DNA from: Sphingobacteriales bacterium 50-39
GTDB lineage: Bacteria; Bacteroidota; Bacteroidia; Chitinophagales; Chitinophagaceae
Reading direction: 5' to 3'
Length of the DNA stretch: 64,000 bases
NCBI GenBank assembly: GCA_001898505.1
Contig: MKTZ01000015.1
Coordinates: 496,001 to 560,000 of the forward strand
Each line of letters begins with the position of its first letter. The stretch's first letter is position 1. The notes below the pieces were generated by a model. That model searched no databases. It was given only the letters and a program-made list of their open reading frames with translations, and was not told the DNA's origin. Positions 1 through 64,000 of this stretch are shown here, piece by piece. The translations under genes and the position numbers were made by a program.

Positions 1-2
1 TT

Positions 3-1604
3 CAGGCAGCCGGCAATAAGAATTTTACGACCAATCGGTGGGAAGGCACTGCCGCCGTCGGCTTTAATTATGTAGCCAATGTCGGCCCGGGAGTACAGGC
101 TAAGCTGACCCAAACTTCAGAGCTGTTCGCAAACAATGGCCTGCAGGGCAATTATGGAAAGATCACTGCCGGGGGAGAGTTCGCTGTCACCATGATGGAT
201 ATTAATGGAAATGGCAATGGGAAAGATGCCTGCCGCCTGGACTTTGCAGTGGGTGGCAGCGCCAGCGTGATAGTAAATTCGACAAGGAATCATTGGGTCC
301 TAAACGGATCTGCAGGATTGCGGATGGTCAGTGACGGCAACAACCTCGACCTGATCCAGGTATTCGTCGAGAAGGATCAGGCGGACAGGAATGCCATGGT
401 CGGGCTCAATTTCCTGAATATGAAATTAAAGCACAGCCTCGCGGGCAGTACGATCACGAATAACGGCGGACCAGGTGTCCAGTTGGACGGGACCAGTGAT
501 GTCAGGATAGACAGCAATACCATCACCGGTAATGCCGTTGGCGTATTGATCAACGATGTCGCCACCGGGTCCATGAGCGCCAATACCATCACCGGCAATC
601 ATGGTGCAGGAGTCGCCCTGGCCGGTACGGGGACAGGCATCGATATCAGCGGCAACCTGATTTTTGGCAACACCGGCCTGGGGATCGACCTGGGCAATGA
701 CGGCGTGACCCCAAATCACACCGGAGGCCCCATACCCGGTCCCAACAATTTCCAGAATCACCCCGTCCTGACGAGCGCAATCATAAAAGGAGCAGATACC
801 ATTATCAATGGCACACTGAACAGCGCCGCGGGTGCGGTCTACCGGCTGGAATTTTTCTCCAACGACGCCTGCAACACCACCGGCTTTGGAGACGGTCAGA
901 CCTTCCTGGGATTTAAGATGGTGACTACCGACAAGACAGGAAATGTTTCCTTTTCCGACACCCTGACAGGCGTGGGCGTATCGGCAAGCTCCGTCATTAC
1001 TTCCACCGCCACCGATTCCACCGGCAGCACCAGCGAATTCAGCGCCTGTATCCTGCCGAATGCCCTGCCCCTTCATTTGCTTGGCTTCACAGCAACCACC
1101 GACGGCAATTTTATCATATTGAACTGGACAACAGCCGGTGAGCGGAATACGAAATATTTTGCCGTTGAGCGCAGCGGAGATGGCGGCAATTTTGCCGTGC
1201 TGGGCCAGGTTCAGGCGGCAGGGAATGCGCCGCAGGAAAAAAATTATAGCTTCATCGACAGGATGCCTTTACCGGGAACCAATTTTTACAGGTTGGAAAT
1301 GATTGATCTGGACGGACGCTTCACCTATAGTAAGATGGTGGCCGTTAATAGGGATGCCCTCACGGACGCGTTCTTCCTGTTCCCTAATCCCACGTCGAAT
1401 GAATTGAGCCTCCAACTATCCGGCAGCGGTTTGTTTACAGTACGGCTCACAAGCACGGATGGCAGGATATTAAACAAAAAGGCTTTTCAATTGTCCGGCA
1501 ATATGTCGACCATCCTGGATATAAGCGCGCTTTCAAAAGGCGTTTATATTTTGACGGTGGAAAATGCAGGTCAGACACATTACAGAAAGTTTATAAAGCA
1601 GTGA
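3..1604 (+). CDS. Secreted beta-helix protein with T9SS sorting domain (5' truncated)
   Basis: The reading frame is open from the first bases of the window, so the start lies upstream; the first ATG seen, at 192, is internal. The N-terminal half is rich in short Asn/Gly repeats such as SNTITGNAVGV and SANTITGNHGAGV (about 400-720), typical of right-handed parallel beta-helix (pectate-lyase-like) repeats. A Ser/Thr-rich beta-sandwich region follows, then a last module of about 75 residues beginning FPNPTSNELSL and ending in Lys-Gln, which is a type A T9SS sorting domain. The product is therefore expected to cross the outer membrane by T9SS and be released or anchored at the surface. No catalytic residues can be named from what is visible, so substrate and function are unknown. 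It converges on the kinase-like gene after a 7-bp gap. Confidence 0.85.
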   Translation, partial: QAAGNKNFTTNRWEGTAAVGFNYVANVGPGVQAKLTQTSELFANNGLQGNYGKITAGGEFAVTMMDINGNGNGKDACRLDFAVGGSASVIVNSTRNHWVLNGSAGLRMVSDGNNLDLIQVFVEKDQADRNAMVGLNFLNMKLKHSLAGSTITNNGGPGVQLDGTSDVRIDSNTITGNAVGVLINDVATGSMSANTITGNHGAGVALAGTGTGIDISGNLIFGNTGLGIDLGNDGVTPNHTGGPIPGPNNFQNHPVLTSAIIKGADTIINGTLNSAAGAVYRLEFFSNDACNTTGFGDGQTFLGFKMVTTDKTGNVSFSDTLTGVGVSASSVITSTATDSTGSTSEFSACILPNALPLHLLGFTATTDGNFIILNWTTAGERNTKYFAVERSGDGGNFAVLGQVQAAGNAPQEKNYSFIDRMPLPGTNFYRLEMIDLDGRFTYSKMVAVNRDALTDAFFLFPNPTSNELSLQLSGSGLFTVRLTSTDGRILNKKAFQLSGNMSTILDISALSKGVYILTVENAGQTHYRKFIKQ

Positions 1605-1611
1605 GGGGCGC

Positions 1612-2706
1612 TTACCGCACCGCCCTGTTCAAATTCACTTTCAAGTCGACAATGAACTGCTCCGACGTGATCGTCACCCGCAGCTCATGGCTCTCGGGAT
1701 ATAAAAGATTCAGTCGTTTGCCAATATGTTGCAGCGACACAGTATTCCCATTCATCAGCGTGGAACTGTCGATAGGCTTGCTCCATCCCAGCCGCATCTG
1801 CAAGTGCCCATCCGCCACCCGCATCTCCAGGTCCATGCTCTTCTCGGGCATATCCATACTCGCCAGCTGACGAAATCCATTCTCCACCAGCGGCAATATG
1901 ATAAAGGGCGCAATACGCTCCCCCGTCAGATCACCGGACATCCGCACTACTACCTTCAGACTGTCCGGGTTACCGGTCTTCTCCAACCCAATATACTCCT
2001 CTACCAGCGCCAGCTCCTTCTCCAGACTGACGCTGGCCTGGTTATTATCATAGATCACATACAGCAGCAGGTTTTTGATCTTCTTCACCATCCCCGGTAT
2101 CAGCGAAGGCCGTATAGCCGACAGCCGTTCCACCTTGTCCAGCGCATTGATGAGGAAGACAGGCTGCAACGGACCGCTCTCCAACGTTGGCTCGATATGC
2201 TGCTTTTCCTTCTTGATAAGGTCGAGCTCCTGCTGCTTGATAGCCCACATCTTCCCCAGCTTGATCGCAGCGGCCAGCCCACCCTCCATATTGATCTGGT
2301 AAAAAAGATTGAGGAATACCCAGGGCAGATTTTTGGAGAACACAGGCGGCGGCATGCCAAAAGCCTCCCGTAAATGCGGTACTATCCCGTGATTATACCA
2401 CTGGAAAGCCAGTACGAAGAACGTGGAAAAAAGCACCCACAACAACCCCATCTGTATATAATGCCCCTTGTACAGGAATCTCGGTATCAAATAATAGATG
2501 ATGGAATAACAAAACACCATATCCAATGGTGTAGACAACCCCACTTCCGTGAGCGACTCGCCCAGCGTAGTGCCAAAAGGATACCTGCCCTGCCAATAGA
2601 CGATGTTGAACACCGTGTAATAAATGATCCACAGCATCCAGAATAATGCGTGCCGCGCTACCCTGTAACGACGGTTGTTTGAAAATACCAATGCATTCAC
2701 AGCCAT
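1612..2706 (-). CDS. LytS/YehU-type histidine kinase homologue, probably a pseudokinase
   Basis: 364 residues. There are about four hydrophobic segments in residues 18-140, then a cytoplasmic domain with the layout of the His_kinase family (LytS/YpdA/YehU). In that family the phospho-acceptor motif reads PHFLFN; here it reads PVFLIN at about residues 182-187, so the His is a Val. The N box reads LPLVENGFRQL where LVENAIKHG is usual, and the Gly-rich box is reduced to TVSLQHIGKRLNLL. The fold is therefore recognisable but phosphotransfer is unlikely. No LytTR regulator adjoins it. It is divergent from the susC-like gene at 3067 with 360 bp between. It may be a sensor or scaffold that acts without phosphorylation, or a partner of a competent kinase. 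Confidence 0.8.
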   Translation of the reverse strand: MAVNALVFSNNRRYRVARHALFWMLWIIYYTVFNIVYWQGRYPFGTTLGESLTEVGLSTPLDMVFCYSIIYYLIPRFLYKGHYIQMGLLWVLFSTFFVLAFQWYNHGIVPHLREAFGMPPPVFSKNLPWVFLNLFYQINMEGGLAAAIKLGKMWAIKQQELDLIKKEKQHIEPTLESGPLQPVFLINALDKVERLSAIRPSLIPGMVKKIKNLLLYVIYDNNQASVSLEKELALVEEYIGLEKTGNPDSLKVVVRMSGDLTGERIAPFIILPLVENGFRQLASMDMPEKSMDLEMRVADGHLQMRLGWSKPIDSSTLMNGNTVSLQHIGKRLNLLYPESHELRVTITSEQFIVDLKVNLNRAVR

Positions 2707-2794
2707 AATTCCTCACATATTACCATTCGAATTTATTTATAGCCGGCCATACTTGCTAGAGGATCAACCAACTATTTTTTGAGAGGCGAAATAC

Positions 2795-2827
2795 CCACCT
2801 TTAGTAATCTTTTCTCCGCCTTTAGTT
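2795..2827. promoter_or_regulatory. 21-bp-spaced direct repeat between kinase-like gene and susC
   Basis: Two copies of CC[A/G]CCTTTAGT start at 2795 and 2816, exactly 21 bp apart, in the 360-bp gap between divergent genes. A weaker CCGCC follows at 2835. Two direct half-sites about two helical turns apart is the geometry reported for LytTR-family regulators. Which protein binds here, if any, is inference. I saw nothing else definite in the gap. Confidence 0.3.
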
Positions 2828-3066
2828 AGTTTATCCGCCCTGATGGCCGCATTCCTCTTAATTTTTTAGTTTGGAATCGGACAGTCACACACGAATTGAT
2901 ACTATTATTGGATGATCCCGGCGCCACTTCCGGCTCATTTGATAAGTGTTCAGCTATTGAATACATTCTCCTGTTGTAGAATACATCACTTCCTACTGTG
3001 ACGGCCCTGTTCTGGGATTCACGTCAACAATTTGATATCAATATTCACATTACCAAAAAATGAAGT

Positions 3067-6000
3067 ATGAGAAAAACACTGAAATTAACTGTTATTCTTC
3101 TGTTGTCTTCTCTTTGGGCGCTTGCTCAAAACCGGGAGATCACGGGAAAAATCACGGATTCCACCGGCGCGCCAATATCGGGGGCATCTGTTAAAATAAA
3201 AGGCATCAAGGGGGGCACAAGCGCCTCTGCAGATGGCTTCTTTAAGATATCCGCCAATCCGGGCGCCATTCTCGTCATTAGCGCTGTTGGGTTCCAGACG
3301 CAGGAGCTTCCTGCCTCCAGCACAGGTAATTTCATCCAGCTGCATACGAGCTCCAGCACCATGAGTGAAGTAGTAGTAACGTCCCTGGGCATCCGCCGGG
3401 AAAAACGAAATCTTACCTACAGCAGCCAGGAGATCAAAGGCGAAAGCCTGGTCCAGGCCAAACAGGAAAACGTCATCAATGGCCTGTCCGGCAAGGTTTC
3501 CGGCGTACAGATCACCAACACCACGGGTATGCCCGGCAGCTCGTCCCGTATCGTCATCCGGGGCGCCACCTCTCTGACGGGGGAAAATCAGCCTTTGTTC
3601 GTTGTGGACGGTGTTCCCATCGACAACCAGGAGGCAGGCTCGATCGACGCCATGAATGTGGGCACTGCCAATGCCGCTCTCAACCAGGGCAGCTCCTCCA
3701 ACAGGGGTATCGACCTCGACCCCAATATCATCGAGTCGGTGACGGTGCTGAAAGGAGCCGCAGCTACTGCCCTGTATGGCGCAGCTGCCGCAAGAGGCGC
3801 CATCATCATCACTACCAAGACCGGCGCACGCGCCAGCAAGCCGCAGATCTCGGTGAGCAGCAGCTACAGTTCGGGAACTCCTATATATTATGATGTCCAG
3901 AAGAAGTGGGCACAGGGCAACGACTTTAAATATATCGATGGTGTTACGCATAAATCCCGTCAAAGTTTTGGTCCGGATGTGGATACGCTGATGGTGGGTG
4001 GTCAGCACGTCAAAACATACGACCAGCAGAAGATGTTCTTCCGTACAGCGCATGTCACGGACAATAACATCAGCGTCTCCGGCGCCACCGACAAATCCAA
4101 ATACCTGATGTCCTACTCCTATCTTCGTAACGATGGGATCACTCCTCATACGGATTTCATCCGTCACAGCGTATTCGGAAAATTCAACAGCCAGCTGGGG
4201 AGCAAGGTCACGTCCACGTTCCAGTTCAACTATATCAACACGGTCAATAACAGGATCAACGAAGGTAATGGCCTGGCCAACCCTTTGTGGACAGTCTTTG
4301 CAGCGCCGATCACATGGAACCCACATCCGGACACGCTGCCTGACGGAACTCAGAACCTCTATCGCAGCCTGGCCAGGAACAATCCCTATTTCGTCCTGGA
4401 TTACTCGGGCTTTGTATCCACGGTCAACAGGATCCTGCCCACGGCCACCTTCACCTACAATGCCCTGCCCTGGCTAACTTTCACAGAAAGGATCGGCGCC
4501 GACATCTACGCCGACGAGGCCACCTATCATGAATCCAACAGGATCATCAACGGAACATTCAACAACAGCGGCGGCGTTTCCAACAGGACCCAAAACTACC
4601 GGCAATTCAACAATGACTTCATGGTCCAGATGCACAAGGACCTCACATCCGACCTGAATGCAGATATCCTCGTAGGTACCAACCTGCTGGCCAGGTACGA
4701 CCGGTTTACCACCCAGACGGGTATAGGACAGAATGTAGATAATTTTTACAATATTGCATCCTTCAGTAGTATAAACGGCTCCGATATCCTGAGCCGGTAT
4801 AGAAAAGTAGGTTTCTATGCCCAGGCTAATTTCGAGTATAAAAAAATGCTGAACCTGGCCCTCACCGGGCGCTACGACGGAAGCTCCGTTCTGAACACCA
4901 GCAAGAACTATTATCCCTATGGGTCAATCGCGGGTGGTTTCATCTTCACCGAACTGATGAAAGGTAATTCCCCACTCAGCTTTGGAAAGGTAAGAGTATC
5001 CTATTCTGCGGTAGGAAACGACAACCTTGCGCCCTATTCCCTCAGCACACCTTTCATTTCCGCGAATGGGACAGCCAACAATATAACCTACCCGTATAAT
5101 GGACAAACTGCCTATCTCATCTCCAACGGATTGGGTAACCCCAACCTGAAGAACGAAAGCCTGACAGAGTTTGAAACAGGTCTCGAGCTAAAATTCCTGC
5201 ACAACCGCCTGTCGTTCGAAGGCTCTTATTTCTACCGCAAAACAAAGGACCTGCTGACCCCTGTACCTGTTGGTCCTTCCTCCGGGTATTTCACCTATAC
5301 GCTCAACGCGGGCAGCATGCAGGACAAGGGGTTTGAGCTCCTCGTCAGCGGTACGCCTATCAAGACCACGGATTTCAGCTGGGATGTGCTGGCCACCTTT
5401 ACCCGTATACGCAATAAAGTGCTGGAACTGGCCCCGAACGTCAACCTTATCCAGACCGGCGGCTTCGGCGGCGGTGGCGGCAGTTATGCCTTCAAGAACC
5501 AACCCTACGGTGTGATCTACGGGTCCAAATATGCCCGCGATTCGAAGGGTAATATCATCATCGATGACAGCGATCCCACCGGCAGCACCTATGGCACTCC
5601 TCTCGTCGCCAACGAATTTGGGATCATCGGCAACACCAATCCTGACTTCCTGGCCGGCCTGACCAATACCTTCACCTACAAACAATTCACCCTCGGCTTC
5701 CTGTTCGACTGGCGTCAGGGCGGCGACATCTACAACCTGGACGACCACTACAACTGGTTCTATGGTACACCCAAGGCCACGGAGAAACGCACCCCCACGA
5801 CATTGAAGGGCGTCCTGGCCAGCGACAATTCGAAGCCCAATAATATCCAGATCTCCGCTGAGCAATACTGGAGCAATGTCAGCAATATCGATGAGGCCGT
5901 GATCGAAAAAGGCACTTTTGTAAAACTGCGCAATGTCAACCTCTCTTATGCATTGAGCCCGGAAAGTTTAAGGAAGGGTCCATTCAGGTCCGTCGTCATC

Positions 6001-6156
6001 ACCCTGCAGGGAACCAATCTGTTCATCTATAAACCCCATTACAGCAGCCCGGATCCGGAAGCCAGCATCTCCGGCAGCGGCAATGGCCAGGGCGTCACCA
6101 ACTTTATGACCCCGACCACCCGCAATTTTATCATTGGACTGAAACTGGGTCTTTAA
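3067..6156 (+). CDS. SusC/RagA-family TonB-dependent outer-membrane receptor
   Basis: 1029 residues. A signal peptide (cleavage after WALA, about residue 20) is followed by a carboxypeptidase-regulatory-like beta-sandwich (about 23-105), a TonB-box-like region at EVVVTSLGIRREKR, a plug domain (about 115-255, including LFVVDGVPIDNQEAG and LKGAAATALYG) and a long beta-barrel ending in a hydrophobic Leu, as outer-membrane proteins do. SusC proteins take up oligosaccharides or peptides through the outer membrane with the SusD lipoprotein as lid. The susD-like gene begins 22 bp downstream, so the two are co-transcribed. No glycoside hydrolase or peptidase adjoins the pair, so the substrate cannot be inferred. 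Confidence 0.93.
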   Translation: MRKTLKLTVILLLSSLWALAQNREITGKITDSTGAPISGASVKIKGIKGGTSASADGFFKISANPGAILVISAVGFQTQELPASSTGNFIQLHTSSSTMSEVVVTSLGIRREKRNLTYSSQEIKGESLVQAKQENVINGLSGKVSGVQITNTTGMPGSSSRIVIRGATSLTGENQPLFVVDGVPIDNQEAGSIDAMNVGTANAALNQGSSSNRGIDLDPNIIESVTVLKGAAATALYGAAAARGAIIITTKTGARASKPQISVSSSYSSGTPIYYDVQKKWAQGNDFKYIDGVTHKSRQSFGPDVDTLMVGGQHVKTYDQQKMFFRTAHVTDNNISVSGATDKSKYLMSYSYLRNDGITPHTDFIRHSVFGKFNSQLGSKVTSTFQFNYINTVNNRINEGNGLANPLWTVFAAPITWNPHPDTLPDGTQNLYRSLARNNPYFVLDYSGFVSTVNRILPTATFTYNALPWLTFTERIGADIYADEATYHESNRIINGTFNNSGGVSNRTQNYRQFNNDFMVQMHKDLTSDLNADILVGTNLLARYDRFTTQTGIGQNVDNFYNIASFSSINGSDILSRYRKVGFYAQANFEYKKMLNLALTGRYDGSSVLNTSKNYYPYGSIAGGFIFTELMKGNSPLSFGKVRVSYSAVGNDNLAPYSLSTPFISANGTANNITYPYNGQTAYLISNGLGNPNLKNESLTEFETGLELKFLHNRLSFEGSYFYRKTKDLLTPVPVGPSSGYFTYTLNAGSMQDKGFELLVSGTPIKTTDFSWDVLATFTRIRNKVLELAPNVNLIQTGGFGGGGGSYAFKNQPYGVIYGSKYARDSKGNIIIDDSDPTGSTYGTPLVANEFGIIGNTNPDFLAGLTNTFTYKQFTLGFLFDWRQGGDIYNLDDHYNWFYGTPKATEKRTPTTLKGVLASDNSKPNNIQISAEQYWSNVSNIDEAVIEKGTFVKLRNVNLSYALSPESLRKGPFRSVVITLQGTNLFIYKPHYSSPDPEASISGSGNGQGVTNFMTPTTRNFIIGLKLGL

Positions 6157-6178
6157 TCTTAACCAACAAATCTGAAAA

Positions 6179-7606
6179 ATGAAAAAGTACATATATAGCA
6201 TACCCTTATTGATAGCGATACTGGCAGGTGGCGGCAGCTGCAAAAAATATCTCGACGTCAACCACGATCCCAACAATCCGACAAATGTTCAGGAGTCACT
6301 GATCCTCTTTCCGGCAGAAATGGGCCTGACCACTGCCATTGCCGCAGGCAGCCTCACCAGCGGGAACTTTACCACCATCGCCGTCACGGATGCCTACTGG
6401 ACACAGCAGCTGGCCATCAACCAGTCTCCGCCCCAGACAGACGTGTATCAGCTCCGACCCGCCGACGTGGACCAGGTCTTCCTCACTGCCTACAGCACAG
6501 GATTGCAAAACCTGCTCATCCTCGATCGCAAGGCCATAGCCAACAAGAACTACTCCTATAGCGTGGTGGCCAAAGTGCTGACAGCCTATACGCTCGGGAT
6601 CATGACGGACCACTGGGGTGATATCCCCTGGTCAAAGGGCATGGATGGCAAGCTGGTAGTTCCTTACGACAAACAGGAAGATGTCTATAAAGCCATGCAG
6701 GCCATGCTGGACACTGCCATCCAGGAAAGCAGCCTGGCCCCTGGTGAACATACCCCCGGCACCGACGATGCTATCTTTGGCGGTGATATGAGCAAGTGGG
6801 TAAAATTCGCCTATGCCCTTAAAGCCAGGTACTATATACACCTGACCAAGGCCCCCGGCTATGACCCCGTCGCCCAGTCCAACCTGGCACTGGCGGCTGC
6901 CGCCAATGCCTTTGCTTCCAATAACGACGAGGCCAAGAACACCGTCTACACAGGCGCTCCGGGACAGGAAAATCCATGGTATGAGAATATACTTCCCTCT
7001 AATGGCCCGGTAGTGATGGCTTCTACTTTTGTCAATAGTCTTAAGGCGATGAATGATCCCCGGACGTCTATCCTCATCACAAAAGGTTCGGATGGCACCG
7101 ATTCAGGACGGGTCATCGGAACCGCTGCGGCAACGGACAATACGATCTATTCGGTGCCCAATAATTTCTACGCCGGCTCCAACGCGACCGCTTTTATCTT
7201 TAACTATTCCGAAATATTGTTCATCCAGGCCGAAGCCGCCTTCCGCACCTCCGGTGCAGCAGCAGCCCAGCCTTATTTCGTATCCGGCATCAACAGCCAT
7301 ATGGCCAAGCTGGGGCTGGATACCACTTCCGCCGCCGTAATGGCCTATGTCGCCTCCAGACTGCCACTGACAGCCGGCAATGCCATTCAAAGGATCATGG
7401 AAGAAAAATCCGTGGCCAACTTCCTGAATATGGAAAACTGGAATGACTGGAGAAGGACCGGCTTCCCCGCCCTCACCATCGTACAAAGCCATTATGTAGG
7501 CACTATCCCCAGGAGATATCCTTATCCCCTGCAGGAGATAACCGCTAATCCACAGCCCCAGCAAAGCGCAGCGATCACGGATCGCGTTTGGTGGGATGCT
7601 CAATAA
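6179..7606 (+). CDS. SusD/RagB-like outer-membrane lipoprotein
   Basis: 475 residues. The N-terminus is a lipoprotein signal with Cys in GGGSCKKYLDVNHDPNNPT, the classic SusD start. The helical TPR-like body includes LTAYTLGIMTDHWGDIPWS, which in this subgroup (SusD-like_2) packs against the SusC barrel, and the C-terminal RRYPYPLQE. It is the surface-exposed substrate-capturing lid of the SusC encoded 22 bp upstream. Length is normal for the family. A strong terminator follows at 7626. Confidence 0.93.
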   Translation: MKKYIYSIPLLIAILAGGGSCKKYLDVNHDPNNPTNVQESLILFPAEMGLTTAIAAGSLTSGNFTTIAVTDAYWTQQLAINQSPPQTDVYQLRPADVDQVFLTAYSTGLQNLLILDRKAIANKNYSYSVVAKVLTAYTLGIMTDHWGDIPWSKGMDGKLVVPYDKQEDVYKAMQAMLDTAIQESSLAPGEHTPGTDDAIFGGDMSKWVKFAYALKARYYIHLTKAPGYDPVAQSNLALAAAANAFASNNDEAKNTVYTGAPGQENPWYENILPSNGPVVMASTFVNSLKAMNDPRTSILITKGSDGTDSGRVIGTAAATDNTIYSVPNNFYAGSNATAFIFNYSEILFIQAEAAFRTSGAAAAQPYFVSGINSHMAKLGLDTTSAAVMAYVASRLPLTAGNAIQRIMEEKSVANFLNMENWNDWRRTGFPALTIVQSHYVGTIPRRYPYPLQEITANPQPQQSAAITDRVWWDAQ

Positions 7607-7625
7607 TCAACCATAACCTATAACT

Positions 7626-7653
7626 AAAAAAACCGGCTCTCGCCGGTTTTTTT
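7626..7653. terminator. Bidirectional rho-independent terminator
   Basis: The 6-bp stem ACCGGC/GCCGGT has a TCTC loop and is flanked by seven A on the left and seven T on the right, so it can terminate transcription from both sides. It lies exactly between the two convergent SusCD operons. Confidence 0.9.
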
Positions 7654-7669
7654 ATGTCGGATCGATACA

Positions 7670-9025
7670 CTATTTGTCCCAGAATATCGCTGGAGTATAC
7701 AAAGTAGACTGAGGTACATTCGCCGCATTGTAAGAATATTCACTTTGCGGGTAGATCAGACGACGGGGAACTCCTTTGGAGCTTAATGGAGTGATCGCGG
7801 GAACACCCGTACGACGATACAACGTCCACGCCTCCGGATTCAGGAACAGCGCTATATATTCCTGCGAAGCCACCTGTGCGATCGCCGCGTCGGTGGTGAG
7901 AGGCAAGGTTCCATTTGCTGCCAGGTACGTAGCGATAGCCGCCGGAGCAACACCCAGCTTGGTCATGTTGGAATCAATAGCAGCCTGATAAAATCCCTGC
8001 GCCGTGGCTACAGCACCGCCGGACCTCAACGTAGCCTCCGCCTTCATGAACAGCAGCTCGTCCATCGTGATGAACTCCACGGGGGAATTAATTGAACCGT
8101 AATAGGGCCCCAGCAGCCCGCCCGCAACGGCGAACATAGGCACCCTTGGGTCATGCAGTCCAGCCATCATCTTGATCAGAAAATCATTGGTTGAATCGAA
8201 CGATATATAGCCGGCCCTGTCATTCCCGAACTGTTCCCATGGATTGGCGGTTGTGCCGGTCCCGGTAAAGAGGTATTGCGCATTTTCGGCATTGCTGGCA
8301 AAGGAGGAGGCGATCTCTGTCAGGGCGCTATTAGCCATCGCAGGCGTCCCCTTGCTCTGGTGGATAAACAGCCGCGCCTTGATGGCATGGCCGAATTTGG
8401 CCCACAGCCCCAGGTCCCCTCCATACATGGCATCATCGGCCCCCGGTACTTTCAAGCCAAGATTGCCTCCGTTGAACAGCGCAATGGCGGCATCCACAAG
8501 CGCTGCCGCCGTATCATACAATTTGGCTGCATCATCGTATTTCGGATGTATGCTACCGCCGCTCAAATTGCCCTTCAACGCATCGGAATAGGGAACATTT
8601 CCCCAGTCGTCCACTACCAGCTGCAGACAGTAGGCCAGCATTATCCTGGCCACACCTGCATATGCATTATACCCCTTTGCGTCCGAAGTGATCATCAGCG
8701 TATATATATTCTCCATGGTAGAAGTATACATGTCGCCCCAGCCATTCTCGAACGTACCGGGATTGATGCCATACTGGTAAAAGGTCTGCGTCTGGTTCTG
8801 CGCCCCGAAAGCCTGCTGGCTCAGCAGGGAGCTATACCTGGAAAAATCCCCGCCCTGCGTAAATCCGATCGCGATCTCACAGGAGGGCAGCAGCAGGTTG
8901 GGCGCCGCATCGCTCACCGCATTCGGGTTATTATTGACATCCGTGAAATAACTTTTCTTACAGGCCCCTGCCAGAAGCATAATAGCACTGGCGGCCAGAA
9001 ATATCTTTATCTTATATAGTTTCAT
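7670..9025 (-). CDS. SusD/RagB-like outer-membrane lipoprotein (second pair)
   Basis: 451 residues. Lipoprotein signal with the Cys in LLAGACKKSYFTDVNNNPN. The body has the SusD-like_2 signature MLAYCLQLVVDDWGNVPYS and the C-terminal PRRLIYPQSEYSYN. It follows its susC partner by 18 bp and shares its orientation. It is clearly a paralogue of the 6179-7606 product but distinct in sequence, which suggests a different ligand rather than a recent duplication. Confidence 0.93.
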   Translation of the reverse strand: MKLYKIKIFLAASAIMLLAGACKKSYFTDVNNNPNAVSDAAPNLLLPSCEIAIGFTQGGDFSRYSSLLSQQAFGAQNQTQTFYQYGINPGTFENGWGDMYTSTMENIYTLMITSDAKGYNAYAGVARIMLAYCLQLVVDDWGNVPYSDALKGNLSGGSIHPKYDDAAKLYDTAAALVDAAIALFNGGNLGLKVPGADDAMYGGDLGLWAKFGHAIKARLFIHQSKGTPAMANSALTEIASSFASNAENAQYLFTGTGTTANPWEQFGNDRAGYISFDSTNDFLIKMMAGLHDPRVPMFAVAGGLLGPYYGSINSPVEFITMDELLFMKAEATLRSGGAVATAQGFYQAAIDSNMTKLGVAPAAIATYLAANGTLPLTTDAAIAQVASQEYIALFLNPEAWTLYRRTGVPAITPLSSKGVPRRLIYPQSEYSYNAANVPQSTLYTPAIFWDK

Positions 9026-9043
9026 ATCGATGAATTTGAATAA

Positions 9044-12000
9044 TTAAAAACCTACATTCAGGCGAATGCCATAACTTTTGATGCCAGGGTTATTGAAGTA
9101 ATCCATCCCTTGCGCGTTGGAGGGACCTGCAAGGCTCGTTTCAGGATCCACTCCATCGTATTTCGTCCATGTCTTCAAATTGGTGGCAAACACCGTCAGC
9201 GAAAGGGCCGAGAATTTTATTTTCCGCAGCAAAGGCTTCGGCAGCTCATACGTTAGGCTCAATTGCCGTATCTTAGTGTAGCCGCCGTCCTCGATATCCA
9301 CTTCCTGGCCTCCACCTACACTGTTACCGACACCCTGCCAATAATTTTCATCCAGGACGGTAGCCGTCGTATTGGCGCCGCCCGGACCAGGTTTCTCCAA
9401 CTGGCTGGAGCCAGTACCTTCGAAGTGCACTACGTTACCCGCTGCGTCCAGGTGACCCAGCAAACCAGGAATGACCATGGAAGTTCCTCTGTTCTCCGTC
9501 TCCTTGGCGACACCACGGAATGCCAGCGCTCCACGCGTACCGTTCATGACATTTCCGCCATGCTTCACATTCACTTGCACACTCAGTGTAAGCCCTTTAT
9601 AGCTCAGGTTGCTGATGACAGAACCCAGCCATTTCGGATTGGGGTCGCCTATGACCTGGTTGGGACCAACACCGCCAGACAACGGCTGACCTACTACATT
9701 ATTCAGATCCGCCGCATTATCATTGATCAGCAAAGGACTCTTCAGATTCATCAGCTGCGAGTGAGGGGTCGTGTTCCCGTAAATAACGCCATAGGGCTGC
9801 CCCGGAACAGCATCGATCTCGAACTCACCAGCCCCAAATCCAGCCAGCAACAGCCTGTCCAGACCCGGCGCCAGGGACAACACCTTGTTCCTGTTCATCG
9901 ACCAGTTGAAATTCACGTCCCAACGCAAGCCATACGCAGTCCTCACGGGGTTGGTATTCAAGGTCAGCTCCACCCCCTTGTTCGTCAATGTCGCTGCATT
10001 CAGCAACTGACCCGCGAAACCTGTAGTATAAGAAATAGCAGCCGGTACAATTACATCCGACGATTTGCTGTAATAATACGTGCCGTTGAAAGAGATCCTA
10101 TCCTTATAAAGACCCAAATCGATGCCTCCTTCATAAGACACCGTCTTCTCAGGCTTCAGGTTGGGATTGCCGATCGAGGCAGTGACCGTGCTGATAGCGT
10201 AAGCAGGGATCGATACCCCCGTGTTGACATAGCCATCCGTGTAGGCAAAAGGAGAAGAAAAGGGCGTTGTCAACGCATAGATAGGCGCATCTTTACCGAC
10301 CTGCGCGAAACTGGCTCTTATTTTACCGTAATTAAGAACATGACCTCCCTTCAACGATTCCAGCTCCGTAAACACCCATCCCAAACTCGCCGAAGGATAA
10401 AAGAAAGTATTGTTATTGGCAGGCAATGTGGAGGATTCTTCCTCGCGTCCAGTGACACTCAAATAAACCATGCTGCGCCAGTTCAATTCCAGGTCGCCGT
10501 AATACGCCATCGTTCGTTTCTTCCCGTCGAACTGCGTAGTCACCGGGCTTTGGGCATTAGACACATCGTTGAAATCCGGGACGTTCAGGCCGATGGCCTT
10601 TATCAGGCGATTGTTCGACTTCAGGTCGAAGTAGTTATGACCCAATAACAAAGATGCGCTCAGGTCTCCGAAACTGTGTTTCAGATTGATGGTAAAGTCC
10701 GAGTTATACTGCGCATTATAATAGCTGATCAGGAAAAGAGCGCCGTTATTGGCCTTATAAGGACCCGATTTGGATCCGAACGCACTCTTATCAGCCTGGT
10801 TATAAACATCCGCACCGATGCGGTAGCTGAACCCCAGCCAGTCGTTGGCCTGGAAATTGGCCTGCCCATAGCCGAATACACGGGTCAGGTCCGAGGTAGT
10901 TGGATTATTGTTGACCGTATAATAAGGATTGTCATATTTGCCATATCCCCGGTAGCTCCGCTGTCTTCCGTCAGGGAAAAGATAGGCCGCATTGTTGTTG
11001 GCCGGGTCACTCAACCCATTGGAATTGTCGAAAGTAGGAGTTGTACGGGTAAGCCCCAGCATGATGCCGGAAGTATTGCTCCCCTGCTGGACCTTGTCGT
11101 TGGATGAGCCAATGAAGGTGGCTGCTCCCTGGACAGTGAGCTTGTCGGAAGCTTTCACCTGCCCGCTGATGCTGAACGTGGTCTTGTCATAGCGCGTCTT
11201 GGGAATGATACCTGTCTGGTAAAGATTGCCCACCGACATCCTGTACCCTGCATCCACAGTCCCTCCTGCAATGGCTATATTATTGTCATACGCCATCCCT
11301 GTCTTAAAGAAGTCATAGGGATTATACGGATGCACCGGGATCTTTGCATTCGGACTCGACTTGCCGACAATATTGCCATGTTTGTCCCATTTATTCGTAT
11401 TCGTCCCGTCCCAGAATAATGTATCTATCGCAGCCCCCCAGGAATAAGGCATCCCCGTGGCAGGCCCCAGGTACTCGCCCTGATCCCCCTGTGAAAATTT
11501 GTTCTGCAGCCCGGGCAGCTGCGTATGCCTGTCGAAAGTAACGGAAGAATTGAAAGTGATCTGTGCTCTATGGGCTCCTCCTTTCTTGGTAGTGATAACC
11601 AGGGCGCCGCTGGCAGCCTGGATACCATAAAGAGCCGTCGCCGCAGGCCCTTTCAGCAGTGTAATGGACTCGATGTCGTTCGGGTTGAGGTCGATCCCAC
11701 GATTGGTTGGCTGTGTAGCACCCACCAGGTCCGCTCCCGCACCCCCGGCCTGAAAACCATTGAATTGCGGATCATAGTTGTTGGCCGAGTTGTCGACAGG
11801 CACCCCATCCACCACCATCAGCGGCTGGTTGTTCCCAGTGACGGAAGTCACCCCGCGTAATAAAATAAATGTGCCCGCACCGGGATCACCCGCACTGTTG
11901 ATCACCGTCAGGCCGGAAGCCTTGCCGCTGAGCTCACTCAACGGATTGCTCGTGCCCGTTTTGTTCAGTTCATCGGCGCCGATGGTCTGGGTGGCATATC

Positions 12001-12352
12001 CCAGAGATCTTTTCTCCCTACGGATGCCCAGCGCTGTAACCACCACTTCGGTCATTGCCGTCGTACTTCTGAACAATTGAATGGTTACGTCCGACTGCCC
12101 CCCGATATTGAACTCCCTGGACCCAAAGCCTATCGCTGTGACAACCAATACGCCGTTGGGTGGGGCCATGATCTTGAAACTTCCATCGAGGCCTGCACTC
12201 GTCCCCTTTTTTCCGCCTTTTAAATTGATGGATGCACCCACTAGCGGGTTGCCTGAAGAATCGGTGACTTTTCCCGTCACCTCCCTGTTCTGAGCGTGGC
12301 TCAGAAAGGCAAATGCAGTTAACAGAATGGTTAATACCAGAGATTTTCTCAT
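9044..12352 (-). CDS. SusC/RagA-family TonB-dependent receptor (second pair)
   Basis: 1102 residues. Signal peptide ending LSHAQ, carboxypeptidase-regulatory-like domain (about 22-105), TonB-box-like EVVVTALGIRREKRSL, plug (LMVVDGVPVDNSANNY, LKGPAATALYGIQAASGA) and beta-barrel ending GIRLNVGF. It is about 70 residues longer than the first SusC, with the excess in the barrel loops. It is the first gene of a susC-susD operon that converges on the other pair. No regulator of the ECF sigma/anti-sigma type, often found with SusCD, lies beside either pair. Confidence 0.93.
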   Translation of the reverse strand: MRKSLVLTILLTAFAFLSHAQNREVTGKVTDSSGNPLVGASINLKGGKKGTSAGLDGSFKIMAPPNGVLVVTAIGFGSREFNIGGQSDVTIQLFRSTTAMTEVVVTALGIRREKRSLGYATQTIGADELNKTGTSNPLSELSGKASGLTVINSAGDPGAGTFILLRGVTSVTGNNQPLMVVDGVPVDNSANNYDPQFNGFQAGGAGADLVGATQPTNRGIDLNPNDIESITLLKGPAATALYGIQAASGALVITTKKGGAHRAQITFNSSVTFDRHTQLPGLQNKFSQGDQGEYLGPATGMPYSWGAAIDTLFWDGTNTNKWDKHGNIVGKSSPNAKIPVHPYNPYDFFKTGMAYDNNIAIAGGTVDAGYRMSVGNLYQTGIIPKTRYDKTTFSISGQVKASDKLTVQGAATFIGSSNDKVQQGSNTSGIMLGLTRTTPTFDNSNGLSDPANNNAAYLFPDGRQRSYRGYGKYDNPYYTVNNNPTTSDLTRVFGYGQANFQANDWLGFSYRIGADVYNQADKSAFGSKSGPYKANNGALFLISYYNAQYNSDFTINLKHSFGDLSASLLLGHNYFDLKSNNRLIKAIGLNVPDFNDVSNAQSPVTTQFDGKKRTMAYYGDLELNWRSMVYLSVTGREEESSTLPANNNTFFYPSASLGWVFTELESLKGGHVLNYGKIRASFAQVGKDAPIYALTTPFSSPFAYTDGYVNTGVSIPAYAISTVTASIGNPNLKPEKTVSYEGGIDLGLYKDRISFNGTYYYSKSSDVIVPAAISYTTGFAGQLLNAATLTNKGVELTLNTNPVRTAYGLRWDVNFNWSMNRNKVLSLAPGLDRLLLAGFGAGEFEIDAVPGQPYGVIYGNTTPHSQLMNLKSPLLINDNAADLNNVVGQPLSGGVGPNQVIGDPNPKWLGSVISNLSYKGLTLSVQVNVKHGGNVMNGTRGALAFRGVAKETENRGTSMVIPGLLGHLDAAGNVVHFEGTGSSQLEKPGPGGANTTATVLDENYWQGVGNSVGGGQEVDIEDGGYTKIRQLSLTYELPKPLLRKIKFSALSLTVFATNLKTWTKYDGVDPETSLAGPSNAQGMDYFNNPGIKSYGIRLNVGF

Positions 12353-12650
12353 TTTTCTGTCTTTTTTGGTTAATGTTGTGTGATACTCAACAGCCGTTTA
12401 ACAGCGTATTACCGCCGTTGGTAAGGCCATATAGAACAGACAAAAATTTTAACTTTTATGTGGCGCGCGAAACACCTCTCATGTCCGAAGACGGAAAATC
12501 AGCTACCGAAGCCTGAAAAATCGATCCTGAAGGAATAGATAAATGTTAAAATCCGGGGAGATTGGGCCTGTTTTTAGCCGGTCTTGAGGATAAATTAATG
12601 ATGCTCGATGCAACGATTGTTGCGGAGGATACAAGCGTTCATGTTACCAC

Positions 12651-12683
12651 AAAAAAAAAGAGCAGGTGGTAGAAACCACCTGC
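12651..12683 (-). terminator. Rho-independent terminator reading leftward
   Basis: A perfect 9-bp stem GCAGGTGGT/ACCACCTGC with an AGAA loop (12662-12683) is preceded on the plus strand by a run of nine A (12651-12659). On the minus strand this is a stem followed by a T tract, so it stops leftward transcripts. The gene to the right at 13129 is on the plus strand, so this terminator must serve some other minus-strand transcript. Confidence 0.7.
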
Positions 12684-12860
12684 GAGTCACATGAGAAAAC
12701 TTCTATCGGCAACTCTAATACTCCGAGGAAGTTGCCTTTTAGAAAAATTTATTCCCTCGGAAGAAGTTGAGTGTATATCTTACATCGGAGCGCATACCTC
12801 CGGCTCTTCATTGCATAGTCAGAGATCAAAATAAACACTTATTATTCTTGTTATGGACGG
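12651..12860 (-). ncRNA. Candidate structured small RNA (or leader of a tiny peptide)
   Basis: No gene of ordinary size fills 12353-13128. Within it, the minus strand from about 12860 to the terminator at 12651 has nested inverted repeats: CGGAG/CTCCG at 12786-12802, CCGAGG/CCTCGG at 12723-12760 and GGCAACT/AGTTGCC at 12708-12736. The last two overlap and so are mutually exclusive. A 20-codon minus-strand ORF, starting MKSRRYALRCK, lies inside. The 5' end is uncertain; a TATTTTG element near 12828 is one base short of the Bacteroidota -7 motif. The rest of the gap (12353-12650, 12861-13128) shows nothing I can name. Confidence 0.3.
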
Positions 12861-13128
12861 AATATGACCGAAGGCGGTTATTAGACTACTAAAAGGTCCA
12901 TTTGACCTGCCGAATGGTAAACTGTTTCGACCATAAAGGCCCATGATCCATCCAGTCGATACCGGTCTTTATCAAAAAAATGCCGCTTTTGCAATAAATT
13001 AACTTTTCTATTACAGGGTAAATGAGAATCTTCCGTTATCGTTATTCTACTACTACACTAGGCTTTCCAGCTTCCCAACAAACCATTTTTTTATTACGTA
13101 AGGCATAAACAGGCCCTAACCCACTGCT

Positions 13129-14163
13129 ATGGATAATAAAAATGCTTTTAACGACAGGATGGTCAAACTCATCGGCATACCTGTATTAGGGCTTTTTATT
13201 CCCAATATCTCCGGCTTGATCACCAATCATCTGTATAGCTATCCCTGGCTCCTTGTCCACTATGCTTATTTTACGTTCCTTTCCTTTACCATTTGGCAGG
13301 GCAATGTCTGGCTCATGCACTTTATCCGGAAAAAATACATATGGTCCTTCCAACAATACCATAAGATCATCGTATCCCTGTTTTTGGTCAATATCGTCTA
13401 CTCCGGAGCCATCTCCCTCCTCCTGCTCACCATCTGGAAGACATTCTCCCGCGAGCCGGCGGGCCACGAAGGACCCATGATCAACGCCATGCTGATCATT
13501 ATCATCGCCGCCTGCTTCATCACCAACATATATGAGATCATCTTCCTCAACAGGGAAAGAGAGGACAGCCGCAGCACCGTCGAGCAGTTGAATATCGCCA
13601 AGGCCCAGGCCGAACTGGAAGCCTTGAAGAACCAGATAGATCCTCACTTCATTTTCAACTCTCTGAACACACTCTCCTTTCTCATCACCCGCGATCCGCA
13701 GAATGCCCGACTATATAATGATACGCTGGCCAAGGTCTATAGATATATCCTCAGCAACAAGGAAAAAGACCTCGTCCTGCTGAAAGAAGAGATCGAATTT
13801 ATCAGCAACTACTTTTACCTCCTCAAGATCCGCTTCGGCGAGGCCATTAACATGATCATCGAGATCACCGACCTCGCTTCCGAGGACTTCCTTATACCAC
13901 CCATCTCTATGCAGGCCCTTGTGGAAAATGCCATCAAGCATAATGAATTCAATGATAAAATACCCCTATTCATCAACGTATCCATCAGCGCCAATTATGC
14001 TATCGTGAAGAATGTGATCAATCCCAGGACCTATGCCGCTCCAACATCCCGCATCGGGTTGGGTAACCTGGACAATCGGTATAAGCTTATTACCAAACGA
14101 AATATCATCATTGAAAATAATTTCAAAACTTTCACGGTAAAACTGCCGATTATCAAATTTTAG
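13129..14163 (+). CDS. LytS/YehU-type sensor histidine kinase
   Basis: 344 residues. Four predicted membrane segments fall in residues about 12-140, followed by a coiled linker and a His_kinase domain whose phospho-acceptor motif DPHFIFNSLNTL (His near 173) is intact. The N box reads ALVENAIKHN, also intact. The C-terminal ATPase is short, with SRIGLGNLDNRYKLI as the Gly-rich loop. The LytTR response regulator 266 bp downstream in the same orientation is the expected partner. The ligand is unknown. Unlike the homologue at 1612-2706, all catalytic motifs are present. Confidence 0.9.
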   Translation: MDNKNAFNDRMVKLIGIPVLGLFIPNISGLITNHLYSYPWLLVHYAYFTFLSFTIWQGNVWLMHFIRKKYIWSFQQYHKIIVSLFLVNIVYSGAISLLLLTIWKTFSREPAGHEGPMINAMLIIIIAACFITNIYEIIFLNREREDSRSTVEQLNIAKAQAELEALKNQIDPHFIFNSLNTLSFLITRDPQNARLYNDTLAKVYRYILSNKEKDLVLLKEEIEFISNYFYLLKIRFGEAINMIIEITDLASEDFLIPPISMQALVENAIKHNEFNDKIPLFINVSISANYAIVKNVINPRTYAAPTSRIGLGNLDNRYKLITKRNIIIENNFKTFTVKLPIIKF

Positions 14164-14349
14164 AAGGCTATGCAACGTTTTGCCGGACCCATGCAACATA
14201 GTGCAGGATCCGTGCCGCACATTTTCGAACCGTATGCAATTATAGGACCAGCGTAACATTTCACAGGACCAGTGCATTGTTTTTGTGGACCAGTGGCAGT
14301 TATTAAAGTATCATCGCATTGATTCACTACCCTTTGCAACATTATGGCG
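14164..14349. repeat. Degenerate 21-bp tandem repeat between lytS and lytTR genes
   Basis: Units begin at 14164, 14185, 14206, 14227, 14245, 14266, 14287, 14308 and 14329. All are 21 bp except the fourth, which is 18. The consensus is roughly GGACCnnTGCAnnnTTTTn. The array starts right at the stop codon of the kinase gene and ends 80 bp before the regulator start. Because every unit is a multiple of three, a minus-strand frame stays open for 77 codons (14393-14160) and reads as heptads of the form C-x-x-G-P-x-x. Either an operator array or a coding repeat would explain the spacing. Confidence 0.75.
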
Positions 14350-14429
14350 AAAAGCGCGATTTTATATATAAGCGGTAATGAAAAGGACTTCAAACAATAT
14401 TAATTTTACAACGTCTAAAACCGAGTCAC

Positions 14430-15185
14430 ATGAAAGTGCTTATTGTAGAAGATGAGCGACCCGCTTTTGAGAACATGGTAGAAGAGTTGCAAGCCATAGA
14501 TGAGAGCATTCACGTAATGGCAGGCTGTACGAGCGTTGATGAGACCGTACGGTGGTTGAACAAAAATCCACAACCCGACCTGATCCTTATGGACATCCAG
14601 CTTTCAGACGGACTGTCCTTTAATATTTTCAAAGCCTGTCCGATCACCTGCCCCGTCATTTTTACCACCGCATACGACAAGTATCTTGCGCAGGCATTCG
14701 AATATTGCAGCATCGACTATCTGTTAAAGCCCATCAGCCAGGACAAGTTGAAGAACGCCATCCGGAAATACAAGAACCTCCGGAGTCACTTCACCAACAA
14801 TCATAATAACCTCAACGAATACCTGAATACGCACGACAAGAAGCGATCCAGGATCCTTGTCAAAAAGGGCATGGAGTTCCAGACAGTACGCGTGGAGGAT
14901 ACAGGCTACTTCTTCACAGAACACAAACTCGTATTTCTTGTAGATAAAGAGGGCAAGAAATATATGGCCGAAAAGAATAATCTCAGCGAGCTCGAAGAAG
15001 AGCTGGACAGGAATGTTTTTTACAGGGCCAACAGGAAGTATATTATCAACGCCAATTATGTCAAACGCTTCAAACCCCTGGAGAGAAGCAAGATCAGTGT
15101 TGAGCTGACACTGCCTGTCAGTGAAGAGATCATCATAAGTCAGGAGAACTCCGCCGGCTTCAAGAAATGGATCGGTGAAATATGA
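14430..15185 (+). CDS. LytTR-family response regulator
   Basis: 251 residues. The receiver domain (about 1-118) has acidic residues at the start (IVEDERPAF), the phospho-acceptor Asp in PDLILMDIQLSDG and the conserved Lys in YLLKPISQDKL. A LytTR DNA-binding domain (about 145-250) follows, with FFTEHKLVFLV and YRANRKYIINANYV as landmarks. It is expected to be phosphorylated by the kinase encoded just upstream. The 21-bp repeat array immediately upstream is a possible autoregulatory site. Confidence 0.92.
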   Translation: MKVLIVEDERPAFENMVEELQAIDESIHVMAGCTSVDETVRWLNKNPQPDLILMDIQLSDGLSFNIFKACPITCPVIFTTAYDKYLAQAFEYCSIDYLLKPISQDKLKNAIRKYKNLRSHFTNNHNNLNEYLNTHDKKRSRILVKKGMEFQTVRVEDTGYFFTEHKLVFLVDKEGKKYMAEKNNLSELEEELDRNVFYRANRKYIINANYVKRFKPLERSKISVELTLPVSEEIIISQENSAGFKKWIGEI

Positions 15186-15208
15186 TATTTCGGCGGACCC
15201 GTGGTCCG

Positions 15209-16549
15209 CTAGAACTGCATCAGGAACGAGCTCCCCTCCCCCTCTATCGACTGCACCTGTATATTCCCTTTATGCAGCAGCATGATCTGTTTGCAGAGGC
15301 TCAACCCGATGCCGCTGCCCGTCTTCTTCGTACTGAAGAAAGGTATAAAGATATTATCCATCACCTCCGGCGACATACCCGTCCCATTGTCCCCCACCTT
15401 GATCAGGGGCCGGCCATTATAAGTAGTCCCCAACAAGGTGATCGTCGGCTCCGTACTATCCTTTACGGCTTCGACGGCATTCACCACCAGATTGATCAGC
15501 ACCTGTTCGATCAGGCTTACGTCCGCATCCAACGTCATATCAGGGTCCTTCAAAATGATCTCCATCTCGATCCCTTTCTGCGCGAAAGTAGGCTCCATCA
15601 ACACATGCAGGTTCTCAAAAAGGTCCCGCACAAATATTTTCGTGAGGTTGAGGGTGGTGATCTTGTTCAGGCTCCGGTAGGTCTCCGCAAACTTCAGCAG
15701 CCCCTCGCTCCTCCGGCGTATCGTTCCTACGCCTATCTGCAGGTCCTCCAAAGCGCCCGGCTGTCCATCCAGCAATGCCGCAGACGCCTGCAGCCGGTGC
15801 GACAAGGTCTCCGCCAGCGAGGCAATAGGCGCTACCGAATTCATGATCTCATGCGTCATCACACTGAGCAGCTTTTTCCAGGACTTCGCTTCCTGTTCAT
15901 CCAACGCCTCGTTCACATCCTGGAAAGCGATGAGCTTGTATATCTTCCCATCCGTCTGGAATGCGGTGGCAGCCATCAAGGTCTTGAAGCTGTTGCCGTC
16001 CTTGGTAAGGGTTACCACCTTATTCTCCCCCGGCCGGAGGTTCAGTATCTCCTGGTAGAGATTCACATCCCTTCGCTCCAACGAATGAATGGTCTTGAGA
16101 TACGGGATCCCCAGCATACTCTTGAACGCCTCGTTCATCCAGCTGATGTCCCCACTCTTATGCTCATAGGACAAGATACCCGTATTCACCAGTTCCAGTA
16201 TCTTCTGCAAATACTGATACTGTGTCTCCCGTTCGCGACTGATATGTTTGAATGTCGTGTTGATCTCGTTGAATCCCTGCCGCAGGGACTGCAGCTCCAC
16301 GGGCGCCTGTTTTACATCAAAATAGCGCGAAAAATCCCTGTAATGAATGGACTCCACGAACTGCTCCACTTCCATCTGCGCCTTGCGGTGAAAATTGTAA
16401 AAATCCACCAGCTGGAAAATGATCACAGGCACCAGCGCCGAGAGGAACTCATACCGGCCCTTTACCATGAGGAAGCTGGCCCCCGACAGGGTAATAAACA
16501 TAAGCAGCACCCTTATGAGGATCCGTTCCTGGTATCTCTTGAATATCAT
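15209..16549 (-). CDS. NtrB-like membrane sensor histidine kinase with PAS domain
   Basis: 446 residues. Two membrane segments (about 10-60), a HAMP-like linker, a PAS domain (about 120-215) and a HisKA-type dimerisation domain with the phospho-acceptor in SVMTHEIMNSVAPI (His near 233). The ATPase has the N box LVVNAVEAV and Gly boxes VGDNGTGM and GSGIGLSLCKQI. It follows the sigma54-type regulator gene after 53 bp in the same orientation, so kinase and regulator form one operon, divergent from the transporter. The stimulus is unknown; a cell-envelope signal would suit the neighbourhood. Confidence 0.9.
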   Translation of the reverse strand: MIFKRYQERILIRVLLMFITLSGASFLMVKGRYEFLSALVPVIIFQLVDFYNFHRKAQMEVEQFVESIHYRDFSRYFDVKQAPVELQSLRQGFNEINTTFKHISRERETQYQYLQKILELVNTGILSYEHKSGDISWMNEAFKSMLGIPYLKTIHSLERRDVNLYQEILNLRPGENKVVTLTKDGNSFKTLMAATAFQTDGKIYKLIAFQDVNEALDEQEAKSWKKLLSVMTHEIMNSVAPIASLAETLSHRLQASAALLDGQPGALEDLQIGVGTIRRRSEGLLKFAETYRSLNKITTLNLTKIFVRDLFENLHVLMEPTFAQKGIEMEIILKDPDMTLDADVSLIEQVLINLVVNAVEAVKDSTEPTITLLGTTYNGRPLIKVGDNGTGMSPEVMDNIFIPFFSTKKTGSGIGLSLCKQIMLLHKGNIQVQSIEGEGSSFLMQF

Positions 16550-16602
16550 AATAATTGCTTGAGGCCCCCTGTCGTGCCATTCTCATGTGTCGGGGGCAAT
16601 GC

Positions 16603-17970
16603 CTAAATATCGTATTTGCTCAGACGTCTGTACAAAGCCGTCCTTGTTAAACCCAGCTCCTTGGCAGCCTTTGAAATATTGCCATTGTGCTTCTCGATGA
16701 CTTTTAGAATGGCATTCTTTTCGATGGTGCTGAGCTTGAGCTCCTGCGGTTCATCCGCCGCCTGCGGCCGGCCCGATTCGATGGGGGAGAAGATAAGGTC
16801 CTTGGCCTGCAGCACATCGCTGTCAGCCATGATCACCGCCCGCTCGATCGTATATTGCAGTTCCCGGACATTACCAGGATAGTGATAGCTCTTCAGCTTC
16901 TCGATCGCCTTTGCATCGAAGTCCAGCGACGGCTTCATATACTTCGAGGTATAGTTCCGTGCAAAATGTCTTGCCAGCAAGGCAATATCCTCCTCCCGCC
17001 GCCGCAGAGGCGGTACCATGATCTCCACCGTATTGATACGATAGATCAGGTCCTTCCGGAACCTGCTCTCGTTCGCCAGCTCGGTCAACGGCACATTCGT
17101 AGCGCAGATGAGACGTATATCTATCGGCGTAGGCTGATTGGAACCCAGACGGGTGACCAACCTGTTCTGCAGGACACTCAACAGCTTGGCCTGTTGATGT
17201 AATGATATATTTCCTATTTCATCCAGGAAAAGCGTCCCGCCATTACCCGCTTCAAAACGTCCCATACGATCTTCGCGTGCGTCCGTAAAGGCGCCTTTCT
17301 TGTGTCCGAACAGCTCGCTCTCGAACAGGCTCTCGGTCAAGGCGCCCACATCCACCTTGATATACGGCTTCTCTGCCCGCAGCGAATGCTGGTGGATCGC
17401 CTTTGCGATCAGGTCCTTGCCGGTGCCGTTCTCTCCCAGGATCAGGATATTGGCATCGGTGGGCGCTATCTTTTCCACCTTGAAAAAAATATCCTGCATC
17501 ACCTCCGACTCACCCAGCAACTCCGATCCGATGACCGATTCGCCAGACGCGGAATATCCGGTGCCCGCCTTCTTATTGTCATTCTTTTTGAGCGCCTCCT
17601 TGATGGTAATGATCAGCCGCTCGTTATGCCAGGGCTTGACAACAAAATCCGCCGCCCCCTCCTTTAAACAACGTACAGCCAGATCGATGTCCCCATACGC
17701 CGTGATCATGATCACCGCCGCATCAGCTGCAAACTCGGTCTTGATCTTACGCAGCCAGAAAAGTCCCTCATTCCCCGTATTGATACTGCTATTAAAATTC
17801 ATATCCAGCAGGATCAGGTCAAATTTCTTTTTGGACAAAAGGGACCGGATATTCTCCGGGTTCTTCTCCGTGACCACTTCAGCTGCCTCTGTCTTTAATA
17901 GTAACCTAACGGCAGTAAGTACATCCGGATCGTCATCTACTGCCAATATGGTAGCATTCTTTAAGTTCAT
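16603..17970 (-). CDS. NtrC-family sigma54-dependent response regulator
   Basis: 455 residues from the ATG at 17970. An in-frame ATG at 18018 would add 16 residues not shared by the family. Receiver domain with ILAVDDDPD and the acceptor Asp in LILLDMNF; AAA+ domain with Walker A GENGTGKD, the sigma54-contact loop GAFTDA and Walker B GGTLFLDEIGN; C-terminal Fis-type helix-turn-helix (NISKAAKELGLTRTALYRRL). It activates RNA polymerase carrying sigma54 from enhancer-like sites. It is divergent from the membrane-fusion-protein gene. Palindromic sites in the shared intergenic region, and a second copy far downstream at 42396, are probable targets (inference). Confidence 0.93.
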   Translation of the reverse strand: MNLKNATILAVDDDPDVLTAVRLLLKTEAAEVVTEKNPENIRSLLSKKKFDLILLDMNFNSSINTGNEGLFWLRKIKTEFAADAAVIMITAYGDIDLAVRCLKEGAADFVVKPWHNERLIITIKEALKKNDNKKAGTGYSASGESVIGSELLGESEVMQDIFFKVEKIAPTDANILILGENGTGKDLIAKAIHQHSLRAEKPYIKVDVGALTESLFESELFGHKKGAFTDAREDRMGRFEAGNGGTLFLDEIGNISLHQQAKLLSVLQNRLVTRLGSNQPTPIDIRLICATNVPLTELANESRFRKDLIYRINTVEIMVPPLRRREEDIALLARHFARNYTSKYMKPSLDFDAKAIEKLKSYHYPGNVRELQYTIERAVIMADSDVLQAKDLIFSPIESGRPQAADEPQELKLSTIEKNAILKVIEKHNGNISKAAKELGLTRTALYRRLSKYDI

Positions 17971-18092
17971 AAGATTCGTCTGTGAAAATGTTTTGAAAAT
18001 GATGCAACAGGCGGACACATTCGGCGTCCTTTTACTTCAGCGATTCCGTGCTAATTCCTATTAGCAATGATAAGCTAAAAACCTACGCGAAC

Positions 18093-18109
18093 GTACACTA
18101 CAAGTATAC
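18093..18109. promoter_or_regulatory. Imperfect palindrome in the divergent regulator/transporter gap
   Basis: GTACACTACAAGTATAC is an imperfect inverted repeat sharing the half-site CGTACACT with the stronger site at 18163-18197. It may be a second binding site for the adjacent NtrC-family protein or serve its own promoter. Confidence 0.35.
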
Positions 18110-18162
18110 CCTAAATGTAACTATATGAAAATTAGCTCTTTACATAAACCCATTCTGAAACT

Positions 18163-18197
18163 AAAGTGTATCAAAACCGTACACTTCCTGTATCGAA
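18163..18197. promoter_or_regulatory. Candidate enhancer site, copy 1 (upstream of transporter locus)
   Basis: AAGTGTA and TACACTT form perfect 7-bp arms around 9 bp (18164-18186). TGTATC also occurs as a direct repeat 22 bp apart (18167 and 18189). The block AAAGTGTATC-N4-CCG-N-ACA-N-TTCCTGTATC recurs at 42396 in front of the second ATPase gene. Position and symmetry fit an upstream activating sequence for the sigma54-type regulator encoded next door. Confidence 0.6.
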
Positions 18198-18257
18198 AGT
18201 GAACTATAAAGCGGTCTAATCCAGGCTAACAGTCTGTAAATCATAGGTGTTTCATTT

Positions 18258-18272
18258 CTGGCATGTGTTTGC
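18258..18272 (+). promoter_or_regulatory. Sigma54-like promoter element, copy 1
   Basis: CTGGCATGTGTTTGC resembles the -24/-12 consensus TGGCACGN4TTGC but has nine rather than ten bases between GG and GC. The same CTGGCATGTnnTTG, with the same spacing, occurs at 42491, exactly 95 bp after the second copy of the upstream site, just as here. A similar CTGGCATTTCTATGC lies at 18313-18327. Downstream is the membrane-fusion-protein gene at 18388. Confidence 0.45.
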
Positions 18273-18387
18273 TATGTACCTGATAAGAATTTTCTCATGT
18301 GTAGTAGACCTCCTGGCATTTCTATGCTGGGTGGCTTTTTTAAAAACGAAGTAGTAAAAACGAGACTTAAAATTTAAATTTCTTATC

Positions 18388-19644
18388 GTGGACAGAGTAA
18401 TTCCAAAGAAGACATGGACGACCAAGCGCCTGATGACCATAGGCGGTATTTCAGCATTAGTTCTTTTAATTGCCGGCAGCTTTTATTTTACCTCTGGAAA
18501 ATCCAAGCTTAACGTTGATACCGAACGCATTACGATTAGCGACATTACCAAAGGCCCCTTCCAGGAGTCCATTCCCCAGAACGGTACCGTACTCCCCCTC
18601 ACCACCATCTATCTCATAACACCGGATGGCGGACGGGTAGAAGAAAAATATGTCGAGGACGGAGCCATCCTGAAAGCGGGCGATCCGATCCTGCGGCTGT
18701 CCAATACGGACCTGGAACTGAACCTGTCCAATCAAATGACAAACGTATCCTCCATGCTGGCCCAGACACAGCTGTCCCGGGTCAATGCGGATCAGAACAC
18801 CGTGAACAAGCTAACCCAGATGGCCGATGTGGAAAGCCAGTACAGAGAGGCCGCACGTATTTACAACCTGGATAAAAAGCTGTACGCCCAAAAGGTGATA
18901 GGCTCTCAGGAATATCAACAGGCAGAGAATAACTATAACTATTACCTGCAGAAAAAGCAATTGGCCCAGACCATCCTTAAACAGGACACGGTCTCCCGGA
19001 CCGCGCAGGAGAAACAGGATAAGGAGTCATATGCAGGCGCTCAAAAAACCTTGCAGATCCTCCAGAAAAAAGTGGGCGGCCTCATTATCCGGGCACCATC
19101 GGATGGTCAGCTGACCTCCCTGGATGCGGAGATAGGTCAATCCAAGACCCCGGGCATGACCATCGGTCAGCTCGACGTTCTGAACGGATTCAAGGTGAGG
19201 CTGTCCGATGTGGATGAACATTATATATCCCGCGTATTCACGGGCCTGACAGGTGTCTTCAACTTCGCTGGAAAGGACTATAAGCTGAAGATCATCAAGG
19301 TCTATACACAGGTGACCAACGGACGCTTCCAGGTCGATATGTCCTTCGTGGGAGAAGTACCCAAAGGCATCCGTAAAGGTCAGACCCTCCAGATCACCCT
19401 GGCGCTCAGCGACGAGACAACCGCCATACTGGTGCCAAAAGGAGGCTTCTATCAACAGACGGGCGGCAACTGGATCTTCAAGGTCAGCGAGGATGGCAAG
19501 ACGGCCTACCGGCAGGAGATCACGCTCGGACGCCAGAACACCGACTACTACGAAGTCCTCTCAGGCCTCAAGCCCGGGGATAAAGTGGTCACCTCCAGCT
19601 ACGAGAACTATGGCACCATGCAGGAACTGGTGTTGAAAAAATAA
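18388..19644 (+). CDS. HlyD/MacA-like periplasmic membrane-fusion protein
   Basis: 418 residues from a GTG start; an ATG 15 codons later is possible, but the GTG keeps the usual short cytoplasmic tail. One N-terminal membrane anchor (about 17-35) is followed by a biotinyl-lipoyl-like half motif (DGGRVEEKYVEDGAILKAGDPIL), a long alpha-helical hairpin (about 110-225), the second lipoyl half (GGLIIRAPSDGQL) and beta-barrel and membrane-proximal domains. Such adaptors bridge an inner-membrane ABC permease and a TolC-type channel. It is the first gene of the transporter locus and lies downstream of the candidate enhancer and sigma54-like element. Confidence 0.9.
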   Translation: MDRVIPKKTWTTKRLMTIGGISALVLLIAGSFYFTSGKSKLNVDTERITISDITKGPFQESIPQNGTVLPLTTIYLITPDGGRVEEKYVEDGAILKAGDPILRLSNTDLELNLSNQMTNVSSMLAQTQLSRVNADQNTVNKLTQMADVESQYREAARIYNLDKKLYAQKVIGSQEYQQAENNYNYYLQKKQLAQTILKQDTVSRTAQEKQDKESYAGAQKTLQILQKKVGGLIIRAPSDGQLTSLDAEIGQSKTPGMTIGQLDVLNGFKVRLSDVDEHYISRVFTGLTGVFNFAGKDYKLKIIKVYTQVTNGRFQVDMSFVGEVPKGIRKGQTLQITLALSDETTAILVPKGGFYQQTGGNWIFKVSEDGKTAYRQEITLGRQNTDYYEVLSGLKPGDKVVTSSYENYGTMQELVLKK

Positions 19645-19669
19645 CTGTAACACAACAAAACGAAAAATC

Positions 19670-19933
19670 ATGAGAGCTAGACTTCTTTACACCCTGGTCT
19701 GCATCTTCTGCCTGAGCGCTTTCGCCTCGTCGAAGAATGAATGTGCGTATCCCCTCCGGGATAGCAGCCCCTGTATGAACGCTGGGAAAGGGTTACCGTC
19801 CAAGGAAATTTCCAAAGAAGTTACAAAAGAGACCTCCGAAGAAGGGGCTAATGTCTGTCCTTCAGACGACGAACCTCTGGTTCGTCCGGGGGATTTCTCT
19901 ACCTTTCAACTGGTAAAGTTTTTATACATATAA
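19670..19933 (+). CDS. Small secreted protein of unknown function
   Basis: 87 codons starting at an ATG 25 bp after the adaptor gene. The first 20 residues form a plausible signal peptide ending SAFAS. The mature part has three Cys and a Lys/Glu-rich middle and matches no family I recognise. The DNA contains the perfect hairpin GACGAACC-TCT-GGTTCGTC (19868-19886), a sequence that recurs outside genes at 50480. Either this is a short real gene carrying an inserted repeat, or it is a fortuitous frame. Confidence 0.45.
   Translation: MRARLLYTLVCIFCLSAFASSKNECAYPLRDSSPCMNAGKGLPSKEISKEVTKETSEEGANVCPSDDEPLVRPGDFSTFQLVKFLYI
19869..19885. repeat. 17-bp palindrome, copy 1
   Basis: ACGAACCTCTGGTTCGT (7-bp arms, TCT loop; 8-bp arms in this copy) occurs here inside the small secreted gene and again, identical over 17 bp, at 50480-50496 in an intergenic gap. 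Confidence 0.7.
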
Positions 19934-19977
19934 CCCAACAACGACTCAAACTACACACTCACTTAAACGCTAATAAC

Positions 19978-20655
19978 ATGATCAAGATCAGTGACCTTCA
20001 AAAAGTATACCGTACCGAAGAGGTGGAAACCGTCGCATTGAATCACCTCAGCTTCGAAGTCAAGGAGGGGGAATTCGTCTCCGTAATGGGCCCCTCCGGC
20101 TGCGGTAAATCCACTCTTCTGAATATTTTAGGCCTGCTGGATGATCCCGATGGCGGAAGCTTTATCTTCAATGGCACCGAAGTTGCTCATTTCAACGAAC
20201 GTAAAAGAGCCGACCTGCGCAAACGCAACATCGGCTTCGTATTCCAAAGCTTCAACCTCATCGATGAGCTCACCGTATTCGAAAATGTCGAGCTGCCCCT
20301 GATCTATCTTGGCATAAAAGGACCCGAACGCAAACAACGCGTAGAGGCGGTATTGGACAAAATGCAGATCATGCACCGCCGCAATCACTATCCGCAACAG
20401 CTTTCCGGCGGTCAGCAGCAACGTGTAGCCGTAGCCCGCGCCGTAGTCAATAACCCGAAGCTGATCCTGGCCGATGAACCTACGGGTAACCTCGACTCGT
20501 CCAACGGTAATGAAGTAATGCAATTGCTGACCGACCTGAACGAACAAGGTACAACGATCATCATGGTAACACACTCCGAACACGATTCCCGCTACAGCCA
20601 CCGCATCATCCGCATGCTGGACGGTCAAACGGTGACGGAGAATATACTCGTCTAA
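19978..20655 (+). CDS. ABC transporter ATPase, MacB/LolD type (first)
   Basis: 225 residues. Walker A GPSGCGKST, Q-loop in FVFQSFNLIDELTV, signature LSGGQQQRVAVARA, Walker B LILADEPTGNLDS and the H-loop VTHSEHD are all intact. The length and the DELTVFENVELPL segment match the MacB/LolD/FtsE group, which powers FtsX-fold permeases by mechanotransmission instead of moving substrate through the membrane. It lies 14 bp before the first of seven permease genes and is the obvious engine for at least the first five. Confidence 0.95.
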   Translation: MIKISDLQKVYRTEEVETVALNHLSFEVKEGEFVSVMGPSGCGKSTLLNILGLLDDPDGGSFIFNGTEVAHFNERKRADLRKRNIGFVFQSFNLIDELTVFENVELPLIYLGIKGPERKQRVEAVLDKMQIMHRRNHYPQQLSGGQQQRVAVARAVVNNPKLILADEPTGNLDSSNGNEVMQLLTDLNEQGTTIIMVTHSEHDSRYSHRIIRMLDGQTVTENILV

Positions 20656-20668
20656 ATACTAAAGTTTT

Positions 20669-23101
20669 ATGTGGAGAAATTATCTCAAGATCGCCTTCCG
20701 CAACATGGCGAAATACAAGGTTATTTCCTTTATTAACCTGTTCGGACTCACTGTCGGCGTCACCTGCTGCCTTCTCATTCTGACCTATATCATCCATGAG
20801 ACCAGCTATGATAAATACAATAGCAAGGCAGACCGCGTCTATCGCGTGACACGCAGCTTCAACAATAAGGAAGGTATCACCTCCCTCCACCTGGGAGCTG
20901 TGGCGCCTCCCTACGGACCCCTGCTGAAGAATGAGTTCCCCGATATTGAGAAAGTCACCCGCATTCTGCCCATGGGTACCATCCCAACCCGTTATGAAGA
21001 GAAGATCTTTTCCGAAAAGGACATCTACTGCGCCGATGAGAACTTCTCCGACGTCTTCGATGTATCCATGCTAAAGGGCAACCCGCATACCGCCCTTATC
21101 GACCCTTTTTCCGTCATCATCACCGAAGACGTAGCTCACCGCTACTTTGGCAATGACGATCCGATGGGTAAGGCCATACGGATGAACAACCAGTTCAATC
21201 TGAAAGTCACAGGCATTATCAAGCCGCTTCCGGAGGCCGCCCATTTCCATCCTCATATCCTGATATCGTTCAATACCCTGAAGGACACAGCCATCTATGG
21301 AGAAAAAAATCTCCAGACCAACTGGGGCAACAATGCCTTCTATACCTATCTCCTTTTCCCGAAGAACTATCCTGTAAAGAATGTCGAAGCCCGTCTGGAT
21401 GCCTTTCTGGATAAATACATGGCAACCTATTACGGGAACACTCAGCCTTCGAAAATGACCCGGCTTTATCTGCAGAAGCTGACGGATATCCACCTCACCT
21501 CCCATCTCGACGAAGAAATGGAAGAGAACGGGGATATCAAAAGAGTATATATCTTCGGCGCCATTGCCTTGTTCATACTCTTTATCGCCTGTATCAATTA
21601 TATGAACCTCTCCACAGCCCGCTCGGCCCTGCGCGCCAAGGAGATCGGGATACGTAAAACATCGGGCGCCCAGCGCGGCGAGATCATTGTGCAGTTCCTC
21701 AGCGAGTCGGTGCTGATCACCTTTCTGGCCACCATCCTGGCCGTGGGACTCACCTGGCTGACCCTGCCCCTGCTCAATACCGTTACGGGACTGTCACTCA
21801 ACATCGACAGCGTCCTTATCCCGCCGGTGATCGCGACCCTTATACTTACACCCTTTATAATAGGTATCATTTCCGGCATCTACCCCGCCCTGTTCATGTC
21901 CTCCTTCCAGCCCGTAAAAGTGCTGAAGGGTCTCTTCAAGGCAGGAAAAAGCACCGTCTCTTTCCGGCAGGCCCTCGTAGTGACACAGTTTGCCATCTCC
22001 ATCATCCTCATCATCTGCACAGCCGTTGTCTTCCAACAGCTGCACTATATGCAGGAGAAATCCCTTGGCTTCGACAAGGAGAGGATCGTCACCCTGGGCT
22101 ATGATGCTGGTCTGTCCATGACCTACGACGCCTTCCGCAACGAACTGCGCAACAGCGCACTCATAAAAGATGTTAGCCGCAGCTCCCGTATCCCCAGCGG
22201 CAGGCTGCTCGACGAACAGGGCGCCTCCACCGAGAGTGGCGATTCACTCCGCCCTGTTAGCGCAGACATCAAATATGTCACCACGGATTATGACTTTGTG
22301 TCCACCTATGGTATACATGTTCTTGCCGGCAGGAATTTTTCCCGCGCCTATGGCACTGACAGCTCCTCCTTTGTGCTGAATGGCGCAGCCACCCGCGCAT
22401 TGGGACTGCAACAACCCGGCCAGGCGGTGGGTCGTAATTTCAAATACGGCGATGTGAAAGGCAAGATCGTTGGGGTAGTCGATGACTTCCACTTCGAGAG
22501 CCTGCACCAGTCCATCGTACCCCTCGTGCTTGTCATGGCCCCTCCCGGCACACCGGGCTTCGGCTACAACCGGCTGTCCATCAAGATCGGTGGCGGCAAT
22601 GTCCCCGGCGCGCTTGCTCAGCTGGAGCGCACCTGGAAGAAATTCCTTCCCCAGACACCCTTCGAATACACCTTCCTGGACGACAAGTTCGATGAGCTCT
22701 ATCGTTCCGAACAACGGCAGGGAACACTCTTCACCTCTTTTGCCGGCATCGCTATCTTCATCGCCTGTCTGGGACTGCTGGGCCTCTCCGCCTTTGCCAT
22801 TTCCCAACGTATAAAGGAGATAGGTATCCGGAAAGTGCTGGGCGCGGGTGTAGGCAGCATCGTAACCCTGTTGTCGAAAGATTTTCTGATACTGGTAGCT
22901 ATCGCCGCCCTCATCGCCTTCCCCGTCGCATGGTATGCCATGCATAACTGGCTCGCGGATTTCGCATACCGGATATCCATACATTGGTGGATTTTCCTCG
23001 TGGCAGGCATCCTGGCATCAGCCGTAGCCCTGATCACCATCAGTTTCCAGGCCATCCGGGCGGCCACCGCGCCACCCGTAAAAAGTCTGCGAACGGAGTG
23101 A
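20669..23101 (+). CDS. FtsX/MacB-type ABC permease, paralogue 1 of 7
   Basis: 810 residues. One N-terminal membrane segment (about 20-42), a periplasmic MacB core domain, a first FtsX module with three segments (about 292-405, containing AKEIGIRKTSGAQRG), a further segment near 432-452, a second periplasmic domain and a second FtsX module (about 688-800, containing KEIGIRKVLGAGVG). It is thus a tandem of two half-permeases in one chain. It ends in PPVKSLRTE, a C-terminal tag shared in variant form by all seven paralogues. It starts 14 bp after the ATPase gene. Substrate unknown; the family handles lipoproteins, peptides and small toxic compounds. Confidence 0.92.
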   Translation: MWRNYLKIAFRNMAKYKVISFINLFGLTVGVTCCLLILTYIIHETSYDKYNSKADRVYRVTRSFNNKEGITSLHLGAVAPPYGPLLKNEFPDIEKVTRILPMGTIPTRYEEKIFSEKDIYCADENFSDVFDVSMLKGNPHTALIDPFSVIITEDVAHRYFGNDDPMGKAIRMNNQFNLKVTGIIKPLPEAAHFHPHILISFNTLKDTAIYGEKNLQTNWGNNAFYTYLLFPKNYPVKNVEARLDAFLDKYMATYYGNTQPSKMTRLYLQKLTDIHLTSHLDEEMEENGDIKRVYIFGAIALFILFIACINYMNLSTARSALRAKEIGIRKTSGAQRGEIIVQFLSESVLITFLATILAVGLTWLTLPLLNTVTGLSLNIDSVLIPPVIATLILTPFIIGIISGIYPALFMSSFQPVKVLKGLFKAGKSTVSFRQALVVTQFAISIILIICTAVVFQQLHYMQEKSLGFDKERIVTLGYDAGLSMTYDAFRNELRNSALIKDVSRSSRIPSGRLLDEQGASTESGDSLRPVSADIKYVTTDYDFVSTYGIHVLAGRNFSRAYGTDSSSFVLNGAATRALGLQQPGQAVGRNFKYGDVKGKIVGVVDDFHFESLHQSIVPLVLVMAPPGTPGFGYNRLSIKIGGGNVPGALAQLERTWKKFLPQTPFEYTFLDDKFDELYRSEQRQGTLFTSFAGIAIFIACLGLLGLSAFAISQRIKEIGIRKVLGAGVGSIVTLLSKDFLILVAIAALIAFPVAWYAMHNWLADFAYRISIHWWIFLVAGILASAVALITISFQAIRAATAPPVKSLRTE

Positions 23102-23152
23102 GAAGACTTTTCGGGCCGGTAGGCCCAGACATTAGACCAAAACGATCTACGC

Positions 23153-25543
23153 ATGATAAAGAACTATTTCAAAATAGCATGGCGACAACTCCGACGTAAC
23201 AAAGCCTACGCCTTTATCAATGTGGCAGGATTGACCTTGGGTATCACCTGCAGCATCGTCATATTCGTCCTCGTACACTATGAGCTCAGCTTCGACAACT
23301 TCCATAAGGACAAGGACAGGATATACAGGGTGGTCACAGAGATCCATCATGACGACATCAGCTATACCTCCGGCACACCTTCCCCCATGGGCAAGGCTCT
23401 CCGCGACGACTATGGCTTTGCCGACAAATTAGCCCGTGTAAGGGTCCTGGGCAATCCCCTCGTCTCCGTCACCTCCGGCAACGACATCCATAAATTTGTA
23501 GAGACCCAGGGCCTCGCACTTGCCGATCCGGAATTTTTCGACATCTTCAACTTCCCCTTTCTCAAGGGTGACAGGTCGATGCTGGCTAATCCCAATACCG
23601 CGGTGATCACCGAAAAGCTGGCGGCCAAATATTTCCCGGGGCAGGATCCCATCGGAAAGGTCCTCCGCATCGAGAACAGCATGAACTTCACGGTCGCAGG
23701 CGTGCTGAAGGACCTGCCGGCCAATACGGACAGGTCCCAGGAAATATACCTGCCCTTCGTCCACCTGAAGGATTTCGACTCCTCCCTGGCCGGCCCCAAT
23801 AGCTGGTCCGGGATCAATAACAATATGCAGTGTTTCGTCCGGCTGAAAGAAGGCGCCACCCCGGCCTCCGTGGAAAACCTCTTCCCCGCCTTCATGCAGA
23901 AATATTATGCGGGCACGCGTGGCTTGAAGGTATATCACTTCAAGCTCCAACCCCTGTCGGATATCCATTTCAATCCCAACTATTCGGGTGTCGTAGAAAA
24001 GAAATATATCTGGGCCCTGGCGCTCATCGGCCTTTTCCTCATCGTCACCGCCTGTGTCAATTTTATCAACCTGGCCACCGCACAAGCCCTGACACGCAGC
24101 AAGGAAGTAGGTATCCGCAAAGTGCTGGGCAGTATGCGACGCCAGCTGTTCTGGCAGTTCATCGCCGAAACCTCCCTTATCGCCCTCTTCGCCACCATAC
24201 TGGCCTTTTGCCTGGCTCAGCGGGCCATTCCCTATGTCAACCAGCTCTTGCAGATCAGTCTGGAACTATCTCCCATAAAAGATTGGGGCCTGGGCATCTT
24301 CCTCCTGGTAATGCTGATCGGGGTCACCTTCCTCGCCGGCTCCTATCCCGGGCTGATCCTTGCCGGCTTCCAGCCCATCCTTGCATTAAAAGGCAAACTG
24401 AACCAGCGGCATATCGGGGGTTTCTCCGTCCGCCGGGGCCTCGTCATCGTACAGTTCGCTATCTCGCAATTGCTCATCATCAGCACCATCGTCATAGCAA
24501 CCCAGATACAATATTCCCGCCAAACAGATATGGGCTTTACAAAGGACGCTATCGTGCTGTTACCCCTACCCATCCCCGACGCACCCAAAATGAGCCATAT
24601 CCAGACAGAACTGGCCGGCATGACGGGCGTGGAAAAAACCACACTCTGCTTCACTCCACCCGCCTCGTCGGATAATGACCTCACGGGCTTCCGGTATAAC
24701 AACGATGCGAAACAGGCCCCTTTCAACGTCAACGACAAGTACGCGGATGATCAATATATAGCCACCTTCGGCCTAACGCTCGTGGCAGGGAGGAACTACT
24801 TCCGGAACGACTCTGCGCATGAATTCCTGGTCAACGAAACATTCGTTCATAAGCTCAACATCTCTTCCCCGCAGGATATAATAGGCAAGAACATCGATGT
24901 ACAGGGTGGACCTCGCGGTACTATCGTAGGCGTCGTAAAAGACTTTCACAACTATTCTTTCAAGGGCGGCATATCTCCCGTCTGTATCTCCACGGACAAT
25001 AGCCGTTACAGCTATTGCGCCGTCAAAATGAATATGGCAAGGGCCGGCAGCCTCTTGCCCGCTATGGAAAAACTGTGGAACGACACCTATCCGGAGTACA
25101 CCTATTCTTATAAGTTCATGGACGACAACATCGCGGAATTCTACGAGACGGAAACTATCCTGCTGCGATTGATTGAAGTATTCGCGGGCATCGCCATTTT
25201 CATCGGCTGTCTTGGATTGTATGGGATGGTCTCCTTCATGGCAGTACAAAAGACAAAGGAAATAGGCGTGCGGAAGGTGTTGGGTGCAGGCGTGCCGGAT
25301 ATACTCTGGATCTTCGGCAAGGAATTTTTCCGTCTGCTGATCATCGCCTTTTTGATAGCGGCCCCCATCGGAGGATGGTTCATGCATCGCTGGTTGCAGG
25401 ATTTTGTTTATCGTATCCCTTTGAATGCAGAGGTCTTTTTACTGGCCCTGGCCTCGACGATTGTCATCGCTACCCTGACCATTGGATACAGGACTGTACG
25501 ATCGGCCCTGGCCAATCCGGTAAAGAGTTTGCGGACGGAGTAA
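23153..25543 (+). CDS. FtsX/MacB-type ABC permease, paralogue 2 of 7
   Basis: 796 residues with the same two-module layout: TM1 at about 20-42, first FtsX module near 285-400 (SKEVGIRKVLGSMRR), second near 675-790 (KEIGVRKVLGAGVP), end NPVKSLRTE. The 51-bp gap before it resembles the gap before paralogue 3 (both start GAAG-TTTTCGGCC), which indicates that duplication included the spacer. Sequence between the FtsX modules has diverged strongly from paralogue 1, consistent with different periplasmic partners or ligands. Confidence 0.92.
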   Translation: MIKNYFKIAWRQLRRNKAYAFINVAGLTLGITCSIVIFVLVHYELSFDNFHKDKDRIYRVVTEIHHDDISYTSGTPSPMGKALRDDYGFADKLARVRVLGNPLVSVTSGNDIHKFVETQGLALADPEFFDIFNFPFLKGDRSMLANPNTAVITEKLAAKYFPGQDPIGKVLRIENSMNFTVAGVLKDLPANTDRSQEIYLPFVHLKDFDSSLAGPNSWSGINNNMQCFVRLKEGATPASVENLFPAFMQKYYAGTRGLKVYHFKLQPLSDIHFNPNYSGVVEKKYIWALALIGLFLIVTACVNFINLATAQALTRSKEVGIRKVLGSMRRQLFWQFIAETSLIALFATILAFCLAQRAIPYVNQLLQISLELSPIKDWGLGIFLLVMLIGVTFLAGSYPGLILAGFQPILALKGKLNQRHIGGFSVRRGLVIVQFAISQLLIISTIVIATQIQYSRQTDMGFTKDAIVLLPLPIPDAPKMSHIQTELAGMTGVEKTTLCFTPPASSDNDLTGFRYNNDAKQAPFNVNDKYADDQYIATFGLTLVAGRNYFRNDSAHEFLVNETFVHKLNISSPQDIIGKNIDVQGGPRGTIVGVVKDFHNYSFKGGISPVCISTDNSRYSYCAVKMNMARAGSLLPAMEKLWNDTYPEYTYSYKFMDDNIAEFYETETILLRLIEVFAGIAIFIGCLGLYGMVSFMAVQKTKEIGVRKVLGAGVPDILWIFGKEFFRLLIIAFLIAAPIGGWFMHRWLQDFVYRIPLNAEVFLLALASTIVIATLTIGYRTVRSALANPVKSLRTE

Positions 25544-25592
25544 GAAGCTTTTCGGCCGATGAGCCGGCCCAAGATCAAATAAAAATTGTCCC

Positions 25593-27986
25593 ATGTTCAA
25601 AAGCTTTATCAAGATCGCCTGGCGCAACCTGCGAAAAAATAAGCTCTATAGTTTCGTCAACATCCTTGGCCTTACCATCGGTATCACCAGCTGTATCCTC
25701 ATTGGACTGTATGTCACGCACGAGCTCAGCTACGACCGGTTTAACGACAGGGCGGACCGCATTGCCCGCATCACCATGGAATTTACAGACGGCACCACCG
25801 TAGACCGTTCCGCTCTCTCGGGCACCAAGGTCGGTCCCCAGTTCCAACGTACATTCCCCGCCATCACGGCCTATACCCGGACGATCCTGTACAATCCTAC
25901 CGTCTCCGTAGAGAATAAGACCTTTAACGAGTCCCGCTTCCTCTACGCCGACTCCGCTTTTTTTTCCATCTTCAGCTTCCCGCTGGTAAAAGGCAACCCA
26001 TCCACGGCGCTATCCGCACCCGGCCAGGTGGTCCTTACCGAAAGCATGGCCAAAAAATACTTCCCCGGACAAGACGCCATCGGTAAGACCATAAGAATAA
26101 ATAACGCCCGGGACTATACGATCACCGGCATTGCAAAAGACGCCCCCGACAATTCCCAAATACAGTTCAACTTCATAGCCTCCTTTACTTCCCTGCCGGC
26201 CGCACAGCGTGAGATATACTGGACTGCCAATTACACCACTTATCTGCTGCTGGCCCGCCCCGAAGACCTCGGCGTCGTTCAAAAGCAGATCACTGCCTAT
26301 ATGCAGACTCCTGCCGTACGCAAGGAAGTAGGCGAAAAATCCCATCTTACCTACTACCTGGAACCGCTGACCCGGGTACATTTGTACTCCAGTCTCGATG
26401 GTCTCGAGCCAAATGGGAACATCACCTATGTTTATATCCTGAGCGCCATTGCCATCCTCATCCTTATCATCGCCTGCGTGAATTACACCAACCTGGCTAC
26501 CGCCCAATCACAGGGGCGCACCGGTGAGATCAGTATCCGCAAAGTGCTGGGAGCAGGGAAAGGACAACTGTTCCGGCAATATCTCGGCGAATCCATACTG
26601 CTCACGTTCATCGCGCTGGCGCTCGCCGTATTTGTAAGCATCCAGCTCCTGCCCTTGCTCAATAATGTCAGCGGCAAGTCCCTGACCGCCTATAGCCTCC
26701 TGAAGCCCGTACCTATCCTGTCCCTGCTGTTGCTGGGGATCGTGGTCAGCTTCCTGGCAGGCGCCTACCCAGCCTTTATACTATCGAATATCAGATTGAT
26801 GAACATTCTCAAGTCTGGATTCCGTCTGTCCTCCTCCGGGGGTAATCTCCGCAAATCGCTCATCGTGGTACAGTTCGTCATCTCTGTCTTCCTCATGATA
26901 TCCACCATGGTGATCCTGCAACAGCTGTCTTACATCCGGAACAAAAAGCTCGGTTATGACAAGGACCATGTGCTGGTGCTGCCTGCCAGCGACGAGATAC
27001 ATAACAGGTATGATGCCGTCAAGGCGGCTGTCAAACAGATACCCCAGGTGGTAGACGCAGGTGGCGCATCCGGTACACCCATATATGTAGGCTGGACCGA
27101 TGGGCTTAGCGCTACTACTGAAAAAGGTGAAAAGAACTTCACCGTAAAGGCCATTCCCTGCGACGCCGACTTTGCAAAGACCATGGGAATGCAGCTCATT
27201 GCGGGTGAGCAGTTCACCCCCGGCGACACGCACCTGATGACCATCCCCGACACGTCAAAGAGTTTCCGCTATACCTTCATGCTCAACGAATCCGCCGTCA
27301 AAGCGCTGGGATGGACACCCGAACAGGCCATCGGCAAGACGGTCGAGAAATACTATCCCGGCACCGTACGCGCCGTAGTAAAGGATTTTCATTTCTCCTC
27401 CATGCACGAAGCCATCGGGCCCCTCATCCTCTTCCTGGATACACAGTGGGTCAACCATATCTATGTCAAAGTTTCCGGAAAGGATATCCCCGGTACTGTC
27501 GCCCGGCTGCAGACCATCTGGAAGACATACGCGCCGAACCATCCATTCGAATATCATTTCCTGGATGAAGACTACAATACCCTGTATAAGACCGAGACTC
27601 GCACCGGTCAGCTATTCGGGACCTTCTCCATCACAGCCATATTGCTGGCCTGCCTGGGGCTTTTTGCACTTGCCGCCTTTACCACTGCCCAGCGTACAAA
27701 GGAGATCGGCATCCGAAAAGTGCTTGGAGCATCGCTGACCAGCCTGGCCGGCCTGCTGTCAAAGGATTTTCTCAAGCTGGTGGCCATCGCCTCCGCTATC
27801 GCCCTGCCTCTATCGTGGTGGGCCATGAATAAATGGTTACAGGAGTTCGTTTATCACATAGATCTGTCCTGGTGGATGTTTGCCGGGGTCATCCTTTTGG
27901 CCTTGCTCATTGCGCTCGTCACGGTCAGTTTCCAGGCCATCCGGGCCGGACTGGCCAACCCCGTGGAAAGTTTGCGATCGGAATAG
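25593..27986 (+). CDS. FtsX/MacB-type ABC permease, paralogue 3 of 7
   Basis: 797 residues. TM1 about 20-42 (LYSFVNILGLTIGITSCILI), first FtsX module near 280-400 with GEISIRKVLGAGKGQ, where the usual Lys-Glu is Gly-Glu, and a second module near 675-790 with KEIGIRKVLGASLT. The end NPVESLRSE is the most divergent version of the shared C-terminal tag. Co-directional and closely spaced with its neighbours, so part of the same operon. Confidence 0.92.
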   Translation: MFKSFIKIAWRNLRKNKLYSFVNILGLTIGITSCILIGLYVTHELSYDRFNDRADRIARITMEFTDGTTVDRSALSGTKVGPQFQRTFPAITAYTRTILYNPTVSVENKTFNESRFLYADSAFFSIFSFPLVKGNPSTALSAPGQVVLTESMAKKYFPGQDAIGKTIRINNARDYTITGIAKDAPDNSQIQFNFIASFTSLPAAQREIYWTANYTTYLLLARPEDLGVVQKQITAYMQTPAVRKEVGEKSHLTYYLEPLTRVHLYSSLDGLEPNGNITYVYILSAIAILILIIACVNYTNLATAQSQGRTGEISIRKVLGAGKGQLFRQYLGESILLTFIALALAVFVSIQLLPLLNNVSGKSLTAYSLLKPVPILSLLLLGIVVSFLAGAYPAFILSNIRLMNILKSGFRLSSSGGNLRKSLIVVQFVISVFLMISTMVILQQLSYIRNKKLGYDKDHVLVLPASDEIHNRYDAVKAAVKQIPQVVDAGGASGTPIYVGWTDGLSATTEKGEKNFTVKAIPCDADFAKTMGMQLIAGEQFTPGDTHLMTIPDTSKSFRYTFMLNESAVKALGWTPEQAIGKTVEKYYPGTVRAVVKDFHFSSMHEAIGPLILFLDTQWVNHIYVKVSGKDIPGTVARLQTIWKTYAPNHPFEYHFLDEDYNTLYKTETRTGQLFGTFSITAILLACLGLFALAAFTTAQRTKEIGIRKVLGASLTSLAGLLSKDFLKLVAIASAIALPLSWWAMNKWLQEFVYHIDLSWWMFAGVILLALLIALVTVSFQAIRAGLANPVESLRSE

Positions 27987-28039
27987 CAGGACCACCGGCC
28001 CGGCGAAAAACAAGGATGATCAACTAAAACCATCATATC

Positions 28040-30478
28040 ATGTTAAAAAATCACTTGCAACTCGCCATACGCAACCTGTTCAAGAGAAAAGGGTATTCCC
28101 TTCTGAACATATTCGGTCTTGCCATCGGCATCACCTGCTGCCTGTTGATCTTTCAACATGTGGCCTATGAAAGAAGTTACGAACGATTCAACCCCAATGC
28201 GGGACAGATAGTCCGTCTCCGCGTGGACGCCTGGCAGCAAGGCAAGCTGGCATGGCAATCCGCCACCGTCTACCCGGCCATCGCTCCCACGATGAAAAAG
28301 GAATTCCCGGAAGTGGCCGACTACTGCCGCCTCATCGACGCCAACTTCCTTCTCACCAATGATGTCAACCATACCAAGTTCAAAGAGACAAAAGGATACT
28401 TTGCAGACCCCTCGGCCCTCGACATGCTGGGTGTCACCCTGATAAAAGGCAATCCATCTACGGCCCTGGACGGCCCCAATAAAATAATACTCTCCGAGAT
28501 CACAGCCCGGAAATACTTCGGCAGCGAAGATCCGCTGGGGAAAAGACTGACGGTAAGGGACGGGCAGCCCGTCACACTGGAAGTTACGGGCGTCTATAAA
28601 GAATACCCCGACAACTCCCATCTCATACTCCATCATCTTATTTCCTATGCTACGTTGGACGAACAGATCCGGCTCGGCGGCGACTCCAGCCGTCCTGCGG
28701 AAACATCCTGGGGCTGGTATGACTTCTATGCCTATGTCAAATTAAAACCCGGCGCCGACTGGAAGGCGTTACAAGCCAAGCTGCCCGCCTTTGCCGACAG
28801 ACATATCAACAACCAGGAGTGGATGAAAAAGAATGGCAATAAGAATGAGCTTTACCTTATACCCCTCACCGACATCCATCTATTTTCCAATTACAACCAG
28901 GAGGCTGAAGTCAATGGCAATGGCCGGGCGGTCGGATTCCTCTTCCTCATCGCCTTCTTTATCATTCTCATCGCCTGGGTCAACTACACTAACCTCGCTA
29001 CGTCACGAAGTCTTGAAAGAGCCAAAGAGGTCGGTGTCCGCAAAGTGCTCGGCGCTTCGAAGAACCATCTGGTGTTGCAATTCATGACGGAAAGTCTTTT
29101 GCTCAACCTCTTTTCCCTGGCCATCGCGCTGGCGGCAGCTATTCTTTTAACTGGCCCCTTTAACAACCTCATCGGCTCCGAGGGGACCTCTTCCTTCCAT
29201 CTGCCCTTGAATTATACACTGGAATTTGCCGCCCTGTTCCTGGCCGGCACCTTGCTCTCGGGCGCCTACCCCGCCTTTGTATTGTCGGGCTATCATCCCA
29301 TCACCGTGCTGAAGGGGATGTTTAAGAACAGCGGGCAGGGACAGGTGCTCCGGAAAACCCTGATCGTTGGGCAGTTTGCCGTCTCCGTCATCCTCATCGC
29401 CGGCACCATACTCGTTTATCAGCAGGTGCAATACATGCGCAACCAGCAGCTGGGCGCTAACATCAACCAGACACTTGTCATCGAAGGCGCCAGTGCCCAA
29501 CAGGACTCTTTATACAGAACTGCTTTCCAACCCTTCAAGACACAGGTCCTCCAGCAACCCGGTGTCCGCAGCATCACGGCGTCCTCCAATGTCATGGGAC
29601 AGGAAATATACTGGACCAATGGCGCCCGTCGCATCGACCAGGACCGCCGCACTGCCGTCACGCTTTATCATTTGGGAATAGACTATGACTTTCTACCAGC
29701 CTATGAAATGAAACTGGTCGCCGGCAGGAATTTTTCAAAGGACTTCCCTACTGATAATAAGGCGGTCCTACTTAACCAGCGGGCTTCCGATCTGCTGGGA
29801 TTCACCAACGCGGCCGATGCCATCGGTAAAAAGGTGAACCAGGGTGGTGATACCGTCACCGTCATCGGCGTTCTGGCCGACTACCATCATCAGGGTCTGC
29901 AAAAAGCTATCGATCCCATGATCGTCCATCTCCAGCCTTTCCGGCGGAATTATTATTCCATAAAGATCACCTCCCATCCACAGCAGACCATCGCCGCCAT
30001 CGAAAAGATGTGGAACAGCTATTTCCCAAATGACCCTTTCAACTATTTCTTCCTGGATGAGTCGTTTGCGCAGCAATACAAGGCGGACGTAAGATTCGGG
30101 GAGGTCTTTGGACTCTTTGCCTCGCTCGCCATCCTCATCGCCTGCTTTGGCCTATTGGGACTGTCCGCCTACAATGTGCTGCAACGTACCAAGGAGATAG
30201 GCATACGCAAAGTGCTGGGTGCGTCTGTACAAAACCTTGTCTTTACTCTTTCAAGGGAATTCCTGTACCTGGTGCTGATCTCTTTACTCATCGCCGTCCC
30301 CCTCACCTGGTGGGTCATGGACAGCTGGTTGCAGGATTTTGCCTACAGGATATCCATCCAATGGTGGGTTTTTGTGCTGGCAGGGATATTGGCCATTACT
30401 ATCGCCCTCGTCACGGTTGGCATACAGGCCTTGAAGGCGGCCGTAGCTAATCCGGTGAAGAGTCTGCGAACCGAATAA
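28040..30478 (+). CDS. FtsX/MacB-type ABC permease, paralogue 4 of 7
   Basis: 812 residues. TM1 with YSLLNIFGLAIGITCCLLI, first FtsX module near 295-410 (AKEVGVRKVLGASKNH), second near 695-805 (KEIGIRKVLGASVQN), end NPVKSLRTE. The periplasmic domain after TM1 carries the YERSYERFN element found in most paralogues. Together with paralogue 5 it forms the closest-looking pair in the array by N-terminal sequence. Confidence 0.92.
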   Translation: MLKNHLQLAIRNLFKRKGYSLLNIFGLAIGITCCLLIFQHVAYERSYERFNPNAGQIVRLRVDAWQQGKLAWQSATVYPAIAPTMKKEFPEVADYCRLIDANFLLTNDVNHTKFKETKGYFADPSALDMLGVTLIKGNPSTALDGPNKIILSEITARKYFGSEDPLGKRLTVRDGQPVTLEVTGVYKEYPDNSHLILHHLISYATLDEQIRLGGDSSRPAETSWGWYDFYAYVKLKPGADWKALQAKLPAFADRHINNQEWMKKNGNKNELYLIPLTDIHLFSNYNQEAEVNGNGRAVGFLFLIAFFIILIAWVNYTNLATSRSLERAKEVGVRKVLGASKNHLVLQFMTESLLLNLFSLAIALAAAILLTGPFNNLIGSEGTSSFHLPLNYTLEFAALFLAGTLLSGAYPAFVLSGYHPITVLKGMFKNSGQGQVLRKTLIVGQFAVSVILIAGTILVYQQVQYMRNQQLGANINQTLVIEGASAQQDSLYRTAFQPFKTQVLQQPGVRSITASSNVMGQEIYWTNGARRIDQDRRTAVTLYHLGIDYDFLPAYEMKLVAGRNFSKDFPTDNKAVLLNQRASDLLGFTNAADAIGKKVNQGGDTVTVIGVLADYHHQGLQKAIDPMIVHLQPFRRNYYSIKITSHPQQTIAAIEKMWNSYFPNDPFNYFFLDESFAQQYKADVRFGEVFGLFASLAILIACFGLLGLSAYNVLQRTKEIGIRKVLGASVQNLVFTLSREFLYLVLISLLIAVPLTWWVMDSWLQDFAYRISIQWWVFVLAGILAITIALVTVGIQALKAAVANPVKSLRTE

Positions 30479-30499
30479 TCATCATATAACTATTCTCGT

Positions 30500-32914
30500 A
30501 TGATCAAGAACTTTTTCCGTGTCGCCCTGCGAAGCCTGCTCAAGCACCGGGTATTTTCCTTTATCAATATCTTCGGCCTTGCCATCGGCATTGCCGCCAG
30601 CCTGCTCATTCTACAGTACACCCGCTTCGAGCGCAGCTATGACAAGTTCGAAGCCAACGCCAGCCGTATATACCGCGTGCAGCAGGACCGCTACAACGAA
30701 GGCAGGCTCACCACGCAATGGGCAGCCGGGGCCGCCGGCATCGGACTTCTCCTCAAAGAGGCCTTTCCGGAGATACAGGCGGTGGCGAGGCTTCATGACG
30801 AGAATAATATCATGTCCTACAAGGAAAAGTTTTTCAGGGAAGACCATATGTTCTATGCCACCGACGAATTCCTGTCCATGTTCTCCTATCCAGCACTTCA
30901 AGGCTCCGTCACAGGCGCCTTGAAAGATCCTTTTACCGCCGTGCTCACCGCCTCCACCGCACGTAAATATTTCGGGAACGAGGACCCCATCGGCAAGACT
31001 ATTGACCTGAATAAGGTCAACCATTACAAGATCATGGCTGTCCTACCCGATCCTCCGGTGAATACACACCTGAAGTTCAGCATGCTTTTCTCCTTTGTCA
31101 CCCTGGAGAAATTTGCGGGACCAAGCGTCAATACTACCTCGGATTGGGACGGTTTCTTTACCTATATACTCCTCCGACCCGGCGCCGATCCGGGGCAGCT
31201 GGAAAAAAAGATCCCCGCGCTCATCGAAAAAAAATGGGGAGAACAGCTGAATAAAGGCAAAGAGGGGGTAGTCTATCACTTGCAAGCCCTGCCCGACATC
31301 CATCTGTCACCTACCTATATGGTGGAGGCAGAGCCCAACGGAGACAGGAAGGCTGTCAGCTTTCTCGAGATCATTGCTCTGTTCATCATTGTTATTGCCT
31401 GGATAAATTATATCAACCTGGCCACTGCCCGGTCCATCGAGCGTGCGAAAGAAGTGGGCATCCGTAAAACGCTGGGTTCTCTTCGCGGCCAGCTCATCGG
31501 CCAGTTCCTCTTTGAATCCTTTCTCATCAATCTGCTGGCGGTGATCATTGCCTTTGTCCTGGTCCTCCTGTTCCTGCCCGTATTCAACACGATGGCAGGC
31601 AAAAGCCTTACGTTCTCGACGATCAACAACACAGGGTTCTGGTATACGCTCGTAATACTCTTCTCAGGAGGCACCGTCCTCTCGGGGCTTTACCCCGCCT
31701 TTGTGCTTTCCTCCTTTAAGCCTATCGCCGTACTCAAGGGCAGGTTTTCCGGGACCACTCACGGCTCCCTGCTACGGCAATCTCTTGTCATAGGCCAGTT
31801 CGTGGCCTCCGTGCTCCTGATGGCAGGCACGTTTACAGTCTACAGACAGCTGCATTTTATGCAGCACGAGGACCTTGGCATAAAGATCAACCAAACGCTT
31901 GTAGTCAAATTCCCCAGAGTGACAGACTCGACAGTCACAGACAGGCTCGCAGGCTTCCGTACGGAAGTGTTGCATATTCCGGGAGTGACCCGGGTCAGTG
32001 CTTCTACGGAAGTGCCCGGTCGCAAAGTAGGCTGGAATGCAGGTGGGATCCGTGAGGTGGGCGCAGACCCTTCTAAAATCCGGCAATACCGTGTCATCGG
32101 CATCGATTATGATTTTGTGGATGCATACGGGCTGAAGGTGATCAAAGGCAGGAATATCTCCCGCCAGTTCGCCGACTCCGACGCGGTGCTCTTTAATCTC
32201 GCGGCCGTCAAAGAAATGGGCTTTAACAAGCCGGAAGAAGTGCTCAATAAAAGGATTGAGTTTTGGGGCAAGCAATATACCATTGTCGGTGTCGTCTCCA
32301 ACCACCACCAGGAGTCACCGCGCCAGGTGTACGATGCCCATATATTCCGGATGATGGACCATCCCATTGACTATAATTATTTTTCAGTCAAGCTGACTGC
32401 CGGCCGGGAAAGCTGGCCCGCTGTCGTTGCTGCCGTAAAACAACAATATGCGAACTTTTTTCCCAGCAATCCCTTCGATTATTTCTTTCTCGATGACCAT
32501 TATGCGGAACAATACCGGTCCGACGAGCAGTTCGGACAGATCTTCGGGCTCTTCGCCGGTCTCGCCATTTTCGTGTCCTGTCTCGGGCTGCTGGGGCTGG
32601 CTTCCTTCGTGACCAACCAGCGGACCAAAGAGATCGGCATCCGGAAAATAGTTGGGGCGGGAGTAGGCAATATCCTCCTCCTGCTGACAAAGGATTTTCT
32701 GAAGCCGGTGTTGCTGGCTTTTTTGATCGCCACTCCCCTGGCCTGGTACATATTGGGGAAATGGCTGGAGAATTATGCCTTCCGCATAACCCTTACGCCC
32801 TGGATGTTTGTCCTGCCCCTGGCGATCATCCTGGTTGTCGCCCTGCTGACGACGGCCACACAGACTTTGCGGGCCGCGACGGCGAACCCCGTTAAAAATT
32901 TAAGGACTGAGTAG
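30500..32914 (+). CDS. FtsX/MacB-type ABC permease, paralogue 5 of 7
   Basis: 804 residues. TM1 with FSFINIFGLAIGIAASLLI, first FtsX module near 290-405 (AKEVGIRKTLGSLRGQ), second near 690-800 (KEIGIRKIVGAGVGN), end NPVKNLRTE. It follows paralogue 4 after 21 bp. A 241-bp gap with two perfect inverted repeats follows, so it is probably the last gene of the first permease block. Confidence 0.92.
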   Translation: MIKNFFRVALRSLLKHRVFSFINIFGLAIGIAASLLILQYTRFERSYDKFEANASRIYRVQQDRYNEGRLTTQWAAGAAGIGLLLKEAFPEIQAVARLHDENNIMSYKEKFFREDHMFYATDEFLSMFSYPALQGSVTGALKDPFTAVLTASTARKYFGNEDPIGKTIDLNKVNHYKIMAVLPDPPVNTHLKFSMLFSFVTLEKFAGPSVNTTSDWDGFFTYILLRPGADPGQLEKKIPALIEKKWGEQLNKGKEGVVYHLQALPDIHLSPTYMVEAEPNGDRKAVSFLEIIALFIIVIAWINYINLATARSIERAKEVGIRKTLGSLRGQLIGQFLFESFLINLLAVIIAFVLVLLFLPVFNTMAGKSLTFSTINNTGFWYTLVILFSGGTVLSGLYPAFVLSSFKPIAVLKGRFSGTTHGSLLRQSLVIGQFVASVLLMAGTFTVYRQLHFMQHEDLGIKINQTLVVKFPRVTDSTVTDRLAGFRTEVLHIPGVTRVSASTEVPGRKVGWNAGGIREVGADPSKIRQYRVIGIDYDFVDAYGLKVIKGRNISRQFADSDAVLFNLAAVKEMGFNKPEEVLNKRIEFWGKQYTIVGVVSNHHQESPRQVYDAHIFRMMDHPIDYNYFSVKLTAGRESWPAVVAAVKQQYANFFPSNPFDYFFLDDHYAEQYRSDEQFGQIFGLFAGLAIFVSCLGLLGLASFVTNQRTKEIGIRKIVGAGVGNILLLLTKDFLKPVLLAFLIATPLAWYILGKWLENYAFRITLTPWMFVLPLAIILVVALLTTATQTLRAATANPVKNLRTE

Positions 32915-33009
32915 GTCTGACCCATAAAAATGCTTATGCGACCAATGGCGGAATGCAGGCTCAAGGGTGCTTAAAAAGATGCTGAACAATTGGTTTAAAA
33001 AAACGCAGA

Positions 33010-33032
33010 TTTTAGTACTTTAAGTACTAAAA
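33010..33032. promoter_or_regulatory. Perfect 23-bp palindrome between permeases 5 and 6
   Basis: Arms of 11 bp, TTTTAGTACTT and its exact complement, flank a single central T. It lies in the only long gap inside the permease array, 124-146 bp before the next gene, where an operator for a second transcription unit would be expected. The AT content and lack of a T tract argue against a terminator. Confidence 0.5.
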
Positions 33033-33054
33033 TTCGACAAAAAATAAACCAGAT

Positions 33055-33098
33055 TTGCCATGTCCTTTAAACATAGTCGTATTTTACAGACATGGCAA
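33055..33098. promoter_or_regulatory. 10-bp-arm inverted repeat before permease 6
   Basis: TTGCCATGTC at 33055-33064 and its exact complement at 33089-33098 are separated by 24 bp. It is a second perfect inverted repeat in the same 241-bp gap. It could be a two-half-site operator or an mRNA hairpin upstream of the gene at 33156. Confidence 0.45.
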
Positions 33099-33155
33099 CC
33101 TCAATGCAAGCCAGGACTGACGAATATTTTTAAAAAACTACTGGACTATTGATTT

Positions 33156-35495
33156 ATGAAGACCCCGTTAAAAATAGCGCTGCGCCATCTCCGGAAATAC
33201 CCCCTCTTCTCCTCCATCAACCTGGCGGGGCTTTCTGTTGGCATCGCCGCCTCCTTTATCCTGCTGATCTATTCGGAAAGAGAAATGAACACCGACAGTC
33301 AGTTCGCGGATGCGGACAGGATCGCCCGCGTAGGCACCGACTTCTTCAATATAGGAGGCTTTGCTCAAAGCCAGCCGGGTCTTAATCCCCTGCTGCAGGG
33401 CGCCTGCAAGGACATCCAATACGCTACCTCCTTCGATAAGGATTATGGCGAGACGGAGGTCAGGACCTCGCTGAATGAAAGAGCCTATACAGGCATTCAC
33501 GCCTACTTCATCGACTCCAATTTTTTTAAGGTCTTCTCCTATGGCGCCGCTGAAGGAGTCATTCCTGGGAAAGGACTGTCCCCGGGGGAAGCCATCGTTT
33601 CCGAGACCAATGCACACCGGCTGTTTGGCTCCGGATCCCCCATCGGAAAGACCCTGCTCATCGGCAAGGAAAATACACCCTATAAAGTTGTCGCCGTATT
33701 GAAGGAAGGCTTTGAAAGATCACACCTGGACCCGACCCTGCTGCTGCCCCTGCCCAGGAACGAAATGTACGATTACCCCCACAACTGGGCCAGCTGTAAT
33801 ATCTATAACTATATCAGGCTGCGGCCCGGAGGCTCATTTGCCGGCGTACAGGCCACACTCGACAGGATACTGAAAAAGCTGGTGAACCCCGAGTTTGCTT
33901 ATATGCATGTTCAGTTCATTCTTCAGCCGTTGCGTGACATCTATTTCCATTCCCATCTCAACCTGGAGCTCTCACCCGGCGGCAGCCTCGCACAGGTGAG
34001 GTTACTGGGCGCCATTGGCCTCTTCCTCATCCTGCTGGCCATCATCAATTATGTCAATCTCGTTACCGCCCGCTCATCCACCCGTAATAAGGAGTTTGGG
34101 CTGAAAAAGACCCTGGGCGCCTCCCGCTACCAGCTCGCGGGTCAGATAGTCCTGGAATCGCTGCTCTTCAGCCTCGTGGCCATGCTGCTGTCCTGCGGCC
34201 TCATACAGGTCATCGCCTACCTCTATCGTCATTTTACAGGCGATGAGCTGACAAGCACTCTTCCATTGATGATATCCCATTACGGATGGCTGCTTCTCTT
34301 TTCCCTGTCAGTAGGTCTGATCGCCGGCCTGTACCCCGCCGTCTATCTCACGGCCATCAAGCCCATCCTCTCCCTGCGGTCTATGGCCGGCCGGCCCGGC
34401 AGGACAAGCCCCCGTGTACGCAATGTGCTGGTGCTGGTGCAATTCTCCATCGCCGCTGCGCTCGTGTTCGCCTCCTTTGTCGTATACAGTCAATTGCAAT
34501 ATATCAACAGCAAGGACAAAGGATTAAAAGCAGAAGGAGTCGTGCTGGTGAACAACTTCCGCAACCAGGAAGCCTTTCGTCATCTCATCGAACAGCAGTC
34601 ACAGGTGGTCAGCACCAGCTTTTGCAACCGCACCCCCGCCGGCAGCACCATTTGGGTCAATACATACCAGAAGCCCGGCATGAGCAACAATATGTCCATT
34701 CAATACTTCCCCGTGGATGACAAGTTCCTATCTACTATGAATATGCGCCTTATCGAGGGCAGGAACTTCAACAGGGACCTTATCACGGACACCAACTCGC
34801 TTATCCTGAATGAATCCGCCGTGGCGGCGCTGGGACTCTTCAACCCCATCGGCGCTACCCTCAATGGCAGTCAGCACATCATCGGCGTGGTAAAGGACTT
34901 TTCTTACAATTCCCTTCATGAAAAGATAGCCCCCGCTATACTGGGCTTTTCGCCCCAGGGTAATATCCTCGCCATACGGATCAAGGGTGGACATACGGCG
35001 CAATTCCTGGACTGGCTGCAGGCCACCGGCAAAAAGTTCATGCCTGACGCGCCTCCGGCCATCAGCTTCCTGGACGACAATTTCAAACAGCTGGCGAAAA
35101 AAGATAAATTACTGGGCGACGCCATCGGCTTCTTTACCATACTGGCCATATTTTTAGCGACACTGGGTCTCACGGGTCTCACCCTTTTTACCATCGAAAG
35201 ACGTACCCGGGAGATTGGCGTCCGGAAAGTGCTCGGCGCTACTATTCCCGATATATTGGCCCTCGTGTCAAAGGATTTTGTCAAGCTTACCTTTGTAGCT
35301 TCCGGTATCGCGCTGCCCCTTAGCTGGTGGCTCGTACACCGCTGGCTCGAGAATTTCGCCTATCGCGTCTCCATCGGCTGGTGGATATTCTTTCTCACCG
35401 AAGCCATACTGCTGCTGATAGCCCTGTCCGTCATCAGCCTGCTGGCCCTGAAGGCGGCAACCGTGAATCCAGTGAAGACGTTGCGCACGGAATAA
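33156..35495 (+). CDS. FtsX/MacB-type ABC permease, paralogue 6 of 7
   Basis: 779 residues, the shortest and most divergent of the seven. TM1 is FSSINLAGLSVGIAASFIL, but the following element reads EREMNTDSQFADADRIARV in place of the usual SYDxFN form. First FtsX module near 285-400 with NKEFGLKKTLGASRYQ (Arg replaced by Lys), second near 655-770 with REIGVRKVLGATIP, end NPVKTLRTE. It starts a second block after the palindrome-containing gap, so it may be expressed separately from paralogues 1-5. Confidence 0.92.
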   Translation: MKTPLKIALRHLRKYPLFSSINLAGLSVGIAASFILLIYSEREMNTDSQFADADRIARVGTDFFNIGGFAQSQPGLNPLLQGACKDIQYATSFDKDYGETEVRTSLNERAYTGIHAYFIDSNFFKVFSYGAAEGVIPGKGLSPGEAIVSETNAHRLFGSGSPIGKTLLIGKENTPYKVVAVLKEGFERSHLDPTLLLPLPRNEMYDYPHNWASCNIYNYIRLRPGGSFAGVQATLDRILKKLVNPEFAYMHVQFILQPLRDIYFHSHLNLELSPGGSLAQVRLLGAIGLFLILLAIINYVNLVTARSSTRNKEFGLKKTLGASRYQLAGQIVLESLLFSLVAMLLSCGLIQVIAYLYRHFTGDELTSTLPLMISHYGWLLLFSLSVGLIAGLYPAVYLTAIKPILSLRSMAGRPGRTSPRVRNVLVLVQFSIAAALVFASFVVYSQLQYINSKDKGLKAEGVVLVNNFRNQEAFRHLIEQQSQVVSTSFCNRTPAGSTIWVNTYQKPGMSNNMSIQYFPVDDKFLSTMNMRLIEGRNFNRDLITDTNSLILNESAVAALGLFNPIGATLNGSQHIIGVVKDFSYNSLHEKIAPAILGFSPQGNILAIRIKGGHTAQFLDWLQATGKKFMPDAPPAISFLDDNFKQLAKKDKLLGDAIGFFTILAIFLATLGLTGLTLFTIERRTREIGVRKVLGATIPDILALVSKDFVKLTFVASGIALPLSWWLVHRWLENFAYRVSIGWWIFFLTEAILLLIALSVISLLALKAATVNPVKTLRTE

Positions 35496-35504
35496 ACCCA
35501 TCAC

Positions 35505-37943
35505 ATGATAAAGCACTACATAAAAACCGCCCTACGCACCCTCCGCCGTAACAAGCTCTTCTCGGTGATCAATGTCCTGGGGCTCTCCATCGGGCTCAGC
35601 GCCGCGCTGATCATCTACCTCATCGTACAGTACGATTTCAGCTTCGAGCAATCCCGGAAGGATAAGGACCGTATCTACCGCGTCGTCACTATGATGAGCT
35701 TTTCCAATTCGTCCTATCCAAATTCCGGCACACCCTACCCCATAGTAGAAGCCACGCGTAAAGAGGTCCGTGGCATCGATGGGTCCGCCAATTTCTTTAC
35801 CATCTCGGGAGAAGCCTCCATACCCAGACAGGGAGCCGCGCCGGTGAAATTCAAACACCTGTCCAATCTTATATACACCGACGAACATTATTTCCAGCTA
35901 TTCCCCGCTCAGTGGCTGGCAGGCGGGCCTGGCCCGCTCAACGAACTTTTTCATGTGACCCTGACCGAAAGTCGTGCTCAAACCTATTTCCCCGGTCTTA
36001 GCCCTGCACAGGCCATGGGCAGGACCGTGATCTATGACGACTCCATTCCCTGCACCGTAACGGGCATCATAAAGGATGAGAAAGGCATGACCGACCTTGC
36101 CTTCCAGGAATTTATCTCGCTGCCCACCATCAAGCACAGCTCCAGCAGCGATGAGGCAGGGTCCGACTGGGGCTCCCTCAACTCGAACACCCAGTTCTTT
36201 GTCCGGCTGGAGAAAGGCGTTCAACCCGGACAGGTGGAGCAGCAGCTGGCTACGCTGAGAAAAAAATACAGCAATGACGGCAAGGATACGATCAATAAGA
36301 TGATCCAGCATCTCCAGCCGCTCACGGATATCCATTTCACCGGCGACTACGCCAGTTTTGGCAAGCGCCAGGCCAGCAAGGCAGCCCTCTACGGGTTGCT
36401 GGTTGTAGCCATTTTCCTGCTGAGCCTCGGCAGCATCAATTTTATCAACCTTACGACCGCGCAGGCAGCCCAGAGAGCAAAAGAGATCGGTATACGCAAG
36501 ACCATGGGCGGCTCCCGTCGTCAGCTCATCACCCAGTTCCTCAGCGAAGCCTTTCTCCTTACCCTGATCAGCACCCTCCTGTCCGTGGGCCTTGCGCCGT
36601 GGCTGATGAAGGCATTCTCCGACTTCATCCCAAAAGATCTCCCATTTACGCTCTCAGCCAACCTTTACCTGTTCCTCGCCGGGCTCGTCATTGTCGTCAC
36701 CCTCCTCTCAGGCTTCTACCCCGCGCTGGTGCTGTCCCGCTTCAAGCCCGTGCTGGCCATGAAGAACCAGGCCTTTTCCAATAAGAGCACTACCCGCAAT
36801 GCCCTGCTTCGCCAGAGCCTCACCATCTTTCAGTTCGTCATTGCGCAGGGCTTTATCATCGGCACCATCATCGTAGGCAGCCAGATACATTTTTTCCTGA
36901 ATAAGGATATGGGATTCAAGAAGGAGGCGATCTTTTATTTCTATCCACCATTTAACGCCGCTGACCTGTCCCAGCGACAGCAACTGTTGAGGGACAGGCT
37001 ACTTACCATACCCGGCATCACCCAGCTCAGCGTATGTGATGCTCCTCCCGCCTCCGGCTGGATCAATTCCGAGCTCATGACCTACAACGACGGGAAAAAG
37101 GATATCAATTCCGATGTACAGATCCTGAATGTGGACACAAACTATATGAAGCTGTATGGTCTCAAGCTTCTGGCCGGTCGCAATATTCGTCCAGTCCCCG
37201 ACAGCCCACGTCAGATGGTGATCAACCGCAGCTATGCACAGGTCCTGGGATTCACCCATCCGGAACAGGCGCTGGGAAAGGTCATAAAAGGATCGAATAT
37301 CGTTGTGGGTGTGGCGGAGGATTTTCATCAGACATCGCTCCATAAAGCTATCCGGCCGCTGGCGATGACCAATGGTCACAGCGGCATGCCCTTCCAATGG
37401 TTCCACATTGCATTGCCCAATACACCGCAGGGGCGGGCCGGCTGGAAAAAAACCATTGCTGCCGTACAACAGGCATATAAGGACATCTTCCCGGGTGAGG
37501 ATTTCGAATATACTTTTTTCGATGACAGCATAGCGCAATTCTATATAGCCGAACAGCATATGTCCACATTGCTTCGCTGGGCCACCGGCCTTACCATCTT
37601 TATCAGCTGTCTGGGACTGCTGGGGCTGGTGATCTATTCCACCAACCTTCGTACAAAGGAAATAGGCGTCCGAAAGGTCCTGGGCGCCTCCGTAACACAG
37701 ATCGTCTCTCTGTTATCAAGGGATTTTGTAAAATTGGTTTGTATTGCGTTTGTGATCGCTGTGCCCGTCGCCTGGTATGCCACTCATCGCTGGATGGAGA
37801 GCTTCGTGTATAGGACGACGATAGGTTGGTGGGTATATGCCCTCAGCGGGCTGGCCATGTTGGTGATGGCGCTGCTCACGCTTAGCATACAGACCATCCG
37901 GGCCGCGAGTGCCAATCCGGTGAAGAGCTTGCGGACGGAGTGA
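35505..37943 (+). CDS. FtsX/MacB-type ABC permease, paralogue 7 of 7
   Basis: 812 residues, starting 9 bp after paralogue 6. TM1 FSVINVLGLSIGLSAALII, first FtsX module near 295-410 (AKEIGIRKTMGGSRRQ), second near 690-805 (KEIGVRKVLGASVTQ), end NPVKSLRTE. Its periplasmic part resembles paralogue 2 (both have the stretch SGTPxP after the first 60 residues), suggesting that array members share subfamilies. The surface-protein gene follows after 87 bp. Confidence 0.92.
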   Translation: MIKHYIKTALRTLRRNKLFSVINVLGLSIGLSAALIIYLIVQYDFSFEQSRKDKDRIYRVVTMMSFSNSSYPNSGTPYPIVEATRKEVRGIDGSANFFTISGEASIPRQGAAPVKFKHLSNLIYTDEHYFQLFPAQWLAGGPGPLNELFHVTLTESRAQTYFPGLSPAQAMGRTVIYDDSIPCTVTGIIKDEKGMTDLAFQEFISLPTIKHSSSSDEAGSDWGSLNSNTQFFVRLEKGVQPGQVEQQLATLRKKYSNDGKDTINKMIQHLQPLTDIHFTGDYASFGKRQASKAALYGLLVVAIFLLSLGSINFINLTTAQAAQRAKEIGIRKTMGGSRRQLITQFLSEAFLLTLISTLLSVGLAPWLMKAFSDFIPKDLPFTLSANLYLFLAGLVIVVTLLSGFYPALVLSRFKPVLAMKNQAFSNKSTTRNALLRQSLTIFQFVIAQGFIIGTIIVGSQIHFFLNKDMGFKKEAIFYFYPPFNAADLSQRQQLLRDRLLTIPGITQLSVCDAPPASGWINSELMTYNDGKKDINSDVQILNVDTNYMKLYGLKLLAGRNIRPVPDSPRQMVINRSYAQVLGFTHPEQALGKVIKGSNIVVGVAEDFHQTSLHKAIRPLAMTNGHSGMPFQWFHIALPNTPQGRAGWKKTIAAVQQAYKDIFPGEDFEYTFFDDSIAQFYIAEQHMSTLLRWATGLTIFISCLGLLGLVIYSTNLRTKEIGVRKVLGASVTQIVSLLSRDFVKLVCIAFVIAVPVAWYATHRWMESFVYRTTIGWWVYALSGLAMLVMALLTLSIQTIRAASANPVKSLRTE

Positions 37944-38030
37944 GCTTTGCGAGCTCGGGTATTTTTATTATATTGGAACTGCCGGCAGAGGCCTGGAACT
38001 TCAGCCCTCTTTTAACCTCAAAAAAACACC

Positions 38031-41000
38031 TTGAATACCCAGCTAAGCCCTGAATCAACTTTTTTCACGAAGGCCCCGTTGATATGGATATTCCTTCTTT
38101 CATTGAATAATCTCTGTTCTGCACAGCCAGTCATCCACTCCTTCTCGCCAACGTCCGGACCCCTCGGGACCACCGTGACAATTTCAGGCGCCAATTTCAG
38201 CACGACATCCGGAAACAACATCGTTTTTTTTGGAGCAGTAAGGGCAACCATACTCAGCGCCTCCTCCGGTACCCTTACCGTTACCGTTCCTGACGGAGCA
38301 ACCTACCAGCCGATGACCGTTACTGTGGGCGGACTGACGGCTTATGCGCAACAACCCTTTCTTGTCACATTCCCGGGTAGCGGCAACATCAGCACGAACT
38401 CCCTGGCGCCAAGTATCGATTCCAGTACGGACTTGCATCCCAACGACATCACCATGGCCGACTTCGACGGGGACGGAAAACCCGATCTGGCCACCGCAAA
38501 TAATTACAGTACCACCGGCTCGCCTGCCTCCGTATCTATTTTACGCAATACCAGCAGCAACGGCGCCATTTCTTTTGGCGTCCATCAGGATATTCCGACG
38601 GGTGTTCAAACTTTTGCCATTGCAGCGGGAGACCTTGACGGAGACGGAAAGCCCGATATGGTCTCCAGTAGTCTCGCCGACAAAACCATTTCTGTTTTCA
38701 GAAATACCAGCAGCCCCGGAAACATCTCTTTTGCCACCAAAACCGATTATGCGACGGGTCAAAATCCCTATGGGATTGCGATCGGCGACCTGGACGGAGA
38801 TGGCAAGCCGGATATCGCCGTCACCAACTATGTGTCAAATACCATCTCCCTATACCGGAATACCAGCACGGTGGGTACTATCAGTTTCGCCGCCGGAACG
38901 GACATTTCCACCGGTGCAGATCTCGGACCCTGGGGGATAGCGATCCAGGACCTGGATGGAGACGGAAAGCCGGATCTGGCAGTGACCAATAACTTATCGA
39001 ATACCATCTCCGTTTTTCGAAATACCAGCACCCTCGCCAACATCTCTTTTGCCCCCTCCATCCACTTTTATGGAAGTTCGGCTCCCCAGGGAATAGCTAT
39101 CGGGGATATGGACGGAGATGGCAAACCCGATCTGGTCTGGGCCATCAACGGCCAGAATACGGCATTTGCCGTTGAGCGCAATCTAAGTTCGCCCGGAACG
39201 CTGAATTTCGTTGCCAGCACACCCCATACCTATAATATCACCTATGCATACGATATCGCGATCTCGGATATCAACGGCGATGGGAAACCCGATGTGCTGA
39301 TACCCAGTTATGGCAAGACCAGCGTGTTCCAAAATGCAAGCACCACCGGAAGCATTTCCCTTACCGAAATGGCCGATCTTCCGGGGAATTCTCCCTATGC
39401 AGCGGTGGTGGGCGATGTCAATGGCGACGGGTATCCTGACCTGGTGACAACCAATTTTACTTCTACGTACCTGTCTGTTTACAAGAACCAGGTCCTGGTC
39501 CCATCGGTGACATCCTTTAGTCCTGCTACCGCGTCCCAGGGGGCAACGGTCACCATCACCGGAAATAATTTCTCCGGGACGACAGCGGTTTCTTTTGGCG
39601 GGGTTCCCGCGAGTTCCTTTACCGTTGTCAACAATACCACCCTCACGGCAATCGTTGGTTCCGGGGAAGGCGGCGACGTCTCCGTTACAAATGCGTACGG
39701 GACGGGATCCCTGTCCGGCTTTTCATTCACGGGCCCTCCCCGGATCAAATCCTTTACTCCAGCTTCTGCCGACTCAGGCGTCGTGGTCACGCTGACCGGA
39801 ATAAACTTCATCGATGTCACAGGGGTAAGCTTCAACGGAACGCCCGCCTTATCATTCCAGGTCATTTCTCCAACCGAAATACAGGCAATTGTCGGAAACG
39901 GCGCGTCGGGCGATATAACGGTGACCAATAATTATGGCGCCGGATCGATTCCGGGGTTCGTGGTAGCACAACCCGTGATCGGCTCTTTTGCACCAACTAC
40001 CGCAGGACGAAGAGATACAGTCACCATCACCGGGTCGAATTTCAGTGCGGTGACGGCCGTGAGTTTCGGCGGCATGCCTGCCATCTCTTTTAGCATCCTC
40101 TCGCCCACCGAGATCCGGGCCGTTGTTCGTGGCGGAAACAGCGGCGACATCAAGATCGCGACGGTACGGTCGGTCAGCCTGCCGGGATTCACGTTCCAGT
40201 TGCCTGCCGCTCCGGTGATCTCATCCGTTGCGCCGGACTCCGGACGGGCGGGATCGTCCGTTACCATCACCGGCGACCATTTCAGCCCGACCCTGACAAA
40301 TAATATTGTATACTTCGGAGCGACGAGGGCAACGGTCCTCTCTTCGTCGCCTACGACACTCGTGGCAGCAGTGCCCGTGGCCGCCACGTATGAGACCATT
40401 TCTGTGGTCAATACGGAAACTCAGCTGACAGGAAAATCAATTCCCTTTTTCACCCCAACGCAACCTGTAGTAGCAGCTATTGACAGCACCACGTTTGCGC
40501 CGCCGGTCCGATTCACCAATCCAAACCAATATGACCCCTGGCAAATGCTGCTTTGTGATTTTAACAACGATGGCAAAATAGATATCGCCGGAGAATCCGG
40601 GTCTACGTTTATCACTGTGCGAAAAAACACCAGCACAAAAAAACGAATATCCTTTGAAGATGGTATCATTGTTCCCATTGGAGGCAGCGGCAGTATCAAT
40701 CATACGTTTAATATCCAGATTGCGGACATAGACGGGGACGGGAAAAAAGACCTCGTCGCGATCAAACAATTCGCTAATGACACGAATTACATTTCCGTGT
40801 TCAGAAATATCAGCACACCCGACAGCATCCTGTTTGCGCCGGCAGTGGAATTTCAATCAGTTGTCAATACCGAAAGCATCTTCGTTTTCGACATCGATGG
40901 GGATGGAAGGATGGACATCTTCGCTCAGGGCCAGGGTGAAAACATCATTCTCCGCAATACGAGCAGCGGAGCGGGCGACATCTCCTTTGAAACTTCCCCA

Positions 41001-42308
41001 ACTACCCTGCCGGGCTGGAACGGGATCGCGGTTTGTGAAGATTTCGACGGCGACGGCAAACCGGATATCGTTGCAGGCAGTGGACTCGCCGTATGGTATA
41101 TCCAAAATACAAGCAGTCCGGGATCTATTTCTTTTGCTTCCCCCTATGGGATCTATTATGCCGCCATCCAGGATCATTATCTTTGGACCATCTCTGCGGG
41201 AGATATTGACGGCGATGGCAAAAACGACCTATTGATCTTGAACAGCGGCAACAGTTCCGGGAATTTTGCCGTTCTGCGGAACACCAGCACGGGCCCCGCC
41301 GTCACCTTTGCCAGTATCGATTTTCCGACCAGCGGATTCCCCGATTTCTGCACCCTGGGCGATGTGGATGGTGACGGGAAACCCGACCTGGTGACGAGTG
41401 AATTAGACGATCAACTAATTTCCGTTTACCGAAATACGAGCCATTTGGGAATACCTTCCTTCGCTCCAAAACAGGACTATAAAAACCTGAGCCTTCATAG
41501 TGGGCTGGCCGTAGGGGATTTCGACGGCGACGGCAAACCGGATATTTCATTAAGCATGGCGCCCATTTCCTCCTGTATGGATGTTTTGAGAAACCAGTCG
41601 GCTGATCTGATCATCCGCTTCAATGGCGCCACCCATTTCTGCGAAGGTGGCCAGATCACCTTGCATTCTTCGCTTTCTTTCGGCAATCAGTGGTACCGGG
41701 ATGGCAGGATCATCTCCGGCGCAACGGCGGATTCCCTCGTTGTAACGATCAGCGGAACCTATTCCGATACCGTGACGATGCTGGGCGCGCCAATCCCCCC
41801 TGACAGTACGATCACTATCAGGGTGATCCCTATTCCCGCCAAACCAGTCATCAGCAGGGGGGCCAATAACGAGCTGCTAAGTTCATCACCCAGCGGAAAT
41901 CAATGGTTTGGCGACAGTGGTCGGATCACCGGCGCAATCGATTCCGCCTACCTCCCCGCGGCGCCGGCCGGCAACTATCGGGTGCAGGTAACCATCGACG
42001 GATGTGTAAGTCCTATCTCGGACGCATACCACTATGTAGCGCTCGACAATGGCGACCCGGTACGTATTTACCCCAATCCCACCAAGGGTCAGATCTGGAT
42101 CGTCTTTAGCCTGCCCAATGTCAATACGGTGAATACGGTGACCCTATCGCTATACAATAAGAGCGGTGAGAAGCTGTTCGAGAAAAAGAACGTCCACAGC
42201 GGGGACAGCATCTCCTTATCGGCCTACCCTGCGGGCAGTTATCTCCTGCAGTTGACCGATGAAAGCACGAATGCGGTGGTTGGCCGCCGGCAGGTCATTA
42301 AACTATAG
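38031..42308 (+). CDS. Giant FG-GAP/IPT surface protein with T9SS sorting domain
   Basis: 1425 residues from a TTG start; an in-frame stop at 38013 rules out a longer form and there is no ATG before the signal peptide. Order: signal peptide (ends LCSAQ, about 32), one IPT/TIG domain (to about 112), FG-GAP/VCBS repeats with DFDGDGKPDL-type Ca2+-binding loops (about 125-485), four IPT/TIG domains (about 490-810), a second FG-GAP block (about 830-1175), Ig-like modules (about 1190-1337) and a type A T9SS domain starting IYPNPTKGQIW. FG-GAP repeats fold as beta-propellers used for adhesion. It sits inside an ABC transporter locus, between the last permease and the second ATPase, which is unusual; a role as exported partner of the transporter is only inference. 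Confidence 0.9.
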   Translation: MNTQLSPESTFFTKAPLIWIFLLSLNNLCSAQPVIHSFSPTSGPLGTTVTISGANFSTTSGNNIVFFGAVRATILSASSGTLTVTVPDGATYQPMTVTVGGLTAYAQQPFLVTFPGSGNISTNSLAPSIDSSTDLHPNDITMADFDGDGKPDLATANNYSTTGSPASVSILRNTSSNGAISFGVHQDIPTGVQTFAIAAGDLDGDGKPDMVSSSLADKTISVFRNTSSPGNISFATKTDYATGQNPYGIAIGDLDGDGKPDIAVTNYVSNTISLYRNTSTVGTISFAAGTDISTGADLGPWGIAIQDLDGDGKPDLAVTNNLSNTISVFRNTSTLANISFAPSIHFYGSSAPQGIAIGDMDGDGKPDLVWAINGQNTAFAVERNLSSPGTLNFVASTPHTYNITYAYDIAISDINGDGKPDVLIPSYGKTSVFQNASTTGSISLTEMADLPGNSPYAAVVGDVNGDGYPDLVTTNFTSTYLSVYKNQVLVPSVTSFSPATASQGATVTITGNNFSGTTAVSFGGVPASSFTVVNNTTLTAIVGSGEGGDVSVTNAYGTGSLSGFSFTGPPRIKSFTPASADSGVVVTLTGINFIDVTGVSFNGTPALSFQVISPTEIQAIVGNGASGDITVTNNYGAGSIPGFVVAQPVIGSFAPTTAGRRDTVTITGSNFSAVTAVSFGGMPAISFSILSPTEIRAVVRGGNSGDIKIATVRSVSLPGFTFQLPAAPVISSVAPDSGRAGSSVTITGDHFSPTLTNNIVYFGATRATVLSSSPTTLVAAVPVAATYETISVVNTETQLTGKSIPFFTPTQPVVAAIDSTTFAPPVRFTNPNQYDPWQMLLCDFNNDGKIDIAGESGSTFITVRKNTSTKKRISFEDGIIVPIGGSGSINHTFNIQIADIDGDGKKDLVAIKQFANDTNYISVFRNISTPDSILFAPAVEFQSVVNTESIFVFDIDGDGRMDIFAQGQGENIILRNTSSGAGDISFETSPTTLPGWNGIAVCEDFDGDGKPDIVAGSGLAVWYIQNTSSPGSISFASPYGIYYAAIQDHYLWTISAGDIDGDGKNDLLILNSGNSSGNFAVLRNTSTGPAVTFASIDFPTSGFPDFCTLGDVDGDGKPDLVTSELDDQLISVYRNTSHLGIPSFAPKQDYKNLSLHSGLAVGDFDGDGKPDISLSMAPISSCMDVLRNQSADLIIRFNGATHFCEGGQITLHSSLSFGNQWYRDGRIISGATADSLVVTISGTYSDTVTMLGAPIPPDSTITIRVIPIPAKPVISRGANNELLSSSPSGNQWFGDSGRITGAIDSAYLPAAPAGNYRVQVTIDGCVSPISDAYHYVALDNGDPVRIYPNPTKGQIWIVFSLPNVNTVNTVTLSLYNKSGEKLFEKKNVHSGDSISLSAYPAGSYLLQLTDESTNAVVGRRQVIKL

Positions 42309-42395
42309 GAATATCCGCCAAACGTTCCGGTTTCCTATATTCGCTCCTGCCGGACAGGCGCATCCGCACCATCCGACTGGGCCTTCCGATCCGCG

Positions 42396-42435
42396 AAAGT
42401 GTATCGTTTCCGGACAGTTCCTGTATCAAAAACAG
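42396..42435. promoter_or_regulatory. Candidate enhancer site, copy 2 (upstream of second ATPase)
   Basis: AAAGTGTATC-N4-CCG-N-ACA-N-TTCCTGTATC starts at 42396 and matches the element at 18163 over the same blocks, with TGTATC again repeated at 22-bp spacing (42400 and 42422). A short inverted repeat CTGT/ACAG follows. It lies in the 226-bp gap before the second ABC ATPase gene; otherwise I see no gene in that gap. Confidence 0.6.
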
Positions 42436-42490
42436 AACTGCCCCCCAGCCCATACTCACATAAATTATTTATTAACAGCTAGTTACTACT

Positions 42491-42504
42491 CTGGCATGTC
42501 ATTG
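42491..42504 (+). promoter_or_regulatory. Sigma54-like promoter element, copy 2
   Basis: CTGGCATGTCATTG starts exactly 95 bp after the start of the upstream element, the identical distance to that found at 18163/18258. The -12 end reads TTGA where copy 1 has TTGC, and the spacing is again one base shorter than the classical sigma54 consensus. The ATPase gene starts 44 bp downstream. Confidence 0.45.
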
Positions 42505-42534
42505 AAAGAGTATTAGCGGCAACAATTTAAAAGT

Positions 42535-43200
42535 ATGATCGATCTAAAGCGTATTTCCAAATGGGTTATGGTAGGTGGCAAGCCTAATTTTATTTTAAAG
42601 GACGTCCATCTGCACATCAAAGAAGGGGAGTTCGTCTCCATCATGGGACCTTCCGGCTCGGGCAAATCCAGCCTCCTCAATGTCATCGGTATGTTAGACG
42701 ACGCCTCGGAGGGCGAATATTTTTTCCTCGACCAGCCCGTACACACACTGAAAGAAAAGCAGCGTTCCCAACTATACAAACAGTACATCGGGTTCGTATT
42801 CCAGGCTTACCATCTCATAGATGAGCTCACCGTGTACGAGAACATCGAGACACCGCTCATCTATCAGAACATCAAAGGCTCCGAAAGACAGGCCATGGTA
42901 GCCGACATATTGGACAGGTTCCAGATCGTAGGAAAAAAAGATCTCTTCCCCACCCAATTGTCCGGCGGACAGCAACAGCTGGTAGGCATCGCCCGCGCCC
43001 TCATCGGCAAGCCCAAGCTCCTTCTGGCGGATGAGCCCACCGGCAACCTCAACTCCCGCCAGGGTGAAGAGATCATGGAACTATTCAAACAATTGAACAA
43101 CGAAGGCGTCACGATCATTCAGGTGACCCACTCGGAAAAAAATGCCGCCTACGGCTCCAGGATCATCAACCTCCTGGATGGTAGGATTGAGAATAATTAA
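42535..43200 (+). CDS. ABC transporter ATPase, MacB/LolD type (second)
   Basis: 221 residues. Walker A GPSGSGKSS, Q-loop FVFQAYHLIDELTV, signature LSGGQQQLVGIARA (Leu where Arg is usual), Walker B LLLADEPTGNLNS (Asn for Asp in the D-loop) and H-loop VTHSEKN. It resembles the first ATPase but is clearly distinct. It is 12 bp before the TolC-type gene and so forms the distal end of the transporter locus. With its own copy of the regulatory module it may be produced in step with, but separately from, the first block. Confidence 0.93.
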   Translation: MIDLKRISKWVMVGGKPNFILKDVHLHIKEGEFVSIMGPSGSGKSSLLNVIGMLDDASEGEYFFLDQPVHTLKEKQRSQLYKQYIGFVFQAYHLIDELTVYENIETPLIYQNIKGSERQAMVADILDRFQIVGKKDLFPTQLSGGQQQLVGIARALIGKPKLLLADEPTGNLNSRQGEEIMELFKQLNNEGVTIIQVTHSEKNAAYGSRIINLLDGRIENN

Positions 43201-43211
43201 TTAAGTGCATA

Positions 43212-44681
43212 ATGAACATGAACAGACATCTTAGCTTATTCGTAGGTATAGCCGTACTCTTCTCTATCACCACAGCTCACGGGCAAACCACTATCGGGAC
43301 GGATACTGCCGACCAGGTGGGTAGTAACCTTAGCCTTCAGCAGGCCGTAGCCATCGCTATCAAGCACAACCTCCTGGTCAACCAGTCCGACATCATCGCA
43401 CAGGGGGCAAGGATCAACTACAGTCAGGCCTGGGACTATATGCTGCCCACGCTCAATGGCAACGCCAACCAGGCCATCAGCAACGGACGAAGCCTGAACC
43501 CTTATACATACCAGTATACCAACACACAGGTCAATTCCGGTAGCTATGGTCTCAACAGCAATCTCACCCTGTTCCAGGGGCTGCAGATACAGAACAGCAT
43601 CAAACAATACGGCTATGCCCTCGACGCCAGCAGGATGGACCTTCAGCAACAAAAGGACAATATAACCCTCAACGTGCTGCTCGCCTATCTTCAGGTGCTC
43701 AGCAGCCGCGACCTCCTGGTCATTGCAAAAGAACAGGCTAATGTGGACGCCGTACAGGTAGGTAGATTGGATACGCTCAACCAGGCAGGCGCATTGCTCC
43801 TCCTTTCCAACCTCACCGACCTGAAAGGACAGTATGCGGGGGATCTGGCAAACATCGCCATTGCGACCAACAATCTCGAGTCAGCCAAGATCAATCTGTT
43901 CAATATACTCAACGTTCCCTACAGAAGGGATGTGGAATTTGATCCCAATGCCTTCACGCTGCAGATATCGGAATATGCCGACAATCCCGACAGCATCTAT
44001 AAGACATCCCTCCGCACCATGCCCACTGTCAAGGCGGCCGATCTGAGGGTCATGTCTTACCAGAGAGCCTTGTCCGTGGCAAGAGGCGCTTACTACCCCA
44101 CGCTGACCCTCTACGGCAGTATAAATACCTCTTACTCCAATCAGGCAACGACAAAGGTCCTCACCGGCACATCGAATGACCTCACCAACCAATATGTCAC
44201 TGTAGCCGGCACCGCTTATGATGTCTATGCCAAGAGCCAGAACTACGCCGACCATTCGATACCCTTCGGTGATCAGTTCAAGAACAATAAATACACACAG
44301 TTCGGACTGCAGCTCAATGTCCCTATCCTCAACTATCTGCAGGTGCGCAACAGGGTGAAGCAGGCAAAGCTCAATCTGAGGAACCAGCAGCTGCTCAACG
44401 AGAACGTCCGTCTGGTGCTCCAACAGAATGTGGAAACGGCTTATCAGAACATGATCGCGGCCTACAAACAATATAAATCCTATATCGACCAGGCTGCCGC
44501 CTATGCCGAATCCTTCCGCACGACAGAGATCCGCTTCGACGAAGGGGTTGTCAATTCGGACGTATATATATTGTCGAAGAACAATACCGACAGAGCTAAC
44601 ACCAGTCTGTCACAGGCGAAGTACACCTATATCTTCCGTACAAAAGTGCTGGATTATTATCAGGGGAAATTGACCTGGTAG
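43212..44681 (+). CDS. TolC-family outer-membrane efflux protein
   Basis: 489 residues. Signal peptide ending AHGQ, then two OEP repeats of long amphipathic helices and short strands, with the typical NLSLQQAVAIAIKHNLLVNQ start and the second-repeat sequence RVKQAKLNLRNQQLLNENV. It should form the trimeric channel that, with the membrane-fusion protein at 18388 and the FtsX permeases, completes a MacAB-TolC-like tripartite system. Only 3 bp separate its stop from the stop of the convergent metX gene. Confidence 0.92.
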   Translation: MNMNRHLSLFVGIAVLFSITTAHGQTTIGTDTADQVGSNLSLQQAVAIAIKHNLLVNQSDIIAQGARINYSQAWDYMLPTLNGNANQAISNGRSLNPYTYQYTNTQVNSGSYGLNSNLTLFQGLQIQNSIKQYGYALDASRMDLQQQKDNITLNVLLAYLQVLSSRDLLVIAKEQANVDAVQVGRLDTLNQAGALLLLSNLTDLKGQYAGDLANIAIATNNLESAKINLFNILNVPYRRDVEFDPNAFTLQISEYADNPDSIYKTSLRTMPTVKAADLRVMSYQRALSVARGAYYPTLTLYGSINTSYSNQATTKVLTGTSNDLTNQYVTVAGTAYDVYAKSQNYADHSIPFGDQFKNNKYTQFGLQLNVPILNYLQVRNRVKQAKLNLRNQQLLNENVRLVLQQNVETAYQNMIAAYKQYKSYIDQAAAYAESFRTTEIRFDEGVVNSDVYILSKNNTDRANTSLSQAKYTYIFRTKVLDYYQGKLTW

Positions 44682-44684
44682 GCT

Positions 44685-45698
44685 TCACCGCGCCATCCAT
44701 TCCCCTAAATGCCGGGCAATCGTCCCCCCTTCTACCATGAAGCCGTCATGCCCGTAAACGGAATCTATCTCGACCAGCTGGGCGTCGGGTATGTTCCGCG
44801 CAATAAAACGCTGCTCTTCCAGGGGACAGAGAATGTCGCTCCCGATGCCGATGACCAGGCTCGGCTGCGTAATGGATCGAAGCATCTCCTCCACCGATCG
44901 CCCTCTTCCCCGGGCCAGGTGATGGCTGTCCATCGCCTTGGTCAGCAGCCAGTAGCAATAGGCGTTGAATCGGTTGACCAGCTTGTCTCCCTGATAGGTG
45001 ATATAAGAAGAAGCCCTATAGTTATCCAGCTTTTCGGGGTCAGGGTCTGTCTGCTTCTGCACCATGATGCCATAATTCCGGTAGGTGAGGATACCGATGG
45101 CCCGGGCGGCCTTTAGCCCCTTGCTGCCTGCCTTGGGTGACACCTCCAGCCAGGTGGAGTCCGCCTCGATGGCCAGCCGCTGCGCCGTGTGAATGGCGAT
45201 CCCCCAGGCGCTCTCTGTAGGGGAAGTGGCTATCAGGAACAGCTTCCCGATACGTTCGGGCTCCATGACGGCCCATTCCAGCGCTTGGTATCCACCCATA
45301 CTACCCCCCATGAGGAGGTGTATCCGTTCGATGCCAAGGTGTTTACGCAGCAGAATATGAGCTTTTACCATGTCCCTTATGGTGATCATGGGGAATTCAT
45401 GATAATACGGCTTGCCTGTCCGGGGATCCTCGCTCAGCGGTCCCGTGCTGCCATAACAGGAGCCCAGTATGTTGGCGCAGACGATAAAGTATTTGTCCGG
45501 CGTAATGACATCGGAAGGTCCCACCACTCCGGGCCACCAGGCGGCCACATCGGAGTTGGCGGTCAGGGCATGACATACCCAGACGACATTGCTTCCGTCT
45601 TTATTAAGAACGCCGTACGTATTATAAGCAATAGTAATTCCAGGCAGGGATTCTCCACTTTCCAGTTCAAAAGGCAGTTCGTAATTAAGATGGTTCAT
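44685..45698 (-). CDS. metX: Homoserine O-acetyltransferase (alpha/beta hydrolase)
   Basis: 337 residues from the ATG at 45698 (MNHLNYELPFELESGE); an upstream ATG at 45794 would add 32 atypical residues and run across the promoter. Nucleophile elbow GGSMGGYQALEW, the oxyanion segment VCHALTAN, the acid Asp in GSDILCPLEE and the His in YGHDGFMVE make the catalytic triad. It transfers an acetyl group (some homologues use succinyl) to homoserine in the first committed step of methionine synthesis. It is divergent from the OsmC and MetZ-like genes. Acyl-donor choice cannot be read with confidence from the sequence. Confidence 0.92.
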   Translation of the reverse strand: MNHLNYELPFELESGESLPGITIAYNTYGVLNKDGSNVVWVCHALTANSDVAAWWPGVVGPSDVITPDKYFIVCANILGSCYGSTGPLSEDPRTGKPYYHEFPMITIRDMVKAHILLRKHLGIERIHLLMGGSMGGYQALEWAVMEPERIGKLFLIATSPTESAWGIAIHTAQRLAIEADSTWLEVSPKAGSKGLKAARAIGILTYRNYGIMVQKQTDPDPEKLDNYRASSYITYQGDKLVNRFNAYCYWLLTKAMDSHHLARGRGRSVEEMLRSITQPSLVIGIGSDILCPLEEQRFIARNIPDAQLVEIDSVYGHDGFMVEGGTIARHLGEWMAR

Positions 45699-45744
45699 GC
45701 AGGTGTCAAATATAGTCAACCGCCTCCGGGCGGTTTTAGAGGTG

Positions 45745-45752
45745 CAAAAATA
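45745..45752 (-). promoter_or_regulatory. -7 promoter element for metX
   Basis: On the minus strand this reads TATTTTTG, an exact match to the Bacteroidota TAnnTTTG -7 motif, about 47 bp before the preferred metX start. No clear -33 TTG was found at the right distance. Confidence 0.4.
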
Positions 45753-45807
45753 AAGGCCCGGAGACATTACCATTGAAAAATCTTTATGGAGCACCGACCC
45801 CGTGGCC

Positions 45808-45815
45808 TACCTTTG
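45808..45815 (+). promoter_or_regulatory. -7 promoter element for OsmC-metZ operon
   Basis: TACCTTTG matches TAnnTTTG exactly and lies 15 bp before the chosen OsmC start at 45831, giving a very short leader. This placement supports that start over the upstream one at 45786. Confidence 0.5.
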
Positions 45816-45830
45816 CCGAAATTTTATATT

Positions 45831-46253
45831 ATGATTCATGTTGAGGTATCGAGGGTTCACGGCGATTATGGCTTCGAAGCAAAGGACGCGAATGGTCATA
45901 CTGCCCATATGGACACAAGCCCGGAGACGGGAGGCGATAACTTTGGCATTCGCCCTATGCAAATGTTACTCATGGGTTTAGGAGGCTGCAGTGGCATCGA
46001 TATCATATCCATTCTAAAGAAACAGCGCCAGCCGGTGGAAGGCTTCCGCATGCTTGTAGACGGCGAGCGTCAGCAGGGGAAGGAACCCTCCCTCTGGGCC
46101 GATATTCATATTATTTTCGAGCTGAAGGGAGATATCGACCCGGACAAGGCGTACAAGGCCTGCGCCCTGTCCGTTGATAAATATTGCTCCGTGGCGGCTA
46201 CCCTGAAGGGCGCCGGCGGAAAGATCACCTGGGAGGTCAAGGTAAATCCCTAG
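45831..46253 (+). CDS. OsmC/Ohr-family protein
   Basis: 140 residues from the ATG at 45831; an upstream frame from 45786 would start before the -7 element. The two family cysteines are present in LGGCSGIDII and VDKYCSVAATL, consistent with a thiol peroxidase acting on organic hydroperoxides. It is a homodimeric cytoplasmic fold of normal length for the YhfA-like OsmC subgroup. It precedes the MetZ-like gene by 52 bp and probably shares its transcript, linking sulfur amino-acid synthesis with thiol chemistry. Confidence 0.88.
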   Translation: MIHVEVSRVHGDYGFEAKDANGHTAHMDTSPETGGDNFGIRPMQMLLMGLGGCSGIDIISILKKQRQPVEGFRMLVDGERQQGKEPSLWADIHIIFELKGDIDPDKAYKACALSVDKYCSVAATLKGAGGKITWEVKVNP

Positions 46254-46305
46254 TCACACCTCAGCCTGATCCATCGAATTCATTCATCTTTTTATATTGC
46301 ATCTC

Positions 46306-47469
46306 ATGTCCCAACATCGCATCACCCAAGCCATTCGTATCCGCACCGACCGCACAGAGGAAAAAGAACATTCTTCCCCTTTATTCCTCACCAGCAGCTT
46401 CTGCTTTGACGACGCCGAAGAAATGCGCGCCGCCTTTGCAGACGAGACAGACGCTAACATATACAGCAGATTCAGCAACCCCTCCGTACAGGAGTTTGTA
46501 GACCGCATGTGCGCCCTGGAAGGCGCCGAAGCCGGATTTGCCACCGCGTCGGGGATGAGCGCCATCGTCGCCTCCTTCCTCAGCTTCCTCAAAAAAGGGG
46601 ATCACCTGCTGTCCTGCAGCTCTATTTTCGGTAGCACCCATACCATCATCACCAAATATCTCCCGAAGTTCGGCATCGAATATACCTATGTCCCCGCGGG
46701 CGATCAAAAGGCATGGGAAGCCGCTATACGTCCCAATACAAAGATGATCTACCTCGAGACGCCCACCAACCCCGGCCTGGAGCTCATCGACCTGGAAATA
46801 GCCGGCCAGCTGGCGCGTAAGTATAAACTCATCCTCAATGTCGATAACTGCTTTGCCACTCCCATCGGCCAGCTCCCCATCCAATATGGCGCCGACCTCG
46901 TCGTTCATTCCGCCACCAAATGGCTCGATGGGCAAGGACGCGTGCTGGGTGGAGTGGTAGTAGGGAAAAAGGAGCTGATACACGAGATCTATCTGTTCTG
47001 CCGTAGCACCGGCCCCTCCCTCTCCCCCTTCAATGCCTGGGTCCTGAGCCGCAGCCTGGAGACGCTGGACGTGAGGATGGAAAGACATTCTTCCAACGCA
47101 CTCTATATCGCACAAAAGCTGGAAGGGCATGCCGCCATCGCCCGCCTGAAATACCCTTTCCTGCCCAGCCATCCGCAGCATGACATTGCCAAAAAGCAAA
47201 TGCTGAACGGCGGCGGCATCATTTCCTTCGACCTGAAAGGAGGACTGGAAGCAGGGAGGCAATTCCTGAATAAGCTGAATATGCTCTCAAAGACGGCCAA
47301 TCTGGGAGATACCCGCAGCATAGCTTCTCATCCGGCCAGCACTACCCACGCCAAGCTCACACCCGAAGAAAGGGCCGCCGTAGGTATCACGCCGGGGCTC
47401 ATACGCATTTCTGTGGGACTGGAGCATAGGGATGATATACTACAGGATATTTTGCAGGCATTAAAGTGA
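46306..47469 (+). CDS. metZ: O-acyl-homoserine sulfhydrylase / trans-sulfuration enzyme (MetZ-like)
   Basis: 387 residues from ATG 46306; the frame also has a TTG nine bases earlier. Cys/Met-metabolism PLP enzyme: the PLP-binding Lys is in VHSATKWLDGQGRVLGG, the Tyr-Arg of the active site in ANIYSRFSNPSV, and ETPTNPGL is the family signature. The QGRVLGG context after the Lys is typical of O-succinylhomoserine sulfhydrylase (MetZ); cystathionine gamma-synthase is the alternative. It uses sulfide and the activated homoserine made by the divergent metX product to make homocysteine. Confidence 0.85.
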   Translation: MSQHRITQAIRIRTDRTEEKEHSSPLFLTSSFCFDDAEEMRAAFADETDANIYSRFSNPSVQEFVDRMCALEGAEAGFATASGMSAIVASFLSFLKKGDHLLSCSSIFGSTHTIITKYLPKFGIEYTYVPAGDQKAWEAAIRPNTKMIYLETPTNPGLELIDLEIAGQLARKYKLILNVDNCFATPIGQLPIQYGADLVVHSATKWLDGQGRVLGGVVVGKKELIHEIYLFCRSTGPSLSPFNAWVLSRSLETLDVRMERHSSNALYIAQKLEGHAAIARLKYPFLPSHPQHDIAKKQMLNGGGIISFDLKGGLEAGRQFLNKLNMLSKTANLGDTRSIASHPASTTHAKLTPEERAAVGITPGLIRISVGLEHRDDILQDILQALK

Positions 47470-47475
47470 GGCCAC

Positions 47476-47830
47476 ATGGTCCAACGGGCAGCTCGCATAT
47501 TGACGCTGGTTATTGTATGTTGCGCATTACAGCATGCCGCAAAGGCCCAATCATATCGTATAAGGTCCTTTGAAGGGGAGAACGCCACCCTTAAATTGAA
47601 GTATATGGTACGGACTAGCAGAACACTGGCAGTGTCTTACTTAAAGGACTCCCTGTTCCTGAGGGAAGATCGATATTTCCTTGCTGGTCACATCATCCAT
47701 CGAGCTTGTATGGCCTCCCGATAGCAACCACGTTTATAAGCTGAACCTTAAAATGATCGGGTCCGATCAAGGCAATTATAAGATAATCGCCAACACCCAT
47801 GACCATTTATCTAAAGAAACATCCCGATGA
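47476..47830 (+). pseudogene. Small secreted protein gene with a frameshift
   Basis: A frame from the ATG at 47476 encodes a signal peptide (MVQRAARILTLVIVCCALQH, ends AKAQ) and about 40 further residues. From about 47665 the sensible continuation is in another frame (KIDISLLVTSSIELVWPPD, then YKLNLKMIGSDQGNYKI), which runs to a TGA at 47828-47830. Restoring one base in the GGGAAG run near 47663 would give one protein of about 118 residues. I do not recognise the family. It follows metZ by 6 bp. Mutation is the simplest explanation; sequencing error or programmed shifting cannot be excluded. Confidence 0.6.
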
Positions 47831-47872
47831 AACAATTGATCGTGGCAGCAAAGATCAGAAAGGAGCTCCTTC

Positions 47873-49198
47873 CTAATCCCCCCAGATCTCACCTTCTCCC
47901 TTCAGCCATTCTTTCACCAGTTCGGTGGTGACTGACTTCGGTCGCTCGAGGGGGAATCCCAGCGCCCTGTCCCAACAGAGACTGGCCAGAACGCCCAACG
48001 CACGGCTAACGCCAAAGAGCACGGTATAGAACTCATACTCTACCATTCCATAATGTACGAGGAGAGCTCCGCTATGCGCATCCACGTTCGGCCAGGGGTT
48101 CTTGATCTTGCCAAGGGATTGCAGGATAGGCGGCACCGTATCATAGATATTCCACACTGTCTGTACCAGGGGGTCGTTCGGCATGTGCTTTTTACCAAAT
48201 TCCATTTGTGCGGTAAATCTGGGGTCTGTCTTGCGCAGGACTGCGTGACCATAACCAGGCACCACCTTCCCTTCGCTCAAGGTTTTCTTCACGTAGGCCG
48301 CTATCTGCTCACCCGAAGGCAGCTCTACACCCAACTCACTGCGCATCTCCAATATCCACTTGATCACTTCCTGGTTGGCCAGCCCATGCAAGGGACCCGC
48401 CAGCCCATTCATACCCGCCGCAAAGCTCAGGTAAGGATCACTGAGAGCCGATCCCACCAGGTGCACCGTATGCGCACTCACATTCCCGCCTTCATGATCC
48501 GCATGTATCGTCATATACAGACGCATCAGCTCCCGGAAGGTCTCATCCTCAAAGCCCAGCATATGGGCAAAATTCCCCGCCCAGTCCAAAAGACCATTGG
48601 GATGAATATGATCTTCATCCTTATACTTTCTGCGATAGATATATGCAGCTACCCGGGGCAAACGAGCTATCAGGTCCATGCTGTCATCAAATATCGCCTC
48701 CCAATAATCTTTTTTATTCATCCCTTTCGCGTACTTCTCCGCAAACTTGCTCTCCGTCTGAAGGGCCATTATGGCCACCACGAACTGGGTCATGGGATGG
48801 GAATCCTTCGGCAGCGCCTCGATTGCGGCAAACACGTGATTGGGAACATGGCTCCGGCGTTGCCAGTTGGACGTGAGATCATGTACATCTTCTTCGGTAG
48901 GCAGTTCGCCCAGCAACATCAACAGGAAAAGACCCTCCGGCAGGGGCTCGGTGCCTCCGCTGGCCTTTGGCAGCTTCTTTTGCAGGTCGGGGATGGAATA
49001 TCCTCTAAAGCGGATACCTTCTTGTGCATCCAGCAGGGAAGTCTCGCTCACCAATCCGGTAATACCCCGCATACCCTGATAGATCTGGGAGAGGGTCACC
49101 TCTCCTATTTTCTTATTTCCATGCTCTTTTATCAGATCCTTTATTTCGGCAGATACTGCGTCCGCCTTGGATTTAAACCTGTCCTTGAGTATTGCCAT
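47873..49198 (-). CDS. gltA: Citrate synthase (eukaryote-like type)
   Basis: 441 residues. Condenses acetyl-CoA and oxaloacetate to citrate. The catalytic residues are visible: His in [14 protein letters not shown], His in [15 protein letters not shown] and Asp in [10 protein letters not shown]. The N-terminal extension and sequence place it with the mitochondrial-like citrate synthases common in Bacteroidota, not with the hexameric NADH-regulated proteobacterial form. It stands alone on the minus strand. Its stop is 43 bp from the end of the frameshifted gene on the other strand. Confidence 0.95.
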
Positions 49199-49326
49199 AT
49201 CGAAGCTGTTTTACCGGTTAAAGTTACTATAGGAACTGTTGTAATACAAATGATTTGGTGGGATTTACGATTAAAATAGAGTTAACGCTCCCTATCATAA
49301 AATCTCTACTTCTGCGTTCTCGCTCT

Positions 49327-50421
49327 TTACTTCGGCGTTCTCGCATACAACCAAAATGCCAGCCCGCTGAAAATAATGTTCGGCAGCCATGCCGCGATCA
49401 TCGGCGGAAAGCTCCCTTTTGTACTAAAGGTCACGGAGAACTTATCCATCACCACGAAAATAGCCGCCATCACGATACCCATGGCCAGATGCAATCCGCT
49501 GCCCCCCCTGATCTTCCGGGTGCCGATCACAGCTCCCATCAGCGTCATGATGATGACGGAAAAAGGAGTAGCATCCCGGTGATAGAGCTCTACTTTGAAA
49601 GTATTCAATCCCTCGGCGCCCCGCACCTCCTCCATATGAATGAATTGATGCAGCTCCGGTGTAGTAAGCTTGTCCTTTAAATAGTCGTCCCTTCTCAGTT
49701 CCTTTGGGAGCACATTCAGGTTCACGTGCAAACTATCCAGTTTTGTCACGGTTTCCTTCAGCCCATCGATCTTGCGTTCGATGACTCCCTGCAGCCGCCA
49801 GTCTTTCTTAACCGGATCCCATTTCACCGTCTCGGCCCGCAGATTGTAATTGACCTTATTGCCTTTCAGCCGCTGCATAAAGAAATTGCTGGCCGACTTG
49901 TTCACCGTATCATAATAGCGGAACCCTACATAGGTGGTAGGATCCACACGGAGATAATAATTATTGGTCCGGTAGTAATCAGAATTGTACGAGCTGTTGC
50001 GATCCACATAGACAGCCTGGAAATCCGTGCGGATCTCATTGGCCCTGGGCACCCAGTACTGGCTGGCCCACCAGAATATCAGGGCCAGTATGACCGAACC
50101 CAGGAAGTAAGGGCGCAACATCCGATTGTAACGCACCCCGCCGGCAAGGATGGCAATGAACTCTGACCGCCCCGCCATCTTGCTGCTGAAATAAATGACG
50201 GCAATAAAGGTCATCAGCGGGAAGATCATCGACATGATGAAGGGTACAAAGCCGATGTAGTAATGGATCACCAGTTGCCAGGCAGTCATTCCCGACTTGA
50301 CAAAGTCATCTGCCTTTTCGCTGGTATCGATCACCACGGCGATGACCGTGATCACCAATAGAGTAAATATAAAGGTCCCCAGGAACTTCCGAAGTATATA
50401 TCTGTCCAGCAGTTTAAGCAT
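49327..50421 (-). CDS. LptF/LptG-family lipopolysaccharide export permease
   Basis: 364 residues from the ATG at 50421 (MLKLLDRYILRKFLGTF), the canonical start of the YjgP/YjgQ family; a start 20 codons upstream adds a polar tail. Three N-terminal and three C-terminal membrane segments flank a beta-jellyroll periplasmic domain (about 130-270). In the Lpt system this protein extracts LPS from the inner membrane with the LptB ATPase. Whether it is F or G cannot be told. It follows tgt after 92 bp in the same direction. The gap carries a 17-bp palindrome. Confidence 0.9.
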   Translation of the reverse strand: MLKLLDRYILRKFLGTFIFTLLVITVIAVVIDTSEKADDFVKSGMTAWQLVIHYYIGFVPFIMSMIFPLMTFIAVIYFSSKMAGRSEFIAILAGGVRYNRMLRPYFLGSVILALIFWWASQYWVPRANEIRTDFQAVYVDRNSSYNSDYYRTNNYYLRVDPTTYVGFRYYDTVNKSASNFFMQRLKGNKVNYNLRAETVKWDPVKKDWRLQGVIERKIDGLKETVTKLDSLHVNLNVLPKELRRDDYLKDKLTTPELHQFIHMEEVRGAEGLNTFKVELYHRDATPFSVIIMTLMGAVIGTRKIRGGSGLHLAMGIVMAAIFVVMDKFSVTFSTKGSFPPMIAAWLPNIIFSGLAFWLYARTPK

Positions 50422-50479
50422 GCGCCGCGAAGGTACGCTGCCATTTTCATAATCAACTCTTAAAACCGAGGTTTTGGAC

Positions 50480-50496
50480 ACGAACCTCTGGTTCGT
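50480..50496. repeat. 17-bp palindrome, copy 2
   Basis: ACGAACCTCTGGTTCGT, identical to 19869-19885, lies between tgt and the LptF/G gene. Flanking CGAGGTTTT segments on both sides add partial symmetry. It lacks a T tract and so is not a typical terminator. Confidence 0.65.
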
Positions 50497-50513
50497 TTCG
50501 AGGTTTTCGGGGC

Positions 50514-51653
50514 CTAAAGTCTTGTCTGCAGCAGCGGGACCTGCTCGTTCTTCCAGCTGACAAAATCCCCCGCCTGAATATGCTTCCGCGCCTCCGTCAC
50601 TAAGTGGAGGTAGAACGCCAGGTTATGCACGCTGGCAATGGTTAGTCCCAGTATCTCCTTGGACTTCACCAGATGACGCAGGTACGCCTTGCTGTAGTAC
50701 TGGCTCCACTCGCTGTCGATGCCATCGTCGATGGGTGAAAAATCCTTTTCCCATTTCTTATTGTCGATATTGATAACCCCTTTGGAAGTGAACAGCATCG
50801 CATTCCGCCCATTACGGGTAGGCATCACACAGTCGAACATATCCACTCCCCGGGCAATACATTCCAGTATGTTCCAGGGCGTCCCTACACCCATGAGATA
50901 GCGAGGTTTGTCCGCGGGGAGGTCGGTACAGCAGGCCTCACATATCTCATACAGCTGTGCCTCGGGCTCCCCGACACTGAGTCCCCCGATGGCATTCCCC
51001 ACCGCGCCCTTGCCGGACACATAGGCGCAGGACGCCTTACGCAGGTCGGGAAATACACTCCCCTGTACGATGGGGAATAGGTTCTGGGTATACCCGTACT
51101 TATCCGGCGTCCCGTTGAATCGTTCAAAACACCGGTCCAGCCATCGATGGGTAAGGTGCATGGACTTCTCCGCATAGGCATACTCGCTGGGATATGGCGG
51201 ACATTCGTCAAAGGCCATGATGATATCGCCCCCGATGACCCGCTGGATATCCATTACTTTCTCCGGGCTAAAAAGATGCCTCGAACCGTCGATATGCGAC
51301 TGGAATACCACCCCATCCTCTTGTATCTTACGGGTGCCCGCCAGGGAGAATACCTGGTATCCGCCACTATCTGTCAATATCGGACGGTCCCAGCCATTGA
51401 ATCGGTGGATGCCGCCCGCCGCCTCCAGCACCTCCAGCCCCGGCCGGAGATAGAGATGATAGGTATTCCCCAGAATGATCCGGGCCTTTACGTCCTCCTT
51501 TAGCTGTTGCTGGCTGACAGCCTTTACGCTCCCCACCGTACCCACGGGCATAAATATGGGGGTAGGTATCTCCCCATGATCGGTCACTATCCTACCTGCT
51601 CTTGCCGCGGAATGTGGGCATTGCCTTTCTAAATCAAATGTTAATGCTGCCAT
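50514..51653 (-). CDS. tgt: Queuine tRNA-ribosyltransferase (TGT)
   Basis: 379 residues. Exchanges guanine 34 of tRNAs for Asp, Asn, His and Tyr for preQ1 on the queuosine pathway. The acid/base Asp in LTDSGGYQVFSL and the nucleophile Asp in DMFDCVMPTRNGRNA are present, as is GGLSVGEP. The zinc site is not canonical: where E. coli has CxCxxC before RAYLHHL, this protein has I-x-S-x-x-S before KAYLRHL, although the downstream His (SVHNLAFY) remains. From memory, loss of these Cys is common in Bacteroidota enzymes. Confidence 0.95.
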   Translation of the reverse strand: MAALTFDLERQCPHSAARAGRIVTDHGEIPTPIFMPVGTVGSVKAVSQQQLKEDVKARIILGNTYHLYLRPGLEVLEAAGGIHRFNGWDRPILTDSGGYQVFSLAGTRKIQEDGVVFQSHIDGSRHLFSPEKVMDIQRVIGGDIIMAFDECPPYPSEYAYAEKSMHLTHRWLDRCFERFNGTPDKYGYTQNLFPIVQGSVFPDLRKASCAYVSGKGAVGNAIGGLSVGEPEAQLYEICEACCTDLPADKPRYLMGVGTPWNILECIARGVDMFDCVMPTRNGRNAMLFTSKGVINIDNKKWEKDFSPIDDGIDSEWSQYYSKAYLRHLVKSKEILGLTIASVHNLAFYLHLVTEARKHIQAGDFVSWKNEQVPLLQTRL

Positions 51654-51674
51654 ATAATATTTTTTCCCGTCAAA

Positions 51675-51739
51675 CGGTCCTTCGGACCGACGACATTACG
51701 TCTTTTTATCTGTCCTTACGGACACCGACCGTTGGTCGG
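51675..51739. repeat. Cluster of three short perfect hairpins
   Basis: CGGTCC-TTC-GGACCG (51675-51689), TGTCC-TTAC-GGACA (51711-51724) and CCGACC-GTT-GGTCGG (51725-51739) follow each other in the gap between the divergent tgt and glycosyltransferase genes, then a GTCGG-rich run to about 51762. Repetitive extragenic palindromes are the likeliest class. The rest of 51654-51952 shows nothing else definite. Confidence 0.65.
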
Positions 51740-51952
51740 GGTCGTCGGTCGGCGGGTCGGCAAGATACCCCCGTCACCTGAATTTTCACCTATCTGACCC
51801 TCTTTCGCCACCCAAATAGTAATTTTACTATAATAAATTGACGGTTATGCGTACTTTCGCGGATGGATTGGAAGTTTATGTCTGACGTCCTTCGTCGGGA
51901 ACTTTCAGTTTTTGTCGAACTGCCCCTGGCGGTTCCAGGCCCCAATCGTAGA

Positions 51953-53083
51953 ATGCTTATGAATAGATTTGGCGTCTCTCTGAGCGAGATATTTTTTATA
52001 CTGTTCTGTCTGGTCACACTGACCCAACTCTTTTATTATGGTTGGTTCTTTAGACGTCTCGCCTTTTTTACCCCAACCGAAAAGGCCAGCTCTCAGCAAC
52101 ATCCAGTCAGCGTCATCATCTGCGCACGTGACGAGGCCGGCAAGCTCGTTACCCATCTGCCGGGAGCCCTGTCCCAGATCTATCCCAGCACCCATGAGAT
52201 CATCGTCGTCAACCACAATAGCCAGGACGAGACCCGATTCCTTCTGGACGAATTCAAAAAGACCTTCAAAGGCCTCCATATCGTCAATCTCGAACAGGAA
52301 GCTATCGGCATCCCCGGCAAAAAATACCCCCTCAGCATGGGTATCAAGGAAGCCAGACACGAAATAGTGCTCCTCACCGACGCCGACTGTATGCCCGCCA
52401 GTGAATTCTGGATGCAAAAAATGCAGGACGGCTACAACAATGGCATCGAGGTGGTCCTGGGCTATAGCCCTTATAAAAAAGCCCCCGGATTCCTCAATAA
52501 GATCATCCGCTTCGACACTTTCCACACTGCCGTCCAGTATCTCTCCTATGCTTTGGCCGGCATCCCCTATATGGGTGTGGGGCGTAACCTCTCCTACAAA
52601 AAGGACATATTCTTCAAGAATAAAGGGTTTTCCGCCATCAATCACATCCCCGGTGGTGACGATGACCTGTTCATCAATAAAGTGGCTACAAAGGAAAATA
52701 CCGCCATCGTCGTGGACCCCGACACCTTCACGATGTCCGAGCCCAAAAAGACATTTAATGACTGGTTCCGTCAAAAGACCCGTCATTACACCACGGCCAG
52801 GTACTACCGCCCCCTTCATAAGTTCTTATTAGGGCTGTATTCCTTTTCCCATGTCCTGTTCTATCCATTGTTTATTGCCAGCCTCTTCTTCAGCTGGCAG
52901 GCGGCCCTTGCCCTTTTTGCCGTCCGCCTGATGGTGCAGGGATATATTTATTATAATGCTATGAACAAGCTCCAGGAGAATGATCTTTTTGCCTGGTGGT
53001 GGCTCCTTGACATCTGGATGTTCGTGTATTACCTGATCTTTGTACCTACGATATGGAAAAAACCACGGACCACCTGGAACTGA
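51953..53083 (+). CDS. Family 2 glycosyltransferase, membrane-bound
   Basis: About 376 residues from ATG 51953 (MLMNRFGVSLSEIFF); the longer frame from 51863 lacks a membrane-anchor start. One N-terminal membrane segment, a GT-A domain beginning VSVIICARDEAGKL, a DxD-type motif in LLTDADCMPASEFW, an acceptor-site region IPGGDDDLFINK, a QxxRW-like FRQKTRHY and two to three C-terminal membrane segments. It probably adds sugars to a lipid or polysaccharide on the cytoplasmic face. It overlaps the rsmG start by 31 bp, so both are translated from one message. Confidence 0.88.
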   Translation: MLMNRFGVSLSEIFFILFCLVTLTQLFYYGWFFRRLAFFTPTEKASSQQHPVSVIICARDEAGKLVTHLPGALSQIYPSTHEIIVVNHNSQDETRFLLDEFKKTFKGLHIVNLEQEAIGIPGKKYPLSMGIKEARHEIVLLTDADCMPASEFWMQKMQDGYNNGIEVVLGYSPYKKAPGFLNKIIRFDTFHTAVQYLSYALAGIPYMGVGRNLSYKKDIFFKNKGFSAINHIPGGDDDLFINKVATKENTAIVVDPDTFTMSEPKKTFNDWFRQKTRHYTTARYYRPLHKFLLGLYSFSHVLFYPLFIASLFFSWQAALALFAVRLMVQGYIYYNAMNKLQENDLFAWWWLLDIWMFVYYLIFVPTIWKKPRTTWN

Positions 53084-53784
53084 TCCTTCGTTATTTCGAC
53101 GATTTTACTCCCGGGCAGCTACAACAGCTGGCCGCGCTGGAAGAGTTGTATAAGGACTGGAACAATAAGATCAACGTCATCTCCCGCAAGGACATCGAAA
53201 GCCTCTACGAAAAGCACGTCCTGCACTCTCTGAGCATTGCGGCAGCCTTCCAGTTCGAAAAGGGGATGCAGGTCATCGACATCGGTACGGGCGGTGGTTT
53301 TCCCGGCATACCGCTGGCTATCTTCTTCCCCGATACGGCCTTCCATCTCGTGGACAGCATCGGTAAAAAGATAAAGGTCGTCGAGGCCGTACGCGACGCC
53401 ATAGGGCTCGCTAACATTACCACCCGGCATGGACGGGCAGAAGAAATAAAAGATCGGAAGTTCGACGTGGCGGTGTCCCGTGCTGTGGCGCCTTTAAAAG
53501 ACCTGCACGCCTGGTCCAAACCCCTGCTGAAAAAGCCTTCGCGTCGGCCGGCCCCACCAACCGACCCGGTCCCGTCCACTGGCCAGCCGGCCGGCAACCC
53601 GGACCCCACAGGGTCAGACAGCCCTGAAGGTCTCCCCATCCCCCACGGTCTCATTTGTCTCAAAGGAGGCGACCTTGCCGCCGAGATCTCGGAAAGCCAC
53701 ACGCGGCCACGGGTCATGGAGATACACGATATTTTCGCCCTGGATTACTTCCGCGAAAAATACCTGCTATACATACCCTCCTAG
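53053..53784 (+). CDS. rsmG: 16S rRNA (guanine(527)-N7)-methyltransferase with in-frame insertion
   Basis: 243 residues; relatives in this phylum are about 205-210. SAM-binding motif VIDIGTGGGFPGIPLAIFFP, the family segment KDWNNKINVISRKD near the N-terminus, and VSRAVAPL at about 140 identify RsmG. Between KPLLKK and GLICLKGGDL lies a Pro/Gly/Ser/Asp-rich run of about 35 residues (roughly 53537-53640) where relatives have about a dozen. That DNA is GC-rich and palindromic (GGCCGGCC, GACCCCACAGGGTC). It looks like a repeat that entered the gene in frame at a surface loop. Function is probably retained because the motifs on both sides are intact. Confidence 0.9.
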   Translation: MEKTTDHLELILRYFDDFTPGQLQQLAALEELYKDWNNKINVISRKDIESLYEKHVLHSLSIAAAFQFEKGMQVIDIGTGGGFPGIPLAIFFPDTAFHLVDSIGKKIKVVEAVRDAIGLANITTRHGRAEEIKDRKFDVAVSRAVAPLKDLHAWSKPLLKKPSRRPAPPTDPVPSTGQPAGNPDPTGSDSPEGLPIPHGLICLKGGDLAAEISESHTRPRVMEIHDIFALDYFREKYLLYIPS

Positions 53785-53834
53785 AAGCCAAAGCTTTACT
53801 CCATCCCGCCTCACGCGTCTACCCAACTACCCCA

Positions 53835-53858
53835 AAAACTACCACAAAATGGTATTTT
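53835..53858. promoter_or_regulatory. Imperfect palindrome upstream of NarL-type regulator
   Basis: AAAACTACCACAAAATGGTA with flanking T run: ACTACCA and TGGTAT form the arms. The same element recurs at 54581-54602 after the gene. A TTTG (-7-like, GACCTTTG at 53877-53884) begins 46 bp after the palindrome start and ends 5 bp before the ATG, implying an almost leaderless transcript. Confidence 0.55.
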
Positions 53859-53888
53859 TTTCTCGCCAAAGCCGCGGACCTTTGCACT

Positions 53889-54545
53889 ATGACAATTTCT
53901 GTTTGTATTGTAGATGATAACAAGGACATCCGCTCTGCTCTCGAGCAGATCATTCTGATGGCTGATGGCTATACACTGGCCGGAAGCTATGCAGATGCGG
54001 AAGAGGCGCTGCAGAAAATACCTCTCGCAAATCCCAATGTCGTGCTCATGGACATTAACCTGGGCAACGGTGAAAGTGGCATCGATTGTGTGCGGCAGCT
54101 AAAACCCCTTCACCCCGAGATCCTATTCATGATGTGTACGATCTACGAGGAAGATGAAAAAATATTTGAAGCGCTGACAGCTGGAGCCAATGGGTATATC
54201 CTTAAAAAGACAGCCCCCGGCAAGCTCCTGGACGCACTGCGCGAACTCTATGAAGGCGGCGCTCCCATGAGCAGCCAGATAGCCCGTAAGGTGGTCAATG
54301 CCTTCCAGGTCCGGGCCGCCGCCGCCGACCCCACCCTGAACAGTCTGCAGGGAAAATCCATCAGCATCCTCTCCAACAGGGAGAACGAGATCCTGGAACT
54401 TCTCGCTAAAGGTATGTTATACAAGGAGATAGCCGGCAGGCTCTTTATCAGCCAGGAGACTGTCCGCAAGCACGTATATCACATTTATGAGAAATTACAT
54501 GTAAACAACAGGGTGGAAGCTATCAATAAGTTCTATGGCAGGTAA
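53889..54545 (+). CDS. NarL/FixJ-type response regulator
   Basis: 218 residues from ATG 53889; the frame is open upstream to 53655, but that part overlaps rsmG in another frame and is not homologous to regulators. Receiver domain with CIVDDNKDIR, acceptor Asp in VVLMDINLGNGESGID and Lys in YILKKTAPGKL; LuxR-type helix-turn-helix in NRENEILELLAKGMLYKEIA and SQETVRKHVYHIYEKL. No kinase is in the window. Palindromes on both sides of the gene suggest it regulates itself and the small transcript downstream (inference). Confidence 0.93.
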   Translation: MTISVCIVDDNKDIRSALEQIILMADGYTLAGSYADAEEALQKIPLANPNVVLMDINLGNGESGIDCVRQLKPLHPEILFMMCTIYEEDEKIFEALTAGANGYILKKTAPGKLLDALRELYEGGAPMSSQIARKVVNAFQVRAAAADPTLNSLQGKSISILSNRENEILELLAKGMLYKEIAGRLFISQETVRKHVYHIYEKLHVNNRVEAINKFYGR

Positions 54546-54580
54546 ATGTCCGGCCAACAAACTTCCGGTCCGTTTTAACT

Positions 54581-54602
54581 AAAACTACCATAAAGTGGTA
54601 TT
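54581..54602. promoter_or_regulatory. Second copy of the regulator palindrome
   Basis: AAAACTACCATAAAGTGGTA, the same element as at 53835 with two internal changes that preserve the arms. It directly abuts the -33 TTG of the promoter that follows, the position of a class II-type activator site. Confidence 0.6.
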
Positions 54603-54631
54603 GTTTTACCCTTATAGAGCATCTAATTTTG
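54601..54631 (+). promoter_or_regulatory. Consensus Bacteroidota promoter for candidate small RNA
   Basis: TTG at 54601-54603 and TAATTTTG at 54624-54631 are separated by 20 bp, matching the -33/-7 arrangement of the primary sigma factor in this phylum. No gene starts within reach downstream on this strand. Confidence 0.6.
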
Positions 54632-54636
54632 CCCCC

Positions 54637-54732
54637 GAGGGCTGCTAATCAGATCAAATGCATTAGTCATTTTACCTTATCTAACCTATATCAAGCACGG
54701 AGGCCGTCTGACCAGACAGCCTCTTTTTTTTT
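54637..54732 (+). ncRNA. Candidate small RNA of about 95 nt
   Basis: Bounded by the consensus promoter at 54601-54631 and the terminator at 54700-54732. It contains no ORF longer than two codons (the only ATG is followed by CAT TAG). The palindrome in front is the one found before the NarL-type regulator gene, so both would respond to the same protein. The 5' end is set only by distance from the -7 element. The alternative is that the terminator simply ends the regulator transcript and the promoter match is chance. Confidence 0.5.
54700..54732 (+). terminator. Rho-independent terminator
   Basis: A GAGGC-GTCT / AGAC-GCCTC stem with one C-A mismatch and a short loop is followed by nine T (54724-54732). 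Confidence 0.8.
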
Positions 54733-54769
54733 GCACTTTTTCTCTGAATCTGGTATTGGCAACAATGTT

Positions 54770-54793
54770 CAGGTTCGATCCCTGTTCTGGGCA
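54770..54793 (+). other. tRNA 3'-end-like fragment (possible att scar)
   Basis: CAGGTTCGATCCCTG has the shape of a T-arm with the conserved TTCGATC loop and is followed by TTCTGGGCA, like an acceptor strand plus discriminator base. No matching 5' half (GCCCAGA) lies within 100 bp upstream. Such scraps often mark the edge of an element that once integrated at a tRNA gene. Confidence 0.35.
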
Positions 54794-54887
54794 CGAAGCA
54801 GGAGAGATCAAAATCAACCTTGGTTTCTCCTATTTCCTTTTTGTGCCAGCCCTTGACCAGCAAGTATATCAGCCGGACAGCTTCGTG

Positions 54888-55208
54888 CTCGATGGCTTGG
54901 GGCTCAACTTCCAATTTGCGGAGGGTATTGATCATCTGATAGGCATCGCCCGCGTTGCGGTTGAATCGGTCCCATTCGGTGAATAGAACCAGGTTTACCT
55001 GCCCTTTGCGCTCTTTAAGGTCCCTCAGGAGATTGGCCCATTCCGGACGGTTGAAGGTCTTGGCCGAATGGTCTTCCAGGATCACCTTTCGGATGACGAT
55101 ATGCCGCAGCTCGCAATACTTTCGGAGCTGCTCTTCCTGGTCATGCTATGAATATCCTTTATCTGCCTGCTCGTCCGTGGAGACACGGATGTATAAGTCT
55201 GCTCTCAT
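54888..55208 (-). pseudogene. Serine recombinase (resolvase family), nonsense-mutated and truncated
   Basis: From the ATG at 55208 the frame reads MRADLYIRVSTDEQADKGYS, the catalytic-domain start with the nucleophile Ser in RVST, then hits TAG at 55146-55148 where relatives have Gln. It continues in frame with VILEDHSAKTFNRPEW, FTEWDRFNRNAGDAY and LRKLEVEPQAIE. After about 54888 homology is lost and the large DNA-binding part of such recombinases is absent. It is therefore a dead remnant of a mobile element. The small gene at 55205 overlaps its start by 4 bp, as is usual for this recombinase type in Bacteroidota. Confidence 0.85.
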
Positions 55209-55345
55209 AACTTTAGGTATTGATCCAAGGCCATATTGGCCAGTTGCAACACAAATTCCAGAACAATATTTGCTTCATCCAAGGTCACCTTTATCCCATG
55301 CCCGGCAAGGATCTTCACAATGTCTTCGGGTTTGATATTTTCCAT
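55205..55345 (-). CDS. 46-residue protein translationally coupled to the recombinase
   Basis: ATG at 55345, TGA overlapping the recombinase ATG (ATGA). The product starts MENIKPEDIVKILAGHGIKV and is helical, ending in the LDQYLKL region. Small proteins of this kind commonly precede resolvase-type recombinases in Bacteroidota mobile DNA (recalled, not searched). Intact although the recombinase is not. Function unknown. Confidence 0.6.
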   Translation of the reverse strand: MENIKPEDIVKILAGHGIKVTLDEANIVLEFVLQLANMALDQYLKL

Positions 55346-55384
55346 GTTACACCTCTCTTCGCTCGTCTCTATCGACTTGTAAAG

Positions 55385-55860
55385 TTAGCGGTTGATGGAA
55401 AATAGCTGCAATTTATCGGGCTTGTCGAAATAATGGTTCAACAAATTTAGCCCTGCCATATACCGCTCTCTTACCACCTCCGGCAGCACAAAATGTCCCC
55501 TAACTGGACACGGCTTTCAATCCGAGAATTCAATACTTCCAGGTCACTAGTTGAAATATAAATCACCTCTATCAGGTACCCCAATTTTTGTATCTCCAGC
55601 AACGATTTCCAGGTTTCTACGTCGCAAAGGTTTGTTTCAAATCCGAATGAGACCTTTTGCTTCAGGTAAGTATCCATCAGTTCAGATGCCTTGCCGTTAG
55701 CAACCTCCTGGGTGTTCACAATAGACTGCCCAGGTCTTTTTATTTCTGCAGCTATTTCATCGGAGTTAATAACAGGGATAGAAGTGGGCACAAAGTCTTA
55801 ATCAGAAGAAGTTTTTCCAATTCCATTGGGGCCAGCAATCACATATAAAACGGGGGGCAT
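55385..55860 (-). pseudogene. Zeta-toxin-like P-loop kinase with stop codon and frameshift
   Basis: From ATG 55860 the frame reads MPPVLYVIAGPNGIGKTSSD, an ABC-type-ATPase/zeta start with Walker A GPNGIGKTS, then TAA at 55798-55800. It resumes in frame with TSIPVINSDEIAAEI and FGFETNLCDVETWKSLL and YLIEVIYIST. At the G run near 55497 the frame shifts; the correct continuation GHFVLPEVVRERYMAGLNLL lies one frame over and runs to TAA at 55385-55387. Intact relatives phosphorylate UDP-amino sugars or other small substrates. Two lesions make it inactive. The gene upstream would be its antitoxin. Confidence 0.8.
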
Positions 55861-55862
55861 TA

Positions 55863-56084
55863 TCAGTTCTTTTTAACCACTTCAATACGTCCGTCTGGGT
55901 ATTCAGCCATCACCTTACCATCCTTGCTAAAGTAGTTAGGTAGACCTTTGGAGAAAGCCTTTTCTTTGACCCGGCGGAGAATGGATTGAGCAGCCTGTTC
56001 CAACTCCTCATGACTCATCTCGAAGGTCGATTTTTTCGCCCCGCCGTATCGCAAATAAAGTGGTGTTGTAGGCTGATTGTTCAT
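55863..56084 (-). CDS. Small antitoxin-like protein paired with the broken zeta toxin
   Basis: 73 residues from ATG 56084; the frame also opens upstream with TTG, but a TAATTTTG -7 element at 56107-56100 (minus strand) places transcription start just before this ATG. It has a Glu-rich helix MSHEELEQAAQSILRRVKE and a C-terminal strand region KDGKVMAEYPDGRIEVVKK. Its stop is 2 bp before the toxin start, so the two were one operon. I know of similar short genes next to zeta-like kinases in Bacteroidota but cannot name the family. It is intact while the toxin is decayed. Confidence 0.65.
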   Translation of the reverse strand: MNNQPTTPLYLRYGGAKKSTFEMSHEELEQAAQSILRRVKEKAFSKGLPNYFSKDGKVMAEYPDGRIEVVKKN

Positions 56085-56099
56085 ATGCTCTCTTTGTAG

Positions 56100-56107
56100 C
56101 AAAATTA
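56100..56107 (-). promoter_or_regulatory. -7 element of the toxin-antitoxin operon
   Basis: The minus strand reads TAATTTTG, an exact TAnnTTTG match, 15 bp before the antitoxin ATG. No convincing -33 element. Confidence 0.4.
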
Positions 56108-56237
56108 CATTAAATTTTGGTAGGTTTTAGTCCCAATTGATGGTCAGCAAGGGCTGTCAAAAGATCATACTCGCGCCTAAAGACACTGTCACTTTGCTTA
56201 TCATCCTGGCAATAAACAGTCCGATGACAACTGAATC

Positions 56238-56627
56238 CTATTTTGTTACCAATCTTTTGAAGAGCAAATCAAATCTCGTTGATAGCCGCAAGTACTCTGG
56301 TGACCAATCGTTTTGGATGGAATGTTCTTGCAAAACCGAAGTCGGTAGGAAAAGGAGCTCCAATTCCTTGAGACACGAAATGTCAGCCTTATTGAGTTGA
56401 TCAATATATCTTGCCAAGTCAAGGCGGAGACCAGCCGGTGTCTCATACCAGCCCCATAACATATCTGAGTCATCGGTGATCTTTACCATTACCTCTGCCA
56501 GAAGGTCAGTGAGTTCACTCAATATTTCGTATCGCCTTTTCAATAAAAGAAATTGGGAGAAGTATATCCTTTTTGACCTAATGTGAGTTGATTTTGGACT
56601 CGAATTCTGCTTGTGAAATGACCCCAA
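56238..56627 (-). CDS. Hypothetical protein (orphan, immunity-like)
   Basis: Up to 129 codons. The first ATG overlaps the upstream gene by 50 bp, so a later non-ATG start near residue 25 is possible. Acidic helical protein with the segments SDMLWGWYETPAGLRLDL and LELLFLPTSVLQEHS. I do not recognise a named family. It shares orientation with the HEAT-like gene before it. Two small acidic soluble proteins side by side in a mobile-element graveyard resemble orphan immunity genes, but that is only inference. Confidence 0.5.
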   Translation of the reverse strand: MGSFHKQNSSPKSTHIRSKRIYFSQFLLLKRRYEILSELTDLLAEVMVKITDDSDMLWGWYETPAGLRLDLARYIDQLNKADISCLKELELLFLPTSVLQEHSIQNDWSPEYLRLSTRFDLLFKRLVTK

Positions 56628-56982
56628 TCTTTAATAATGCCATTGAAAAATAGGGTTCCAATTGGTTATTGGTATTTATATTTTTTATTTGTTCCAGTAG
56701 GGATTCAAAGTTGGGATGTTCTTTAAAGTGATGTAATCTTTTCATTGCGGCAAACTTAACATGTTTGTTGGGATCATAAAGGATAGCATACTCTATAAGA
56801 GAAAAATGCTGTGGCAGCCCGGTATCACCAAGAATCATTGTGGTCTTTATCCTACTGTCGGCATCAAGTTTCGAAAAGTCGTTTGGAGAATGGTCTTCTT
56901 TTCCTGCCCCATTGCTACGTTCAGGGATTGTTCCCTTAATAAAGGCGTCCCAAGATTTTAATATATTTCGTACCCGACTCAT
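56578..56982 (-). CDS. Hypothetical HEAT-like helical protein
   Basis: 134 residues. The region IKTTMILGDTGLPQHFSLIE and LYDPNKHVKFAAMKRLHHFKEH has the helix-turn-helix spacing of HEAT repeats. No signal peptide, so probably cytoplasmic. The AT-rich codon use differs from the core genes on either side of the region. Function unknown; helical-repeat proteins of this size are common among immunity and phage-associated proteins. Confidence 0.6.
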   Translation of the reverse strand: MSRVRNILKSWDAFIKGTIPERSNGAGKEDHSPNDFSKLDADSRIKTTMILGDTGLPQHFSLIEYAILYDPNKHVKFAAMKRLHHFKEHPNFESLLEQIKNINTNNQLEPYFSMALLKIGVISQAEFESKINSH

Positions 56983-57020
56983 CCTGATGCTTGTCTTTTT
57001 GTAGCCTCAATATACAAAGA

Positions 57021-57094
57021 ATCAAGCACATAGATCAATTAGCAATTTCAGATCCTCTATAAGATGGCTCGAAAACCCTCCACCCCGGTGCACA
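57021..57094. repeat. 73-bp imperfect direct repeat, copy 1
   Basis: Starts ATCAAGCACATAGATCAAT and ends CCGGTGCACA. The second copy at 59447-59518 has the same first 25 bp with one change, the same last 10 bp and a weakly similar middle. Together they bracket a 2.35-kb segment holding three genes and IS remnants. Confidence 0.6.
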
Positions 57095-57096
57095 GC

Positions 57097-57125
57097 GCCC
57101 CCGACAACATCGGGGGCTTTGTAAT
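57097..57125 (+). terminator. Rho-independent terminator
   Basis: A perfect 8-bp stem GCCCCCGA/TCGGGGGC with a CAACA loop (57097-57117) is followed by TTTGTAATTTT. It directly abuts the end of the direct repeat. Confidence 0.65.
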
Positions 57126-57179
57126 TTTAGCCCCTACTCTTTTTATTGCTATTTATGTATATTGACCGAAATATCCAAT

Positions 57180-57650
57180 GTGAAATATATATTCTTTTCT
57201 TGTTTAATCATGTTGACCGCTTGCGGACAGCCTGAACAGTCAAAAATCGAAATAAATAAAATTGATAGCATGCGCTTAAAACACGTTTGGGAAAGCAGCG
57301 ATAAACCTAGGATTGATACTCTTAGACGATCTGATTTTTATATTTCAGAGAATTACATTGCCAGGGCAGATAGCACCACTACCGTGATATTGAAAGATTC
57401 AATCGGGCATATCGTCGCGATGAGACAAACAAGGAAGGGCATTAATGTTTTCGTTGCGGAATATTATCCCAATGGTCAGCTGAAAGGAAAGGTGACCTTA
57501 ACAGATTCTGGTATTGATACCGGCCCTGCCACTTATTACTATGAAGATGGGAGGGTAAGATCGGAGGGAGAGTTAAGAGATGGCAGTAGAGTCGGAACAT
57601 GGAAAGATTACGATAGAGAAGGATTCCCGGCTAAGCCGGACAATAAATGA
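57180..57650 (+). CDS. Lipoprotein with MORN-like repeats
   Basis: 156 residues from a GTG at 57180 (reads VKYIFFSCLIMLTACGQPEQ); a TTG six codons earlier is less likely because the signal peptide starts at the GTG. Lipobox LTAC. The C-terminal half has two YxNGQLKGK / YEDGRVRSEGE motifs and RVGTWKDYDREG, the MORN/YwqK-type repeat. In Bacteroidota such proteins are often annotated as toxin-antitoxin YwqK-family antitoxins, but a role here is unknown. It follows a terminator and the first direct repeat, so it is an independent unit. Confidence 0.75.
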   Translation: MKYIFFSCLIMLTACGQPEQSKIEINKIDSMRLKHVWESSDKPRIDTLRRSDFYISENYIARADSTTTVILKDSIGHIVAMRQTRKGINVFVAEYYPNGQLKGKVTLTDSGIDTGPATYYYEDGRVRSEGELRDGSRVGTWKDYDREGFPAKPDNK

Positions 57651-57703
57651 CGCTGTTTATCTGTAATAATCACTACTTAACCTGACAACGAGGGATTTTT
57701 TAG

Positions 57704-57740
57704 TTTTATAGGGTCAGGAATATATTTAAGCTGCTGGGGG
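57704..57740. mobile_element. Solo end of an IS481-family element
   Basis: TTTTATAGGGTCAGG-AATATATTTAAGCTGCTGGGGG, 37 bp, matches 58028-58063 except for one inserted base. In the second copy this sequence is the transposase 3' end plus the terminus; here nothing else of the element remains. Confidence 0.6.
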
Positions 57741-57767
57741 TACTTTGATCTAGCATTTATGTGACCT

Positions 57768-57968
57768 TTATGACAAATCGCGAATGATCAAATAGATCGA
57801 CCAAGCAATTGCGATGTAAGCCACCGCAAGCAGGAGCGTCTTTTTCTTTCCTGTGTATTTATCAAATTTCTGCTGCCTTGGCGGCGGCAATCTGACGACC
57901 CCATAGGAAATCAACAAATAATACCCGCAGCAAATGAGCGGCAAAGAATGGTCGAATAATTTGTTCAT
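57768..57968 (-). CDS. Small membrane protein, two transmembrane segments
   Basis: 66 residues from ATG 57968; an upstream TTG would add three. Two hydrophobic helices, LPLICCGYYLLISYGVV and LLLAVAYIAIAWSIYLIIR, are joined by a basic loop (PPPRQQKFDKYTGKKK). No family recognised. It lies between the two IS481-end copies, so it may have been carried or isolated by them. Confidence 0.6.
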   Translation of the reverse strand: MNKLFDHSLPLICCGYYLLISYGVVRLPPPRQQKFDKYTGKKKTLLLAVAYIAIAWSIYLIIRDLS

Positions 57969-58011
57969 TTTAAGCAATTTCGAATTATTCTATAATGGTC
58001 ACGACCTCATC

Positions 58012-58290
58012 GAAAAGTGGTCCCTATTTTTATAGGGTCAGGATATATTTAAGCTGCTGGGGGAAGACGGTCCAGCATCTTCTGTCTCGCTAAGTTCGTT
58101 AAAAGTTTCCATAGGCGTTTTTCCGAAGCAATACTTCCCACTGTGTGTTCGCTGGAGACATTGCCTAAATGTTCTGCCAAATTCAGCAGTCCTGGCTTGG
58201 ATTTGATTAACTTAGATTCCTGATTCATGATCTGACATTTTGGGGGTTGATTAATAAGTGGGGTAACTTAAAGTTAGCCCCTATTGTCAG
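58012..58290 (-). mobile_element. Internally deleted IS481-family remnant
   Basis: On the minus strand a 59-codon ORF (58228-58049) starts MNQESKLIKSKPGLLNLAEH, the N-terminus of IS481-type transposases. After NVSSEHTVG it is fused to sequence that, in another frame, reads YCFGKTPMETFNEL, their C-terminus. The catalytic middle is missing. ATAGGG-containing ends lie at about 58030 and, inverted, 58285. It is a MITE-like relic that cannot transpose alone. Confidence 0.7.
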
Positions 58291-58352
58291 ATCAAGTCTT
58301 AACTAATATAGTTTTATCAGACGCTTTTCATTCTGGCAGGTTTGTTCAGGTC

Positions 58353-59369
58353 TCAGCGACAATATTTTCTTATAGCATTTGAGGCTTCTGGAATGCCCAA
58401 CGCAGCCGATTTTTGGAAGTCGGCGCAAGCGCCCAGCATATTCAAAACCCTTTTAACCTCACCTCGATACCAATACGCTTGTCCATAGTCCTGTTTTAGA
58501 TCTATGGCTTTTGAGAAGTCAGCCAGCGCCGAATCAAACCTTTGTCGGTCATAATATTCGTATCCTCTGCCATAGAAAGCTTCAGCATAATTCGGACGCA
58601 ATTCGATAGCTATCGTATAGCAACGGATTGACTCCTTGCTATTGCTTAGTTTTGATTCTAAATTGCCCCAGTTATAGAATATAAGAGGGTCTTTAGGATT
58701 AAGTCTGAAGGCAGCATTATAGTCCAATGCTGCCCCATTTAAGTCATTTAGGTGAGTTTTTGCAGCCCCTCTGCTTATATATACCTGCTCAATCCTTTTG
58801 TCAAATTGAATAGCGGAGTCAAAGTCTTTTTTGGCAGCTTGCCAATTATGCATTTCCGCCTTTGCTCTACCCCTGTCAAAATAGGCAATTGCATAGCGAC
58901 GTTTAAATTTAATGGCGAGCGTATAATCTTGAATTGCTCCTTCGAAATCTTTGCCATCGTCTTTCAGGTTTCCTCGATTGAGAAGGGCCTTCGGGAAATT
59001 CGACCGTAACGAAATGGCCCTATCATAATCCTGGATGGCAAGAAGCGATTGGCCAAGGTCCGCATAGGCAACTCCCCTGTTATAATATATGGTGGCGTCA
59101 GCAGGAGCTAATAGGCTAGCGCGGTCATAGTCTCTTATTGCCTTTTGGAATTGACCGAGAGCAGCTTCGGCCACACCTCTGTTTAGGTAAGCTCTACTAT
59201 TCGAGGAGTCATATTCCAATGCAATATTGTAGCACCTGATGGCTCCTCTATGGTCTCCGCGATCCGCCTTGCGGATTCCTGCATGTACAAAAGCAGACGA
59301 GGGATTCTGACAAAATCCCCGTGGATTGCCAAACGTAACAAGAGTTACTAGAAGTAGCGCTCTGATCAT
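58353..59369 (-). CDS. Secreted tetratricopeptide-repeat protein
   Basis: 338 residues. Signal peptide (MIRALLLVTLVTFGNPRGFC, cleavage near FCQ) followed by about nine TPR units of 34 residues, each with the usual A-Y-x-N-R-G and A-I-x-D-Y pattern (for example AYLNRGVAEAALGQFQKAIRD). The whole protein is TPR, with no catalytic domain, so it is presumably a periplasmic or surface scaffold. It lies inside the segment bracketed by 73-bp direct repeats and is AT-richer than the core genes, suggesting acquisition with the mobile DNA. Confidence 0.85.
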   Translation of the reverse strand: MIRALLLVTLVTFGNPRGFCQNPSSAFVHAGIRKADRGDHRGAIRCYNIALEYDSSNSRAYLNRGVAEAALGQFQKAIRDYDRASLLAPADATIYYNRGVAYADLGQSLLAIQDYDRAISLRSNFPKALLNRGNLKDDGKDFEGAIQDYTLAIKFKRRYAIAYFDRGRAKAEMHNWQAAKKDFDSAIQFDKRIEQVYISRGAAKTHLNDLNGAALDYNAAFRLNPKDPLIFYNWGNLESKLSNSKESIRCYTIAIELRPNYAEAFYGRGYEYYDRQRFDSALADFSKAIDLKQDYGQAYWYRGEVKRVLNMLGACADFQKSAALGIPEASNAIRKYCR

Positions 59370-59446
59370 TTACAATTATAATATAAAACCCCAGTTATCC
59401 AAAGCCGTAAAATAAACAGGTTAATTCTGCCGTTGATGGATTAATT

Positions 59447-59518
59447 ATCAAGCACATAGATCAATCAGCAAGAAAAGATTGCCCAAAATCCGGTTCGCCC
59501 CCCCCACTCCGGTGCACA
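59447..59518. repeat. 73-bp imperfect direct repeat, copy 2
   Basis: Starts ATCAAGCACATAGATCAAT and ends CCGGTGCACA; partner of 57021-57094. It lies in the 465-bp gap 59370-59834, which otherwise holds only the tRNA-like scrap at 59625. Confidence 0.6.
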
Positions 59519-59624
59519 AGTTCATCCCCATTCTTTAAAACCCTCTCTGGCAGCGGCTTTTTTAGTTCGATATACGTACACGCTAATTCCGTCAAATTAT
59601 TAAATAGCTTATTTCTACCATCTT

Positions 59625-59651
59625 ATAGGTTCGACTCCTGTATGCCCGGCA
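59625..59651 (+). other. Second tRNA 3'-end-like fragment
   Basis: ATAGG-TTCGACT-CCTGT can form a 5-bp T-arm and is followed by ATGCCCGGCA, like an acceptor strand. No complementary 5' half is found in the preceding 100 bp. It differs in sequence from the scrap at 54770, so the two are not simple att duplicates of each other. Confidence 0.3.
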
Positions 59652-59834
59652 ACCGCGCATAATTGCGATCAAGAGATAAGAGACGTATTGATCTGTTTTT
59701 CGTATTTTAGCACTGCATTGACATTCGCAAAACCCTCCGAGTCCCTCCCGCAATGGAAGCTGGGTTAATCAAGTGCCTTATATTATAATTGGCTGACCAA
59801 ATTCTTGTTTTAGAGGACATATTTACACAAATTC

Positions 59835-60806
59835 ATGAATGGCTTAACCGGGCATACCGTATTGAACGCCTTGGTCTCTCTTGTTGTGGCGTCTTTCTCC
59901 ACGCTGTCGCTGAGTGATCGCGCCAGCACCTCCGGGTCTGCACCAATGGCTCACGAGCCCCCACCGACGCCCCGCATCACTATTCTATATGATGCATTCG
60001 GCAAGAATACATCAATGAAAAAAGATTGGGGCTTCGCCGCGTTCATCGAAGTCAATGGGAAGCGCATCCTGTTCGATACCGGCGACAATCCCGATATCTT
60101 CGCTCAGAACGTCAAGGCGGCTCACGTCGATCTGACGAGACTCGATTTTGTCGTCATCTCCCATCGCCACGGCGACCATATCGCCGGTCTCCTCTATTTA
60201 TTGAAAGTGAATCCAACCGTGAAGATCTATGCGCCCATGGAGGGCTTGGGTGGCATATTCGGTTCCTTGCTGCCCAGCAGTTACTACCGCAAGGCTGATG
60301 AACTGCCGCCGGAAATGCGCTACTTCGATGGCAGCCCGCCGAAAGTGATAAAATTCGGCAAAGCTTGGCCTGATGCGAATCTCGAGCTGATCGATTCGAC
60401 AACCGAAGTGGCCCCCGGAATGACGCTTATCGCCCAGGTTTCTGACGTACAGGGAACAAAAGAGCTAAAAGAGCTATCGTTGGCGATCAATACCCCGGAC
60501 GGTATCGTGCTAATAGTAGGTTGCTCGCATCCAGGCATCGACCCGATTGTCGCGCAGGCGGCTAGGATCAATACCCACATCCATTTCATTGCCGGCGGCT
60601 TACACCTCGTAAGGGCACCTGACTCCGTGATCGGGAAGGTGGTTACCTCGCTGAAGGACAACTGGAAGGTGGACTGGATCGCACCTGGCCACTGCACCGG
60701 CGAACCAACCTTCGTCGCATTAATGCAGGCCTTCGGCGATCGATATCTTTACGCGGGACTTGGCACAGTGCTTGAACTAGGAGCGCCGCCGCACGTCAGC
60801 TTCTAG
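59835..60806 (+). CDS. MBL-fold metallohydrolase, COG1237-like
   Basis: 323 residues. A hydrophobic N-terminus (about 10-28) suggests export. The metallo-beta-lactamase signature is HRHGDH (about residue 110), preceded by ILFDTGDN, with further metal ligands in VGCSHPGID and WIAPGHCTGEP. The order resembles the group annotated as 7,8-dihydropterin-6-methyl-(ribofuranosyl)aminobenzene-phosphate synthase-like hydrolases. No pathway neighbour supports a specific substrate. It stands alone at the edge of the decayed region and could have been acquired with it. Confidence 0.8.
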   Translation: MNGLTGHTVLNALVSLVVASFSTLSLSDRASTSGSAPMAHEPPPTPRITILYDAFGKNTSMKKDWGFAAFIEVNGKRILFDTGDNPDIFAQNVKAAHVDLTRLDFVVISHRHGDHIAGLLYLLKVNPTVKIYAPMEGLGGIFGSLLPSSYYRKADELPPEMRYFDGSPPKVIKFGKAWPDANLELIDSTTEVAPGMTLIAQVSDVQGTKELKELSLAINTPDGIVLIVGCSHPGIDPIVAQAARINTHIHFIAGGLHLVRAPDSVIGKVVTSLKDNWKVDWIAPGHCTGEPTFVALMQAFGDRYLYAGLGTVLELGAPPHVSF

Positions 60807-60950
60807 CAACTCCCATCATGGAGAAGTAGGGACTAGGCGCTATTTTCCACAACCCCCGACCGCCGGGATCAGTCCAAATATGTCATTAAACCGGAGTGCC
60901 AAAGGCGCGGGGAGCATTGTTTGTTTAACTGCCTTGCAGCGGTTTATTTC

Positions 60951-62030
60951 TCATCGCCCCCCCACCACAGGATTCAATCGCATATATTTGTTGGTCCCAT
61001 CAAAGCTCACTACATAGTCGGACTTGAAACGTGTGCTCTTCCGGTAATAATCGGTGGTAATGATCTGCGCTCCGGAGCTGCAGGCAGCCATAAACTCACT
61101 CCTATCATTGGTACGCGCCTCCCTCGTATCCGCATCCGCCCGCGTACGGATGATATATCCCTTCCCAACCAACCTCTTTATCTCCGGATTGTTTGGGTTA
61201 TTCAGGATCATAGCTGCCGCTTCCGGCGTACCCGCATCGGCATTCACAAACAAGACCCTTCCCTTCAAAGACGGATGTTCTGCCATATACATGTCACGCT
61301 TCCTGTCATGATCATCCAGGATAAAGAGGAACTTCCCCTTTGCAGCTTTCAGCCTCGGCCAGTTATCGCTCAGGACAGCTTCTTCCAGCGTCGCATAACG
61401 TCCCCGTACCATATCGGGCGTGATCAGGTGCTCCTTGCCCAATCCATCTTCCAGCGCCTTGTCCAGCTCGTCAAAGACGGCAGGAGTATAGGGCTCCGAC
61501 TCCGTCAGGTCCTTCTCCTTTTCATTATCATGGGTAATGCCGTCCTTCGGCTCCAGCGTGATAAAGACGGGATAATGATCCGGATGCCGCTCAGACCATA
61601 CCCGCAGGTTCCGTAAACACTGCTTCAAGGTCAATGCATCGCTGCGGAAATCCAGGTCAGGGATGTGCAGGATCTTAAAGCCCGGCTGATTCATCACTCC
61701 TTCCGGGTCATAAGGCGCCTGACCCTTTGCCCATTCCAGCCCCTTCGGATGTGCATACCGGCCTCCCTTCTCATCCACATAGCAGTCGAGCTCCAGGTTC
61801 AGGAGGCCCATATCCAGCTGCTCGGTCAGGGGTATATGCTCATAATCGAGCGAGATCGCGTCGGCGGAATCCCGCTGCCGGAACATTTTGAACAAGGCCG
61901 GATCGATGGCCTTCTTGTAGCTGTTGTGACTGCCAATGACCTGGATCTTATTGATAGGCAGGTCGTCCGGAAGGTCCTTGCCGATGGCGGGCAGCAGCAA
62001 TATCAGTGCGGTACTTAATAAGGTCTTCAT
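60951..62030 (-). CDS. Ca2+-dependent phosphoinositide phospholipase C-like protein
   Basis: 359 residues. Signal peptide (MKTLLSTALILLLPAIG). The PI-PLC-C1 fold is indicated by the catalytic His in QVIGSHNSYKKAI, the metal/active-site LNLELDCYVD and the second His in FKILHIPDLDF, with FITLEPKDG and FLFILDDHDRKRD further on. Related enzymes cleave phosphatidylinositol or similar glycerophosphodiesters outside the cytoplasm. It lies 35 bp downstream of the M1 peptidase gene in the same orientation, so the two may be co-transcribed. Confidence 0.85.
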   Translation of the reverse strand: MKTLLSTALILLLPAIGKDLPDDLPINKIQVIGSHNSYKKAIDPALFKMFRQRDSADAISLDYEHIPLTEQLDMGLLNLELDCYVDEKGGRYAHPKGLEWAKGQAPYDPEGVMNQPGFKILHIPDLDFRSDALTLKQCLRNLRVWSERHPDHYPVFITLEPKDGITHDNEKEKDLTESEPYTPAVFDELDKALEDGLGKEHLITPDMVRGRYATLEEAVLSDNWPRLKAAKGKFLFILDDHDRKRDMYMAEHPSLKGRVLFVNADAGTPEAAAMILNNPNNPEIKRLVGKGYIIRTRADADTREARTNDRSEFMAACSSGAQIITTDYYRKSTRFKSDYVVSFDGTNKYMRLNPVVGGR

Positions 62031-62065
62031 TGTTTATACATTCTACCCCCAAGTTACGACATCAT

Positions 62066-63997
62066 TTACCACTTCAGCTCCAGCTTATTATTGCGTCTGT
62101 CTGTATCCGCCATCCGCTGTGTCGGATCGATCTCCACCACTTTGACATCCAGCAGGCGGCGATCGAAGGAGAAAGTGTAGGTAGCGTTCGTCCACTTCCA
62201 TGGCTCATATTGTGTCCGGGGGATGGTATGATCTTCTACCGGCTTGGCGCCAAACATAAAATATTGAGGGATATATGCCATCAGCTTTGATCCATCCTTA
62301 AAGGTGAGCAGCACATCGATGGGCATCGGCACATCTCCATCCATCCGGAGCCGTATATTGGACTTCCCATTTTCTTCCCACAGACTGTCGATGGCATAGT
62401 CGATGGTTTTGGTCGTATTGATCCAGTATTCCTTATACCAGTCCAGCTGCATCCCGCTGACCTTTTCCGCCACCCGCATAAAATCATTGGCATTCGGATG
62501 CTTGAACCGCCACTCACGATAATATTCCAGCAGGATCTTGTCCCGCACGGAATCACCGACGATATAACCCAGCTGCTCCATAAAAATACATCCCTGGGAA
62601 TAGGCAGCCGTCTGATAAGTTCTGTTGGTGTGGAAATGGTCCGCATGTGTTGTCAGCGGTTCCGCCATACCGTCCTTGACCAGGGAGAAGTAGTCTTCAT
62701 ACGCCTTGGGTTGGATCAGGGGTAATTGTGCCCGCCGTTTGTCAACGAGATCTTTCAAACCCGCATTGCCCGGTTGGCGGGTCAGCAGCTGCTCATAATA
62801 ATACCCTGATACCCTACCCTCCGCATAGGTGGTAAACCCTTCATCCATCCAGGCATACACGGATTCATTTGTGCCCAGCATGCCCTGGTACCACGAGTGC
62901 ATCCACTCGTGAAAGGCGCCTCCGAGACTGGGCCCTACCAGCAGCGTAGCCATGGGATATTCCATGCCTCCGTCTCCGCCATGTATAAAGGAATATTGTT
63001 TATAGGGATAGGGACCGAACGTCCTCTCTATATAAGGGAGCACGATCACCGCCGCATCCGCCAGTGTCGTCCACAGCGTGTCCTGTCTGGGATCATTATC
63101 CTTATTCTTGTACAGCACATTGATAACGGGTCCATTTGGTATACGCCTGACCAGGTGATGATATCCCGGATCAGCCGCCCACATAAAATCATGAACGTTG
63201 GGAGCCACAAAATGCCATTGCAGCTTATCCCCCGCGGGACGCACCACCTTCACACCGGGGCCTTCATATCCATAGCCTATCTGAGCTGCATTCTCCAGGT
63301 AGCCCGTGCCGCCTAAGATATAGCTCTTATCGATCGAGATCTTTACGTCATAGTCGCCCCAGACGCCATAAAATTCCCGCGCCACATACGGTGTAGGATG
63401 CCATCCGGCATAATCATATTCACAGATCTTAGGATACCACTGGCTCATGGAATAACGAACCCCGGTCGTGGGATTATCTCTGCCGCTGCGCCGGATCTGC
63501 AGAGGTACCTGCGCTTCGAACTGCATATCGAACGTGACCGTGGAATGGGGTAATATGGGCTTGGTGAGATTTACTTCCAGGATGGTCTCTTCCGTCTGAA
63601 ATGATTGCACTACGCCATTCATCGTGAGCGAGATCACCTTTTGATAGCCGATCTCCCCGGGACTGAGGTGTTGGATACGATCTTTTACACGGGAGTCCCA
63701 ATCCTGCGCCCGGCGACCTCCCCCAATCGGATAAGTTATCTTACCCAGCTCACGGCTATGTACATCCATCATGCTTCCAGGCTGAAAAGCATTCCAGTAC
63801 AGATGATAGAATACCTTTCTGAGCGTGTCCGGCGAATTATTGGTATAAGTCAGCGTTTGCTTTCCCGTCATCCGGTTGGTGGTCACATCCATACTGATGT
63901 CCATGTTGTATTTTACATGCTGTTGCCACCTGTCAGGTTGTGAAAAGCCGAAGTGAGGCAGGGATAGTGCGACCCATGCCAGAAAGGATATTCTCAT
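62066..63997 (-). CDS. M1-family metallopeptidase (aminopeptidase N-like)
   Basis: 643 residues, complete; the ATG is at 63997, three bases from the window edge. Signal peptide ending GFSQ. N-terminal beta-saddle domain, then the catalytic domain with zinc motif HEWMH (in GGAFHEWMHSWYQG) and the third ligand Glu in WMDEGFTTYAEG, as in gluzincins. The substrate-anchoring segment is GGMEYPMATL, a variant of the aminopeptidase GAMEN motif. Expected to be periplasmic or surface-bound and to trim peptides from the N-terminus. The short C-terminal part after about 500 lacks the long helical domain of E. coli PepN. Confidence 0.9.
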   Translation of the reverse strand: MRISFLAWVALSLPHFGFSQPDRWQQHVKYNMDISMDVTTNRMTGKQTLTYTNNSPDTLRKVFYHLYWNAFQPGSMMDVHSRELGKITYPIGGGRRAQDWDSRVKDRIQHLSPGEIGYQKVISLTMNGVVQSFQTEETILEVNLTKPILPHSTVTFDMQFEAQVPLQIRRSGRDNPTTGVRYSMSQWYPKICEYDYAGWHPTPYVAREFYGVWGDYDVKISIDKSYILGGTGYLENAAQIGYGYEGPGVKVVRPAGDKLQWHFVAPNVHDFMWAADPGYHHLVRRIPNGPVINVLYKNKDNDPRQDTLWTTLADAAVIVLPYIERTFGPYPYKQYSFIHGGDGGMEYPMATLLVGPSLGGAFHEWMHSWYQGMLGTNESVYAWMDEGFTTYAEGRVSGYYYEQLLTRQPGNAGLKDLVDKRRAQLPLIQPKAYEDYFSLVKDGMAEPLTTHADHFHTNRTYQTAAYSQGCIFMEQLGYIVGDSVRDKILLEYYREWRFKHPNANDFMRVAEKVSGMQLDWYKEYWINTTKTIDYAIDSLWEENGKSNIRLRMDGDVPMPIDVLLTFKDGSKLMAYIPQYFMFGAKPVEDHTIPRTQYEPWKWTNATYTFSFDRRLLDVKVVEIDPTQRMADTDRRNNKLELKW

Positions 63998-64000
63998 GCT

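Follow-up and report, generated by a model that had tools for sequence, protein, structure and literature searches.

The locus described here carries two copies of a regulatory module that, judged by its conservation, is a real control switch of a transporter regulon spread over the family; on the same comparisons, shared control by the neighboring NtrC-type regulator is well supported. In plain terms, a control switch is repeated before many pump genes in soil bacteria, and its start signal looks one letter shorter than the textbook length. Each module consists of a tandem candidate enhancer (TGTATC-N5-CG-N-ACA, with TGTATC again 22 bp on), often TGTAAATCA, and then a -24/-12-like element. 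Both copies lie in the window, by which we mean the whole 64-kb stretch of DNA that was analyzed, and the features of the locus are as follows.

15209..16549, - strand: sensor kinase adjoining the regulator (HATPase_c)
16603..18018, - strand: NtrC-type response regulator (Pfam Response_reg, Sigma54_activat, HTH_8; loop GAFTDA), divergent from the adaptor
18167..18183, + strand: first module, candidate enhancer site 1 (TGTATCAAAACCGTACA), read directly, with positions conserved in 101 modules
18189..18204, + strand: first module, candidate enhancer site 2 (TGTATCGAAAGTGAAC), 22 bp past site 1, aligned in 27 loci
18226..18243, + strand: first module, CTAA...TGTAAATCA element between enhancer and promoter, putatively IHF-like, from the alignment
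18258..18272, + strand: first module, -24/-12-like element, GG-N9-GC (CTGGCATGTGTTTGC)
18388..19644, + strand: HlyD-type periplasmic adaptor (Pfam HlyD_3; RND_mfp over cut-off), first gene downstream of module 1
19978..20655, + strand: first ABC ATPase
20669..37943, + strand: seven MacB_PCD/FtsX permease genes (20669, 23153, 25593, 28040, 30500, 33156, 35505), from Pfam
38031-42308: FG-GAP/TIG protein of 1425 residues with a Por_Secre_tail domain (type IX secretion-type tail), inside the permease array
42400..42416, + strand: second module, candidate enhancer site 1 (TGTATCGTTTCCGGACA)
42422..42437, + strand: second module, candidate enhancer site 2
42491..42505, + strand: second module, -24/-12-like element, GG-N9-GA (CTGGCATGTCATTGA)
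42535..43200, + strand: second ABC ATPase
43212..44681, + strand: TolC-type outer membrane channel (Pfam OEP)

The sequence-only reading had described an element, AAAGTGTATC-N4-CCG-N-ACA-N-TTCCTGTATC, recurring with identical 95-bp geometry, and both points are exact: the element occupies 18163-18194 and 42396-42427 on the + strand without a mismatch, and CTGGCATGTNNTTG stands at 18258 and 42491, 95 bp past the start of each first element. No third match to the element occurs in the window at up to three mismatches (0 expected from 100 shuffles). Since CTGGCATGTNNTTG alone, at up to two mismatches, is at chance level in the window (7 found against 5.86 expected), the evidential weight lies in the pairing and the geometry. 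The genome motif scan that the same reading had suggested found, for a shorter form of the first element in the whole genome (7.9 Mb, 27 contigs), two exact matches, which are the window copies, and one with three mismatches; the reversed pattern had 0 matches. The two copies agree at 60 of 116 printed positions, mostly within the named elements, and are thus no recent duplication; the description of a duplicated module stands as to two exact copies, but these belong to a family-wide regulon rather than to a two-copy duplication.

The genes likewise bear out what had been claimed, with the first module before the adaptor, the second before an ATPase-TolC pair, and a sigma54 activator and its kinase adjoining the first copy. 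The regulator has PF00072, PF00158, and PF02954 over cut-off (receiver, sigma54-interaction AAA+, and Fis-type HTH). The array to its right comprises, in order, an adaptor, an ATPase, seven MacB/FtsX permeases, the FG-GAP/TIG protein, ATPase 2, and the TolC-type channel. All seven permease proteins have MacB_PCD and FtsX domains over the Pfam cut-offs and share 30-41% pairwise identity; the two ATPases are identical at 112 of 225 aligned positions. Both ATPases have 78-100% identity to relatives in array loci, and the permeases mostly 30-45%, as if the ATPases acted as shared engines for many changing permeases. A second two-component pair (His_kinase and a LytTR response regulator, window 13129-15185) adjoins the NtrC-type pair, and an extra CTGGCATTTCTATG lies at 18313-18326, 55 bp past the first -24/-12-like element, with the same in G007 and G002.

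Of 30 orthologous loci that we fetched, the window's own among them, 27 have the module beside the NtrC-type regulator; in the other three, L023 and L031 stop at a contig end, and L028 is mis-oriented, with its genome's module visible in L093. Alignment of the 27 loci shows that TGTATC-N-AAA-N-CG-N-ACA, the second TGTATC site 22 bp on, CTAA...TGTAAATCA, and CTGGCAYGTGNTTG are conserved and that the filler is not, so that the anatomy goes beyond the elements named earlier: the enhancer is double, and a putative IHF-like element often lies between it and the promoter. In 86 of 101 modules the middle element contains WATCA, against a shuffle mean of 17.3 and a shuffle maximum of 28; the offset is 72-74 in 78 of them, and WATCA is absent from the second window copy; the strict IHF consensus WATCARNNNNTTR fits 6 of 101 (shuffle mean 0.5). 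About 40 bp upstream of the first enhancer site, between regulator and first module, TGGCAATTAATTTTTTA preceded by TACCTTAAATATAA is strongly conserved in L007-L035 and weak in the window near 18116-18132; this block may belong to the regulator's own promoter.

Beyond the regulator loci, a tandem pattern allowing up to two mismatches has 139 matches in 33 same-genus genomes, 32 of which have matches, compared with 5 for the reversed pattern. Of 248 genomes from the order, 18 match a stricter tandem pattern and 0 its reversal; the window's family, with 82 of the 248, accounts for 17 of the 18. We fetched 35 stretches with 36 sites; 28 of the stretches have exact sites beyond the arrays read before, and seven have sites with one mismatch. 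The remaining sites with one or two mismatches, and a few exact ones (G029:C576, G023:C161), stayed outside this set. The next ORF is a relative of a window permease at 24 sites, of ATPase 2 at 10, and of the adaptor at one, with none at the last, so that 35 of the 36 stand before relatives of the locus permeases, second ATPase, or adaptor; the set is not all distant, as L365 is the first module itself, L363 is on the regulator's contig, and L350 is seemingly inside a permease gene. The third exact site of the window's genome (C9:714813) also precedes a permease and is without a clear -24 element. Among the arrays of 20 relatives, read in stretches, a module lies directly 5′ of ATPase 2 in ten (in G034 with three mismatches) and before the permease that precedes ATPase 2 in G012, and the shortest loci (G017, G008, and G006, with adaptor, ATPase 1, permease, ATPase 2, and TolC) have one module each; in the remaining six, ATPase 2 is outside the stretch read. 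Longer arrays carry more, with four in the part read of G014 and two in G026, and all array modules are on the coding strand except one weak match without a promoter. Because the module both adjoins the regulator in most loci and recurs before the same kinds of gene, the earlier proposal of shared control finds support in its link to the NtrC-type regulator, with sigma54 use a prediction.

To count the spacing of the -24/-12-like element, we collected 105 distinct modules from the loci fetched up to that point, of which 101 have GG[CT]A near a fixed distance, and picked the GG without regard to the -12 side. In 93 of the 101, GG is 91-93 nt downstream of the enhancer's first T; across the 101, C follows GG in 97 and A in 100 (pattern GG-C-A-Y-R), giving a YTGGCAY-type -24 element. 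Counting onward from GG, T is at base 8 in 91 modules and at base 9 in 97, G at base 10 in 69, and C at base 11 in 17. TTG follows GG at nine bases in 63, ten in two, and eleven in three, with none at these spacings in 33; shuffling the bases after GG gives a mean of 3.9 for nine, and the 12 modules with full TTGC all have it at nine. Both window copies have 9 nt between GG and the G of TTG, confirming that they are one base short, and this is conserved across modules: restricting the count to modules less than 80% alike leaves 53 of 86 at nine, two at ten, and 31 with none, and a later set of 21 distinct modules from 14 genomes outside the genus, which excludes own-genus loci and duplicate readings, has 13 at nine, 0 at ten or eleven, and eight with none, all 21 carrying GGCA[CT]. 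Compared with a sigma54 promoter, the modules thus have the GG of the -24 element and, from sequence, tandem candidate enhancer sites upstream; they lack a consistent -12 GC (G in 69 of 101, the following C in 17) and the ten-base GG-GC distance, with 63 of 101 one base closer and two at the classical place.

Nine bases as a general sigma54 rule of the genus is rejected: exact TGGCACG-N3-TTGC has 53 matches in the 33 genus genomes versus 39 for the reversed control, which by itself is not striking. The ten-base form of the same element has 22 matches versus 51 for its reversed control in these genomes, and is therefore not enriched genome-wide either. An intergenic scan of the window's own genome showed no favored spacing. 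A weight-matrix promoter scan was given a control run on E. coli EBP regions, in which six of nine matches at the strictest threshold were at ten bases, beside norV, hycA, hypA, pspA, prpB, and atoD. In 31 stretches of the genus that flank other EBP genes, ORFs were preceded by nine candidates at ten bases, three at nine, two at eight, and five at eleven, and in other families of the order (20 stretches, same scan) by six, three, two, and 0, respectively; these counts weakly favor ten-base spacing elsewhere. Within the genus, ten-base spacing is clearest at L189 and L190, two copies before a paralogous adaptor operon; a paralogous GAFTDA regulator there shares, as judged by eye, an operon with adaptor, outer membrane protein, ATPase, and two permease-like genes, with the ten-base TTGGCATYTGGATTGAA. 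Among loci beside what by eye are kdp-like genes, L199 reads ten, and L191 and L198 have TTG at nine with GC at ten.

Our preferred account, in which we have moderate confidence, is that an export regulon of the MacB type is under NtrC-like control, with sigma54 acting at nine-base promoters. On a signal that it presumably senses, the kinase would phosphorylate the NtrC-type regulator, which would then bind every module at a tandem pair of sites spaced by two helical turns. An IHF- or HU-like protein would bend the TGTAAATCA stretch into a loop, through which the regulator's AAA+ ring would open promoters bound by sigma54 RNA polymerase; in these, nine bases rather than ten separate the -24 GG from the -12 G, and the -12 C is mostly missing. 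One regulator would in this way co-activate the adaptor, the ATPases, TolC, and a group of MacB/FtsX permeases, through several modules spread along each long array and through additional ones at other genomic sites. Three features, the EBP, the double enhancer, and the -24 element, speak for sigma54-like control; the rarity of the -12 C (17 of 101) and the 33 of 101 modules lacking TTG at the counted spacings count against it. Counting against the mechanism as a whole are the strict IHF fit in six of 101, the second window copy without WATCA, and an RpoN of unchanged length: 77 residues separate the -12 HTH and the RpoN box in 33 of 33 sequences, E. coli included, and the sigma54 is thus without a change that would match the spacing. 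A broader proposal, which we find plausible but stop somewhat short of expecting, is that one clade (Chitinophagaceae and Sphingobacteriaceae) has long kept a regulon of nine-base sigma54 promoters, copied over transporter genes and read by an ordinary, unaltered sigma54.

The strongest alternative, which we consider unlikely, is that the element is not a sigma54 promoter at all: the regulator would activate a housekeeping-type promoter, and TGGCAYG-TTG would be the site of another protein or a relic of an older sigma54 promoter. The departures in spacing and -12 C fit this, and some NtrC-family members work without sigma54. The regulator loop also differs from GAFTGA, being GAFTDA in 28 of 30 orthologues and GSFTDA in two, with the central FT kept. 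GAFTGA is called invariant in the available part of PMC12316311, but GAFTDA is among the loop variants expected to retain activity in that of PMC4641369, and it also occurs in homologues with ten-base TTGC elements (L271, L276). Against a non-sigma54 element there are, in addition, the near-fixed distance of GGCA from the enhancer, the conserved TT of the -12 side, and the absence, by eye, of a further conserved block resembling a promoter downstream in the alignment of the 27 loci.

It is improbable that the modules are read instead by a second sigma54 of the genus, RpoN2, preferring nine-base spacing. rpoN is found in 58 of 58 relatives, and the window's genome (G000) indeed has two rpoN genes (C11:328713-329186 and C1:1013789-1014259; L004, L005), but RpoN2 has the same 77-residue distance, and six genus genomes that are 99-100% complete have one rpoN match only (G010, G020, G024, G026, G027, G028) and each carry one or more modules in which TTG is at nine bases. 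Since these nearly complete genomes have nine-base modules, a second sigma54 is not needed, and RpoN2 as a requirement is rejected. The only fair ten-base case in the single-rpoN genomes is L199 (G027). In G006, the second rpoN directly adjoins an EBP gene (C58).

That the modules are ordinary ten-base sigma54 promoters, with nine an artefact of a wrong choice of GG or of closely related sequences, is very improbable: a few modules do read ten (two of 101) or eleven (three of 101), and the relatives L226, L242, and L247 read best as ten with TTTC, but the blind choice of GG, the persistence of nine among the modules less than 80% alike (53 of 86), the 12 full TTGC at nine, and the 13 to 0 of the later set contradict it.

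On the origin of the nine-base form assumed in our preferred account, a genome-contig scan gave at least 80 regulator loci, with promoters read in 71 and then in all 80 listed. The best TTG is at nine in at least 13 loci (L214, L215, L216, L221, L223, L224, L227, L228, L233, L234, L235, L240, L256), and TTG is at ten in at least 13 loci used (L250, L252, L258, L262, L263, L271, L272, L276, L280, L282, L284, L287, L293). Among the matches listed, five of the 13 ten-base loci (Pontibacter, OLB12, Echinicola) have GC at eleven, none reads nine, and many loci, most Cytophagales included, have no spacing call; there too the enhancer is TGTATC in nine-base loci and TGTNCG-type or otherwise different in ten-base loci. 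Outer homologous regulators face ten-base sigma54-like elements, some with full TTGC (L271, L276, L284, L287, L293). A tie of the GAFTDA loop to nine bases is rejected, with GAFTDA in the ten-base L271 and L276 and GSFTGA with nine in L235. In a tree of 37 regulators (12 nine-base loci and the window, 13 ten-base, seven neither, two genus paralogues, and two E. coli outgroups), there is one nine/ten change among the matches listed, on a branch of SH-aLRT 93 without bootstrap and with the seven neither-rows uncounted. Because three of these rows (L226, L242, L247) belong to the nine-base clade and are best read as ten, a single origin without reversal is not proven by the tree.

If sigma54 reads the modules, the nine-base element is a new variant of its promoter, and a natural, repeated, and conserved form of this kind would reveal the real freedom of the holoenzyme in spacing. 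Buck 1986 and Merrick and Gibbins 1985 are reportedly the cited sources for strict sigma54 promoter spacing. A structure paper, in its available part, describes the -24/-12 spacing as strict "in all sigma54 promoters" (PMC5505868), with further background in those of PMC7057263, PMC6755734, and PMC6296734; were our broader proposal true, this rule would not be strict, and the fixed-distance tandem enhancer and bend may be what lets the short form work. We found no report of nine-base sigma54 spacing in literature mostly outside subscription papers. Scanners fixed at ten bases would overlook such regulons, and the module itself is a simple signature for listing the transporter regulon in these genomes. 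Because cultured species carry the nine-base form, namely Flavihumibacter stibioxidans (L233) and Arcticibacter svalbardensis (L240), the question is testable at once.

Among known systems, the regulator is closest in build to the NtrC-family EBPs (ZraR, AtoC, NtrC, and PrsR of PEP-CTERM systems), with the same succession of receiver, AAA+ sigma54-interaction, and Fis-type HTH domains. It matches solved NtrC-family and ZraR structures, and its top NCBIfam matches are PEP_resp_reg, AtoC, and ZraR, all below the equivalog cut-offs; it differs from the family in the GAFTDA or GSFTDA loop of its orthologues. With E. coli sigma54 promoters (glnAp2, norV, pspA, atoD, prpB) the modules share a YTGGCAYG-type -24, a TTG-type -12, an upstream enhancer, and an adjoining EBP gene, but the former have ten bases from GG to G(C), whereas the modules have nine and no conserved -12 C. 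The available part of PMC12316311 gives the sigma54 consensus as TGGCAC-N5-7-TTGCT, in which notation the modules are N4. It also reports that COG0577 permeases are enriched under predicted sigma54 promoters in Bacteroidia, the same MacB-type transporter kind as here. That survey kept only EBPs with exact GAFTGA and states that its method is limited for promoters departing from the consensus, and for these reasons it probably missed the present regulator and spacing. The transporter resembles MacB, ADOP, and the darobactin exporter (DarBCD), and its permease, adaptor, and ATPases score highest in NCBIfam against ADOP, DarB, DarC, and DarD. All of these matches are below the cut-offs, the first permease scoring 282.6 bits against the ADOP family (TIGR03434, cut-off 622.3) and so not being a member, and the present locus differs in setting many permeases beside two ATPases.
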